Assembly (NCBI GenBank): GCA_004194705.1
Contig: SADC01000365.1
Span: forward strand, 27,646-91,645
Direction: 5' to 3'
From: Ditylenchus dipsaci
Taxonomy: Eukaryota > Nematoda > Chromadorea > Rhabditida > Anguinidae
DNA: 64,000 bases
The notes beneath the pieces are model-generated. The model was not told the origin of the DNA. It made no database searches and worked only from the letters and a program-made list of their open reading frames with translations. A program made the position numbers and the translations under genes. This document shows, piece by piece, positions 1-64,000 of the stretch (within the stretch, counting starts at the first letter, position 1; each line of letters starts with the position of its first letter).

Positions 1-2020
1 ATAAGAACGTGAACAGGCCATAACAACTGATCCAGCGTGTCATTGAAAGATCTTGTAGTTGGTGCTGCTACTGTATCACTTGTTTCAGGTTCCACTCGAA
101 CCTAAAATAAGTAGTCCACAACATGTTTGTCGTACAAAAAATTTACTAAGTTTCGGATGGCACAAAGAGCTGATTTAGAGTCGTCTTCATTTAGACGGCA
201 CGCATTGTTTGTATCAAGAGCAGTGTCGATAAATAAATAAGATCAAAATCGGCAGATTGAGAATTCATCACACGATCGAATCGACTGTTAAGTATTATAC
301 GAAGAGCTTTAGCTGATTCCATCGAAGCTGGATCCATCTAAATAAACATGCGCAATAACTAAAAACAAGAGAATACCAAATGCTTCTAATTTATCGAGAG
401 ATTCGTAGACTGCCTTCATGTATCCATAGCAGTAAGAAATAGAAACATCTTTTTCAGTCTGGATTCTTCGAAGAACTTCCACAAAAACTTTCATCAGCGT
501 GGGCACAAAGCGTAGAAACTGAACAGACAGCTCGTCAAAAACTACTTTATCACAAAAGTCCTCTGACATGCAAATTCGCCTTTAAAAGAATTTCCCAGTT
601 TTTTTAAGCTGCGATAGTTGAGACGTCCTCTTAAACTATAAGGAACCTTTGAATGACAGCGATTTGTGATGCCCAGTGAATTTACATACCATGACCAGAA
701 ATTTTCCAGTAGCATCAGACAGTTCCTACAAAAAATACAAAAAATTTCGCATTTTCTGAACTGGTCAATTAAGGTCATCATTTTCTCGTACCCTGTGTTC
801 GAAATAACATAGTTTTTGAACAATTGAATATCATGAGCAAAGCATTAGATGCACAATGAAAACGCAGATCGGCAAATGCGTAAGTTCAGAGTCGTGTGCA
901 TGCGCACAGTAAAATTTATCTTACTGGATGGACAACTCAGCAATTCTGCAGTCAGTGCCCAGTTCATCTGCTTCCTTCGTTTCTTCTTAATTGTTATCCT
1001 CAAGATATTAAATCAGAACTTAGACTGAAAGTTTCTCTTTGGTATGTTCTCGAAACAAAAACCACTACATTACAATATTGCGTTCGCAATATTGCTACTA
1101 TTTTGAAGACGTCCTTTATTGAGAGACTATAGTCAGCCAGCATCTTGTTAAGTTCACAGCGGATCGCAGTTCAAGTATGAAACCCATCGAATTCGCAGAG
1201 ACCAAGAAAAAGGCGGCGAAATATTCCGTTTCCATCACAAACATGAAGAGTCACGCCTAAAATCGTTATGCGTTTGGTCTTAATGGATAAATTGCTCTAT
1301 CTAGATAAGCATGCTTCATGCTCTTTTTGTTCAAATGTCGCATGTCAACGAGCATCTTTGTGCCATATTTCTCAGTTCTTTTTCGATACTGCTTGTCATT
1401 TGTTGACGTATATTCATCAAAAGATTTTTCAAAGTTGAAAAGCTATTCGGCAGCTTGAAAATTTTAAAGCCATATGGGTGATGGTTTCAAAAAAAACCAA
1501 CCTCATAATTTGGATTGAGAGCCCGGATGCAGAAGAGGATGCTAAAGGATTTTTCACAGACATTGACGGTATAGCTATTAAATTCGATAGAGCAAACTGA
1601 ATTTTCTAAAGCCTGAATAGAAATATTGCATTACAGAAAAAAAATTAGGCGACATACTTTGAGTCTAGTACGCTATTTTAACTGACTTTGAAGCTTTGAC
1701 GGATTCGTTTCGCCGGCAGTGATTTGTCCTTGTGCACTGTTCTCCAATGGCGCTCAATAACATTTTTGTGACACGAGAGGATCTAAGTATTTCAGTAAGA
1801 CATAGATTCGTTACTTAAAACATGGCATTCACCTTGGTACATTCATTGCAGCGGGCACTTTGCTTTCCATCTATATCTTGTTCCATTGTGAATTTAGCCC
1901 ACACGTCATCGTGACGACGTACTCGATCTTTCTTGCCAGTTGAAGTAGGAGTAGAGTTTAACGCTGACCTATTTCTGAAACAGGAACAAAAAATACAGGA
2001 AAGATACAAAAAGTACAATA
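1..2020 (-). pseudogene. Decayed hAT-like transposase region with BED-type zinc finger
   Basis: Minus-strand coding fragments run leftward. At about 1815-2000 a peptide has the pattern of a BED zinc finger (DDVWAKF followed by CNEC), which normally opens a hAT transposase. Further fragments lie at 542-823 and 309-569. The most 3' one, after an apparent intron ending at about 335, reads LDPASMESAKALRIILNSRF and continues toward position 1. Frames are broken by stops, so no intact protein is proposed. The hAT assignment rests on the BED-like finger and the position of the other fragments, not on a visible catalytic triad. It could be a host gene of BED type, but the stops argue for a transposon relic. 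Confidence 0.4.
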
Positions 2021-2419
2021 CAGTATTGAGAATAGTATGGCAAACAGTACGTTAAACACTTAAGGAACAGTTTTCCAAACACTACGTTTAACACTTTGTA
2101 CCGTATAGTACGGCAAAAAGTACGCTAACACTTAAATGTAATGTTATCGTACAGTACGCTAAACAGTAGCTGTAGGGTATGTTTCATTTCAAGTGTAGGT
2201 GTAGGGTATGTTTCAATTGTAGGCATACTGTTTAGCATGTATAGGTGTTATTTTCGTAAACACTGTTCTTCATGAAATTGTGACTTTTGAAAGTTACTAA
2301 ACGTGTTGAGAAAAAAATGGGTAAAGGTTCAGGCGATATAAAGCTAAGTGAGCATGATTTTGGCTGATTTTCTTTCATTTTGATGGTCATTCGTTTAAAG
2401 TCACAAAATTGGGCAGTAA

Positions 2420-2588
2420 GTGATAGTAAATTAGGGTTGGAAATCATTGCAATCGATTGCTCGATAATTTTTGGCCGTAGAAGTTAATGAACTTACTGAA
2501 ATGTAGAATAAAAATATAGGTTATGTATCCATTGGGAATCGAACCTAAGAGATCAAAATATTCGCATTATGATTTGCACGCCGCCCAC
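2420..2588 (-). repeat. tRNA-like SINE fragment (B box)
   Basis: The minus strand has GGTTCGATTCC at 2535-2545, matching the Pol III B box. The adjoining segment, with TCGATTGCTCGAT near 2451, recurs near 48420 next to another degenerate B box, so this is a dispersed family rather than a lone tRNA remnant. No A box was recognised here. Confidence 0.5.
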
Positions 2589-4190
2589 GGCTGTACCCCG
2601 TAATTTAAGCGGAATTTTGCTAAGTGGTCGATTTGCTAAGCGGTCGTTTTGCCAAGATTTTTTTTTGCTAAGCGACAAATTGCTAAGAATTTTTTTGTTA
2701 AGGCGCCCATTTGCTAAGAATATATTTGCTAAGGCGTTCTTTTCTTAAATCCCGATTTGTTAAGAACTTTTCTGCCTTTTTGTACTTTTCCTTTTTCTCA
2801 ATGTTCTGGTAGGGATTAGAGATTTTTCCGACGGTCATTTTTCCGCCGATTTTTTTGTTTTTTACTGATTTCAATGTGGGATCTAGGTAAATTGATATTT
2901 TCAGATTGTGTCCAAACTACCACAAACCATTCTAAACCACCTCAAGTACCCTAAAACCACCCTAAATACCCAAACCAAACCCAAACCTGAAAAATTAAAT
3001 TTCTTAAAAACAAAAAATAAGCCTTTTTTTTAACTTAAAATTGTGTGGGGAATTGGGTTTGTTAAGCATAAAGTTGCGATTTTACACACCCCAATTTCAA
3101 TAACTGGTGTAGGTATCACCTGGCCAGGTGTATGTCCACCTGGATGGCCTAAAGATAAAAAGTTCATTTAAATAAAAAAAATCTATTTTTCCAACCAAAA
3201 AAGTTTGTGAATAATTGGACTTGTTGAGACCAAAAGTGCGATTTCACCTACCCGATCCCAAATCTAGGGTTGGGTACCACCTGGACAGGTTGATATCCAG
3301 GCAACTCAAGAGTAGGGGTATATTCACCCAAATGACCTAAAAGATCAAACGTTAGTCTTTTTATATCTGAAATTACGGTAAAAAATAAAGTGTGCACCCA
3401 GGTGGATTCGAACCAGCATCCTCGGCGGTGGCTATCCAAGTGGTCGTCCACTTGGATCAAAATTTTTTTTTACGTTTTCGGTTTCCAAATCATTTTTTCT
3501 GCACTAATTCGAGCACCCTGAAAACGGTTTGACAGTGGTAAAATCACGTTTTATCAAGAAATTTTTGAGTTATCGTGAATTCTTGATTTTGATAAATCAA
3601 TCGTTAGCAATAACTCTAAATTTATCGATCAAAAAGGTGATTTTACCACTGTCAAACCATCTTCAGCATGCTCGAATTAGTGCAGAAAAATTGTTTTGGA
3701 AACCGAAAACGTAAAAAAAAATTTGATCCAAGTGGACGACCACTTGGATAGCCAGCGCCTAGGATGCTGGTTCGCATCCACCTGGGTGCATACCTTTTTA
3801 TCATAATTTTGAGAGTTTACTTGGCGAAGAGGTCCATATACTCATCACCAAGGTTACTGGTTCGAATCCCTCTGGGTGCAATCAGTCCAGAGTAGGAGAC
3901 CCCGATTAAAATTAAACCATTTTTAGAACATGATTTGGATTGAATCGTTTGGGTTTAAGGTCTGTACGCCGAAATTGAACCGAACTGAAGACGTAGGTAG
4001 CTTAACAAACAAGATCTTTATCAAAACAACTACTTAGCGAAAAAATTCTTAGCAAAACTACCATTTAGCAAATTGGCGCTTAAATTGTGAATTCTTAGCA
4101 AAATCGCGCTTAAATTTTTTTTGTTAGCAAAACGACCGCTTAGCAAATCGACCACTTAGCAAATCGCCGCTTAAATTTCGGGGTACAGCC
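2589..4190. mobile_element. TIR-array DNA transposon, 1.6 kb, TSD CCGCCCAC
   Basis: Both ends begin GGCTGTACCCCG when read inward. Each TIR then becomes a tandem array with units of the type TTTGCTAAGCGGTCG (about 2605-2770 left; about 4025-4175 right in inverted form). The direct repeat CCGCCCAC flanks the element exactly at 2581-2588 and 4191-4198, an 8-bp TSD. No transposase is visible inside, so it is non-autonomous. The interior carries a hairpin repeat with tRNA-like B boxes. TSD length and TIR style match the MULE-like elements elsewhere in this window. Confidence 0.8.
3225..3900. repeat. Hairpin repeat with tRNA-like B boxes, copy 1
   Basis: A B box (minus, about 3400-3420, within a GGATTCGAACC context) and a second on the plus strand at about 3768-3782 flank a large imperfect palindrome (about 3425-3760). 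Its arms include the complementary segments around 3530-3560 and 3625-3655. A third B box, GGTTCGAATCC, is at about 3861-3871. The same structure recurs at about 45990-46570. The flanking palindrome CACCTGG-CAGGT also occurs in the repeats near 34560 and 45690. Confidence 0.6.
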
Positions 4191-4375
4191 CCGCCCACCC
4201 CTTTAACTTGGTGCTAAATAATGAGAATAAGAATTTTTAGCACTTTTAAGCACTTTTAGTGCTAAAATAGAGCCAAAAACACCACTTTTAGCACCAAATG
4301 CTGTTCCCTGGAATAAGGGTTGCATTAGGATGGGAAGGGAATAAAAAGGGGCCACTTTTATGGCCAAACGTATTA

Positions 4376-4559
4376 CAGTCGACTCTCCCAATAACGAACC
4401 CCCTGAATAACGAACTCTCTCAATAACGAACACTTTTTTGGTTTGGTTTGGTTGGATTTTCGATAAAGTACTTATAACGGACCTTCTCAATAACGAACTC
4501 TCTCAATAACGAACACCTAGAGCCGGTCCCCAGGGGGTTCGTTATTGGGGAGTCGACTG
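4376..4559. mobile_element. MITE with TA duplication, CAGTCGACTCTC terminus
   Basis: A 184-bp element flanked by TA at 4374-4375 and 4560-4561. The left end CAGTCGACTCTCCCAATAAC is inverted at the right as GTTATTGGGGAGTCGACTG. Internal units AATAACGAAC repeat. The TA target and terminal CAG are typical of Tc1/mariner/pogo elements. No coding capacity. Confidence 0.85.
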
Positions 4560-4790
4560 TAGCAGCAATTATTGAATATATTTTGACTGTTTTACCATGT
4601 TTTTCAACATGGGCCTCGGCAAAAAGAGACTCAATATGCAGGGAGGGTGGAGGATGGGGATTGTGGTGTTGTGTGATGTATTAACAAACTCTCCTGATCG
4701 AAATTTCAAAATACGATAGAGGCGCCGATAAACGCCTGTGGTCCCTAGTAATATTAATAGGACGTCAAAAGTCCACCAAAAGACCACTCT

Positions 4791-4925
4791 TGGGTATTTG
4801 GGTATTTTGTCTTTGGGCATTTTGACCATGGGGTATTTTGACCATTGGGCGTTTTGTACTTTGGGTATTTTGTCCTTGGGTATTTTGTAATTAGGTATTT
4901 TGTCTTTGGGTATTTTGATCCCGCA
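4791..4925. repeat. Tandem array of GGGTATTTTG units
   Basis: About nine degenerate copies of a 15-17 bp unit (TTGGGTATTTTGTC, TTGGGCATTTTGACC and variants). It resembles the array half of the TIR-array transposons here, but no inverted partner was found in the window, so it may be a solo terminus. Confidence 0.6.
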
Positions 4926-4989
4926 CCAATATTTTAATCCCTCGAAAGCCGAAATTTTTTACGTCGATTTCGAAATTATACGATGCTAA

Positions 4990-5107
4990 ATATTTGGATT
5001 TTTAACTTAAAGGACCATGAAACTTGATAAGCACAGGAATTTGGAAATTTCGAATTCGCGCGGGACCACCCTAATTTTGTCAATAATGTTTTTGAATTAG
5101 TTTTTTT
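4990..5107. repeat. Dispersed repeat R1 (TTAAAGGACCATG end), split copy
   Basis: This starts TTAAAGGACCATGAAACTTG and has the marker GCGCGGGACCACCC. The family recurs at 16922-17540 (both ends), about 19172-19340 and about 27088-27170. Here it continues at 5505-5572 and 6601-6720, because two transposons (5108-5504 and 5573-6600) are inserted in it. Confidence 0.65.
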
Positions 5108-5504
5108 GGCTAGGGGAAGATTGCCAAAAACGAAAATTGCCAAACGTATGTCTTGCCAAAACGAAGATTGCCAAAACGAAAATTGCCAAAACGAAGATTG
5201 CCAAAACGAAGATTGCCAAAACGAAAATTGCCAAAACGACATTTGTATTGTCGCCTCGATATAGCGACACTATATTGGAGCGTCACTTTAGTCATTTTCC
5301 TTTAGCCAAAACCAAACGAATGGATAAATGAAGGGTACGTTATGTGGAACTGAGTGGTATATGTTCGTATTCACTAAGCTTTCATTTGTCATGGCGATTT
5401 TCGTTTTGGCAATTTTCGTTTTTGGCAATTTTCGTTTTTGGCAATTTTCGTTTTGGCAATTTTGGTTTATGGAAATTTTTGTTTTTGGCAATCTTCCCCT
5501 AGCC
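5108..5504. mobile_element. Small TIR-array element, 397 bp
   Basis: The left end is GGCTAGGGGAAGATTGCC and the right end is its complement at 5487-5504. Each TIR is a tandem array of GCCAAAACGAAAATT/GAAGATT units (5123-5240 and 5395-5490). Flanks are GTTTTTTT (5100-5107) and ATTTTTTT (5505-5512), an 8-bp duplication with one mismatch. Non-coding. A degenerate relative occurs at about 29990-30420. Confidence 0.7.
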
Positions 5505-5572
5505 ATTTTTTTGTGTGTGTTAAAAATTTGAATTCTATTTATGAGCAAATTTTTCACATTAACCCATATAAG

Positions 5573-6600
5573 TAGGGACCCAAATTCTATGCACTAAAAA
5601 ATGCGAAATATGCGCATAAAATATGCGCTAAAAATGCTTAAATATGCGCTAAAAACGTAAAATATGCAGTATAATTTTTAGACTAAACCTTTTAAATGTA
5701 CCGCATAAAATTTGTGAAGAATCACTATATGTCGTAAAATTGCTCTAAAACATGCTTTTAAACGGTTTGGCAGCTTATACATGATTAAAAGATACTTTTT
5801 GGATAATGCTAAATTTTTTCGCAAAAAAAATTGACCAAAATTTGACATATGGCTTTGCTGAAGCAAGGTGTTTTAACCTAGGGATTTAATTTATTTGACT
5901 TCAGTATTTAATTTATTTGACGTCCCATTTGACCTAGGATTTGAACATAGCTTTAAAAAAACTATTCTGCTCCCATGAAGATGCCGCAGGATTTCAGTCG
6001 AAAAAGATTTTTGAAAAGTGTTGACCGCCATTTACTAGCTAAGTTGCAAAAAAAAATATTTTGTAAAGCAATTTCGAGACATTTAGGGGTTCTGTACTCC
6101 TGCCACTTCTTCGCATCTTCTCGCAAATATAAACAATGTGCATTTTGCGATTTTCGAAATTAATATCTTTTACAAACCAAATCGGTGCTTTGCACTGTTA
6201 TTTTGCTACTTTAACTGAAAATATGAATTGCACGGTACTGAAACGTTAGCTATCTCAATAGAGGTTATTTAGTGAAAAAATCTCTTTCTTACACGCTTGA
6301 CAATAAAGTATCCTGGTTTTGGAAACTAAGATATTGACTTATTTATACACAAAAGACGAGATTTGGCATGCTGCAACATCTTTTAACCCAAAAATTTCTG
6401 AGATTTTCTACAATATGCATAAAATATGCGTCAAAATTGCAAAATATGCAAAATATGCACTAAAAATGGAAAATATGCAAAACATGCTGCATAAAAGTAC
6501 GAAAAAGTACTCAAACAGGGCTAAAAGTATGTTTTTTGTGCATAACTATTGCTTGCATATCCGCAGAAAAATATGCATTTGCATAGAATTTGGGTCCCTA
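5573..6600. mobile_element. Non-autonomous hAT-type element, TSD CATATAAG
   Basis: The termini are TAGGGACCCAAATTCTATGC and its inverse, directly flanked by CATATAAG at 5565-5572 and 6601-6608. Subterminal arrays of AAAATATGCGC-like motifs lie at 5600-5665 and 6410-6490. An 8-bp TSD plus a TAGGG terminus fits hAT. No transposase was recognised in its 1028 bp. It is inserted into the R1 repeat. Confidence 0.8.
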
Positions 6601-6719
6601 CATATAAGTAATTATGGTGCAGTGTAAGTAGGATAAGTCGTCCGATCTGGCAATATCGAGCAACGTTGGGCTCGACTAGTAAACGGTTCTATATTTGAGA
6701 GTTCTATATTCGACTAGTA

Positions 6720-7331
6720 AACGGTTCTATATGCTAAAAAATTGCTTTATAGCACCGAATGCAGTTCCCTGCCTTATTCCCTCAAAAAATATTTTGGCGC
6801 CAGTTTAAAAAGGATTAGTTTCGACTAAAAAACCATGATACCCCCTCGTGGGTCGAAAATTTTTTCTCATAAAGTGCTTTCCCACACCTGAAACATGTTA
6901 TTCGTCATTTTCAAGCCTGAAAAATGCGTTTGAGATGCTTAAAACCCAATTTTGAGCATACCCGGTAAAGTGTAATTTAGCCACAATTCTACACTCCGCT
7001 TAATTGGCTCCCTCCATGATTCGGCTGACTAAGACCCGTCTTAAAGAAATGGGAAAAATTATCGGCATTATTAGCGAATACTACCCTCCCCCTCTTCTCC
7101 CCCCCCCTTCCCCTGCCACCAAGCGAATACCCCACCAAATACCTGTAACCACTTGGGCTTGGGGTAGGTCAGCGTATGTTAGCTGACCTTCACTATTCAG
7201 CAGCCTAGTGACTCGGTGCACTGGAATCAGTCCCGAATTATAGATAGTTGACTGTTTTGAAAAGTGATAAAAAAATTAATCATACACCATCCTGTCATTA
7301 CCGTGATAATTCTAACAAGGCATACTTTCAG
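6720..7331. other. No gene seen; repeat-derived and intronic sequence
   Basis: This holds R1-like sequence, a fragment resembling the interior of the 980-bp family (around 6770), and a C-rich stretch near 7080-7120 with AGCGAATAC-like sequence also seen at 37320. The last part precedes a splice acceptor at 7330-7331 and is probably intron of the ZIP transporter gene. Confidence 0.4.
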
Positions 7332-9210
7332 GCATTTGGCCTAGTTGTTGAGCATTCTCCAGGCAACACCAATCACGAATATTTGAGCAAAGCATTTGCA
7401 GCAGTTGTCGGCATTTATCTGTAAGTGGACATAAGCTAAAATTTCATAGAATTTTATTTTTCAAGCTTTTTCTTCTCCGACAAACTCATAAAAATAGTTC
7501 TGGAGACTAGGAAGGTAAATTTGTCAAAGAATATTACGGATCGAATAAAAAAAGTCATATTCAGCGCAATAAAAATGAGCCAACCGAACTGCCTCAGCTT
7601 AACCCACCCTTGATCAAAAGGGAAAAGGAGAATGGTAATGTGGACGGACATAGTCATAGCCATTTCAACTGCTCCTCGGATGCATTGATCTCATCTCAAA
7701 TGGTATGTGCATTCAGTTACACATTTTCGATGTCATTTTTTCGAATATTTAGAAGAGCGTCCAAGTGAAAGAAGGAGAGAAACCTTTGAGAATTGTCTCT
7801 GACGATATTCAGGAGGCCTCATATAATCGACAGGTGAGAAGCAACTTTTCATTTCTGAGTGAAACTAATATCTAAATCTAAGGCCCATTCAATTTGCGTG
7901 CACGACCACGACATGAAATACAATGAGGGTGACTCTGTAATCGCCACTGTTGCTTGGTATGTGAAATTATTTAAAGCAGTGTTTCGGGACCATTAATTAG
8001 GGAGCTTCCTATAGATGGTGTTAAAAATGCTCATGGCGTTTTTGGCTGAGCTTTCTTGGCTATAAATTCTTTTTCTTGGTCAAATATTGACAAACTTTAA
8101 AAAAAATAAACATTTTGTTTGTTACGTGATGTCAAAAACAAGATTTTCGCTTGTTCATCGGCGTCGTTTGAGCCCTTACCCTGTCATACCGTCTGAATAA
8201 GTAATATGCCACACAACTGTAAATTTAAAAAAATTTATGCCATCATCTAAACTTTTACTGAAAACCCCCTGTTCCTCCCCCATTCCATACGAATTTTTCT
8301 GAATACTCGCTCCCATTATTGCGGAAGCAGTGTGGTTGAAAAAAAAATTCAGGATGATCATTTTTGGCGATGGCTTGCATAATTTGATTGATGGCATAAG
8401 TGAGTTACTTTAGAAGTGTCATGACTGCGACCCTTTTTAAAAATAAAACATTTACAGGTATTGGTGCAAGCTTTTCAGTCAGTTTTCAATGCCTATAAAA
8501 CAGCATGCTTACTAAACCTTTTCAATATAGGAGTCGATTCTCAGCGGAATCAGTGTAAGTGTGGCTGTGTTGTGTGAAGAGTTTCCACACGAACTGGGTG
8601 ATGTAGCCATCCTTGTCAGTGCAGGAATGGTAATTAACGACTACGAAATCACTTACATGTGTCAAAATGATTAATTATGTAGACTCTCCGACAAGCCCTA
8701 GTTTACAACCTTCTGTCGGCCCTATCCTGTTAGCATAAAAAAAAACCACAAAGAACTGTAATCACACATATATTTTAGGCTATGTTGGATTTGTAATTGG
8801 TGTTGTTGGTAAAAACTTGCATTAATTAGATGCCATAAACCAAATTACTCAGAAAAACGATTTCAGTAGGCAATGTTGACGAATCCTTCGCAGCATACAC
8901 CTTTGGGTTTGCTGGTGGAATGTTCCTTTACATCTCTATGTCTTGTATGATGCCTGAGATGAAGAATGCAATGGAAGAAGCCTTGAGTGTAACTTACAGC
9001 GGTTTTCTTGTTCATTCAGAGAATTAAAAGCGATTTTAGATTTCTTTGGCCAGAGGACTTGAAGTTTTGGCTTTACAAGCCATTGGAGTGAGCGTTGGCT
9101 TAATTGTGATGGTACTATTAGAAAATTGTAGGAACAAATATGAACTAATACAGTTAAATTTTCAGGCTTGCATGGCCAAGTACGGAAGCCAGATTCAATT
9201 CCAAACTTGA
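7332..9210 (+). CDS. ZIP-family divalent metal transporter, SLC39A8/14 type (3' part of gene)
   Basis: A plasma- or organelle-membrane importer of zinc and related divalent metals. About eleven exons are visible, with introns mostly about 50 nt. In order: an exon at 7332-7420 ([10 protein letters not shown]... and the start of a membrane segment), a hydrophilic His-containing loop with HSHSH near 7650, the signature HNLIDG at about 8370, then [10 protein letters not shown] at about 8570-8600, [12 protein letters not shown], and a final membrane segment ending IQFQT and TGA at 9208-9210. The family motif HNxxDG and a glutamate in place of the first histidine of HEFPHELGD are features of the ZIP8/ZIP14 branch, which in vertebrates also carries Mn, Fe and Cd. 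The first two membrane segments expected upstream were not found; they may lie beyond the repeat block or the window edge. AATAAA follows at 9287-9292. Confidence 0.85.
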
Positions 9211-9286
9211 AAAGAAAGCATAATATAGGACCAGATCGAATTTTTAAGTTCCATTGTTTTTAGAACCCGGCTGTTTTATTGGGTGA

Positions 9287-9316
9287 AATAAAATTTAAGA
9301 AGCAAGTTTCTTTATT
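9287..9316. terminator. Facing poly(A) signals of two convergent genes
   Basis: AATAAA at 9287-9292 on the plus strand serves the ZIP gene. AATAAA on the minus strand (9311-9316) is suitably placed for the convergent mRNA-export adaptor gene. The signals are about 20 bp apart, so the two 3' ends probably overlap. Confidence 0.6.
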
Positions 9317-9406
9317 CAATATCGATAAAGTGAGGGAACACGGATGCAACGAAATAAATGAGAACATAAAGTGTAATATAGAATCTGCTGAGACAGCACT
9401 TGGACT

Positions 9407-10991
9407 TCAATAACGACGAACTCTACGCACTGCATTCTGAGGGACATTACGTGCAACAGGTAGACGCTGGAGGAAGTTTGGCGGCTCAAAGAATGGATCA
9501 GTCTGAAAATAAGCTCATACTTAAGCAAACAATAAATTCCTAGAAAAGTAAATGGTTTGGCGTTTGATGCACATACTTGAAAATACTGATAAGCACGAAA
9601 ATTCGCATTGAAGACTTACCTTATTCTCTCTGAACGCCACCCCTTAAGCCCAAACTAGGGGGGCTAACCATGATTCATTTTAACACAAGGTCTAAAAACT
9701 TTTTGGGTGTTGAAAAAGAGGGTTAAAAACGTTCTATTAGAGTGAATACGGTATATAAAAATCAATGAAAGTGGAACAGCAGATATTACAGGACACAGCT
9801 TAACAAAATCTACCTTAAACTGCTGTGGTCTCTGATTAGAAAAGTTGTTCCTTCGCTGTAGCTGACGGCGCTGCTGAGGCTGGAAGTTGCTGACTTGCTG
9901 GCGGAATTCTTGCTGACGCGGACCTCTTTGTTGACCCTGCGGACGAGTCACATAAACTATCTCAGGCGCTGGCTGCCTTCTACCACCTGTTCTCAGCTGA
10001 GAGATGTGATCACGGACACTTGGGCGACCTTGTATAATGTTACTAGCCTGGAAGACCACTGGGAGCCGACGCTGTCTCCGCGGCTGCTGAATAACCATCC
10101 TAGGGACCATCCTTGGAACTGCTTGAACCATAACTGGTCTAGCGGCAACGACTGGCGCACTGAAACTTCAATTTATAGATCGACCGACAGGTCCCAACAT
10201 TCCATTTGACATACTAGTTGACACGGCGCATCAAAGCTGCATTTCCAACATTGGGAGCAAATCGTGCTTGACCTCTGCCGCGCACAGCAACCACCTTTTG
10301 AATGACAGCATTTCCACGTGCACGACGACTTATCACTCGGGATCTTGGATTTAGCTTTAGACGATTAACCACAACAGTCTTCCTGATGACTCTTCCACTT
10401 CCTCTCTAAAATACCAATTATACCACAGGTATGGTGTGACAATACAATCAATAACTTACAAATTTAGGACGTTGAGGACCCACACGACGAGAGACAGCCT
10501 GAGTCTGCAGGTTCGACCGAGCCAAAGCTTTCTGCAAGTTAACAATTTGATGAATAAGTAATAATAGTCAGACAAAACTAAACTAACCTTAACCAATTTC
10601 TGCACAAGTCTCTTGGTAGCAACTGCTGGAGTCTGGTTCGGCGTCCTCACCACCCGTTTTACAGGACGCTGAGCCCGCTGAGCAGTCCTTGGAGTATTTG
10701 AAGCCTTGCCCTACAATTAACAAGTTTTACAAATAAGAAGCGTAGAAATAATTAGATGAAGCTACCTTCTGCAAACGGTCCTTTTGAGCTGGTTTCGCAA
10801 TCTTCTTTCCACGACCCAAAATTCCATTGGTAGCCTTGATGACTCGGCGGTTTCCTTTCATTGCTCCTTTACCCTTGCTCTTGTTCTCCTTGATAATATC
10901 ATCTCAAAATTTACCAATTATTTGACTGTAATCAGAACTAAGAATATTTAAAAAACGAACCGAGAGACATCTCCACTTTGTTGGATGACAT
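9407..10991 (-). CDS. UAP56-binding mRNA-export adaptor, UIF/ALY-like, Arg/Gln-rich
   Basis: A seven-exon minus-strand gene. It starts at 10991 with MSSNKVEMSLDDIIKENK, the N-terminal UAP56-binding motif (MSLDDIIK) of ALYREF and of UIF/FYTTD1, spanning the first short intron. The following exons are rich in Lys/Arg (GNRRVIKATNG, VKRVVRTPNQTPAVATKR, RRARGNAVIQKVVAVRGRGQ), then Gln/Arg (QQRGPRQQEFRQQ, QPQQRRQLQRRNN), ending NAVRRVRRY and a stop at 9407-9409. No RRM domain is visible, which argues against ALYREF itself and for a UIF-like adaptor. The expected role is linking the RNA helicase UAP56/DDX39B to the NXF1 export receptor in the nucleus. Exon joins are inferred from GT-AG sites and frame. 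Orthology to one named gene is not certain. Confidence 0.65.
9655..9760. repeat. Remnant of a CCGTATT-type TA element in an intron
   Basis: It contains CTATTAGAGTGAATACGGTA, matching the right end of the 36723-39816 element. It lies in the last intron of the export-adaptor gene. Its left end is not recognisable. Confidence 0.45.
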
Positions 10992-12275
10992 GATAGCGCC
11001 TAAAATTGTTGATGAACTGGACCATCATGTGTGCAACACTCCACGAAGCGAAATTCACACGACAGGGATAAATCATGTGGTTTTGTCACACTAATGAATA
11101 GTAGGTATTATCCCCAGGTGAGAGATGGGTCATTTGGAGCAAGGAGCGCAGACATGGTTTTCACGGTTGCTGATTCACACATTTTCAAAAGTTGGAAAGC
11201 CACCGATCAATTACTTCTATACCAGTCTGCATATAGATGGATTTTGCAAATGCTGCGGTTGCGTCAAAAAGTGCCCATATCTGCTGCTGTTAACTTTATC
11301 ACTCTTCACGCGTGCATCAAAATGCACTTATGAAGAATTAACAAAGTTACACAGCAAATTCGGAAGAGCACTGCTATCATGAAGTGAAAATCACAAAGAT
11401 ACCATGGCTAAAATTTCTTAGACTCTACCTAGTTTTAAAAATGAATAGTTAAGTAAAAATCAATACGTAGAAGCACTTGCTCTTCGACAATAAATTTGCC
11501 GAACAGATTCAAGGAAAAAATAGAGAGAGCGTTGATTAGTAACCACCAGTGCAGAAGAAATGTGACACATCAACAAATGAGCGTTGGACGCGATTACGCT
11601 ATCGATTGATAAATGAGATCGTGATAAGACAAGAGCTTGCTACGCTTTGCCAAAACATACTGTGAAGTTGCTTATTCATCGTGTAATAATTTTGAACTTC
11701 CTTTGTGAAACAATGGTTGTGGAACTGTTTTCGTCTTTTTCAGCACGTTACAGTCAAAGCTTGTAGTCGTTGTAATTTTACAACTTCCCCGGAGCGTTTT
11801 CGTAACCATGAGTGGAGGAAGTCATTTTTACGAATTCTTCTCTATCCAAAGCAGTGTTCAAGTATTCCTAACCGATTTGTGAACACTAAAAGACTGCACA
11901 AAACACGTCATAAAACTAGGCTTGAACACAAAAATCTACCCTAATTTCAGGCTACACACACCCACGCGACACACCCACACATGCCAAATACTATATAGGG
12001 ATTTTTGTATATCTCATCTTCTGTTGTTTGGGCATTAAAATATTTGACAACTCTTTCTCTATCATCTTGTAAAAAATAATGTTTGGACGTGACCAATAAG
12101 CCTTATTTTAAATGAATTTTCGAACTGGCCAAAATATGACTAACTCGCAAAAGAGTTAATCGTCAATTGATCGTTATTGTAATCACCGAATATACCTTTT
12201 TTTCACCGATTTCCTGCAAAGTTGTAGTTTTTGTCTTCTAGATTGTTGCACTTGCTCCTGAAAGACGATAAAGTT
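10992..12275. other. Intergenic region between divergent genes; no assigned gene
   Basis: Upstream of both the export-adaptor gene (minus) and SPCS2 (plus). A plus-strand open frame at 11125-11382 encodes a Cys-containing peptide (FCKCCGCVKKCPY), and another at 11705-11944 has CSRC. Neither matches a family I know, and neither shows clear splice or start support. No repeat array was found. Confidence 0.35.
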
Positions 12276-13448
12276 ATGACAGAGGTAAATTAATTTATAA
12301 CTTATACATTGACTGTTTCAAAAATATAGGTGGTAGAACAACAGGAACCTCCGATAAAAGTAAACAAATGGGATGTGAGTTTTTTTGTCTTCCTGTATAT
12401 GGTTAGTCCGGGGTCGCATCGGTTATTAAAAAAATTTTGGATAGGATATCTGATGTCAAAAAGTGCCGAGTGTCGGGTATCCGATGGGCCCTGGTTCAGT
12501 CCCATGAATGTTCATTTTTCCAGGGTGCTACGGTCAAGAATACTCTAGATGACGCCGTTAAGAAAGTAAGTGGTTTATTTAAGGAAAAAGCTTGATTTGG
12601 TACTCTTGTTTAGATCATCAATGACAATTACGGGTGGACGGAAAGACACTCTCTGGGTACTTTAATTTTCTTATTATATTCTATTTATACTGATATTGTA
12701 TTAGCTGACGGTCGATTGGTGCTCTCTCTAATTGCTGTCGCTGGTGGGTATTTCGCTCTATGAGATAAATTATCTTACTTCGTCAGTTTGTTAAATTAAT
12801 TTTTTTAGTTGCCGGCTTTGCATTGATCTACGACTACATTTATCCGTTTCCGAAATCAAAGGCGGTAAGAGGCATACTGCTCTCATTTTTTACTAAAAGT
12901 CCACTGTTTAGGTGTTGGCTACCTGTTCCATATCCTATTTCGTGATGATGTTTGTCCTCCAGTTCTATCAAGTAAGATTTTGAAGGTTACTCTATTCTGT
13001 TATCGATTTTCCCACTTTTAGTGGTACGTTGAAAAGACTACATTTTTCCAAGCGACTGAGAAGGACGGCAAAAACACCATAATTTGGAAGTGGTCATCGG
13101 ACATGAAACGGTATCATGCATCTTTGGGTTTACTCTCAAATTCATGCTGGGAATTTTAGCTATGACGACAAGTACATTTTGGTGGCTGAGTATTCACAGG
13201 TTTGGATTTACTTAGTCGCTATGTGCTTAATCTATTTCTTTTATTTCAGGGAAGTCGTTCCGGAAGCATGAAAGTTGTGAAGTCAATTTCGTCTTACATT
13301 ACCGATGATGGGGAGATTATTTTGCCGCTTCTGAAGAAAGATGTTAGTTTTCCTGCTGTTGTCCACTTTAAATGTGATGTAATTTTCCTGATTTCAGGTC
13401 GATTTCCTTCGAAAAAATTTCTCCAGGAACTCTGCCAAAAGTGATTGA
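12276..13448 (+). CDS. SPCS2: Signal peptidase complex subunit 2 (SPC25)
   Basis: A ten-exon gene on an unusually compact plan (introns 45-150 nt). ATG at 12276 begins a three-codon first exon (MTE), then VVEQQEPPIKVNKWD, GATVKNTLDDAVKK, IINDNYGWTERHSL and DGRLVLSLIAVAVAGFAL, followed by a second membrane segment (TCSISYFVMMFVLQFYQ) and the cytosolic C-terminal domain ending RKNFSRNSAKSD, stop 13446-13448. The two adjacent membrane segments, the YPFPKSK linker and the length (about 190 residues) are those of SPCS2. This is a non-catalytic subunit of the ER signal peptidase thought to contact the translocon. AATAAA follows near 13621, about 115 bp before the TAF6 start. Confidence 0.92.
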
Positions 13449-13739
13449 AGCTTCAGTTATTTGTTGATGGTTATGATATTGTTTTTGTTTGTCCTGTCGA
13501 TTGAGCATAAATTTTTGTTTTGGGTCGTGGTTATTTGTTATTTGTTCCTCGTTATCTGCGTTGTTAAACATCTGTAAATTTCTCTCCGTTGTCACTTTTA
13601 ACTTTCGGTTTCTAGAAGTTAAATAAATTTTTTTCTTTAATCAGTACAACAACTCCATAGTCTGCAACAAATTATTGAAAGCACCATCTCCTAGTTGACA
13701 CATTGCTACGAAGACATTCAAAATTTATAGCGTGTAAAC

Positions 13740-16700
13740 ATGGAATTGAGTGATGAAAATGAACCTTCAACATCAGAAGTGGTCTCAGCAAGCACGTCGT
13801 TTGGTCCAGATTTTGTTATGGTAATTCGTGTAGAGTGTCGCTATGTGGAAGTCGTACGAATTTTGCACGGTGTGTTGCAGATGAAAAATATCTCTTCTTT
13901 TTCCTTTTGTCAATGCATCCTTTTTGTGCAAAATTGTTCGCACCGTTGCATTGTTAGCACCGCATAGATTTGAACGAATTCCCCATTGAAGAGCGGGTAG
14001 GCCATTGGCTTTAAGGATGTATTTTTAGTTGGTTGCGGAGCAACTAGGTATTACAGAGCTAACCGAACTACTCGCTTCTGAAGTCAGTGCACATGTGTCC
14101 TTTGTCGCTAGATCTGTTCTCAACATGGCAAGGAAATTCCAGAATAGTGGCAAACGGCGAACAATGATTTCTGATGATGTGGAAGGTGCTTTAGCATTTT
14201 ATGGCTTGACGGTATTGTTACTGGTAATGTTCTCCTTTAATATTAGCCACAATTATTTTTAGCCTCAATTCGGATACGAAATCCCGGGCTATGATCATAT
14301 TCCTTTCCGTCATGCTGGGCAAACTTTGGGCAAAGATCTATATGTGAGAGAAGATCCCGAAATTGAGTTAACTACTCTTGTAAACAGTGCTCCTCCTAAG
14401 CTACCCCTGGAAATGTCAATAAAATGTAAATTTGCTATTGTGCTGCTTGTGAATTATTTAAAGTTTAGCTCATTGGTTGGTAATCGATGGACAACAACCT
14501 GCTATTCCGGGTTTGTTTAATTTTTCAGCAATGTTTAATATATTTCATGGGTTCAAATTACATCTCTTTTCAGAAAATCCGGTTATTCAAATGCAACAGG
14601 AGGCACCCGTCGTGAATTTGGATGAGAAAACGAATCGTTTGCCAAACTATGAAGATGCTCCTTTGGTAGGTTTGTCCAATACAATCCCTTAATTGGTTGG
14701 AACATCGGTCATTCAATAATTTACTCGTTTGACTTGTCAAACAAGCAGGTGACTACAACTCGGTCAATCATTCTTATTAAAGATTTTCGTTAGATACGTG
14801 GGATCCAAGTAAACCAAGTATAGGTGCTAATAGCGCCCTAAAATAGAGGTATGAAGTTTGACGTCAAAGGAATTTGAAAGTCGGTGTTCATATTTTAAGC
14901 CTTTTTTCTGTGAATTATTAGAAACCTTTTTTTGGAAAGGGAGCTAGCCTTTGAACCGTATGAAATTCACTTTTGTAAATGAAATGTTATAAAGTAGCAG
15001 AGCTATGGTTGAAGTCCCAAAGATTTCCACATCCGAATTCCGATACCCGTTGTGACCACCTTATTAGAAAAGGTATGAGGTGGTCAACCCATAACCGAAC
15101 ACATTTAATTTTTTAGACTCCAAATTAATGTTGCTACTGGATATACCCCCAAAACTTATTTTTTAGGAGTGGTCGAAAATCAATTTTGAGTCAAAATTTT
15201 GCCATAAAAAGACTAGAACAGCAATTTAAATAGTAACAAAGGGCTGTATAGGAGGGCGAAGGGACAAAATAGGAGGCACTTTACAGGGCCGTTTTAGGAT
15301 CCTTTATACAGTGGTTTCAATGGAGGTACGAGGTAGAGGTGCGAGGTTGAGGTGCGAGATGAGATCAGGGTGTCAACAATGGAGGTGTGAGATGCGAGGT
15401 CGACAAACAGCCATTTCACAAATAATGCAAACTTCCATTTAGAAAATTTTTTATATCGAGAACTGCCTTTCACAAAATCTTTATCCATCAATCCCATTCT
15501 ACTTTACTTCATCATAATACACACTTAACCGTTAACTGTGTTCATGCCTTTGATTTTTGACCGCACGGAATTCTTTTATTTATTTTTCATTTTGAGATAT
15601 AGTCAAATTTTGGTTGCATGCTACCAAATTTGCAATTTTACTCATCTTAACCCCAACATCTGAGGCAGGTACTTTTAGGTGAACGAATGTCTACCTAGAT
15701 ATCCTGAAAAATTAAATTTGGCTAAAATTTCAAACAACGTACTTTTTCTGATTCAAAATCATGTGGCGAATCCTGTTTGACAAGACCGAAATTTCGCATT
15801 TTTTCATTCAATTCCCCGATTCAAGTTGCATTGTAATGAATTGTGACGTAAAAAGTTTTCGAAAAGTAATGAATCCGAGTCCGTTGAGATCAGATAAAAA
15901 TAAATTTTATGAGCCAGATAAATTGCACTAGATAAGTGCAAAATTTTGCACCACGTACCTACTTTTGTAGGTATCTCAGCTCGTAAAATTAGTTTTGATC
16001 TGATCTCAACGGATTCGGTTTCAGGACAAGATTTTGGAATTGGGGGAGACTTTCCGAAAACTTTTTCCTTAAAAAGTGATGATTTTTGATGAAAATTGTA
16101 ATTAAAATATATTTTGGAGTTCTATACCGAAAATATTCTATACCGAACATTACTTCGATAATTGGGTCGCTTTCGAAGTTTTATTCACTAAAGAAAAGGT
16201 ATGATTGAATAAAGTCTCCTGCCTATGAAGCATCCTTATCTAATCCAACCCCTCCCTAGCTTTGATATATATATGTCGAATCCTTCATGATAATCGTCTG
16301 CGTTCGCAAGACTATTAGAATCATTTTGATATCAAACTAGTAAATGAAATGGGAAAAAAGAAAGTTCACACCCAGCGAGACTCGAACCCGCGACCTATAA
16401 ATGTGGTTTAATTTGAATTTAAACGATTTCCATGCGAAACCAGATACGGAAAGGAAATACACCCCCCCCTTTAAACTATTCACTATACAGTCCACTCTCG
16501 ATACAGTGTAGCTTGCGGGGATCGGAAAATATACACTATATCGAGGGTACACTATATCGAGGGTACACTGTAAGCCAGTTTGGCTAAGAGCTGACTAAAT
16601 GAGGTTGAAAAAATATACACTATATCGAGATCTACACTATGTCGAGGGTACACTGTATCGAGAGTTGACTGTAGTTTCATTCGATCGGTTAACCGAAAAC

Positions 16701-19700
16701 CCGTTTTTATTTGGGCAAATAAACCAAAAGCGAAAACTGGGTTCAGAAAAACCGGGAAAAGCGAAAACCGGATTCTGCAAAATACCGGTTAAAGGGCATG
16801 CTCGCCGCCGATGGAAATATTTGAAAGGCGGGTACCAGGTTAGTTAAAACGAGAATTATTTTAAAATAAATTTCAGTTGATTACCCTGCGGGGAATAAGT
16901 AATTTAAAACACTTGCTCTGTTTAAAGGACCATGAAACTTGATAAGCACAGCAATTTGGAAATTTTGAATTCGCGCGGGACCACCCTAACTTTGTCAATA
17001 ATGTTTTCGAATTGTTTTTTGTTTGCATGTAAAATTTTTTCAAAATATAGAACCATCTACTAGTCGAGCCCAACTTTGCTCGACTACCGTATTTCCTCTA
17101 ATAAGCGCCCGGGGCGCTTATTTTTCAAACCCCCGAAAATTGGAAAATTTGGAATTCGATTTCGAGATTTTTGGGTGTCCAACCAAAATCTAAAAAGTGG
17201 AATCTGTAGAGCTCGTGGGAGTTAAGAAAACGTATCAAACAGCTTTGCAAAATATTGCTTCTACACTGAGATCCAGACCCTCATAGTCGAAGGGGGGCGC
17301 TTATTAGAGCGGGGGCGCTTATTAGAGGAAATACGGTATGCCAGATCGGATGACTTATCCTACTTACACTGCACCATAACAACTTATATGAGTCTGCGTT
17401 AAAAATTTACTCATAAATGGTATTCAAATTTTTAATGCACACAAAAAAAAGTAATTCAAAAGCATTATGGACAAAATTAGGGTGGTCCCGCGCGAATTCG
17501 AATTCCGCAAATTGCTGTGCTTATCTTTATGAAGTCCGAATATTTGCGCGATGATAAAATATCTTCGCGCTCTTATAAAAACGCGAAGATTCGGTAAGAA
17601 CTTTCATGACTCTGGTCAAATTTTTTTGTCCATAATTGATGGTTTGGTTATGCGTAAAGTGCGCGCCGTAATCTGTGCGCCGTAATCTGTGCGCCAGTAA
17701 TGTGTGCGCCAGAATAGGTATGAACGTCATACCTTCGCAAATTGGTAGCCTGAAAATGTTTTGAATACGTTCATAACAGGTATCCACATCCAGGTAGATG
17801 ATTATCGATAATAACTTGAGGGTAATACCTTGAGGTTATGTATATATCTCCTCAACACGTACCTCCCCAGGTGGTTAATGCCCTATTGTTTAGGGAACGT
17901 ACCAGCTGGTTTTCCTACCCACCCTGAGACTTCAAATAAATACCCATGTTGTAGATAATGTTGCTGTAAAAACATCTAAATAAATTTGATGGAATTTTTT
18001 TGTCGTAAATCACTACTCTCTGAAAATTTCAATGTTCGAAAATATTCGGACTTTTAAATATTCGCGCGAATTTTACAACTCTAGGTTAACCGACCAAATT
18101 TTTTTTAAAAGAGCGTAACCGAAAACCGACTTTGAAAAAAAACCGACCGATCTTAAAAAAACCGACCGAATGCAAAGTACTATATACAACAATTTTTTTT
18201 CAAGCTTCTCAATCAGTTTGCCAAGTTGGTTCGGAAAACAGAGCAGGTGCAGGTCAAGACGCACACTACAACTCACGCCCTTTCGCTAGAGCAGCAGGTG
18301 TTCTTCAAAGAGATCACAGAAGCCATAATGGGAAATGATGAAACCAAACGGACGGTAATCTGTTTTTCATTTATGACAGCTAAAGGCGAAATTATTGTTT
18401 CTTACGTTGAACCTTTTTTAGGAGGCACTCCACTGCTTGCAATTTGACTGTGGACTGCATGCTTTACTTCCAAGAATTTCTATCACTATCCACGAAGGGG
18501 TTGGACTGATTAGCAACTTAGATCAGAATCTTTAACTGTGAACTGGTTTTCAGGTCAGATGCAATATCGTGACCAAGAATTTGGCGATCTTGATTTACTT
18601 GATGAGAATGATACAGGCACTTGTGCAGAACGAAAACATTTCAATTGAACGTTGTGTAAGTTATCAGTCCATGTACAAAATGGTCTGGTTGACAAGGACT
18701 ACAATTCAGCTTCATGAGTTGCTTCCTTCAGTGATGTCATGTATTTTAAGTCGGCAGCTTTGCTCCAACTTGCAGTCGGACAAGCATTGGGCACTTCGCG
18801 AATTTTCAGGTAGGTTTTTTCTTATCGGGTCAACCTAATATTCTATGAGTTTCAGCAAAGCTATTGGCTAGGATTGCAGAGTAAGTCTTATGATTGGATG
18901 ACCCAGACGGAGGGACCGCTAGTTTTTTTTCTCTCTCCTTAAATTTTTTCATGCGCTCTCGTCTGGAATTTTTAAGCTTCCTGTTTTACTTTTTAAAGTG
19001 TAATAAGGTCATAAATATCAGATCGAAAGCGAAACAAATGAAAAATGGGATGGTTAAAAAAATTGGTTAGAGAAAACGGTTATGAGATAAAGAAGTTGCT
19101 GGTCCCGGCCTTAATTGCAGTGTAACGCACTGGTATGCCCCTATAACTTTTTGAAACGCACGGGCATGCTCCATTAAAGGACCATGAAAGTTGAGAGGCA
19201 CAGCAATTTGGAAAATTCGAATTCGCGCGGGTCCGCCCTAATTTTTGTCAATAATGTTTTCGAATTGTTTTTGTTTGCAAGAAAATTTTTTACAAAATAT
19301 AGCACCGTTTACTAGCCGAGCCCAACATTGCTCAATAGTTAACTTTTAGTTGTGCACCAATAATATGGTGCATTCAACCTTAAACAATACAGTCAAACTT
19401 CTTTATAAGCTACACTCCATATAAGCTACACCTCCTTATAAGCTACACCTTAGTGCGGTCCCAAATTGGGTATGATCCGTATAATATACCCCCTATAAAA
19501 GCTACACCTCTCTATAAGCTACATCTAGGATCGGTCCCGAAATGTAGCTTGTAGGAAGTTTGACTGTAACTTTAATTTTAACTATAACTTTAATCTTCAT
19601 AATGGTGCATTCGAGCATTGGTTTTTCATAGGATGACACACTTCAAAGATAACACTGAGCTAAAGCTAAAAACCGTGTCTGTTATTTACTAGTAGCGGGT

Positions 19701-20188
19701 TTTTGAGGCCGATATGGATAGTTAATTTTCACGAAACAGTCGATTCAAAATAAAAGACAGACAATGCCTTTTTTGAGGGGTTGCCAGTCTAATAATTTTA
19801 ACTATTATGGTCAGAGTGCATGACTAATATTGTTATAGGACTTCTTTTTAAATGAAGTCTATTTAGGAAGTACAAGCATCATCCAACATTGCGTTCGAGA
19901 ATAACAAATGAGCTGGCTCGTCCTTTCAAGGACACGAATTGTGCACTTGCTACTCTCTACGGAGCTATTTTCGCTCTGAATATGTTAGGAGAAGATGTGA
20001 GGAATAGACTTTTTATTATTTTTCTTTGTATTCATCAAAATTATCAATTAGACTATTCGAACAGTCGTGGTGCCCAAGGTTGATGCTATATTCTCGATGA
20101 TAAAAATATTTCCAACGATAAAACTATGCTGCCAGCTACTGAAGAGAAGCTTTCCTGGATTGTCAAGCTATTAGAAAACCATAGCTGA
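13740..20188 (+). CDS. TAF6: Transcription initiation factor TFIID subunit 6
   Basis: Histone-fold exon at 14029-14211 (VAEQLGITELTELLASEVSA...RRTMISDDVEGAL), then GYEIPGYDHIPFRHA and the linker APPKLPLEMSIK, HWLVIDGQQPAIPENP. After a 3.5-kb intron (about 14670-18190) come the TAF6 HEAT-repeat exons: LSLEQQVFFKEITEAIMG, EALHCLQFDCGLHALLPRIS, LAILIYLMRMIQALVQN, LLPSVMSCILSRQLC...KHWALREF, then RSRITNELARPF at about 19870. TAF6 pairs with TAF9 in TFIID and SAGA. Exon 1-2 borders (13740-14005) are uncertain. Near 20090-20110 the frame must shift to reach the conserved-looking end LSWIVKLLENHS, stop 20186-20188. Two introns are swollen by repeats. Confidence 0.9.
14670..16480. other. TAF6 intron, left half: relic of the 980-bp family and a hairpin
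   Basis: About 15134-15305 matches the left part of the 980-bp elements (CTACTGGATATACCCCC, then a TTTTTTAGGAGTG-like stretch, then the GCCATAAAAAGACTAGAA region), so it is an old truncated copy. A hairpin at about 15868-16022 has arms of about 20 nt built on CCGTTGAGATCAG. A B-box-like site on the minus strand is near 16378-16390 (GACTCGAACCCG read on plus). No exon was seen here. Confidence 0.5.
16488..16671. mobile_element. MITE, TA duplication, ACTCTCGATACAGTG family, copy 1
   Basis: Flanked by TA at 16486-16487 and 16672-16673. The left end CAGTCCACTCTCGATACAGT and the right end CTGTATCGAGAGTTGACTG are inverted. A second full copy is at 42998-43182 in the transaldolase gene. Non-coding, 184 bp. 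Confidence 0.85.
16675..16830. repeat. AACCG-rich array (hAT-like subterminal sequence)
   Basis: CGGTTAACCGAAAACCCG is followed by repeated AAAACCG/AAGCGAAAAC units. Very similar sequence occurs at 18085-18175 and at 40710-40850, the last next to a BED-finger coding fragment. It is therefore probably the end of a hAT-type family. Confidence 0.45.
16922..17540. mobile_element. Repeat R1, complete copy with inverted ends
   Basis: The left end TTAAAGGACCATGAAACTTG and the right end (17470-17540) are inverted over about 75 bp, with the shared marker GCGCGGGACCACCC. A CCGTATT element (17087-17336) is inserted in it. I could not define a target duplication. TTAA at the left boundary may be the target. 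Confidence 0.6.
17087..17336. mobile_element. MITE of CCGTATT type, TA duplication
   Basis: Termini CCGTATTTCCTCTAATAAGC and inverse, flanked by TA at 17085-17086 and 17337-17338. Next to the termini, GCGCCC-GGGGCGC forms a further palindrome. 250 bp, non-coding. Relatives with different interiors are at 36723-39816 and 56270-56518. Confidence 0.8.
17655..17715. repeat. Short tandem array of GTGCGCCGTAAT units
   Basis: About four copies of GTGCGCC(A/G)(G)TAATcT in direct orientation inside the TAF6 intron. No inverted partner was found. Confidence 0.5.
19172..19340 (+). repeat. Repeat R1, left-half copy in a TAF6 intron
   Basis: TTAAAGGACCATGAAAGTTG with the GCGCGGGTCCGCCC marker, extending to the GAGCCCAACATTGCTC segment shared with 17065-17080 and 6660-6680. 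The right half is absent. Confidence 0.55.
19390..19566. mobile_element. MITE, TA duplication, TATAAGCTACAC family
   Basis: Left end CAGTCAAACTTCTTTATAAG and right end inverted (GGAAGTTTGACTG), flanked by TA at 19388-19389 and 19567-19568. Internal units TATAAGCTACACC repeat. Located in a TAF6 intron. Confidence 0.85.
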
Positions 20189-20590
20189 AGTCATTTCTTA
20201 CCTATTACCTCATTGTTGATGCTTTTGAAGCATTCGTCTTCAAGTTTTGTTATTGTACATTCCTGAAGTAAAGTTGTTGGGAGTCTGGCTTCCTATTTAT
20301 GTTTTTTGTCGGACTATTGCATGTAGAAATTGTGCATCAGGAGAAGAAATTACTCCGTTGGAAAAGCTGTTTAAAAATGAGGACTTCATTGGGAAACTTG
20401 TGCAAATACCATATTAGCGTATTCTCTCTAATAGACCTGCGTTCAAAATCGTGTTTGTGACATTGCGACCTTGACCCACTTTTTGAAAACTTTTCTCAGG
20501 CAAGTTGTACCTTAAATTGTAACCAGTGAGATAAGCTACAGATTGAAGGGAAACTTGCCTGAGAAAAGTTTCCGAAAAGTGGGTCTAAAG
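20189..20590. other. TAF6 3' flank with a small hairpin element
   Basis: A plus-strand frame at about 20270-20415 (LLGVWLPIYVFCRT..., ending VQIPY) is open but unrecognised. From about 20471 to 20586 there is a hairpin with roughly 32-nt arms (CTTTTCTCAGGCAAG and complement), probably a MITE. The large transposon 20591-26309 inserted directly beside it. Confidence 0.4.
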
Positions 20591-20815
20591 GGCGACCGGA
20601 CAATCATCTTTTTTTGAGAAATTTGTCGCGCGACAATTTTTTCTTTTTGAAAATTTTGTCGCGCGACATTCTTCCGTTTATCAAATTTTGTCGCGCGACA
20701 TTCCTCTTTTTTTGAGAATTTGGTCGCGCGACATTCGTCTTTTTTTGAAAATTTTGTCACGCGACATTCGTCTTTTTTTCTGCATTTTTTCGCGCGACAT
20801 TTCTTATTTTTGTCT
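20591..20815. repeat. Left TIR array of the outer MULE
   Basis: Six to seven tandem units with the core TTTGTCGCGCGACATT. The core is itself a perfect 10-bp palindrome, a plausible transposase-binding site repeated along the end. The inverted array is at about 26090-26309. Confidence 0.85.
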
Positions 20816-20854
20816 TTTTTATTTTGGTCTGTAGTATATTACTAAATATTAAAC

Positions 20855-22989
20855 GGGGAAAACTTATTCTTGTCACCGAAAGACTGATTATTGTCACCGA
20901 AAAACTTATTTTTGTCACCGAAAAAAGTTGTCACCGAAAGACTGATTGTTGTCACCGAAAAACTGATTGTTGTCACCAAAAAACTGATTGTTGTCACCGA
21001 AAAACTGATTCTTGTCACCGGTTTCTTTTATCTCCTATTCTTGTTCATGAATAATATTTTTCGTTCTCTTCACCACTTGCAATATAGTGTCAATATTTTT
21101 AATATGTACTGCATGTTTTGAAGAAAAATTCACTGATATGTTTACAGAAAGATGACGCTTATATCAGTGGATAAGAATTTGAGAGAAATTACGAAAAAGC
21201 GGCAAGGCGTGAGGCCACTGGAATATAAGCTCACGTGCCAGAAATTCTAATGGGAGACGGTGATCAAGCAATTTCGACAGGTTTATTCCACTTCTGTAAT
21301 GACCTTGTTCTAATAATAAAAATTTTTTAATAGCCGCCGAAAATATTTGGCCGGGAATCAAGCGTGGGATGTGCAAAGCTCACATGAAGATGAACCTGAG
21401 AAAGAAGCTAGGACAAAAAGCCTTTAACCGAGAAAATCCAGTGGCAGGTAAGCAGATCAGCAGCGATGTCCGACTTCTCGAGCAAGCTTCTTCCACAAAA
21501 GAATTTCTGATAGGTAAAGCAGGATTTCACTTGTTTATTGATCTTTTCATCGTGATTTCAGCCTCTGCTTTTTGCAACAAGAGTGGTGAAGCCGTTATGC
21601 TGGTCAACTAGAAGTTCTCAAGGTATGCAATTATTTCGTGAACCAGTGGATTCTCTCTACTCTGAATGGGTGGTACGAAGGCTTCTCTAATAAGGTCTCT
21701 CAGAACAACGGTTTGGAAAGCCGTTGTTAAGCCGAAACGGGCTGCTAAAAAGAATCACATTCCGCAAGAAGCTGAGTCTAAGTGATTTCTTCAGCACAAT
21801 GGAGTCAACTTTGAATCTGTGGAGTGCCAGACCGGAAGAGCAGGTGCGATTTATAAGTTCTGTGAATAAACACCATATTTATTTTCTGCTTCAGAATGTT
21901 GCTGCACGTCCAACAGTTACACCTGCTCTCTAACGTGATGCATTTATTTTCAAAACAAGGGATCGACCAATTCAGCAGGTAGCCGGCACCGAGATCTATA
22001 TTTTGCAGACTTCTGATTGTGAGCCAGATGAAATGGTGAGCATGTTTTCAGAACTGTGTAACTCAACCTTTGATGATTGGAGTCGGTAACTTCATGTAAA
22101 GTTTGTGAGAACTTGTGCTTACAGATTCTATTTTAGATACAAGGAGATTAAAGAAAGTATCTGCATGATTCAGCCATCAGCCATTTGGGAAGACTTCTAC
22201 TGCTGCAGCTGCTTAGAAGGCATTAAAAAACGACTGTGTCCTCATTCAGTGATGGTAATGTGCGAGAAAAGAATTCTAGTCTACCCGCCAGATGCGATCT
22301 CAATGAACTTGGCACAGAAGAGAAAGTCTGGAAGACCGAAGTTGGCCGGCCCTGCTCTCTCAATGAACTAAATCTACAAGTACTATTTTTTCATCTCATT
22401 ATGTTATGTTGGTATTAGAGAAAAATAAATTGGAAGATCATAAATAGTGTTTCTAGAATTTACGTAAAGACTAGTTCGAGTGTTTATGAGCATATATCCC
22501 TCCGCCGATATCCCCCTAGCAGATATCTCCTGAGAATACATTCCTCAGCCTATATCCAACATATTTTTCAAACTTTTTTACAGTTCGGAAAACACGCTAA
22601 CATACGCTGGCTTACCTGAGCTTGAGCCTGCGTTGAAAAAAAAGCGTGGAGATATATGTTAAATGGATCTGCAAGGGCATATCTATCCAGTACCGTTTGA
22701 GTAAGCATTCAAAGAGTTCATAATTTTTTCAAGAGTTAGCACTAAGCTATTAAGAAGTATGACAAGTGTAAACAAAAAAACAAAAAATATTAATCATGAA
22801 CAAGAATAGGAGATAAAAGAAACCGGTGACAAGAATCAGTTTTTCGGTGACAACAATCAGTCTTTCGGTGACAACAATCAGTTTTTCGGTGACAACAATC
22901 AGTCTTTCGGTGACAACTTTTTTCGGTGACAAAAATAAGTTTTTCGGTGACAATAATCAGTCTTTCGGTGACAAGAATAAGTTTTCCCC
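20855..22989 (+). mobile_element. Deleted MULE with TTGTCACCGAAAAACTGA TIR arrays, TSD ATATTAAAC
   Basis: Ends GGGGAAAACTTATTCTTGTC and inverse. The 9-bp duplication ATATTAAAC lies at 20846-20854 and 22990-22998. TIRs (20855-21030 and 22815-22989) are arrays of 21-bp units CCGAAAAACTGATTGTTGTCA. It contains only the C-terminal half of a transposase, so it is probably non-autonomous. It is nested in the outer MULE. Confidence 0.88.
21141..22371 (+). pseudogene. MULE transposase, C-terminal half with SWIM zinc finger
   Basis: Fragments in order: a GDGDQAIS segment near 21250, where the second catalytic Asp of MULE transposases usually lies; PGIKRGMCKAHMKMNL with the Cys/His pair that follows it; NGWYEGFSNKVSQNNGLES near 21665-21715, the catalytic-Glu region; and a SWIM finger (CSC...CPH) near 22200-22240, ending YPPDAISM...KRKSGRPK before the stop. 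The N-terminal DNA-binding region and first catalytic Asp are absent, and the frame changes several times around introns and stops. SWIM fingers at this position are a family hallmark. Confidence 0.7.
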
Positions 22990-23066
22990 ATATTAAACAA
23001 TGTACAATAATAACAATAATAAATCTATAATAAAATTATATGTTTTATGCATAAAAATAACATCAC

Positions 23067-26018
23067 TCAATCAAAAATTGACAACACATTAATATCCGGC
23101 ATCAAATATAAGATGTTTTCCTCGTCGTCTTCATCCTCTTCAAATTCATCGATGTCCGGATTAGCGCCCTTCGGGTAACATAACGAGTCTTGGATTGATC
23201 GCAAGAAGGCTAATAATTCATCATCGGAGGCTGGTTCTGTTTGATTTTTCCTCATTTCATTCCATTCGATGACAGCTGAGTGAATTTGCGACGCTACTGT
23301 CATATACCCCCCCAAAAAAGCTACTGTAATATACCCCCCCCCCAAAAATCGGACCTACTGTCATATACCCCCCCAAAAACCGACTTTTTTGGGAGTGTCT
23401 AAAAACCATTTTTATGCAATAATTTTGCCATAAAGGGACCAGAAAAGCAATTTAAATGGGATTGCGGGCTGTATTGGGAGGGGAAGGGAATAATACAGGG
23501 GCCACTTTCTTTTAGCTGCTTTACCATGTTTTTCAACTCGGGCCGTGGCAAAAATAGACTCTATATGCATTTTATGATCAAGTGTACTTCTCGGAATCAT
23601 GTCTAAGGTAAGTGCGTGCGCGCATCTCTAACTCTCAAGCCCCCTGCGCCCCCTTCGGGGGCGCAGGGGCTTGGAGTTGAGATGCGCACACCCACATACC
23701 TTAGACACAAATCACTCGAAAGTGACTCTGGATGCATGAAAAAGCATGCATACCAGAGTTATTTATGCGGTAGGCCCCAGTATCCAAAACTATGTTCAAC
23801 ATCTTTATTTTTTCGCCGAAGAGCTTTTCCCCTCGTTCTACAAGGCCGGGCCAGAGGCCCAGCATCCAAAAATTCAGCATAGCACCCAAAAAGTGCTATG
23901 CCTGTGAGTAAACCCGCGAGGTCCACCCCGCTGATGGGCTTGGTCCATGAAAAGTACTTATACTTATGCCTGCACCACAAGTTCCTGGGTTTGAAAGCAC
24001 CTTTAGACGCTTAGAGAATTATTACTCTAAGGATCCCAACCATCTCGAGAAGTGGCCCCTGTATTATTCCCTTCCCATCCCAATACAGCCCGCAATCCCA
24101 TTTAAATTGCTTTTCTGGTCCTTTTATGGCGAAATTATTGTGTAAAAATGGTTTTTGACCATCCCTAAAAAAGTCGGTTTTTGGGGGGGGTATATGACAG
24201 TAGGTCGATTTTTGGGGGGGGGGTATATTACAGTAGCGCTTTTTGGGGGGGTATATTACAGTAGCGCCGAATTTGCTGCTCCGCTTCCAGTTGCTTTGCT
24301 CGCACAATTCGAAAAGGTTCCTCGAGTTTTCGCTCATGTCTTAGATTATATGTTACTTTTCATACGAAACTTAAACAACAACCTGATAATTGCGTGACGA
24401 ACGGCCTCTTCTTCGTCCATCTGATGTCGAATTACCTTGCTTCGATCAGGTTTGCCACTGCCAGGAAAGTGACTCTTGTATTCTTTATTCCATGCTTCGA
24501 CGGCGTTGTTGGTAACTGGCCTCTGTTTGACGACATGATGATTAACATTCCAAAGATCAATACTGTACAGAGGCTTTCTTGGCTGCGCATCGTCTCCACG
24601 GTAAATGTACGTTGTCCTGATGTACTTGAAAAACGCTAAATTATATGTATAATTTTTTAAACCAAATACAAATCATACCTGTAACTCTCTGATCATCTGC
24701 ATCCGAAGCAATTCTATTATGAACCATTCCCTCGTATTCTCTGATCAGCGCATGGAAACCAGAAGGCACATTTTTGCAAGGTAAATAAGCAAGCTTTGAA
24801 AATAGAATAATCCAATCCCTCAATTCCCCATTGACATAGAAGCGATCCATTCCGTGTTTTTTTGCCCATTGCTGTTCAGCCTGCGACAAATGAAATATAC
24901 ATCGTATTGCAACCGCACTTGGAAAGATCGACAGCACAACATTCGAAGGACCAGATTCAAAGTCTAAGATTGAGGGTTATGTTGTAAATAAAATGTATAT
25001 TTACCAGAAACGAAAGCCTCAACACAATATTCAATAGCTGGCAAATAAAAAAACTCCTTGAAGACTCGACGGAACGTTTTTTCACTTTTAGACCGCATCC
25101 AGCTGAATCCAATAACGCAGAATTTGCCGTCAATCATTCCATGCAGTGTAAAATACTAAGACGCTTTAAATTAACACTGATAATATAAATAAATTATACC
25201 TGATAGAATCCTCTTGGAGTCTTCTTATAGGTCGCGTCAAAAGCAATTACTTTGGCTCGTTTCAAGAGGTCATGCCCAAAATCCGACATCCATACAACAA
25301 TCCACGGTAAAGCTAAGCATAACTGTATTAGTTTAAATGTATTAGTTTAAAGAATACATGGTTCTGTTAGACGAGAGTCAAATCGAAGGAATCGATTTCC
25401 ATCATGAGTTAATTTCGCTGCATCAGGAATTACCATATCCTCTACATTCCTCGAATCCACTGTAGCCATATTTACTTTATACTTTTTCCGCTGTATTTGT
25501 CTTGCAATACTCGCATCTTTTGGCAACACAGAAAGAACATCAGGACCAGCTCCTCGTTTCATGGATCGACGCAATGACTTTGTCTTTGTTGACGGCGATG
25601 CTTCAGCAATTCTCAGGCCTTCTTTCATTCGCAGCTTTGTCTGAAATTTAAACACTAAAAGCGTCAAAAATTACAATATTACCTCCATTTGGTAAGGCTT
25701 CGCATCATGGTTGTGATTCTTGGTAACGAAAAAGTAGTTCCGTCCTGACCGAGTAAAACCTTTTCCCTTGCACTTCTTCTTTCCTTTCGAGTGATGGCAG
25801 TAGAAAAAATCAACACCGACGTTTCGGGAACTCTCCTTAAAATAACAATAAAATTGTAAACGACATATTAATTTACTCACAGTTCTGTGTGTGTAGGAAA
25901 AGTTATTTGCCCAAATGATCCGCTTTCCGGTATTGCTGCTATCCTGCCGATCAATATTCTGTTTGATCAAAAAGCTGAGTTCATCTTCCGGATTTTCCGC
26001 TTCAGAATCGCTTGACAT
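23067..26018 (-). pseudogene. MULE transposase with FLYWCH-like finger, split by an insertion
   Basis: Start at 26018 (MSSDSEAENPEDELSF). The next exon has a FLYWCH-like finger (FYCHHSKGKKKCKGKGF...NHNHD, about 25690-25800). Then come a basic segment (25350-25640), FDATYKKTPRGFY with the first catalytic Asp (about 25200-25250), the DFE region, RCIFHLSQA (about 24880-24910), and TNNAVEAWN with the Glu (about 24490-24510). The frame runs RKLEEPFRIVRAKQLEAEQQ into the 980-bp element at 24268 and resumes at 23289 in the same frame, ending in an acidic tail and stop 23067-23069. Apart from the insertion and introns it looks nearly intact, so the family may have been active recently. Confidence 0.75.
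23290..24268. mobile_element. 980-bp GACGCTACTGT-family element, copy 1, TSD GAATTTGC
   Basis: Ends GACGCTACTGTCATATACCC and, read inward from the right, GGCGCTACTGTAATATACCC. TSD GAATTTGC at 23282-23289 and 24269-24276. Each end repeats a CTACTGT(C/A)ATATACCCCCCC unit three times. Longer TIRs extend to the GCCATAAA-GGGGCCACTT segment. The centre has a GC-rich hairpin (about 23638-23672). No transposase. It is inserted in the C-terminal coding region of the FLYWCH MULE; removing it restores the frame. Confidence 0.9.
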
Positions 26019-26089
26019 TTTAGGAACACTGAAATTACCACGTGCAGAATGCAAAACAACAAAAATATAACTCAAAAGAATAATACATG

Positions 26090-26309
26090 TCGTGCGGCAA
26101 AGTTTACAAAAAAAGACGAATGTCGCGCGACAAAATTCTGAAAAAAAGACGAATGTCGCGAGACAAAATTAAAAAAAAAAGACGAATGTCGCGCGACAAT
26201 CGTTTCAAAACGGAAGAATGTCGCCCGACAATCGTGCCGCGACAAAATTCGAAAAAAAGACGAATGTCGCGCGACGAAATTTTCAAAAAGAGACGAATGT
26301 CCGGTTGCC
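26090..26309. repeat. Right TIR array of the outer MULE
   Basis: Inverted counterpart of 20591-20815, with seven or so units AAAAAAGACGAATGTCGCG(CG)AC. Some units are shortened or carry CGCCCGAC, so the array has diverged unit by unit. Confidence 0.85.
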
Positions 26310-27369
26310 GTCTAAAGCACAATGCCAACAACCCTCATATCGGTGTCAACAATAATTCTTATGGTTTAGCCGTAAAATATTTTTGTGCAATTCAATTTTT
26401 TTTGAAGCGATGCGGGTACTTTCGGAAAGGGTAGTACACCAGAATCGATGTCACACTTTAGCCAGACCTTTTATTCTCAATTTGAAAACCAAAAGAATCC
26501 CAGAAAAGATTCTGGGTGGTATTTAATTTTGCCCCCAAATTCGCTGAAAAATGCCCCCTAATCAGTAATTGAAAGTTCTTTGGGACAAAACGGAAAAAGT
26601 GCCAAGTTTTTCGTGAAAAAGTAGTAGTAATTGAAGTAGATTTTCGTCGTAGTGGTAATCATTCGTAAATTATTACTAAAAACCTAACTTAAACGAAAAC
26701 TGGCGGAAATGAGGTTGGCGGAAATTATTCACAAAACAATACAGACTAATTTTAAACTCATTATAAAAAGTGTTTTGTGGATAAGCCATAGGGTGGTAAT
26801 TTTTTTTTCGCCCATAGAATACTCGTTTTTGCCCATAGAATATTTGACCCTAGTATAGAATAGGGCTTCAAACCAAGTGGGCCAATTGAATGGCCTTGAC
26901 ATTTTTTTTGCAAGATTAGAGAAAAAAAATAGGTCGAGATTGGCAGGACATTGAAAAAATAAGCACCTAGAATGTTCACGAAAACCAGATTTTTATCAAA
27001 AATATCAATGAAAATGAGCTGTTCGATATTGTGTGAAATGAAAGCTGAGTGTTATTGGATCAAGGTCTCGTTTGTGAAAAAAATCATTAAAGGACCATGA
27101 AACTTGATAAGCACATCAATTTGCCAAATTTGAATTCGCGCGGGACCACCCTAATTTTGTTCATTCGTACGAGTGCTCGTACCTGAGCTGAGCAGTCAAT
27201 GCTGATCGTTACCGATTAGCCGGGTGCGTCCCGGTGGTTTCTGCCTGCGCCACGCACTCTTCGGAGTGATTGGCTCAAATTTTGGATTCTGAGCCTCCGC
27301 CCTTTAAACTGGAGGGGAATTGTTTTTCGATGAGGAATGAGGGTTCAAATCCTCCTGAGGGTGCATCTA
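26310..27369. other. Repeat-only region; solo TIR-like ends, R1 and SINE fragments
   Basis: Two segments begin GGGTGGTATTTAATTTTG (about 26514) and GGGTGGTAATTTTTTTTT (about 26784), each followed by short repeats (GCCCCCAAATTC; GCCCATAGAATA). They resemble the terminus of the 30767-33826 element with other subunits. An R1 end lies at about 27088-27170. A tRNA-like B box GGTTCAAATCC is at about 27342-27352. No gene was seen. Confidence 0.45.
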
Positions 27370-27699
27370 GAGAGTGGCCCAGAAAAATTCGGCCACCTTA
27401 AAAATTGAAGTACGTAACCCCTTACCTGGTCGGTTTCCGATTTTCGGGTGGCAAGCCCTGGGAAACCCCCTCAACAATCGCCAATACAATACAAGAGACC
27501 TGTTTTTAATCACACAAACAAAACAACACCGAAAATATAACATGAGACACGGGTAGTAAACGTGCAATAACTTTTATTTAAAATACATCCCACCTTCTTC
27601 TTCATGATCCGGCTCGATTCTTGTTCTCGCCAGTTTCTTCAAAGCATCGCGTAGCATCTCGAATAATGTCCCTCTTGACGCTAAAAAGCTTTGCCATAC

Positions 27700-28818
27700 G
27701 GGACACGGACGTTTCCCTGTAAAACCGTTTCCCTGTAAGGCCGTTTCCCTGTAAGCCGTTTCCCTGTAAGCCGTTTCCCTGTAAGGGACGTTTCCCTGTA
27801 AGGAACGACAAGGAACTGTAGCGTGTAGGAAAATTTTGTAGACTCAAATTTGGATGAGGGATCGAACTATATCTGAAATAATACCCCTTTGGGTATCCAA
27901 ATGGTAGTAGGAAAGTATTATTACCCAGAAAGTAGCACTCAGATCATAGTGGGGTGAGATCAAGAGGTATCCATGTGATGGTACCAGTGTCGAGATACAC
28001 AGGTAGTGGGCTTAATTGTTAGTACTTGTTGGTAGTACTAGTTGGTGGCATCCACATGGTAGATCTCAGGCGGCACCCACATGGTGGTACCCAGTTACAG
28101 TAGAACCTCGTTATAAGATACACCCAATATAAGATACACCTCGTTATAAGATACACCTGGGTCCGGTCCCAAGTTAAATAACTCCAGTCAAATTACCCCC
28201 TATATAAGATACACCTCGTTATAAGATACAGCTGGGGTCGGTCCCTGGGTGTATCTTATAACGAGGTTCGACTGTAGTTGAACTTAGATAAGCGCAACAT
28301 ACCAACTTACACCCCTCGATTTTAATACTCTTTGGAGGGGGATGCACTTATACCATCGTACTCGAGTCATTCGCATGGTGATACCCAGTTGATCGTGTTA
28401 TCCAGGTGGTGGTACGGAGGATTTAGTATAATAGACCTGTTTTAGTGCGCAAAAGACTATTTGATAAGGTGTATCAGACTGTATTGGCAGGCGGATCACT
28501 ACTTGGGTAATACCTAAGCACTTCAGTTACTGAAGTTCAGTACCACCACAACTAGTACTTCCACGTACTTCCTTCGCTTTCCTTTCGGGCGTTGCATGTT
28601 ACACTGAAAATTACATGAAAACGTGAAAAAAGAAGCGCGGATTAAAAATAAATTGAAGTCGCGTTCTATTTGGCGAGAAACTGTTTTTACAGGAAAACGT
28701 CCCTTACAGGGAAACGGCCTACAGGGAAACGGCTTACAGGGAAACGGCTTACAGGGAAACGGCTTACAGGGAAACGGCTTTACAGGGAAACGGTTTTACA
28801 GGGAAACGTCGCGTACCC
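27700..28818. mobile_element. TIR-array element with CCGTTTCCCTGTAAG units, TSD TTGCCATAC
   Basis: Ends GGGACACGGACGTTTCCCTG and, inward from the right, GGGTACGCGACGTTTCCCTG. The 9-bp duplication TTGCCATAC is at 27691-27699 and 28819-28827. Arrays of 15-17 bp units CCGTTTCCCTGTAAG lie at 27710-27800 and 28690-28810. It sits within a mariner transposase fragment whose frame resumes across the TSD. The interior is non-coding, includes a degenerate GGTGGTACCC-type minisatellite (27880-28095), and hosts a TA MITE (28098-28274). Confidence 0.9.
28098..28274. mobile_element. MITE, TA duplication, TATAAGATACACC family
   Basis: Left end CAGTAGAACCTCGTTATAAG and right end CTTATAACGAGGTTCGACTG, flanked by TA at 28096-28097 and 28275-28276. 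177 bp, internal TATAAGATACACC repeats. Nested in the 27700-28818 element. Confidence 0.85.
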
Positions 28819-29113
28819 TTGCCATACCGCTGACCGAGATCATATTTTGCCGTAGGAAAACCATCGAGGCGCGCAGATCTTGCTTCCTGATTTGAGCCAT
28901 TACCTGAAATGCTAATTTCATAACGCGAGTTTTGATGCAATAAGAGCCACAAAAAATTGTTGAAGTCTCGTCAAAAAAATGGCGTAACAAAACCGTAAAA
29001 TCAAGACGAATAAGAACAAAGAGCACAAGAGTAAGACAAACTGCTTCAAAAATTATAAGAATAGCACATGTTCGAATTTTCTCAAAGTGGCCGCATTTTT
29101 TTGGGCCACCATG

Positions 29114-29989
29114 TATTTATTTTAGCTATCTTTTTATTGATATTACTGAGTCTGCGTCTAGAAACCATTGGGCAATGTATTGCAAATGAATTGCGAATAT
29201 TTTCAGCACTTCTTTACTGTCAGCAAATGCCCTAATATTGTGATTTCATGTGAGTGACAGAATTGTGTAGGATGGAATTGGGTATCATTGAATGTTTCTT
29301 GAATTTGAGCTGTAATTTAATACCATCTTTTTCTCTGTATGATAGCTCAAACGAAAGCCTAAAATCTTGGCTACATTTAAGCATATGAAACGTGTGACTT
29401 GTAGGAAAATTGAGAAAATAATAACCAGCCCAGTCAAAGAAAGCCCCAAAAAGATCGATTTTCAGGTATTTAGCCTATCTTAGACTATAAATATATCTCC
29501 GATAGGTGTGTAACCCTGCGCTGATGATTTCGTTAGACAGCCAAGAGTGTGAAGATCATTTAGACGCAAAACTTATAAATAAAGAAATAAGGAGGAGATG
29601 AAAAAATAAAACATGCAACTAGTGGTAGTTGAACCTGTGGCCTAGACGATGCATATAAAAAGTGGAAGAGGGACGATTGGTATTCGCGAAATTCGTATTC
29701 GGCTTTTTTCGTATTCGGCCAGATTCGTATTCGGGTTACCGATAATAGCTTATAACTGATAATGGCGGATAATAACCTAATTTAGTTAGAATAACTCGTA
29801 TTAAATTTATAATTTATTATTATATTATTATTATGATTGCGTTAAATATATAATTTTTTCGAAAGGAGTTGAAAATTTAGCATTTAAGCTTGAATCATAA
29901 GAGCAAATTGAGCATGCCGAACACGATTTCGTTGTCAGAATTTAGGTATTGTCTACTGAAAAAATAACTGATGATTGGGGTTAGAGGAA
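29114..29989. other. No gene seen; SINE-like and short tandem repeats
   Basis: About 29512-29650 matches 39140-39275 (AACCCTGCG..TGATGAT, then AGGATCATTT-like sequence, then a degenerate B box GGTAGTTGAACC), a dispersed SINE-like family. At 29677-29728 four units of ATTCGTATTCGGC are in tandem. The remainder is AT-rich and featureless to me. Confidence 0.4.
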
Positions 29990-30420
29990 ACTTGGCAAAA
30001 ACGAGATTTGCCAAATACGAAAATCGCCGAAACGAAAATATCCAATACAGTCGAGTCTCGATTTAACGATCACCCGATTTAACGATCACCTTCGATTTAA
30101 CGATCACCTGGATCGGTCCCTTCAATAATAAATTCCGTCAAATTAGCCCTCGATTCAACGATCACTCTCGATTTAACGATCACCTGGGTCGGTCCCCGGG
30201 TGATCGTTAAATCGAGACTCGACTGTAGAATATTGCCAAAATGAAAATGGCCAAATCGAAATTCACCATGACGAAATTTACCTCATCGAAATATGCCGAT
30301 ATAAAATGGTTCAGTTTTACCCGAAAAACTTTGCTCACCGCCAAATTGCTACCCTATTTCTTTTAGGCAAAATCTACTCTTGGCAAATTTCAATGTGGCA
30401 AGTTTCGTTTTGGTGAAATG
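29990..30420. mobile_element. Degenerate GCCAAA-array element hosting a MITE
   Basis: Units such as TTGCCAAATACGAAAATCGCC resemble the arrays of the 5108-5504 element. An inverted set follows at 30365-30425 (GGCAAATTTCAATGTGGCAAG). Termini and TSD are not definable. A TA MITE at 30048-30225 is inserted in the left array. Confidence 0.5.
30048..30225. mobile_element. MITE, TA duplication, TTTAACGATCACC family
   Basis: Left end CAGTCGAGTCTCGATTTAAC and right end GTTAAATCGAGACTCGACTG are perfectly inverted. TA at 30046-30047 and 30226-30227. 178 bp, internal TTTAACGATCACC repeats. Confidence 0.88.
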
Positions 30421-31139
30421 CGATTTTCGCAATCCCTTATTTTCCTGGGTATCTCTCTCCGAGGAATCTCCCTCCGAAGTGTTCTTCACCTATGTGATTG
30501 ATATTTTCCGATATTTTTTCTATAAAGTGCACACGTTTGGACCTGTTTCGATTTATGGTAAATATAATTGGCGGGGACAACCGTTGTCGGAGACGGCAAT
30601 GGCCTTTTAACAAGGGATTTATCTAGTTACTGTACTTTGTCAACTTTTACGACTAACCAGGAAACCTCAAGTAGTGTCTTTTCTTAAAGGACCATCGCCG
30701 TTGATGACAATGGCAATGTAGAGTTTTTGAATTGGCGGGAACAGCCGAAAATGCGGAAAATGTTTTGGTGGTATTTAATTTTGGCCATAAAATACTGAAA
30801 ATTAGCCATAAACTCGTCGTGGCCATAAAATACTGAATTTTGGCCATAAACTTTTGAATTTTGGCCATAAATTTTTGAATTTTGGCCATAAACTTTTGAA
30901 TTTTGACTATAAACTCGAATTTGGCCATAAAATGCTGAATTTTGGCCATAAATTATTGGGTATTGGCCATAAACTCGGTTTGGCTCTAGGTCAATTGAAT
31001 TCCGCCACCAGTTTTGCTGCGTTATAAAACTGTCTTACACTTTTCATCCTTGCAAATTTGCATGTCTTCCACATCAATATTAGAATTCTGTGTGTTTAGA
31101 ATTATCAAGCTGAACGAACGACAATGAAGTTGTGCCGTG

Positions 31140-31800
31140 ATGTCGGCTCTCCTGATGCCTTCTTCAGTGGTTGCTTGCGCTTTGCTACCTGGACTCGCTA
31201 TTCTAGGTGAGTGTCTTTGATTGACTGGTGATTCATGTTCTGACTAGGTCTACTTTTCAGTTGACTAACAACATGTGCTCTACAGGGTGTCCCACAAAAA
31301 CTGGTGCAAAAAAAATTCGTCCAAGGTTTCCCCTCCCGCCGGATTGGGCTTTTTCGTGTTTTAACGTCTCTTGGACGATGTTGAAAGATAGGAAACATTG
31401 GAAGATTCTGAAACACATACGGAAATGACAAGAAATGCGACAAAAAGAATTATAAAAAATTTAACGAAAATTCAAAAATTGCACCAGTTTTTGTGGGACA
31501 CCCTGTACGCTCCGATTGCATCAACTGCAGTGCTTTTCAAAAAAAGTTTATTCAATTACAGGCGATTGCTTCAACTATCTCAATGGCCGTGGTTATGACT
31601 TGGCTTTCCGTTGATCAGTGAGTGCTTAAGTGACAAACTTGTTCTATTAACCCATTCTGTATTACAGTGTGCTCTTTCGGAAAAGTCTTCAGCCGAATTG
31701 ACTTCCAGCAGAAACAACAGCAATGAAAATGGAGTATTGTTTGTATATCACAAGTGTATTTCGATGTTGTGTAATGATCCGAATAAAATTGTTTAGTACA
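31140..31800 (+). pseudogene. Possible spliced gene fragment inside the 30767-33826 element
   Basis: The open segment at 31140-31205 (MSALLMPSSVVACALLPGLA, hydrophobic) is followed by a good donor (GTGAGT at about 31206) and TTTTCAG (about 31255). Further acceptor-like sites precede 31560 and 31670, and AATAAA lies near 31783. One segment, AIASTISMAVVMTWLSVD, is again hydrophobic. I do not recognise the protein, frames do not join cleanly, and a MITE interrupts it. Either captured host gene parts (Pack-MULE style) or remains of an element gene. Confidence 0.3.
31283..31505. mobile_element. Mariner-like MITE, CAGGGTGTCCC termini, TA duplication
   Basis: Left CAGGGTGTCCCACAAAAACT and right AGTTTTTGTGGGACACCCTG are perfectly inverted, with TA at 31281-31282 and 31506-31507. 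223 bp, non-coding. A longer relative is at 52298-53083. Confidence 0.88.
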
Positions 31801-32806
31801 TCAGGTTTTTTGAGCATACCGTGTTTGTTGTTTCTTCCCGTGGATAATCTTATACTTGTGCAAAGTCAACAGGAGTGGCGAGCTCTCTGTTGGCTTATTA
31901 GTAAATGATTGAAAAAATTGGACGGTCACCATCTGCTCTCCCTGCGCTTGTGGTCGGCCGTCTACCGTACCTTTCTTTGTTATAAATTTTCGGCCGGCTG
32001 TCTCGGTCTTTTTGCACTGCACCAGCTGTATTCCAACCCTGGCTAAATGACGTGGTTAATGTGTCTGCGGGAGTGACTTTATTAGAGTTTTTCCTGGAGT
32101 AGTGAAGGATAGGTGAATTTCACAGAAAAGAGACCCAGACTGTGATTCGGGTAACTTTGCTGAAAAATGCATTTTAAAAAAATGCTTAAGGGAAGTTTCT
32201 GGGACTTTTTTCAAATAAAAAAATCTCTGAAAGGTTTCCAGGTCCGAAAAACCAACCCACGATTGTTGGGCATCCTCTAAGTGGCTCTTGAGATCTACTT
32301 ACTTGAATTCGTGATATTTACCTGAGAAACAAGAAAGTAGGTGTAAAGAAAGGTTTGTAAAAAACGAAACCTGGTTTCAACTTATCAACACCTGAGAAAC
32401 TGAGGTAGTCTATAATTTGAGGTCGACCACCTCGGAGTGGATACCTACCCAAGTACTAATTAGATATTGAGATTATCAATATATATAACATCATTTTGAT
32501 CATAACAAGCCATTTCAGTACAAAGTTTTAAGTTTAATACCATAGTTTGTGTGACATTGGAGGTGATAATACTTTGGTGGGCCGATTGACTTGTAGACCA
32601 ATGACGTAGAGCCAAGTCGAGTTCAATATTTTATGGCCAAAATCTGATGATTTACGGCCACAATTCGGTATATCAAGGCCAAATTTAAGTTTATGGCCAG
32701 AATTCAAAAGTTTATGGCCAAAATTAAATAATTTATGGCCATAATTCAGTATTTTATGGCCACGTCGAGTTTATGGCCAAAATTAAATATTTTATGGCCA
32801 ATTTTC

Positions 32807-33787
32807 GACGCTACTGTCATATACCCCCCAAAAAAGCTACTGTAATATACCCCCCCCCAAAATCGGACCTACTGTCATATACCCCCCCCAAAAACCGACT
32901 TTTTTAGGAGTGTCTAAAAACCATTTTTATGCAATAATTTTGCCATAAAAGGTCCAGAAAAGCAATTAAAAAGGGATTATGGGCTGTATTGGGAGGGAAG
33001 GGAATAATACAGGGGCCACTTTTTTTTAGCTGCTTTACCATGTTTTTCAACTCGGCCGTGGCAAAAATAGACTCTATATGCATTTTATGATCAAGTGTAC
33101 TTCTCGGAATCATGTCTAAGGTAAGTGCGTGCGCGCATCTCTAACTCTCAAGCCCCTGCGCCCCCTTCGGGGCGCAGGGGGCTTGGGGGCTTGGAGTTGA
33201 GATGCGCACACCCACATACCTTAGACACAAATCACTCGAAAGCGACTCTGGATGCATGAAAAAACATGCATACCAGAGTTATTTATGCGGTAGGCCCAGT
33301 ATTCAAAACTATGTTCAACATCTTTATTTTTTCGCCGAAGAGCATTTCCCTCGTTCTATAAGGCCAGGCCAGAGGCCCAGCATCCAAAAATTCAGCCTAG
33401 CACTCAAAAAGTGCTAGGGCAAGGTGTAAACCCGCGGGTCCCACCCCGCTGATCCGCTTGGTCCATGAAAAGTACTCATACTTATGCCTGCGCCACAAGT
33501 TCCTGGGTTTGAAAGTACTCTTAGACGCTTAGAGAATTAGTACTCTAAGGATACCAACCATCTCGAGAAGTGGCCCCTGTATTATTCCCTTCCCCTCCCA
33601 ACACAGCCCGCAATCCCATTTAATTGCTTTTCTGGTCCTTTTATGGCGAAATTATTGTGTAAAAATGGTTTTTGACCATCCCTAAAAAAGTCGGTTTTTG
33701 GGGGGGGTATATGACAGTAGGTCGATTTTTGGGGGGGGGGTATATTACAGTAGCGCTTTTTGGGGGGGGGTATATTACAGTAGCGCC
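32807..33787. mobile_element. 980-bp GACGCTACTGT-family element, copy 2, TSD CAATTTTC
   Basis: Closely similar along its length to 23290-24268 (termini, array of CTACTGT-ATATACCCCCC units, GC-rich central hairpin near 33150-33185). TSD CAATTTTC at 32799-32806 and 33788-33795. It is inserted in the right TIR array of the 30767-33826 element, so it is younger than that insertion. Confidence 0.9.
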
Positions 33788-33835
33788 CAATTTTCAGTAT
33801 TTTATGGCCAGTTTTAAATATTACCCAAATGTTTT

Positions 33836-36059
33836 TGTGAATTATTTTTTTCCAGTTAATATGAAATAACAGGGGATTTCTTATGTTTTTAGTAAAAAAA
33901 AATTTTCAAGCCTCACATATGGCTGAAAATTTCCCAAGCTGTGCAATTTTTTGTTCTGCATCGACTGTGAAAAAGAGTTTTGAATTATATTCACTGTGAA
34001 AATTTTTTTGATAAAAAACTGCTGAGAAGTGACCGAAAAATGGCCATTTTCGGCTATTTTTGCAAGTGGCGGCCCATAGACACAAAAAAAAAATCGTGTG
34101 TCGCCCTCCATTCGATAGCATTTTTCAAGGGCTATCGATTCCACCAAAAATTGACCAATTATGTCACATATAGCGAGGGCGCTAGCACAAGAGTGGATCT
34201 AATTTTTCAAAAATTTGATATTTTCGAAAAAAGTTTTATTTTAAAATGCTATTTTCACCACTTTTTAGAGGCAAAAAGGGGGATTTGATCCGAACCAAAT
34301 TCGCAGGGCTTCAAAACGGTGTAAAATGTGTAAAATTGACACCTTGCCAATTTTGAGCAGTGGGTCCTTTTTGTTCGAAAACACGATTTTTCAGTCATAC
34401 AAGTAAATTTGAATTAATCTCGGTTGGTCTCGAGCGGAATTCAAAAATATTTATGTTTGTTTAGATAAATAGTGTTGAAGTATGTAGAATCGTGCCAGGA
34501 GTCGGGTTTGTTGAGACCAAAATTGCGATTTCGGCAACCAAAACCCAGAAACCCGGGGTGTGTACCACCTGACCAGCTGGATATCCAGTGTGATGCCCTG
34601 GAAAATAAAATTTTTCAAAATAAGAAAACAAACCATGCTATCATATGATATCATATGTGAAATCATGTGGGAAATTAGGTTTGTTAAGACCAAAATTACG
34701 ATTTTTCTAACTGAAACCCCAAAACCTGGGTAAGGACTACATGACTAGGTGGATAATTACCTGGATGGCCTTAAAATGAAAAATATTAAAATTTTGAAAA
34801 CAAACCTTGCTATCAGATGTAAAATCATGTGGGGAATCAGGTTTGTTAAGACCAAAATTACGATTTGCCTCACTGAAATCCCAAAACCTGGTGCGCTAGC
34901 GTGAGAGTGGAGCTAATTTTTCGAATAATCTCAATTTTGGCCTTTTTTTCGATATTTTTGTCTCTTGACGCCTTAACATGGCAGATTCGGCCTTATTTCT
35001 TTTTGCGTGTCATAGCGCTGGTATTAAGCTACATTTAAATGGAAAGTTAGACGAAAATAGTTATTTAAAAAAAAATGACGCGCTTGTATGGACCCAATTT
35101 TTGCCCATAAATGACCATTTTGAGGGGCGTTTTTTAAGTTGTGTAGGACGACTGAGTAAGCATAAATCTTTGGTATAAATCTTTGGCATCTTAGTATTTT
35201 GCACTGGCTATGATTTGCGTATAAGGTTTTTGTAAGATATTACCTAAAACTTGAGAAAAAGTTATTGACAATGGCGGGTTTTTAAAAGTTTTAGCAAAGG
35301 ATAATACACCAAAAATAAAAACCGCGGTCAGAAAAGTTGTTTTAACGCCGTTTCGAGCCTAAAAATGCAAAGATTTTAATTTGGGCCACGTTTCGACCGA
35401 GTTATGTCAGATGTTTGTTTTCGCTCGAAGAAAAAATCATGAGAAATCGACATTTTAGTAACGCTCGAAGAATTTTTAGTTTTTGTGTAACAATTTTTTG
35501 ACCTTAAAATCTCAGACAACCATAATGCGTGTACTGGCATAAACTTATAAAAAGGCTGTAAAACAGCTTGATCCTAGGAGCAGCTATGAACCCGAAGCCT
35601 AGTTGTTTTTATCTAAAATTTAAATTCTGTGAATTATATGAGGCGAATCAACAGTTACTAATAATAGGTTATGGCTCAATGAGAGTCGGCTAAGTCGTCC
35701 GATTTGGCATTGTAAAGTAACGTAGGCTCGACCAGTGGATGGTTATTAATTTAGAACAATTTTTAAACGCAAACGAAAATAATTCGAAATATATTTTCAT
35801 GGTTTTTGGTTTTTTCATGGTTTTTCGGGGACTTCAGGAGGCCCTGTCTATCGAATTTTTCAAGTAATGTGGAAAAAGCGGCAGCCCTTCGTGCTTGAGT
35901 TGTATGCTTGAGCTTGTATGCATTGATGCCTGAGTTGTATTGCATACAAAAATAAATAAACCTGTTACTTATTTGCCAAAATAATATATTGTCTCTCAAT
36001 AAGTAAATCTAACTAGTGATTTTAGTAGTGAGTCTGTAACGTTGTTAGCGCCAGACACT
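33836..36059. other. No gene recognised; diverged dispersed repeats
   Basis: About 34490-34890 holds three direct copies of a repeat of roughly 150 bp (TTTGTTRAGACCAAAATTRCG, followed by CACCTGG/CCTGGATGGCC), also seen near 3050-3330, 15640-15800 and 45610-45700. GCTAGC-AGAGTGGA-CTAATTTTTC occurs twice (about 34180 and 34900). An R1-like fragment (AAGTCGTCCGAT) is at about 35690. Open frames here are short and unconvincing. Confidence 0.4.
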
Positions 36060-39000
36060 TCACAACAAATCATCCACAAGTTTTTCGAGCACACGAGCAT
36101 CTGCTGCAAACTTTCTAATGCCTTCAGCCAACTTTTCGGTAGACATTGCATCCTAAAATCAGTCAATCAACTCAATCTCTCAATAATTTACAATAGGAAT
36201 ACAGTTGAAGTTCTCTATAACGACTCTCAAGGACCGGCTAAACTTAGTCGTTATAGAGAGCGTCGTTATAAAGAGCGTCGTTTTGACTTGAATGACTTAG
36301 CTCAGGACCAAATAGTTTTTTTTTCTGGATCGTTATAGAGAGCGTCGTTATAAAGAGCGTCGTTATAGAGAGCATCTACTGTACCTCATTTAGTTGGAAG
36401 CGGAACTCTTTTTCGTCCACCTTCACCTCCTCCAACTGTGTCTTTCGGGCTGTAAAAAAATATAATTTAGACCAAATTTCGGATAATAATCTTGGGTACC
36501 ATTTTCCTTGGTGAGAACAGGTGTGACAGTCTCTTTTTCGTTGGCCAGCTCTTTGAGCAAGGCAGGACTAAAAACAAATATGGTTGAAATTGTTGGCTTA
36601 TTGGAGTTCGGAAAAAATTTTGGCTTACCTTACAGTTAACAGATCACAACCAACAAGTCCTTGATTTCTTCAGTGTTTCGGAAAGATGCTGCCATAACTG
36701 AAGCAAATGACAAATAAAGTTACCGTATTTACTCTAATAGTATCCCCCTCCAATCATAGTCCCCCTGAAGGGAGATTGAAAAATAGTAAACACCACCACC
36801 CCCCCCTGAAAATCGGCATATATAGGCCCATTTCGCCGAACGAGGGTCAACTGCCGACCATTCTAACTGCCGACCCCCAACTGCCGACCATCCCAACTGC
36901 CGACCCCAACTGCCGACCATTCCAACTGCCGACCCCCAACTGCCGACCATCCCAACTGCCGACCAACAACTGCCGACCATTCCAACTGCCGACCCCCAAC
37001 TGCCGACCAATTAACGAATTCTGTCAAAAGAAGGGTTTTCTTTTTTGGGTGAGGAAAGGCAAATGCTCAAAAGGTACTATACCTTTTTTCGATGCTGCGT
37101 AGGCGTTTGTGTAAAAATGTAAGGTTTTATACATTTCTTTAACTGACGCTGGCATATCCTTTTAGGTCAAAAAATCAAAAATGTCAAATATTTCTTTGGG
37201 CATAGGGCAGGGTTCCCCGATCTTCTTTTTTTTAAAAAGCGGCTTCAAAATTAGCGTTTGCTTTTTGTAGTAAAACATAGTCAAGTTTTCTTTGAAATAT
37301 TAGAAATTTCGACGCTAGTAGCGAATACCCTCCCCCTCCCAACGATTTTCACTTTTTTACTTTAGTAAAAAGTACCCAAATTTATGTCCCAGACCCCGGA
37401 AAATGTGCGCAAACTCTTCATTAGTCACAACTTCCGTACGCTGGCCTACCCCAAGCCTAAGGGCTAAGCCTAAACTTGTTGTTTGCAAGGGTAGTTACAG
37501 CAATTTTTAAAGGTCGGATGCTTGGGGGGGTATTCGCTACTAGCGCCGAATTTTCGAAGGCGCTCACTCAAAAAAGGAGATCTGGGAACCCTGAGGCATA
37601 GGGGCATTTAAGTTACTCAGTGCCCTTTTTTTAAATTCGCGCCTTTGATGCATGTTTTTTCATATTTTTTTAACTTAGGCTTAGGCCTCAGGCTCAGGGT
37701 CGGCCAGCGTAAGCTAGCCGGGACTAAAAAATGTATTACGAACTGCAAGACAAGCGAAAATTCAAAGAAGGTGAGAATTCGAAAACGGGCGCAAAGTAAC
37801 TTAAACGACGGCTGTAATTACTTCCCCCCCCAATTATTCTTTTACCCCTCCAAATCATTCATTTATCCCCCGAATCGTAAAAATGAGTATTTCTCGGTGT
37901 TTTTATTGTTTTGGTGTTGCAGGTTCAAACCCACGTAGGGGCACACTATTTTTTTTGGCTTGTTTGGCCAGTTTAGAGGTAATTTGGGTCGCTGATCCCG
38001 AATCTGGCGTCAAAAAAGTGTAATTGCCTCTAAATTGCCCAAAAAAGCCAAAAAAAATAGTGTGCCCCTACGTGGGTTTGAACCTGCAACACCAAAAAAA
38101 CACCATTTTGGGTCAAAAACGCGAGCACTTACGCACTGCGCCATAGAAGCCACTTTTTCAAACCTAAATGGCTTTCCCCCTAATCAGAAACAAGGGATTT
38201 AGGGCTACATGATGATCAGAAGAAAAACATTTTACGACATAAAAACACCGAAAAATACTCCTTTTTACGATTTGCGGGGATAAAAGAATAATTTGGATGG
38301 GTAAAACAATTCGAACCCTTAAACGACTACACACCATTTCTTTGTAAAACATTTTGTAGTCCGAGAAAAATGTTTGAGCGTTTGAGTTCTCTTAAAGGGC
38401 ACTGGCCCACCCTGCGCCTAAGGTTTCGCCTAAGTTACAAAATTTATAAAACTTTGCATTCGTACGCAAAATTAGTTTGCGTGATATACCACAGTTAACA
38501 AAACTAAGTTAACCTTCTGTCTTCCTATCCTTTTATTGACTTTTTATGTATTTTAATGACTTCTAAAAAAGGGGTTAGTGCAGGGATCCCATAATTTTTT
38601 TTTTAAATATGTAGATTTTTAAAAAACTAAGATTTTTCGTTTAAAGGAGCATATTTTTCCAAAAAACTAAGATTTTGGGTACAAAAAAATCAGTAGCTCT
38701 CGAATAATTTTTGAATAAATCAAAAAAAAACTAAGATTCGGGGGGCCGAAATAAATAGAATTCTTATAAATAAGTAGATATGGGATCCCTGGGTTAATGA
38801 CTTTCCAGAGTCAGAATTTCATAAGAAATCTGATACAAATGTTTTCATAGAGAAATTACTTAAAAAAAAGAAGTATACTTCGACAGTTTAATAAAGCAAA
38901 AATGAGTATTTTTGAAGGGTAGGATGGCATGGAGTTGCACATCGTTCGATGTTTTTTTAACTTTTATGCTAACTCAAGTATACCTTTTCTCTGCAGGATA

Positions 39001-42000
39001 TTCCGAAAGAGCCTATAGAAATGTGCTTTGCAGAGAAAAATTTCAGCAAATATCAATCAGACCAATCAAAGAAAAATCCAAAATCATGGATTCTAGAGAA
39101 AAAGCACTCTTTAACGTGCAACTCAACTGCAGTAGCTGTTTAACCCTGCGTTAATGATCTTCTTAAATTAATAATAGCCTGAGGATCATTTTGACACTAA
39201 ACTTGTAAATAAGATATGGAAAAAAGGTTTGAAAATATGGTGTGCACCCAGTGGATTCGAACCCGTGATCTAGGCGATGAGTACATGAATGTTCCCACAA
39301 AGTATCCACAAACCGCTTCAGTTTGGATTAACTTGTTACAAAAAACCGATTCTGTGCATTAATTTTTTTTCAGTCCTCTCTACCACTGAAAACATTGTCT
39401 TTTGGTCAGACTTTGATGGCTACCAGACAATTTCTAATATTTTTAGAATTTGTCGCGCGACATTTTCTAATATTTTTCGGTAAATTCGGTTGTTTTGTCC
39501 CGAATTTACCGAAAAATATTAGAAAATGTCGCGCGACAAATTCTAAAAATATTAGAAATTGTCTGGTAGCCGACTTTGATAATTGGTCGGCAGTTGGGGT
39601 CGGCAGTTGGAATGGTCGGCAGTTGGGGGTCGGCAGTTGGAGGTCGGCAGTTGGGGTCGGCAGTTGGTCGGCAGTTGGGGTCGGCAGTTGGGATGGTCGG
39701 CAGTTGGGGGTCGGCAGTTTCGGCAGTTGTCTCCCTCTAATTGTAGCCTCCTCCCTCAAAAGAGGGTGGTTGAAAATTAGTAGCCCCGGCCGGGGCTGCT
39801 ATTAGAGTGTATACGGTACTCCAGAAACTGGTGTTTCTGTCTTCCATACCTTGAGTGTGGTGGCCAAATTTCTTGTAGTAGTTGTAGACATTGACAACAC
39901 TCTAAAAAGTCATAAATATGCATTATGAATTGGTATTTGGAGAAGTCTACCTTGACACCGGGATCAGTTTGGCGATCGTAGTTATTGGTGCCTGAAAATG
40001 TTTTAGCGTAAAAAGTTATGACTGCTCGGTTATCCCTGGTTAATCTGTCACTTATGTATAGCGAATTGGTAAGTTCGGCTGTGGGAGATAAAACATGTAG
40101 ATTTTATTAGAGTATATCGGCAAGTGGACATTGTCGAATATTGATCGAACTAGGGATAACAGGCGCCTATCGGAGCCTCTATCCCATTTTGAAATTTTTT
40201 AAAATATCAATCAATCACATACCCCGCTGATAACCCCTTCCTGTTTAACTTCCCCTCCCTCCTGGCTTCTCCTACTGGCTTTCCTCTTCCTGGTTAGCAC
40301 CACCCTCTCGCCCTCTTGCCTACAATCTTTCCGCCCACCCTCTTTCTCAAGTACTTTCCTAGTGGTAAGAGGCTTTCCACGTGGTTCGGGCATGATCGAG
40401 GTGGTTTATACGCCACCCTGGTGGTGGAGGTATTTTCCTGACGGTTGGGGAGTATCCAAGTAACCCGGACAAGGATCCAATTAGAATTTTGGATGATAGG
40501 GTTTTTATTTTATGTACTATTCAGACCTTTTTATCTAGCAACTCATGTTTGCTTATATTTCCAAGCGCAACAGAAATTTTGTCAAGAATCTTTTTTGCGC
40601 TTCTGACTGTTCGTGAAGTCAAGTGATTACAGTAATTATAGTAATGTAAAAGAAGTCCCGCGGCTTTTTGTAGTAGCTTTCATTAGTTTTTTTCTAGTTC
40701 TCAGTAGGGTCACGCGCGGTCGGTTAACCGAAAACCGGGTTTTTTAGGAAATAAACCGAAACCGAAAACCGGGTCTGCCAAACCGGCAAAAACCGAAATC
40801 CGGGTCACCAAACCGCCGGTTTTATTCGGTTTATTTACCGAGAAATAAAAATAGCTGATATATTTTCGACTAATTTTGTTTTGACATGAATAATAAAGAA
40901 CATTTCGGTCATCTTAAAAACGAGCATTATTTCTTGCTGATTCGCGGCAAAACGCATGCCTAAATGGTTTCGATCAGTTGCTTTTTCACACTGAAATTCT
41001 CTGTTGATTAACTTAGTTTCGCGGCAAAACGCATGCCTCAATGGTTTTGATCAGTTGCTTTTTCACACTGAAATTCTCTGTTGATTAACTTAGTTTTGTT
41101 TCAGGATATGTCCGTGGCAAAAATATGGACATTTTTTTGTGTCGTGGCAATCAATGGAGAAGAGAAGCGTCAGTGTCGGAAGTGCAATGCCTCCCTATCT
41201 GCTCCAAAAGATTCTTCGACGTCGCATATGATCAATGATCTGAATACCAAGGGACATGAAGCGGAATTGAAGCAATACGAATCGGCCTCTGAAGTTTTCA
41301 TTGATGAAAGTCTTATAGTTTTCAAATTCATCCAGAAAGAAAAGGTCGTTCTCAAGCAACGTGAACTGGATGAGCAGCTTGTCAGAATAATCTATTCCAG
41401 CGACTTGGGTGAGCACCGAAAGAACTTTTTCAATCGCGAGGCTTCTTTACGCCAATACTCTTCGAAATCGGTAGGATTTTGGTTGTGATTCATAATAATT
41501 TCAAGAATTGTGATTTTTTAGTCTTACAAGCAAACCTCACGATCTTGTTTTTCACTCGCCGATTAGAATTTGGTCTCAGTATGCGACTTTAAATCAAATC
41601 TGTCGACATCTCAAGCCCATAGTCCAAAAATTTGTCATAAAAAGGCTCGTAAAGTATTAAAAAACCACAGGGGGACCAAGGTATTTTTGAATTTAAATGG
41701 GGGCTTTACACACGTATTGCCTAGGTCACAGGTTTGAATACCACTGGGTGCACACCCGTTTTTGCCGACTTCAATTTACAAGTTTGGTTTCTAAATGATA
41801 TTCAGGCTAATAGATATCTAAAAAGTTTATTAGCAAAAGGTAAACTTTAAGAATTGAAGTAAAAAAACTCGTATACACCCAGTGGTATTCGAACCTGTGA
41901 CCTAGGCTTAAATTAAATAAATTAGGAGCTCAACACTCCCTCGAGACTTTGAAAACTTTCCTTATAACTTTTTTAGGACTTGTAAATCATACCTGTGTTT

Positions 42001-43251
42001 TTGCAGTACCAGTCAAAGATTCTGCCTACAAATGGAGAAACCAGAGTGACATTGGCTTGAGCACAAGCAATTGCCTGGTGATAGTTGAAGAGCAGGGTCA
42101 TGTTGCAGTGGACACCGTGTTTGGACTCCAGTTCTCTGAACAAATCGAACATACACTAGACATTTATCAGAGAAAAAGTTAGCTGAAGCCACCTGGCGGC
42201 TTGGACACCCTCCCAAGTAGATGCAAGTTTGATCAGAATTCTGTCCTTGGAAATACCTTCCTCCTCGTACAGCTTGATCAAGGCCAGTCCTGAAGTTGAT
42301 GATTAGAAGCAGTTTTCACATGATTTTGAAAAATAACCTTTCTGGATGGACGCCTGGGTGTCAAAAGACAGCCTGGCATCAACTTCTGTGGAAACACGTC
42401 TAAAATTTCAAAACATATTTACCCCAAATTATTTTGCCAGCCAAAACCCTAATTTTACCCAGGAATAATCTGTAGGATTGCTTTGCCGAACAGAACAAAA
42501 AGTTTGTCGAGAGCTGTAAACGCAAAAAATATTAGAGATTAATTTCGGGATGTTCAGACAAATAGGAAACCAACCAAGAGCTCGAACTGAAGAAAATATA
42601 TAGCTAGTCAGATTAGTAAAAATAGTAAAGGCTACCTTCCCCCCTAGGCTTTCCTGCAGCTTGCTTCTTGGCATAGGTGATGGCTTCGGTTATGAGTGAT
42701 TTGTAATTGTCATTCTTGGCGGCGGCCAAAATAAGTGAGGGGTTGGTAGTGGCATCTGTTGGTTGGAATTCCTTGATGGCTGAAGATAGGAAAAAGTAAA
42801 TTTACAGCATGAAATTAGTTATTTGGGGAGATTTTTCATGAGGTAAGTTGAGCGTCCTTCCATGAATAAGAAATCGAAAACAAGGAAGGTGTCTCGTAGC
42901 ATGAGTAGTTCAGCGACAAGTAGTAGAAGACGGTGAAAAATGAGTTGGGTTCGACCTCCACCCGGGTCATGGTTTTTTCTTGATTTCTACTTTTGTACAG
43001 TCAACTCTCGATACAGTGTAGGCTGGGGACCAGGGAAAATCTACACTATATCGAGGGTTACACTATATCGAGGGTACACTGTAAGCCAGTTTGGCTTCGA
43101 GCTGACTAAATGAGGTTGAAAAAATATACACTATATCGAGATCTACACTATATCGAGGGTACACTGTATCGAGAGTTGACTGTATACCTAGAAAGTCTCC
43201 TGTATCAGCAACAACAATGGAATGCTTCTTAATTTGATCCAAAACTGACAT
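36060..43251 (-). CDS. TALDO1: Transaldolase
   Basis: A cytosolic enzyme of the non-oxidative pentose phosphate pathway, moving a dihydroxyacetone unit between sugar phosphates through a Schiff-base lysine. Exons on the minus strand: [20 protein letters not shown] (start 43251); [20 protein letters not shown] (about 42750); [55 protein letters not shown] with the catalytic Lys (about 42240); [20 protein letters not shown] and [15 protein letters not shown] (42000-42170); [28 protein letters not shown] (about 39860); [15 protein letters not shown] (36697 down); [17 protein letters not shown]; and [20 protein letters not shown], stop 36060-36062. Near 36645-36660 one base seems missing (GCDLLT is out of frame). 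Several introns hold transposons. Gene symbol by homology. Confidence 0.9.
36202..36381. mobile_element. MITE, TA duplication, TATAACGAC family, in the last transaldolase intron
   Basis: Left end CAGTTGAAGTTCTCTATAAC, right end inverted (TTATAGAGAGCATCTACTG), TA at 36200-36201 and 36382-36383. On the gene strand the donor GT uses the T of the duplicated TA and reads GTACAG into the element. Without the element the intron would be about 50 nt. Confidence 0.85.
37311..37547. mobile_element. Short relative of the 980-bp family, 237 bp
   Basis: Ends GACGCTAGTAGCGAATACCC and, read inward from the right, GGCGCTAGTAGCGAATACCC. Flanks GAAATTTC (37303-37310) and GAATTTTC (37548-37555), an 8-bp duplication with one mismatch. 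The outer GACGCTA/GGCGCTA matches the 980-bp elements; the rest differs. Confidence 0.75.
37840..38345. repeat. Inverted pair of tRNA-derived SINEs, one internally deleted
   Basis: The minus-strand copy (about 38345 to 38000) has an A box TGGCGCAGTGCGTAAGTGC (38125-38143) and a B box GGTTCAAACCC (38074-38084), about 40 bp apart as in tRNA genes. The plus-strand copy (about 37840-37985) has the same outer part and B box but lacks a segment of roughly 190 bp containing the A box. Junctions share GGTGTTTTT. The two form a long hairpin. Confidence 0.7.
38360..39410. other. Interior of the 3.1-kb element; no gene seen
   Basis: AT-rich sequence with three ACTAAGATTTTT-like motifs (38620-38745). 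A SINE-like unit at 39140-39275 includes a minus-strand B box (GGATTCGAACCC read on plus near 39252) and the AACCCTGCG motif seen also at 29512. Confidence 0.4.
39411..39577. repeat. Long perfect-type hairpin containing GTCGCGCGAC
   Basis: Arms of about 70 nt: GGCTACCAGACAATTTCTAA through TTTGTCGCGCGACATTTTC and a short loop near 39490-39500, then the complement. The 10-bp core GTCGCGCGAC with T-rich flank is the same as in the TIR units of the MULE at 20591-26309. Confidence 0.75.
40700..41510 (+). pseudogene. hAT-like fragment: AACCG-rich end plus BED finger
   Basis: An array of CCGAAAACCGGGT-like units (40715-40845) is followed by an open frame at 41081-41488. That frame encodes VAKIWTFF...[10 protein letters not shown] and a later His, which fits a BED zinc finger (C-x2-C-xn-H), then an acidic/basic helical region. 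No catalytic domain follows, so it is truncated. It lies in a transaldolase intron. A 43-bp direct repeat (about 40920-40960 and 41020-41060 region, AACGCATGCCT) lies upstream. Confidence 0.55.
41700..41910. repeat. Inverted tRNA-like SINE fragments
   Basis: A plus-strand B box (GGTTTGAATACC) at about 41732 and a minus-strand one (GGTATTCGAACC on plus) at about 41883 have the same flanks CCTAGG(T)C and CACTGGGTG. They are thus two oppositely oriented copies of the family seen at 39240-39275. Confidence 0.5.
42998..43182. mobile_element. MITE, TA duplication, ACTCTCGATACAGTG family, copy 2
   Basis: Nearly the same as 16488-16671. Left end CAGTCAACTCTCGATACAGT, right end inverted, TA at 42996-42997 and 43183-43184. 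It sits in the first intron of transaldolase about 10 bp from the exon 1 donor. Confidence 0.88.
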
Positions 43252-44774
43252 TGTGAATAGATCTAAATTGGATTATGCTGTAGCTTTTTTGGAAAATAGT
43301 TGGAACCGCAAAAATAATTTTGAGAATTACAGTAAAACACGAGAGAAGTCTCTAAGGTGATGGAAAATAAAAGAGTGGGGTGAGTTTACACAATCGTTTC
43401 TGATAAAAAAAATTGATACAATGCTTGTTATCTGACAACAGTTTGTCTTTTTTACTTCTTTCATAACCACTACATCGATAAGACGAAAAACAAACACAGA
43501 AACATCAAAGAACAAATAGGCGATTAGAGAAAAACGTGGTTCACAGCTTTCAGTCTTCAAATTTAAACTTGTCCAACACAGAAGAGAAATTTTGCATATT
43601 GCACTTCAAAAATATTATTTTCGCCAAAATTTTGACTAGCCAGGGAACCTTCAGAAGTGTTTTTTTTAAAGGACTTGATTGACAGATTTTTTTTGAAGAT
43701 TCTTGTAGAGCACCCCGAAGTTATATAACAAGGTGCTGCTGATACCTCCAGGTCTTTTGTAAAATTGCGGAGACCGGGGTACCCACAGTTGCCGAAAAAC
43801 CATGATAAAGTTTTTTTTGAAAAAAAAAAGTTTTGAAAAAAAACGGGTATCATGGTTTTTAGCACACTTTTGAATCTGTCTATTTTTATGGGTATTTTGA
43901 CGTAAATACCCTAAATATAGTCTTTTCGCGCCCTATGAGTCTTTTCGCGCCCTATGACAAATGGCGCCCGCCCTTTTCGCGCCCGATTTTCTGTCTTGGA
44001 AAGAACTCCTATCATTTAAAAGCTTTTCCTGTATTCTCACCTCGATTCTACTGGATGATCGATGCACCAACCAAATCAAGTGGTCATTTATTTGGTGTGA
44101 ATTTTTTCTATGTTTCTCATTTTGCGCCTAGGACAAATTGCACTCACCCAAAGTTTTTTTAATGATAGTCATACCCTTGTTTTTATCGGGATATCAAGCC
44201 TCACAGTGGATAGGAGAACCACCTGGTACCTCTCCTGAATCGCTTAGTCGCCTTTAGCATCCAAAATTCGGATTTAGCTGAAAGTACAGAGTACGGCAAG
44301 AAATTCGGCCGATTTCAAACCGTCATAAGTTTTTGTTCTGACGCGATGTCGAAAAATGGTTTTTCGCATTCGGCTTCTCTTGCTCTTTGAATTCATTTGG
44401 TATATAACGTCAAAAACACGATTTTCGCTTGGTCCCCCTGTGGTTTTGGTCTTGGTCTGTGGATGGGTACTGAATGGGCAAGGTCCAAACCAACGAGGGA
44501 CGAAGCGAAAATCGTGTTTTTGACGTTATATACCAAATGAATTTGGGGAGCGAGAGAAGTCTAATGCAAAAAACACATTTCTGAGTAAGTTTTCTACCCG
44601 TAGGGTATTCAGTTGATGCCCAAGTAAGCAAATGCTCAGCCTTAAAAATCTTTACTGGTTTTTCACTTTATTGTTAGTAAAATGGGTATAACATGCAACA
44701 ACACACAAATACAACTTCATGGACATGCTCAACTTTCCATTTTCTTTAATAGTTTTCCAGTCTGTAGCTCTGAA
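43252..44774. other. Upstream of transaldolase; hairpin MITEs, no gene seen
   Basis: A hairpin at about 43797-43861 (AAAAACCATGATA arms). A short GTCTTTTCGCGCCCTATGA tandem repeat is at 43920-43990. A 138-bp hairpin at 44399-44536 has arms of about 41 nt (GGTATATAACGTC... to ...CTTGGTCCC). A diverged single arm of the latter is near 8122-8155. Confidence 0.5.
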
Positions 44775-45149
44775 GGCATCCGTTTGCGCTATTCATCCAT
44801 ATCCTCCTGTTTGCACGTTGGACGGACTCCACGCGAGGCACTTTCAGCAAATTGACAAATGAATACACCATAGTCGCAGCCGTTACTTTAAATATTTTAG
44901 CCAAAATAAGATTGATAAAAAATATTTAGATTTGCCTTGTCACTAAGACCAAGCCAATTTATAGGATCTAGCTCCGAACGACTTTTTGCCACTGCCTCAT
45001 TTTGTAAATATTCTCTACAAAAATATTACTTTGACTAAAAGCAAAAAGCTGGAGGAGTATTCTTACTTGATTTTGACAAGGCAGTCACTTTCATGGCCAT
45101 GCAGCGAATCGTAGTAAAGCAATCTTTGCTGGTTTATCCTGACTAGTGT

Positions 45150-45300
45150 TGGAGGCTAGGGGTGCGGGCGGTTTTGCGGTGCGGTTTTTTTTCAGAAATT
45201 GCAGTTTAACCGCGGTTTTGCGGTTTTTTTTTGGTTTATGTTTTTTATTGACGAAAAGTGTGCCACATTAAGATACGTATAGCAAAAACACTCCAAATAT
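45150..45300. repeat. hAT-like end (TAGGGGTGCGGGCGGTTTTG)
   Basis: TAGGGGTG followed by GCGGTTTTGCGGT repeats resembles hAT termini. No matching right end or TSD was found, so it is a solo or truncated end lying between the protease fragment and the 45395-48121 element. Confidence 0.4.
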
Positions 45301-45702
45301 TCTTTATATGCACCAATCAGATAATTGAAAGAACGAAAAAATTCAACATGAGAAGTTAACACCAAGTAGAAAAATCCAATTCGGTGAAATCCTCGGGTCC
45401 GCGACAATTCGCCTCCGGGACAATTCGCCTCCGGGACAATTCGCCTCCGGGCCGATTCGCCTCCCGGGACAATTCGCCTCCAGGGACAATTCGCCTCCAG
45501 GACAATTCGCCTCCGGGCCGATTCGCCTCCCGGGACAATTCGCCTCCGGTACAAAAAAAGTAGTAGAAGTAATCTTTGAAAAGTCACAGTCAACATACCA
45601 CATTCAAACCCTTATTTTCGACGTGAAATTGTGTGGTAAATCCTGTTTGATAGGACCGAAACTGATTTCACCCAGCCGAACCCAAAAACCCAGGGTAGGT
45701 AC

Positions 45703-47257
45703 CAGGGCTGGAACGGAAGACAAAAAAAGTCGGAACAAAAATCGGAACCGGAAGTAGAAAATTCTCAAAACCGGAAGTCGGAAATCGGAAGAAAAAAACT
45801 GCCGGAAATCGGAAATCGGAAGACGGAAATCGGAAGAAATTCAAAAATTTCCTAGTGCCAAAATTTAATGTTGTACACATGCATCGGTTCGTACTCATTT
45901 GGGCGCCCTCATTTGGGCGCCATTATTATATAGTGAATTTCAACCTCAACAGTGATATTTACCTCCAGCCTCAGTGTTACAGATCCCCATTCAATGGTCC
46001 ACTTTCAATCCAAATCTAGGGTTGAGTACCACCTGGACAGGTTGATATCCAGGTAACTTCAGAGTAGGGGTTTATTTTGAGTAGGGGTTTTTCACCCAAA
46101 TGTCCTGAACGGTCAAACGTTCGTCTTTTTATATTTAAATTACGGTAAAAAATGAAATGTGCACCCAGGTGGATTCGAACCAGCAACCTCGGCGGTGGAT
46201 GTCCAAGTGGTCGTCTACTTGGATCAAAAAATTTTCACGTTTGTGGATTCCAAGATTATTTTTCTGAACTAATTCGAGCATGCTGAAGATGGTTGGACAG
46301 TGGTAAAATCACGTTTTATCGAGAAATTTTTGAGTTATTGCTAATTCTTGATTTATCAAAATCAATCGTTAGCAATAACTCGAAAATTTCTCGATAAAAG
46401 CGTGATTTTACCATTGTCAAACCATCTTAAGAAAAATTGTTTCGAAACCCGAAAAAGCATTTAAAAAAATTTGATCCGAGTGGACGACCACTTGGTCTAA
46501 ATTGGGGTGGGTTGCTGCGGAGCTTCATATACACGTCAGCGAGGTTGCTGGTTCGAGTCAATCTGAGTGTAAACTTTATTTTTCATCTCCATTTTAACTA
46601 GCTAAATGAGTTCTAAGTATATAGTCGCAAGTTAAGTCGTTTATCGTTCATGATTTAAGTAATAAAGTAACACTTCACACCGAGGATCGGGGGAGAGGGA
46701 GATAATTTTGACACCGGTGTCAAAATTATTCAAATAGATACTTTTTTAAGTCACGTACCTACCTCGGCACGAGCTTTTTTTTAGTAAAGTTGCTGTTTGG
46801 GTATCATTAAACCATGTTAAACGCTTGGTTTTGGGTACAATACAATGGCTTTAAATTTTTTTGACAAAATCTAAAATTTTTGGATTGTGGAGCTGGATAC
46901 TCTTTTTAGGCAGGTACCCGATGGTTCACATGCTACCTCGGAAGTTAGCATAGCCTTTTCAGACTATTTAAATAATTTTAAAATCACTATATAGTAATGG
47001 CGCCCAAATGAGGTCGCCCAAACAAGGGCGCCAAATGAGTTTCACCCAAATGAGTGTGTACGCTCCGCAAAGCTGTAACTTCCATTTCCTTGCAAGACAT
47101 TTCTGCAAAAAATACTTCGAAAATATTTTTCAAGTGAACTATTCTCTTCCGAAATTTCCGAAATTCGCCCTATTTTTTCGGAAATCGGAAAACGGAAGAG
47201 AAAAAGTGCCGGAAATCGGAAATCGGAAGACGGAAATCGGAATTCCGTTCCACCCTG
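45703..47257. mobile_element. Non-autonomous hAT element, TSD GTAGGTAC
   Basis: Ends CAGGGCTGGAACGGAA and inverse TTCCGTTCCACCCTG, flanked by GTAGGTAC at 45695-45702 and 47258-47265. Subterminal arrays of CGGAAATCGGAA(G) are at 45715-45840 and 47175-47245. CAGGG-GGAAC with an 8-bp TSD fits hAT. The interior contains an inverted TCATTTGGGCGCC pair (45896-45925 and 46998-47062), probably another nested element. Confidence 0.85.
45990..46570. repeat. Hairpin repeat with tRNA-like B boxes, copy 2
   Basis: Same plan as 3225-3900: minus B box (GGATTCGAACC read on plus, about 46172), a long palindrome (46205-46500, including CAGTGGTAAAATCACG and complement), and a plus-strand B box GGTTCGAGTC near 46550. 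It lies inside the hAT element. Confidence 0.6.
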
Positions 47258-48399
47258 GTAGGTACCTTCTGGTCAGGTGTATGTTCACGTGGACGGCCTG
47301 AAAAATTGTAATATTTTCGTCTTGTAAAGAACTTTGTCAGTTTATCTAAATGTTTTTCTATGATCCAACTTTAGTTCTCATGGATAATCCATGCACTAAC
47401 TAAACCATGTGGTCGTCCACTTGGATCGAAAGAAAGGCAGCTAAAGTTGGTTATAGCCTGATAAATTTTGAAGTCAAATAATTGTTGTCTCTATTATCTG
47501 AGCAGGGTGAGAATGCCTTTATGAACAGGGAGCAATTGTCCATGTTATACAGGTTTCCGGTGAATACGTGGTATAAAATTCAATTTAAAAAAGAGATGCA
47601 ACACCAAACACACGACGTGGGTTTCCACTTGGTTCATATGAGTGTCCATTTGGTCAAATGTTTGTCAGTTTATCTAAACCATCTAAACCTGAGATATTTT
47701 ATATAACTAGCTGTTTTGATGAACGTATCTAAAAGAGTAACTTTAGTGGCTGAAATTTTTTTGACTAGCTGGAGACCTCCATGATCCAAGTGGACCATCT
47801 AAATGAACCATGTGGACAACAACATGAGAAAATTAGGGCGATCCGGTGATGGATTGACAGAAAAGTTCAAAAAATGATTCGAATACAACTACAACATTAC
47901 CTTAACTGCAAAAATAAAAACTAAGAATAAGCTTATTGCTCGTGGAGTGAACTCACAGACTGAGAAGGAAATAAAAAATGTAACTGGAGGCGAATTGTCC
48001 CGGGAGGCGAATTGTCCCGGAGGCGAATTGTCCTGGAGGCGAATTGTCCTGGAGGCGAATTGTCCCGGGAGGCGAATCGGCCCGGAGGCGAATTGTCCTG
48101 GAGGCGAATTGTCCGTGTCCCGAAATCCTCAATAGGACTATACCAGTACTTTTCGGTAGTATCCTGGAACTGACGTTTTTTCCCAATTTTAATTTACATA
48201 CTCATTTGCAACCTTACACTCAAAATGTAGCCCTGCTTCTTGCCGTCATTTTCAGCATACGGTTGTATAAAATCATGTGAATTGAAATCGCGAAAAATCT
48301 CAGTTCCTAGTTCCTAGTACGCATCAATTTGGCTGGTTCCTTTAACTTTGGGAGTCATTGCCGAAAATCGCAAAATTGAGGCAATTGATGACAACAAAT

Positions 48400-48545
48400 C
48401 AGTGCTGGAAATAGTTGCACTCGATTGCTCGATGATTTTTGGACCTAAGAGTCAAAAAACTTACTGAAAAAGTAAATTAAAACACCCCCAGAGAGACTTG
48501 AACTTTCGACAAAAGGCAATGCGTATATAAAGTTCCCCCCCCCCT
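48400..48545 (-). repeat. tRNA-like SINE fragment
   Basis: It shares TCGATTGCTCGATGATTTTT and downstream sequence with 2440-2560. A degenerate B box (GACTTGAAC on plus, about 48492) and a C-run follow. It abuts the protease fragment of the decayed MULE and probably truncated it. Confidence 0.45.
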
Positions 48546-49814
48546 TTAACTGAATTGACACCATTCTTAAAAATTTTCTTGTAGAACTTAGTACTGAAGA
48601 CGAGCACCTTAGCAAAAAAACTGATGTAATTCAAAGAAATCTCTAAAGTACTAACCTTTGGCAAGTTACAGTCAGACATTGAGCGATGCCTGATAAGCTC
48701 CAGATAAAAGTTAACGAGGTTATCATTGATCCAACGGTCAGGCTGTAGTCTGCTCATGTCTTCTATGGTCAAAGTTATTCTGAAGCGGCTCGTAATCAAT
48801 TTCTCATGAGTTGGTTAGTGACTTGCTCACTCGCAAGCTACTTTTCTAATTGATTGAGATGATTAATTTTTTTCTTGTAGTATTGGAAGTATACCCGCAT
48901 AATTGTTCGTTCTGTTCTCGCCATTCTCGATTCTTTCAACGAGATTCCACGGGTCTATTGGAAAACGGGCTGTCTTGCGAATACCATCTGGCTGCATCAA
49001 CCCTAAAACTGAAATATTGACCAATAACACAAGAAACAAATAAATTACCAAGGTAGTATTTTTCAAACTAATCCAGAATCGGGCTTAAACATACAGGAAG
49101 ATTTTTTCTAAGAGATACGAAGCATACATTGAGTCGCAAGATTGGCACACATGATAAAGCCACAATTTTACAACATTTAAGACTACGGTTAATTTTGTAA
49201 TAAATTTGGTAAACTGACTTCATGAGCGAACTGCGCATCAATGTGGTACTGTGCAGAAAGTCCTCCTTGCTCAAGATGCTTGTACATATTAGAACACGGA
49301 TGCCAATAGCAGCCATCAATAAAAACCTCCTCCCATTCTCCACGTGCAGCATTTTGAATAGCCAATTCATAATCGCAAAAAAATCCTTAAAAATTGAGCT
49401 GAGGAAACACTTCATGTAGCATTTTGAAGAACATTCGGTAACTCACAGCTGTTTTGTTTGGAAGTAAAGCGTTTGCGATAGAGAACACAAAGTCATTTAT
49501 TTTTGTGAGGACTACGAACACTTACATCAAAGAATTCTAATGTTCCAACATGACGTTAAAAATGAAAATCTGTTCGAACAATGGCGGTGCAAGGGAATGG
49601 GACATTTCACCGCGGCGACATTTCACCGCCTACGACATTTCACCGCCGCGACATTTCACCGCGAGACATTTCACCGCCTACGACATTTCACTACCGGACA
49701 TTTCACCGCCTGCGACATTTCACCGCCGTTGTGAAAATTACTTATCCTAGCCCCTTATAAGCTCTGAGAAACATTTTTTTCTGTTTTATAATAATTTTTT
49801 CAGTCAGAAATTTG

Positions 49815-50660
49815 TAAATGGATGACATGCAGAAGACCGTACGCTACTTTATCAAACAGAGGCTCAAAAAAGTACGTACATGAAGGAAGGATGTACGTCA
49901 AGAATCGCAATCTCATTATTGTAGCGAACGGGAGAAATATTGGCAAATGTTCGAAATAAAGTTAGAATCTCCGGAATTCAAGACGAGCTGCCCAAAGTCA
50001 AAGCTAGAAAGCGAGGTATCCAAAGAGCCAGAACAGATTCCGAAGACTGCAAGCCTCCTGCTATTTCTACTTTCTTGGAGGTATTTCACATGTAAATGGT
50101 ATTTATTATCGAAATTCTCTGCTACAGGTCTTCGTGGTTCTTGCCAAGAGAAATGAATACGTGTTTCCTATTGCAACTGCTTTGCTTCCAAATAAAAGAG
50201 CCATCACATATAGGATATTCTTTCAAATGCTGCATCAAGTGTTTCCTCAGCTTAACCCTCAAGGAATCTCTTGTGACTATGAGTTAGTCATTCAGAATGC
50301 AGCACGTGGAGAATGGGAAGACGTTTCGATTGATGGTTGTTATTGGCACCTCTGCTCTAACCTATATAAGCATCTTGAAAAAGAAGGTCTTTCTGTTCGG
50401 TATGATAGCGATGTCCAGTTTTCTCACGAGGTACGTCATTAAAACTTTAACAGTAAGTTATCACCTAATTTCAGTGTCGCAAAATTGTAGCGTTAGCATG
50501 TGTTCCCATTTTGCACCTTGATGAGTGCTTTGCATCACTGAAAAAGAATCTTCCAGTCTCTTTGAGTTCAATTCTTGATTGTTTCGAGAACTACTATCTT
50601 GGTAATCACTATCTCTTTTGTGATATGTTTTTTCTTTGAATTTAGGTCCGATGCAACCGA
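49815..50660 (+). pseudogene. MULE transposase, internally deleted
   Basis: Exons: MDDMQKTVRYFIKQRLKK; a FLYWCH-like remnant (GRMYVKNRNLIIVANGR, about 49895); SGIQDELPKVKARKRGIQRA; then after an intron (about 50079-50127) VFVVLAKRNEYVFPIATALL...FFQMLHQVFPQ, IDGCYWHLCSNLYKHLEKEG and CRKIVALACVPILHLDECFA, PVSLSSILDCFENYYLG. Compared with the older minus-strand copy, the block with the first catalytic Asp (VDGTFK) is absent, so this copy is probably not active by itself. Confidence 0.65.
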
Positions 50661-51457
50661 ATGGAATTCGTAGATTGACTTGACCAAGAAGGACCTCAAC
50701 AGACTTAAGCCAGGTTGTTGGATCAATGACAATCTCGTCAACTTTTATTTGGAGCTCATAAAACACCGTTCGATATTAGATTCCTATCTACCAAAGGTTA
50801 TTTTCTGCAGTTATTGTGAAATTCATGAAATTTTGAGCAGGTGACCGTCTACTAAATTCTATCAAAAGCTCTCAAGAAACCGGTCATCTTCTGTGAAAGG
50901 ATGGAATGAGAAAGAAGATATTTTTGCGTGTGACGTTTTATTGATTCCTATCCACAGAGCGGATCATTGGGCACTTGTGGTATATATTTTTTGTCGATTT
51001 TAAGCCTGCGTAAAACATTTTTCTCAGGTAGTCAGGATGAAAAAGGAAAAGCTGCTATATTACGACTCATTGCATGGCGATGGTAGCAGTTGTCTCACGC
51101 TGATCAAGTAAAAGTCTTAGAATTTTGTTTGGAATCGTTCTCTATTTTTTGTAGAGAGTATTTGCAAGTCGAGGCTTCGATGTATCAGAATTCAACACTG
51201 GATCCGATAAACTGGCTTGGTCTGAACGACAAGGTATTTAAGGTATTTCAAAAATGATACTGGCTATGTTCGTTGCAGAGTGTGCCACGGCAGACAAATG
51301 GTTGTGATTGCAGTGTCTTCGTCTGCCAATTTGCTGAGAGCGCTTCCCTTGAGATTCGCCCTTCATTCCAGCAGGAGGATATGGAACACATTCGGAAGGA
51401 AATGTTTCAAGAATTACAAGTTGGAAAGCTGTCAAGAAAAAAGGAAATTAGTTAAAT
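50661..51457 (+). CDS. C48 (Ulp1/SENP-type) cysteine protease of the MULE
   Basis: A SUMO-protease-like domain in about five exons: IDLTKKDLNRLKPGCWINDN and LVNFYLELIKHRS; STKFYQKLSRN...EDIFACDVLLIP; IHRADHWALV with the catalytic His (about 50955); LLYYDSLHGDG with the Asp (about 51060); EYLQVEASMYQNSTLDPINW; and QTNGCDCSVFVCQFAE with the catalytic Cys (about 51310), stop near 51455-51457. All three catalytic residues are present. C48 domains ride on some MULEs (Kaonashi in plants) and other transposons; their role there is unknown. It could be made as one protein with the transposase or separately; I see no clear start codon for the domain. Confidence 0.75.
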
Positions 51458-52297
51458 CTATTAGTGTTTTTGCTATTACTCTCATTACAATTAATAAAGA
51501 AATTGTCATTCGAAGGTCTTGTTGAAAGGTCCAAGGTGGGTGAGGTGTGGAATGTGTCATAGATAAAAGAGGTCTTGTAACGTTGATCAATAGGTCATTG
51601 TTATCGTAATACTCGTATTGAGCACAAAAATTGTTTTTATTTTTGACTAAAATTGATACTTGTTGATTCGTTTGATACCAGTTGATCCGGACAGATAACC
51701 ATATAGGATGGAACCCTGGACGGGAATGGAACCCTTTAATACAGCATAAATGGTGGTTCATTATAGCGGCGGTGAAATGTCGCAGGCGGTGAAATGTCGC
51801 AGGCGGTGAAATGTCCCGCGGTGAAATGTCGCGACGGTGAAATGCCGTAGGCGGTGAAATGTCGCCGCGGTGAAGTGTCGTATACCGCGGTGCAATCTTG
51901 AATGTCCCATCGACTAATATTTTTTCGACCATTCCCATCCACTGAATGTAGCATTTTCGTCCGAAGATAAAAACTCTTCCTCTTACGGTTTTGTCAACAC
52001 CTGAATCTGCTATCAGCCATTCATCTGGTTCACGTCCATGGATAGCATCATAAAAACGATATGACTGGGGAACGATGATGCTCTAAATCAGACAGGGTTT
52101 CCAAAACGATGCATGAAAAGAGTACCTCTAAAGTTTTCGGAACAGGAGGCGGCTCGCAATCATCTCAATCTGTTCTGACCCGCCTAATTCCCTTTTTTCT
52201 GATTTTAACTTGTGCCATAGCATCTTGGACTCCTAAAGTTTTTGCCTGATTACGGACTTGTGCTAAGATCTCCCTGTTCGCTGTGATACGATTTGTA

Positions 52298-53083
52298 CAG
52301 GGTGTCTCAAAAAAAATCCCTACACTTCAAGGGCACCGTATGACCATTTTTTTTATTTCACTTTTTCTTGAACGATATGTCATTTTGTAGCCCTGGAAAT
52401 TCTCTATCAAATGGTATAAAAACATTTCATTACTGAAAATTTTTTTGGATAAATTGACAGGACAAAATTAAAAATCTCGATTTCAAATCCGGGAATTTCC
52501 AGTTTTTGTTGAAATAAATAATTTGCAACTTATTTAGAAGCTGGTTGTTAATATCAATTTTTTTCGCAGAAATGTTTTGAACACATAATTTTGTAGCTCT
52601 CTCTTTTCTCTTTCGATTAGTACATGAAACTTTTTCGAATTTCATTCGAAAAGTGACCATTTGGCTCTTAACACATTTTGGGTCATATTAGAAGTTGTCA
52701 GGCATTTGTAAAACTTGGGTTTTTCATTCTGAGTTTTTTTTAAGACCATATATCAACACTCAGATTCAAATAGTTTTTTCTGTAAAGTGAGTTTTGTAGC
52801 TCTTGACACGCGCTACACGATGGTGTTTACAGCTTTCGAAATTTATTTATTTTTTTGACCATTAAATTCCTTAACAAAAACTGGAAATTCCCAGATTTTA
52901 AATCGAGATTTTTAATTTTGTCCTGTCACGTTATCCAAAAAATTTTTTCAGTTACAAAATGTTTTTGAACCATTTGATAGAGAATTTCCATGACTACAAA
53001 ATGACATATCGTTCAAGAAAAAGTGAAATGAAAAAACGGTCGTACGGTGTCCTTGAAGTGTAGGGTTTTTTTGGGACACCCTG
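52298..53083. mobile_element. Mariner-like element, CAGGGTGTC ends, 786 bp, TA duplication
   Basis: Left CAGGGTGTCTCAAAAAAAAT, right AGGGTTTTTTTGGGACACCC plus TG, with TA at 52296-52297 and 53084-53085. The inverted similarity extends far inward (TTTTTCTTGAACGATATGTC at 52363 and its complement near 53000; the AAAATTAAAAATCTCGATTT segment at 52464 and complement near 52905). It is thus mainly one giant hairpin. Inserted between FLYWCH and transposase parts of the decayed MULE. Confidence 0.85.
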
Positions 53084-53509
53084 TACAAAAACTGGCAATA
53101 AAATAACTACCATTGTGGTAGTCGTAGCTAGGTGTTTCTCTTCATTCCTAATAGCAGTGACGGCGATGTGAGAAGGATTCGATTCACATCTGTGATTTAT
53201 TACCATTCTGAAATATATTGATAACAAGTCAATAAAAAAACTCATAATTACTTGATAAACTGCCCTCCTTCACTAAACCATGCTCTTCCGTTGCAGCCAA
53301 TTACTCTCTGATCACACTCTGCTAAGACTTTTCCTTTGTTGATACCTTTCAGATCATGGTGCTTTGTGTACATTCTTCCCTGGTGTTGTACTTCTTTTTT
53401 CTTCTGTTTGAAAGGGCAGCATAAGGCTTGGCTAGTAGAGCTTCCATTTGTAACAATTTCTGATAAAATGAATATAGGAGTGAGCTAATCAAAAGGGGCA
53501 AAGCTTTTC

Positions 53510-53745
53510 CTTGCTGTAAAAAGACTTCTTTTTGCACTCAAAGAACTTTTTTTGCTGCTAATTTTTTTCGCTGCAAAAAGACTTTTTTTGCTCCCAAATG
53601 ACTTTTTTTTGCTGCTAATTTTGTTTGCTGCAAAAAGACTTCTTTTTGCTGCAAAAATACTTTTTTTTTGCTGCAAAAAGACTTTTTTTGCTGCTAAAAT
53701 ACTTTTTTTGCTGCTAGAATACCTTTTTGCTGCAAATATTGTTTT
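53510..53745. repeat. Array of TTGCTGCAAAAAGACTTTT units
   Basis: About ten units of 20-24 bp (TTTTTTTGCTGCAAAAAGAC, alternating with GCTGCTAATTT). It lies just upstream of the FLYWCH exon of the decayed MULE and is likely its left TIR array. The expected inverted array beyond 44775 was not found. Confidence 0.6.
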
Positions 53746-53799
53746 GCTTCACATGCCTTCTTCGCAGCATTTTTCACTAGAAATATCAATTATTATACG

Positions 53800-54037
53800 T
53801 ATTTTGCAGACAATTCGTCCACGGTCAATGTGTAAGGAGGGAGATTTGCGAAGGCAAATCTCCGTACCGTCGATTTGTCCTGAGAGGAGTGACCGTCTAG
53901 CAGAAGTTAAAGGGGGCGAATACTGTTTGAAATCGTAAAGCGATTTCAAACAGGATTTGTCTTCTACCGAAAGAATGTTGACCCGTCGGCAAAAATTTTA
54001 GTTTCCTCGTTCTTAAGCTGAACCAAAAAGCGCTCAA
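53800..54037. other. Palindromic leader upstream of the 378-codon ORF
   Basis: Two perfect short palindromes: GGAGATTTGCG-AAGGCAAATCTCC (about 53840-53864) and CTGTTTGAAATCGTAAAGCG-type (53923-53955). GTGACCGTCTAGCAG at about 53890 recurs inside the ORF at about 54421. Function unknown. Confidence 0.45.
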
Positions 54038-55174
54038 ATGAATTCGTCAATTCAATGTGCTATGGGAAACGAAGCTATGCCGAAGCAAATGGTGCCTAGG
54101 CCAATTTTGGAAATCCGAGACGGGCTCGCGATCGCTATGGAGGAAGCAAACCTGCAAGGGACTGAGGAAATGGCCAGTGCCCAGTGGGATGCGCTCTCGG
54201 AGAAGATCAAGGAAATGGCCGACTCGCTGGAGAAGCAACACGTCGATGATCCCGGTGAGCAGGTTAGTACCCTTTTCTCGTTTACCAAAGTTGAGAAGTT
54301 GGCTGGTAGTACCCGAGGCACGCAAGGGTTCGTCAACCTGGAAGTGCCATTGGGTCGTGTGGGAAGAAACGAAAAGGGTTTGTGTGGGGTGAGTGTGGAC
54401 CGTCGACAGAGGGGTGTGTGTGGTGACCGTCTAGCAGGTGTGAATGGAACCGAAACGTTGGGTGTGAAGGGGTGTGTTGACCGAAAGGGATTGAAGTGCG
54501 AAAGGACCGAACCCAGTGACCCGTCGATGGAAGTGCAAGCCGAAGTGGACCAGAAGCAAGCGGAAGACTCCATAGCCAAGCTGCAGCTCCGTGGTATTGC
54601 CGAAGCCAAAGCTCCTCCTGTGATGGTCAAGTCAGCTCCGCTCCCTGTCATCTGTGACTCGCCTGCCGATCTCTGTGGCCCAGCAGCACGCTCCCAATCA
54701 AACTGCGCAACGGATGCTAGAAACAAAGCGAATGGACCCTCGTCTCCGCGACTGGACCGGACTCAAGTGGAAGTGACCGCCGACCCGTCTCTCTCTCTGC
54801 AGCAGCTCTACCGAAGAAGTCAAACGGAAATGACCCGTCTGAAGCGAAGCTGGTTCGAAGCGACCCTCTACATGGATGAAGCCGATCACTGCCTGCGCCG
54901 TGGACTCAAAGAAGTGAATGGAGCCAGAAAGCAGCTGAATCGCCTAGAACCTATTGTAATGTCTTCACCGCTTGTTTTGTCTTCTGGTAGTCTTGTTGGT
55001 AGTTGTGGGAATAAAATAGGTGTGGTCACTCCTCTTGTCCCGGTGCCAGTTAAATGTTTGTTTTTTACTAATGCGTCTACGGTTAATTCGTGCACTCGTC
55101 AATTCGTTCACACGTCAATTCGTCTACAGGTCAAACAATCACACTTTCGAAAGGATAACACCACTTGTAGCTAA
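54038..55174 (+). CDS. Unknown 378-codon ORF, GC-richer than its surroundings
   Basis: The longest uninterrupted frame in the window (ATG 54038, stop 55172-55174), without introns, which is unlike the host genes. The N-terminal third is acidic and probably helical (AIAMEEANLQGTEEMASAQW, EKIKEMADSLEKQ). The middle is low-complexity and rich in Gly, Arg, Val and Asp, with a recurring (T)GACCGTC/GACCCGTC DNA motif. A second helical part (QQLYRRSQTEMTRLKRSW, CLRRGLKEVNGARKQL) follows. No zinc knuckle, protease or other domain recognised. It may be a gag-like ORF of a mobile element or an orphan gene. The last 50 codons look less constrained. Confidence 0.45.
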   Translation: MNSSIQCAMGNEAMPKQMVPRPILEIRDGLAIAMEEANLQGTEEMASAQWDALSEKIKEMADSLEKQHVDDPGEQVSTLFSFTKVEKLAGSTRGTQGFVNLEVPLGRVGRNEKGLCGVSVDRRQRGVCGDRLAGVNGTETLGVKGCVDRKGLKCERTEPSDPSMEVQAEVDQKQAEDSIAKLQLRGIAEAKAPPVMVKSAPLPVICDSPADLCGPAARSQSNCATDARNKANGPSSPRLDRTQVEVTADPSLSLQQLYRRSQTEMTRLKRSWFEATLYMDEADHCLRRGLKEVNGARKQLNRLEPIVMSSPLVLSSGSLVGSCGNKIGVVTPLVPVPVKCLFFTNASTVNSCTRQFVHTSIRLQVKQSHFRKDNTTCS

Positions 55175-55254
55175 TTACGAACAGATCAAAGAAAAATCTG
55201 AATTTTTTTTCACGATTCGATAAGTCGAGGACCTCCACTTGGAGCGTGTGTATA

Positions 55255-55413
55255 CAGTCAACTCCCGATAATCCGTCACTCTCGATAATCCGTCACCTTC
55301 GTGACACTTTGTTTGGTTTTGCCTTAAATAAATAAGGCTAATCCGTCACTCTTGATTATCCGTCACCCCACGGCCGTCACCCCAAGGGGTGACGGATTAT
55401 CGAGAGTTGACTG
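55255..55413. mobile_element. MITE, TA duplication, GATAATCCGTCAC family
   Basis: Left end CAGTCAACTCCCGATAATCC, right end GGATTATCGAGAGTTGACTG, TA at 55253-55254 and 55414-55415. 159 bp with GATAATCCGTCAC repeats. Confidence 0.88.
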
Positions 55414-55942
55414 TATCTCCAAAGGTGCATAGGCGTTTAGCTACTTTTGTGATAAATGTCACTGAAATGGCCAAACGCACCAACACCTCTCCAAATCTCC
55501 AAAAATTTTAAAAGATGTTTTTTTTAATTTTGCAATAGAGTCTGTTACCTCAATTTTTCGGAATTTTTTCTCTCGATCCTAGATGGGTATGTCCAAGTAG
55601 CGTCAAATTCCCTTATTGACTTCTGCAAAATTACAAAAAACGTCTTTTAATTAGAAATTGAAGTGTTGTGTTAGTTAAATACGGGGAAATCTGTTTTTGT
55701 GTAAAATTTATGTAATACAAGCCACTAGCCTGAACTTGTCAAGAAACTTGGCAAAAGATTGGTTTCGGTATAGGATAGAATTCGGTTTACTAGCCCAGCT
55801 GAGAACCGAGATCTAACAAAGCGGTAAAACCAAACCCTAGATCATGCCTGTCCACCGGCTCCTGTTTTCTTCTGTTCATGGTCTAAAAACTTGTAAATCA
55901 TTTTCCTTACTTATTTTACTTTCTTTCCAGATTGCGACGAAA
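55414..55942. other. Intergenic sequence upstream of SUPT3H
   Basis: Contains an inverted pair near 55500-55560 and 55560-55650 (AAAAGATGTTTTTT / AAAAAACGTCTTTTAAT) and an ATG at 55844 that could begin a short upstream exon ending before the TTTCCAG at 55924-55930. No other gene seen. Confidence 0.4.
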
Positions 55943-58673
55943 ATGCACAAGAATTATCAGCCGGAAGATATCAGCAGCATAGAATCATGCAGTGGCCAAA
56001 CCGACTATTATAGCGAGCAGCCAGATTATCCAATTTCAGCAATAATCCGAAATAGTAAGCACTATGATATTACTGTCCACACCCAACTGTGTTTTATTTA
56101 GTGATGTTTCCTATGGTCATTATTTTGAAATTTGGACAGTGCCATGTGACTCCTATACAATCTTAGTATTTTTCAGGAGATTCTGACGAACCACTAGAAT
56201 GTTGCCGCAAATTTATGCTAGAACTGGTAAAATCTTTTTGCCTCTTAGTTTTTTCAGTCTCTTGACCTACCGTATTCTCTCTATTAGTTCCACATGTGGG
56301 ATTATTTTTCAATCGTCCGAAAATCGGAAAAATTAGGGGTCGATCTCGAGATTTTTGGTGAAATTCAAAATCTAAAGAGCCGAATCAGTAGACCTCGTGG
56401 GAGTAAAGAAAATGCAATAAACAGCTTTGTTAAATTTTTTTCTCTGAGCTGAGATACAGGTCTTCAAAGTTGAAGTGTGGGTTTAATAGAGAGTGTGGAA
56501 CTAATAGAGAGAATACGGTAGTACTTTCCAGGTCCATCAACAAATGAGAAAGCTTATTTTGAATGCTGAAGATGTCGCACGAGCCAGGAAGTGTATTGTA
56601 TTTTTAGTTGTTTGTTTGCTCACTCCTTATAGTTTTTAGTCAAAGCACCATTGGCTATGTGGAAATCTTGTTTGCTTTTAGACGTCATCCAGTATTCATC
56701 AAAAGGCTGATCCAGTACATGAGGGTATGCAGACTTTGTTCAAATATTTGTTTGAGCACTTTTTCGTTTGCAGTTGAATGACTCATTTTCCAGTTTGGCA
56801 TATTCTTTAAGTGATGCAGCACCTGAATGCAAGTTGGACGTTGGCTCAAATGCGTCGGATGAAAGGAATCAAAGGCGGGTTTATGGTTTCACTATTTAGC
56901 CTCGTGCAATCATTAGAAGCTCGAAATTTATGGTTGTAAAGTTCATTATTTCGAAAGTCAAGCTTTAGGACTACAGTCGACGCTCGATATAACCTTCCTC
57001 AAGGGACCGGCCAAAATGGGGCGTTATAACGAGCGGACCTTATATCGAGCGTCGTTTTATCGGGCACACACTGTAGTCTGGCTAAAATACGAATGTTTTC
57101 GGGACGTTACATCGAGCGTCGTAGGAACCGGGCACTTCTGTCCCGACAGATCTGTCCCGGACACTTCTGTCCCATTTCCAAATTTACTTTTAATTTGCAT
57201 ATTATCCGAAATTTAAGTTGGAAACCTGCGCAAAATCTGAGGAATAATTAACCGAGAATACCTATTGAAAAGCAGCCAGAGTGGGGCACATAGGGGAAAG
57301 CTGAGCAGGTGGTGTTACCCAGGATGAGGTATTTAGGTGGTGGCATCCAGGAGAGAGTACACAACAAGGGTTACCTAGGTGGTGGCGTCCAGGATGAGGT
57401 AACTACGTGGTGATTTTTAGGAAAGGGCTTCCAGTTGGGGGTACCCAGGGAAGAATATTCAGGAGGGGGTACTCAAGAGGTAGGTAATGAGGTGGTAGTA
57501 CGCAAGGAGTGGTCCTCATGACGTGGTACCCAGATGAGGTATACTCCGGAGAGGGTACCTAATTGTATATTATCCAGGTGGATGAGAACTAGAATGAGTA
57601 TTCGGGCGAGGGTACCCAGGTGATTGTACTCAGATAGTGGTACTTATGTAGTGATACCTAGATAGTGGTGGAAAGAAAAACTTTTATATTACCTTAAAGT
57701 CGGGATATAGTGTGTGAAGATGTCGCGGCTGGCGCTTTTCTAGTTTGTTATTGTAACGTTGTTGTACTCACAATAAAAAAATCTTCGGTTGATTATTCAT
57801 TAGATTTCGCGCAGCTTTCAAACCTTAATTTCGGACAATATGCAAATTATAAGTAAATTTGGAAATGGGACAGAAGTGTCGGCACAGAAGTGTTTGGGAC
57901 ATAACTGTCGGAACGGAAGTGTCGGGACAGAAATGTCCGAGACAGAACTGTCATGTACCCAGCGTCGTTATATCGAGCGTCCACTGTTGCACCATGAGCT
58001 TGTTTGATCTAATTTGGTGGTCAATCTCATTCTCTGGCTGATTTTTTAATGTCACCCCTTTCAAAAACATTTTTTAAGCTAGAAAACCTGCTTTTGTTAA
58101 GCCTTTCAAATCCCCTATTCTTCTTTGGTTATTAATTAACTGCCGTATTCAGGTCAAAGTCTCTCCTCGAAGCTCTGAAAGAAATGGACGTTGCCGATGA
58201 ACTCAATCAGATGCTTGAATCCACCTCACCTGATGAAACCAAGATCGAAAGAATACGGAGGATGACACTCAGAATACAGCACATGGACACGGTTGCCTAT
58301 GAAAAGTTTGCTATTGCTCGAACAACCTCATTCTGCAGTAGGAAGGGAAGAAGTTGGTTCTTGTAATTTGCTTTTTGCGAAGTTTACAACTAATTATTTT
58401 GCTTTCAGATCACAGACCTACTCAAAATACTTCCTGGAATGGCTGGGCTCACCGAACGTGGAAAATGGCATCGTCTACATCCTGAATTATTGTGCCATAG
58501 AAATTGTTGCTATTATCACGGACAGTGCACTCTTTTGCCGGGAGGAGGAAGCCAAGGGCATATTCGAAGACGAACATCCAACTCAATCATTGCAGATGAG
58601 GCATTACGAAGAAGCATTGCGAAGGAATAGGGGATATGCATTGAGAAAAGACATTTTATTTGGTCATTTCTGA
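55943..58673 (+). CDS. SUPT3H: Transcription initiation protein SPT3 homologue (SAGA subunit)
   Basis: A SAGA coactivator subunit with two histone folds in one chain; in yeast it helps place TBP. Exons: MHKNYQPEDISSIESCSGQ (55943); DEPLECCRKFMLELVHQQMR and KLILNAEDVARARK, first histone fold (to about 56600); FSQSTIGYVEILFAFRRHPV and FIKRLIQYMR (56640-56725); LNDSFSSLAYSLSDAAPECK; then after a 1.28-kb repeat-filled intron (56875-58152) SKSLLEALKEMDVADELNQM, KIERIRRMTLRIQHMDTVAY and FAIARTTSFCSR; and the second fold YSKYFLEWLG...AIEIVAIITDSALFC, ending ILFGHF, stop 58671-58673. Residue order and spacing match SPT3 (EVKQERMERAERQTRIMD region). The exact 5' start is uncertain (ATG at 55844 possible). 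Confidence 0.88.
56270..56518. mobile_element. MITE of CCGTATT type, TA duplication, in a SUPT3H intron
   Basis: Ends CCGTATTCTCTCTATTAG and inverse, TA at 56268-56269 and 56519-56520; 249 bp. The inner sequence parallels 17087-17336 (GAAAATCGGAAAAATT-like segment; AGATTTTTGGTG). Confidence 0.82.
56974..57988. mobile_element. MITE with CAGTCGACGCTCGATATAACC end, split by a second element
   Basis: It starts after TA at 56972-56973; units CGAGCGTCGTTTTATCG repeat. The sequence is cut at AGCGTCGT by the 57123-57960 element and resumes AGCGTCGTTATATCGAGCGT, ending CCACTG near 57986 with a degraded TA. Confidence 0.65.
57123..57960. mobile_element. TIR-array element with CACTTCTGTCCC units, TSD AGCGTCGT
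   Basis: Ends (A)GGAACCGGGCACTTCTGTCC and, inward from the right, GGGTACATGACAGTTCTGTC. TSD AGCGTCGT at 57115-57122 and 57961-57968. Arrays of GGACACTTCTGTCCC-type units (57132-57178; 57865-57955), then a longer inverted region (ATTTCCAAATTTACTTTTAA / complement). The interior has degenerate GGTGGT-ACCCAGG repeats (57290-57670). No coding sequence. Confidence 0.78.
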
Positions 58674-59690
58674 TTATTTTGCGAAGTAAAGCATCGTCTA
58701 CTGCTGCTACTGCTACTATTACCTTTTATTGAAAGACTTTCAGTTTTGAAACACGCAATTTTCTAGTCCTGTGTATGGTCTTCCATTGAACCGCCTTATT
58801 ATACCAAACACTTACTGCATAGTAGCCGGAGATATAGTATTTTTATAATCTGGCTTTCAACCCTTTCAAACCATGTCAGAAATATCGAGTGTAAAATCAA
58901 TTGTGTTGGCACCATTTCTTCGTGACATTTTTCCAAATTTAATTTTTTGTTCGATAAGCCGACCTTTACGCTTTTGCTAAGTTTTTGATGATATTGTTGT
59001 TGCATATAGTGGGACGAGGCTCGACTCGCGAAGGATTCAACTCGCGAAGGTCAACTCGCGAAGGATTCAGCTCGCGAAGGTCATCTCGCGAAGGTTTTTA
59101 AAATTACGCTTTTATAGGTATCTGAAACGTTAATTGAAGTAATTATTGTCATCATTTTTACCTCGCATTTTCGATCCCCGCTTTTTTTTTGAACCATTTG
59201 ATAACAAATGAGTTATTTCCAAATTCCGCTTCCAAATGAATTTTCTTCTTCTTCTTCATATTTCTAACCAAATTAGGAACAAAAAGATGGCACTCACGAC
59301 CTACCAAAAGAACATATCTAATTGCTACACTTGGTGGGTAGGTAAAGTAGAAGGGTACATTGGGTAGAGAGTAGCTAGAGAGGAGGGTAACTGGTACATA
59401 AGATAGGTGGATAGATAAGTTATGTGGATGGATAGGTACGGTAGGTGAATTGGTAGGTATGGTAGGTGAATGGGTGGGTAGAAGGGTAAAAGGATAGTAG
59501 GGTAGGTGGATAGATAAGAAGAGTAGGTATGCCATAAGAGTGAATGGGCATGCCAAGGAAGTAATTAGGCATGTCAGGAGTGTGGTTAGGTGAGCCGGAA
59601 GAATGGTAACGTACGCCAGAAGATCAAATGGCTATTTTAGGATAAAGGGTGAGTTTACCAGATGGCAGCCTTCAAGTTCTGTTACCCAAT
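58674..59690. other. Downstream of SUPT3H; two tandem repeats, no gene seen
   Basis: GACTCGCGAAGGATTCAA/CTCGCGAAGGTCAA units lie in tandem at about 59020-59095, again in the style of a TIR array but unpaired. A degenerate GTGGATGGATAGGTA minisatellite is at about 59325-59560. Confidence 0.45.
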
Positions 59691-60400
59691 TATTCTAGTG
59701 CGCATGTAGAAGTACTCACAAGTGTTGTTCTGGTCTGGCGACAATATTTATTCACACCAACACTAATCACACATACAACAAGATTAACTTTATCAACGAA
59801 AAGCCCCCTTTTTCTCTATCTTCCTCCTTTTATACTGAGCCAAGGGGGCTGGGCTGAGTCTTGGCTTGAGTAACTTGAGTCTGGATTTAGGAACAAGTAG
59901 GACACACTCCCTCTTCTAAAAGATGGAGACTTCAGCCTCCATCTCGGGCACACTCCTCTTCTAAGGATGAATCTCTGATCATGGAGGAATTGTCATTCAA
60001 GCGGTCCTGCACAAGAGAAGTGGAAGATGGTGGAATTCCAAGCTCTGCAGTTGGATAGGTGGAAGTCACAACACTGGCGAATGCGCTGGAGTTGGATTTC
60101 AGGCAGGGGAGGGTGTGTGTAAATGGGTGCAACAAAGGTGTTCCTGGTGATTTGGCATTGTGTGTGCAACTATACTACATTAGTCATGGTACATATGATA
60201 CGCAAAAATTTATGTTAGTTGGCTATGTGCCTTTTAACATGCCAGTTTTCTGTGTTATTGGAAATAAACTCTTTTGTTGGCTCATGATTTGGCTTTGACT
60301 GGCTCTTTTCAGTTTGAACAATTTTAATACAAGACAGCACTAGGCAAAATAAAATCTAAACTACAGAATATTAAATGATTCGTTCGTTCGTGAGGGCTAA
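59690..60400 (-). repeat. Probable 3' LTR region of the retroelement
   Basis: On the minus strand a TATAAAA box (59828-59834) is followed about 80 bp later by AATAAA (59747-59752), the spacing of an LTR promoter and poly(A) signal. Exact TG...CA borders could not be fixed without the other LTR. Confidence 0.5.
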
Positions 60401-60446
60401 AAGTATCAATTGGTAGAAGATGAAGTACAAAAACACTGCAAACTTA

Positions 60447-60809
60447 TTACAATACATATCTCAAATTACACTCACACTCAACTTGATTCTTAAATTTGTG
60501 ATGCCATTGTAGAGAACCTTCTAACAGGTCTTTCAGGTATTGATGGATATCAATTGGTGCTTTGATCTCTTCTGGGGCAGATGCACTCTGGGCTTTGGAA
60601 CTTTTCAGTTGGCAATTCTTTCTCCATTGGGACCATTTCGAAAGAGTCAGAACACCGAGAACACATCCAATGGCAATGCCAAGCAGAAGGATGGCAATCA
60701 CTTCTTCCACCATCTTCTGAGGCACAATGTAATGAGGTTGACCTCTAACTTCAGTGATGAGAGACAGTAAAGATAGGAAAGCAAATGTGCGGCCTAATCT
60801 TGATGACAT
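60447..60809 (-). CDS. Small membrane-protein ORF 3' of integrase (env-like position)
   Basis: 120 codons. The N-terminus is hydrophobic (AFLSLLSLITEV, signal-peptide-like), then a strong membrane segment (VIAILLLGIAIGCVLGVLTL) and a basic Trp/Cys-containing tail. It lies where errantivirus-type elements carry an envelope gene but is far too short for a full envelope protein. It may be a leftover C-terminus or a different accessory membrane protein. Confidence 0.5.
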   Translation of the reverse strand: MSSRLGRTFAFLSLLSLITEVRGQPHYIVPQKMVEEVIAILLLGIAIGCVLGVLTLSKWSQWRKNCQLKSSKAQSASAPEEIKAPIDIHQYLKDLLEGSLQWHHKFKNQVECECNLRYVL

Positions 60810-61341
60810 CCAGCCTCTAACTGGAGCGATTCGAATGGCATAGATTCCCCTCTTCTTTCTCTCTTCTGCTTGTTTTCCTCCTCTTCTTGTCGATTTTTTT
60901 CTAGAAATTTGTCGTATTTCTGTTTTGGAGGTGTCTTCTTGGTTCTTTGAGGACGGCTTTGAAATTGGTCTGATTTCCTTGATTCTTTAATGACTTTTGC
61001 AGATCGCTTTGCTTGTTCAATCACCATTGGATCATCTTCAATAACTACTCCTCTGTCAACTAGATCAAGTTCTTCAATCATATTATTTTCTGCATTCAGA
61101 ATCTGCAGTTCAAGGTCACGTTCATCCTCCTCTCTACTTCATCTCCTCTTCTTTGGGTCACGTTCGCAAAAGCATCTGCTGCAACATTTGGTAGTAGATG
61201 GTCCACTTCATTTTTGTTGGTGTTTTTCTCCATTGGCACATCCTCTGCTTCTAACAATGGCTCTTCCCAAGCCCACACTTCGTCTTGGCTTTCATCTTTG
61301 TCTTCTCCGCTGTGTTCATCTTCTTCTTGTTCCGCTTCCAC
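60794..61341 (-). CDS. Two short charged ORFs between integrase and the membrane ORF
   Basis: 61096-61341 is strongly acidic at its start (EAEQEEDEHSGEDKDESQDE). 60794-61081 is rich in Lys, Arg and Glu (ends ...RRGESMPFESLQLEAG). A frame change separates them; they may be one gene, possibly continuing from the integrase tail. No domain recognised. Confidence 0.4.
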
Positions 61342-62371
61342 TTGACTGGCACTCGTTGGTTCTTTTTCGTAGTACTTTTTGATCTGGTCCGCATGGACTT
61401 CCTTTCTCGAGCCCCTGACAACACTCTGTATGTTGTCTCACTTAGCTTATTGCTGATTTTGCCTTCCACCCATGGTGGTCCTTTACCATACTGCCTTACC
61501 CATACCTTTTCACCTTCCTCGAACACTCGGTGCTGGCAGTGCTGGTTCTTTTTGCTCAGGGTATTATTGAGTGGTGACTCATCTGTTGTTGTTGGCATAG
61601 TGGGTAGCATGACTTCTAGCATTGTGCGGATTCTTCGTCCATAAAATACTTCTGCTGGGCTTTGGTTTCCTAGTGCTGGATGAGGACTACTCCGATAGTT
61701 CACTAGAAACAGTCTTGTGGCTTCTTTGATGGCATGTCCATCTGCTAGCAACTTGGTGATTTTTGTCTTGAATTCCTTCACCATTGATTCGGCTTGCCCA
61801 TTCGATTGCTGATGGTATGGGGGGCTTGTTGTATGTTTTATACCTCGACTGGCGCAAAACTCTATCCATTCTTTAGACATGAATTGACTTCCCTCGTCCG
61901 TCACAAACTCTTGCACCAATCCATGGCGAGAGAATAGCAGTCTAAGCACTCCAATTTGGCTCGTGTTGTAGTTGTTCTCATTTGTGCAACCTCTAGCCAT
62001 TTGGAAAAGGAATCAATAACAATGAACCAGCTTGATCCGAAGATTGGTCCGGCAAAATCAAGGTGTACTCGCACCCAGCATCCAGCAGCTGATGGCCACG
62101 ATCGCATTTCTACCTTCTTTGCTGGTGTGAAGGATTGGCAAATCTGGCATTGTTTGGCCATTTGTTCTAATTCGACTCCCATATTTGGCCAATAAAACAT
62201 GCTTCGGGCCTTTATTTGCATTTTAGACACTCCTGAGTGAGCAGCGTGAAGAAGCTTGAGGACACTTGTTCGTAGTGAGACTGGAACAATCAACCTCTTT
62301 TGCCATTTTAAACATCCTTGAGCACTAGAGAGTTCACTTCTTTTCTTGATTAGTCTTTGGAACTCAGCCAC
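61251..62371 (-). pseudogene. Retroelement integrase, frameshifted
   Basis: Zinc-binding HHCC part (LLHAAHSGV...CQICQ, about 62160-62260), first catalytic Asp in VHLDFAGPIF (about 62065), then a frame change near 61900-61990. The second Asp is in FVTDEGSQF (about 61895) and the Glu in QQSNGQAESMVKEF (about 61790). The C-terminal part has a GEKVWVRQYGKGPPWVEGKI segment typical of gypsy integrase tails, then a basic extension. Confidence 0.8.
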
Positions 62372-62922
62372 TCCTTTTGTTTGCCTTGCACGAGCTCTTT
62401 AGCTAGCTCTTCTTCTTCGTTTCTTTCCCAGCTGCTTTCCGGCCATCCTTTTGCCATAGCCAACAAAATTCTCTTCAGAATCGGGTCTTTTCCTGTTTCT
62501 TCTGCAACTGTTTGAACAGAAATAGGGCTTTTGATCATCAAAACTACTGGCAACAGTTGCTCCTCTGCCGGAGGGTACCGCGATAGTGCATCAGCCAAAA
62601 AGTTTGATTTTCCACTGCGATGGCGTAGCTCGATGTAGTATTCTCCCAGTGCAAGTTGATATTTGGCCAGTCTCCCACTGAGATCCTTTCTTTTGAGAAG
62701 AGAAGCTGCAGCAACATTGTCAGTGTAGACTATTGAGGGGTAGGGGCAGGCAAACAGATATGGACGGTATTGTTGCATTGCGAAAACAATGGCCAGGCTT
62801 TCCATCTCGATACTGGCGTACTTTGATTCAGCCTTGTTGAGGAGCCGTGAGGAGTAAATTATAGGATGCAGTGCTTGGTCGTCATCTTTCTGTAGCAAAC
62901 AAGCGCTATTGCTTTTGCACAA
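62350..62922 (-). pseudogene. Retroelement RNase H domain
   Basis: Motifs YASIEMESLAIVFAMQQYRP with the catalytic Glu, and VYTDNVAAASLL with the Asp, followed by the LADALSRYPP connection typical of Ty3/gypsy. The first catalytic Asp is upstream, in the overlapping frame (VETDACAKA, about 62930). Confidence 0.8.
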
Positions 62923-63920
62923 GCATCAGTCTCTACTATAAAGCCTCTGTCATATTTAGGTGCCACTAACACTGGTGGAGTTGTCAGCCGTTGTAGGATT
63001 GTAGAGAATGCTTCGTCTTCTTGTCTCCCATTTAGTGATGCAGCGTCCTTCTTCAGCATTTGATACAAAGGTAAACAATCCTTGCAAAGTCCTTGATGAA
63101 TCGCTTGAAGTAGGAGACGCACCCAATAAATGATCTCAAATCGGCCTGAGTTTTGGTTTGGAAAATTCACAATTGCTGCCACATTTTTTGTCATCTATCT
63201 TGAGCCCCTCTTTGCTGATCTTCAATCCCAAGTAGCGCACTTCTTTTGGCCAAATGAGCTTGTCGGCTCGCACTTTGAGTCCCATTCGTATGAGCACTTC
63301 CAGCACTTGGCGAATTTTACTCAGAGATTTCTTCTTGAGCAAAAACCCAAAATCATCAATGTAAATGAGTAGCTCAAAAGGGTATGCTGACGTACTTCTT
63401 CCATAGCCTTCATCAGAGTTGCTGGTGCTCCACATAACCCTTGTGGTAGACGACGGTAGCGGTAGCAGCCTAAGTGAGAGACAAAAGCAGTGGCATTCTT
63501 GGATGCTTCGTTGTCACTCATCTGTATGTTGAAGAATGCATACTGCACACGTCAGAGAAGTGATGAATTCCTTGGATGCCAAAGCTTCTTGAATTTCATC
63601 CACTCTGGAATCAGGTCAGTCTTTCTGGTACACTTGTTTACGCGGCTCGGAAGTCAACAACAAACCGGTAGTCTTTCTTGTTGGCTTTTGGTCACAGCAA
63701 AATTTGGTGAACCCCACTCGCTGACTGCTGGCTCAATCACTTGCTGTTCGAGCTGTTCCTGGATGAAAGCTCCACTTGAACTTCATGTGTATTGGCACGC
63801 ATATGGGCGCTGCAACACAGGTTTGGCTTCTGCAGTAGATCAATTTGTATGTCTCGTCTGTCCTTGGAAACAGCCAATAACACCATCTTTTAGGACAAAA
63901 GCATCTTGCAGCTCGTGACC
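62859..63920 (-). pseudogene. Retroelement reverse transcriptase, multiply frameshifted
   Basis: From the right: EWGSPNF (about 63700), a region with NKCTRKTD, then FFNIQMSDNEASKNATAF, YRYRRLPQGLCGAPAT (about 63440), then in another frame YIDDFGFLLK (the YxDD catalytic box, about 63350), LGLKISKEG, and the thumb/connection to RNase H. At least three frame changes and several stops. Confidence 0.8.
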
Positions 63921-64000
63921 ATTTTTCTCAATCGCTCCTTGCCGTCGGGGTCAAATGCACAGTCCGTCAGGTCTAGCTCTTCTCCTAACTTCTGTGGTTC

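Follow-up and report, generated by a model that had tools for sequence, protein, structure and literature searches.

Candidate FLYWCH-MULE transposons of Ditylenchus dipsaci pair two outer-end forms with diverging tandem-repeat arrays

Results

The window, that is the whole stretch of 64,000 nucleotides of Ditylenchus dipsaci DNA analysed here, carries five elements (D, F, I, J, and L; Table 1), all at the coordinates at which a sequence-only reading had placed them and all flanked by perfect target-site duplications (TSDs) of 8–9 bp. Both arms bear inverted tandem arrays of the units which that reading had named, one unit per element, and the terminal inverted repeats (TIRs) consist of tandem repeats, as in foldback-type elements. 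The unit of element L recurs identically in a MULE-bearing locus (L110).

Table 1. Elements of the window and their parts
Feature	Position	Strand	Remarks
Element D	20591–26309		Symmetric ends; TSD GTCTAAAG
Element F	27700–28818		TSD TTGCCATAC: left copy 27691–27699, right copy 28819–28827
F, A-end	27700–27707	+	GGGACACG
F, left array	27708–27805	+	Site CGTTTCCCTGTA plus linker, period 15
F, right array	28687–28810	−	Left-array unit inverted
F, B-end	28811–28818	−	GGGTACGC
Element I	45395–48121		TSD GAAATCCTC: left copy 45386–45394, right copy 48122–48130; empty sites found
I, B-end	45395–45402	+	GGGTCCGC
I, left array	45403–45554	+	Site (C)AATTCGCCTCC, period 16
I, right array	47984–48113	−	Left-array unit inverted
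I, A-end	48114–48121	−	GGGACACG
Element J	49593–51886		TSD GCGGTGCAA: left copy 49584–49592, right copy 51887–51895
J, A-like outer end	49593–49600	+	GGGAATGG
J, left array	49601–49727	+	Unit GACATTTCACCGCC
J, MULE transposase catalytic domain	50116–50361	+	PF10551, 38 bits
J, Ulp1-type peptidase C48 exons	50845–51452	+	PF02902, 28 and 37 bits
J, right array	51766–51879	−	Left-array unit inverted
J, B-like outer end	51880–51886	−	GGTATAC
Element L	57123–57960		TSD AGCGTCGT: left copy 57115–57122, right copy 57961–57968
L, left end and short array	57123–57177	+	End AGGAACCGGGC, unit CACTTCTGTCCCGG
L, right array	57866–57952	−	
L, B-type end	57953–57960	−	GGGTACAT

The duplications hold when set against empty sites, which were found for both elements tested (I and J; for J at G000:C471:16756-16947). 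Among 21 regions examined, a partner array was detected in 18, and in 12 of these at least 8 of the 9 flank bases agree (all 9 in 8 regions); none of 306 mismatched flank pairs reached 8 of 9, the best having 7, although this control is somewhat milder: with five offsets in both cases, the best score of a true pair was taken from every candidate end in its region, that of a control from a single end. Two further regions of the 21 (L021 and L023) show TSDs by eye.

Element D, which had been listed as a similar member, does not clearly belong to the family and is placed in another group. Its ends are symmetric, with GGCRACCGGAC at both sides, its 33-bp unit contains the palindrome GTCGCGCGAC, and on its minus strand FLYWCH and MULE matches lie below the cut-offs. 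Symmetric ends also led us to reject the nested candidate 20855–22989.

The claim of a conserved outer end stands with regard to enrichment. Genome-wide, the outer 11-mer GGGACACGGAC occurs at 675 places (338 + 337) against 35 (13 + 22) for the reversed pattern; the corresponding counts are 941 against 102 for GGGTMCGYGAC, 145 against 26 for GGGACACGGTC and 271 against 22 for GGGTACATGAC. In the window, GGGACACGGAC is found at exactly two places, 27700 (+) and 48111 (−). The idea of one single form did not stand: there are two, form A (GGGACACG) and form B (GGGTACGC, GGGTCCGC or GGGTACGT), and by eye neither GGGACACG nor GGGTACGC is palindromic. Within the range compared there are 32 convergent A–B pairs and no convergent A–A or B–B pair, and 28 of 59 A-ends have no partner within 6 kb. 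Two apparent A–A elements (C118 and C122) were rejected as inverted duplications that include the flanks. Another repeat, with GGGACACGGAC lacking an array and flanks of 'ATACTCCCGC' or similar (L010, L084, and L089), was also set aside, together with two loci of like interior (L039 and L054). By eye, two convergent pairs with the same B-type end on both sides are listed in a second clade (C21 and C160). Relative to the transposase gene, the A and B ends flip at least four times on the tree, and in locus L098 the B-end lies upstream and the A-end downstream, showing that parts of the elements do rearrange.

The arrays do differ between members, as had been proposed. In a survey of 81 of the 675 A-end places, an array read by a strict rule follows the A-end in 60, and these carry 25 different first 9-mers that fall into 12 groups. 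Each unit joins a 12-bp site, which is constant, to a short linker, with a sharp boundary between the two; spacing is mostly 15–17 bp with linkers of 3–5 bp, and the chaining rule used here inflates positions +3 to +8. All 25 unit types listed, which had been selected by that core, carry an invariant TT; two loci (L107 and L109) have no TT[C/G] core, and L104 has no array of this kind. Twenty-three of the 25 first units join into one network at no more than two mismatches.

MULE-type elements had been proposed, and profile matches to PF10551 and FLYWCH agree with this. The MULE catalytic domain occurs at 115 or more places in the genome; PF10551 exceeds its cut-off in J, L105, and L049, and PF04500 (FLYWCH) in L049 and L100. 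Of the 24 MULE-bearing sequences supplied, 22 gave FLYWCH profile matches, that of J being weak, and L104 and D gave none; the Pfam search in which MULE and FLYWCH passed their cut-offs gave no THAP match up to E 0.1. Homologues of the transposase are found in a mite (39%) and a firefly (35%). Judged by domains and TSD length, the predicted transposases are of the FLYWCH-MULE, Phantom type.

Comparison of the transposase tree with the array unit indicates that the unit follows lineage, as expected if the array is a specificity module. Among 11 pairs of MULE domains at least 90% identical, the unit is the same in seven, one edit apart in three and five edits apart in one (J and L109, 91% identical, both with CACCGCC). 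The units are at least three edits apart in 218 of 220 pairs below 90%; the unit of L098 and L102 is one edit from that of L101 despite MULE domains only 67% identical. In the main clade, with one row per family (n = 10), the correlation of unit distance is closer for the MULE domain, at rho 0.49 (p 0.001), than for the FLYWCH domain, at rho 0.20 (p 0.11), and the latter is therefore not singled out as the reader of the unit; we rejected it as a proven one. A single-sequence search of solved structures with one FLYWCH exon gave no convincing match, and in a whole-model search, in which the FLYWCH part was barely covered, no WRKY/GCM1 chain was among the matches listed.

Discussion

We consider it probable (about 0.7) that these elements are cut-and-paste FLYWCH-MULE transposons of the Phantom type with foldback-style ends, whose terminus has three parts: an octamer that is cut, an array that is bound and a code within it that diverges together with the transposase. 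The outermost 8 bp, of form A or B and one of each per element, would most likely be cut by the catalytic part of the transposase. Behind the octamer, the head-to-tail array of 15–17 bp units, alike on both arms and with a loose linker after each 12-bp site, would most likely be bound by the N-terminal FLYWCH domain. Most sites combine a TT[C/G] core common to the families with about 5 bp downstream that are family-specific. Unit and transposase co-diverge, and the outer ends, which would be tied to the conserved catalytic domain, remain alike.

It is improbable, though the strongest of the alternatives, that the arrays are passive minisatellites which arose by slippage and unequal crossing-over, keep their core by ancestry alone and do nothing specific. 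Foldback TIR repeats are described as seeding satellites in the case of Tetris (PMC4079207), and here a single array can hold mixed units (TTGATCGAA and TTCATCGAA in L029). Against this stand the conserved 12-bp site beside a variable linker, the invariant TT in that core-selected list of 25 types, and the presence of the same 12-bp repeat with 3–4 bp spacers in Muta1, which is mobile in yeast (PMC5225508). The arrays had also been called exchangeable, as modules moved between elements by recombination. Chimeric TIRs in Drosophila mojavensis Galileo copies (PMC3573991), the flips of the A and B ends and the five edits that separate J from L109 speak for such exchange; however, units no more than one edit apart in 10 of the 11 close pairs, the CACCGCC kept by the exception and the one network that joins 23 of the 25 first units fit stepwise divergence better than swapping, so that we regard exchange as unlikely, somewhat more so than passive arrays. 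There is very little chance that the common outer end reflects only a general weak preference of MULEs for G-rich termini and no family signature. The first three terminal bases are indeed mostly G/C in arthropod MULEs (PMC13359780), but the exact 11-mers here are 5.6- to 19-fold above reversed controls and the ends pair by form and orientation.

The sequence-only reading did not know this design, which has in fact been published for Tm1 and largely for Muta1, so that the architecture of the terminus, asymmetric ends included, is already known from the former and partly from the latter. Tm1, a Mutator/Foldback element of Meloidogyne, is described with GGA followed by tandem units of about 14 bp (CGTTTCAGTATCGC in M. 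hapla), TSDs of 8–10 and mostly 9 bp, a Phantom-type transposase and two unlike outer motifs, of which every element carries both, an arrangement that the Ditylenchus elements share (PMC3169594). By eye, its A2 motif (CCTACCC, on the other strand GGGTAGG) is near the B-end GGGTACG, and CGGATAA-GGA-CGTTTC of M. hapla Tm1 parallels GGGACAC-GGA-CGTTTC here. Its A1 motif, in contrast, differs from the ends here, and its motif C unit has the core CGTTTC/GATTC in common and a different remainder; we have not filed the present elements as Tm1. Moreover, the published description of Tm1 gives each species a single unit type, whereas about a dozen unit groups stand here behind one A-end in one genome. 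Muta1-14 of Aedes aegypti, likewise several families in one genome, encode a transposase of the FLYWCH-MULE kind in all but one of the 14 families and have TSDs of 8–9 bp and a short terminal motif with tandem sites, which in Muta1 are 12 bp long with 3–4 bp spacers (PMC5225508), comparable to the subterminal repeats found here with their 12-bp site and linkers of 3–5 bp. The Muta1 terminal motif is an imperfect palindrome, unlike the ends here, and the parts of that description consulted make no statement of a terminal motif common to the families or of asymmetric ends. Galileo, a foldback-like element of the P superfamily, resembles these elements in that its repetitive TIRs hold sites for the transposase DNA-binding domain, and differs in that its transposase is P-type and has a THAP domain, its repeats are longer and its TSDs measure 7 bp (PMC3688188; PMC3573991). 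Phantom MULEs have FLYWCH and MULE domains, TSDs of 8–10 bp and variable TIR structure, and the parts consulted of an account of them describe no group with shared ends and variable arrays (PMC6446971). In the parts of the literature on transposon ends that we consulted, we found no report of a genome in which a single outer end is followed by many types of unit, and so many array versions behind one end pair within one genome appear to be new.

FLYWCH domains are classed with the WRKY-GCM1 fingers, and the structure of a FLYWCH finger has been solved; we know of no structure of a FLYWCH–DNA complex. The sequence TT[C/G]-A-[C/T]-C resembles a W-box, and WRKY-like binding is a lead only. Two jobs of transposon ends that are usually mixed are separable in these elements, as a conserved octamer and a diverging array; with about a dozen or more related families present in a single genome, both can be compared, and the requirements of the catalytic domain can thereby be distinguished from what the DNA-binding domain reads. 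The elements also yield FLYWCH domains together with repeat units that are probably their cognates, and FLYWCH factors derived from such elements serve as host transcription factors too (PMC12265568).

It is conceivable, and we put it forward only tentatively, that D. dipsaci harbours mutually insulated transposition systems, which would share one pair of cleavage ends and differ in an array code of about five bases beside the TT[C/G] core, each code having a separate, rapidly evolving FLYWCH domain as its reader. If so, the A–B rule would imply an asymmetric synaptic complex, and the domain and array pairs would provide a ready-made key to the FLYWCH–DNA recognition code. Code and zinc finger would change together step by step and in this way give rise to new families, and the families would coexist in one genome without cross-mobilisation.

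RESULTS

Conserved ends, arrays and target sites

A sequence check of the window, which is G000:C364:27646-91645, found tandem arrays and inverted pairs in each of the five elements described earlier (D, F, I, J and L in the table), and all of them, together with a sixth nested in D, have perfect 8- or 9-bp TSDs. For J, a contiguous empty site of 192 bases is 93% identical to the two flanks when these are joined, and eight more places span the join in part (76-83%). For I, 40 of 1,201 candidate places were scored, and all 40 run through the junction of its flanks at 94-99%, indicating that I lies in a high-copy repeat. The sequence-only reading would have counted the disappearance of the TSDs at empty sites against its claim; they persist, since the joined flanks of J and I are matched elsewhere in the genome.

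In the whole genome (226,978,389 bases, 1,359 contigs), the 11-mer GGGACACGGAC of the A-end, one of two forms of the outermost ~8 bp, has 675 matches, versus 35 for its reversed control; with the perfect TSDs of the window, this confirms and strengthens the earlier claim of conserved outer ends, tandem arrays and TSDs. Arrays were read at 81 A-end places, out of 100 among the matches listed. At least two units stand behind the A-end in 66 of the 81 under a loose rule, whose calls are doubtful at loci L012, L023, L058, L065 and L087 and which missed arrays in L021, L050 and L071; a strict rule, which misses the visible arrays of L014, L034, L047 and L060, finds an array in 60. The first units of these 60 arrays comprise 25 distinct 9-mers. 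Allowing up to one mismatch collapses them to 12 groups, one of which, seen in L033, resembles a degenerate version of another; allowing up to two leaves three groups, so that unit types are many, yet mostly joined by small steps.

At least four chained units were found in 41 of 83 heads (the 81 A-end places plus F and I), 288 units in total, most commonly spaced by 16 (122), 17 (64) or 15 (49). Unit consensus is at least 0.90 from -3 to +8 around a TT core, a value inflated at +3 to +8 because the chaining rule requires three of six matches there; it is 0.76-0.83 at -8 to -4 and falls to 0.56-0.75 at +9 to +13, a drop which is not made by the chaining rule and to which linker indels add. Among 25 hand-listed unit types, all picked for having the core, TT is invariant, +2 is always C or G, and the information content at +3 to +7 is 0.18-0.76 bits. 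The TT core is missing from the units of L107 and L109.

Coordinates of elements and neighboring features (window positions unless a contig of assembly G000 is named)
Feature	Position	Remarks
D	20591-26309	
Foldback element	20855-22989	nested in D; symmetric ends GGGGAAAACTTATTC; ~21-bp units; 9-bp TSD ATATTAAAC; seems to be another family
F	27700-28818	
I	45395-48121	
J	49593-51886	MULE domain; C48 peptidase (Ulp1-type)
Inverted stretch by J	49217-49536	73% similar, placing J next to or within another MULE
L	57123-57960	
Inverted element, array ends	2589-4190	unit TTTGCTAAGCGGTCGA; outer ends GGCTGTACCCCG; apparent 8-bp TSD CCGCCCAC; array similar in L102
Inverted tandem-array elements	30777-32801, 36848-39719, 5115-5498	other units (TTGGCCATAAA, CAACTGCCGACC, TTGCCAAAACGAA); by ends outside A/B group, as far as seen
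Repeated inverted element	23368-24189, 32850-33739	ends rich in CTACTGTCATATACCCCCC; within other transposons
Retrotransposon pol fragments	61251-62925, minus strand	integrase core, H2C2 finger, RNase H
Same-end GGGTACATGAC pairs	C21:19340-20500, C160:341855-343080	~1.2 kb apart
L113	C122:195515-195960	long palindrome; GGGACACGGACACGGAC ends; mirrored flanks; its group has the 11-mer without arrays

Pairing of two end forms

Regions starting at an A-end have a partner end beside the matching TSD that reads GGGTACGCGAC, GGGTCCGCGAC, GGGTACGTGAC, GGGTACACC or a close variant. The B-end, as GGGTMCGYGAC, has 941 genome matches versus 102 for its control. Over the stretch of the genome covered by both lists (59 A-ends, 100 B-ends), 32 convergent A-B pairs lie within 6 kb, using 31 of the A-ends, with one non-convergent A-B pair; convergent A-A or B-B pairs within 6 kb are absent from this range, and the non-convergent same-form pairs are one A-A and five B-B. 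For the remaining 28 A-ends, the element may be truncated or longer than 6 kb, or the B-end may be mutated or of a variant form. Later in the A list, two pairs of convergent A-ends were rejected as A-A elements, both being inverted duplications that include flank sequence. Among the listed matches of GGGTACATGAC, the B-type end of a second transposase clade, two convergent pairs of that one end were seen by eye, which counts against a strict A-B rule; they are possible B-B elements of that clade.

Of L049 and twenty 10-kb regions, 21 in all, 18 have a partner array, and in 12 of these the two flanks share at least 8 of 9 bases (all 9 in eight), versus none of 306 mismatched flank pairs, a control that is milder in that more candidate ends are available to true pairs. 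TSDs in L021 and L023 are further cases by eye.

Unit and transposase

MULE domains occur at no fewer than 115 places in the genome, and 20 MULE-bearing loci were read besides L049, L019, J and D. FLYWCH is found in L049 and L100. The UniRef D. dipsaci protein P0002 has pieces at 99 and 97% on contig C48, copies at 92-97% on C1343 and a 52% match on C881; four of its pieces were seen in L049 (81-100%). D. dipsaci is very probably the host. The tree of 23 transposases (D left out) has strong support at nine of 20 inner branches, with long branches in several rows.

Pairs at least 90% identical in MULE (n = 11) have identical units in seven cases, units one edit apart in three (L094-L097, L094-L099, L108-L110) and five edits apart in one (J-L109, 91%). 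Below 90% (n = 220), units are at least three edits apart in 218, the exceptions being L098-L101 and L102-L101 (67%, one edit). Mean FLYWCH identity is 0.43 across 17 pairs at 70-90%. The sequence-only reading suggested that the array may be a transposase-specificity module behind a single outer end, an interpretation that is partly supported: unit does track transposase (Mantel, 22 rows, rho 0.385, p 0.0001), and the single end gave way to the A and B forms. With one row per family (n = 14), rho is 0.25 for MULE (p 0.016) and 0.26 for FLYWCH (p 0.011). In the main clade (n = 10), the values are 0.49 (p 0.001) and 0.20 (p 0.11), and FLYWCH was not borne out as the better predictor of unit; it changes faster than MULE there, as mean identities of 0.41 and 0.64 indicate.

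Orientation was scored at 18 loci, with L107 and L104 left out; the ends of J, L109 and L110 are A-like. Upstream of the transposase gene lies an A-end at 11 of the 18 loci, in variant form at L096 and L106, and a B-end at seven. Upstream end form requires at least four changes on the transposase tree, and in L098 the B-end is the upstream one and the A-end the downstream one, indicating that end form and gene orientation are not locked, as we would expect from inversion between inverted arrays.

DISCUSSION

The architecture itself is already known from Tm1 and Muta1. In Tm1 the outer motifs are asymmetric, a GGA motif is present, the tandem units carry a CGTTTC/CGATTC core and the TSDs are mostly 9 bp (PMC3169594). 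In Muta1, mobile in yeast, the terminal motif is followed by repeats of 12 bp that are set 3-4 bp apart (PMC5225508). In searches of the literature on transposon ends, we found no description of about a dozen unit groups behind one pair of ends in one genome, of A-B pairing across unit groups, or of unit-transposase co-divergence.

It is likely that the conserved octamer, in its two forms, is the cleavage site, and that the array offers transposase-binding sites which would raise local transposase concentration and confer family specificity. The closest proof of principle is Galileo, whose THAP domain binds TIR repeats (PMC3688188). The model of the homologue P0011 has a mean pLDDT of 79.4, and in a structure search its catalytic part had the ISCth4 transposase as top match and next Hermes, solved in complexes with end DNA. 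The ISCth4 transposase belongs to the IS256 family. The chief value of these elements is as a test bed for the study of end recognition.
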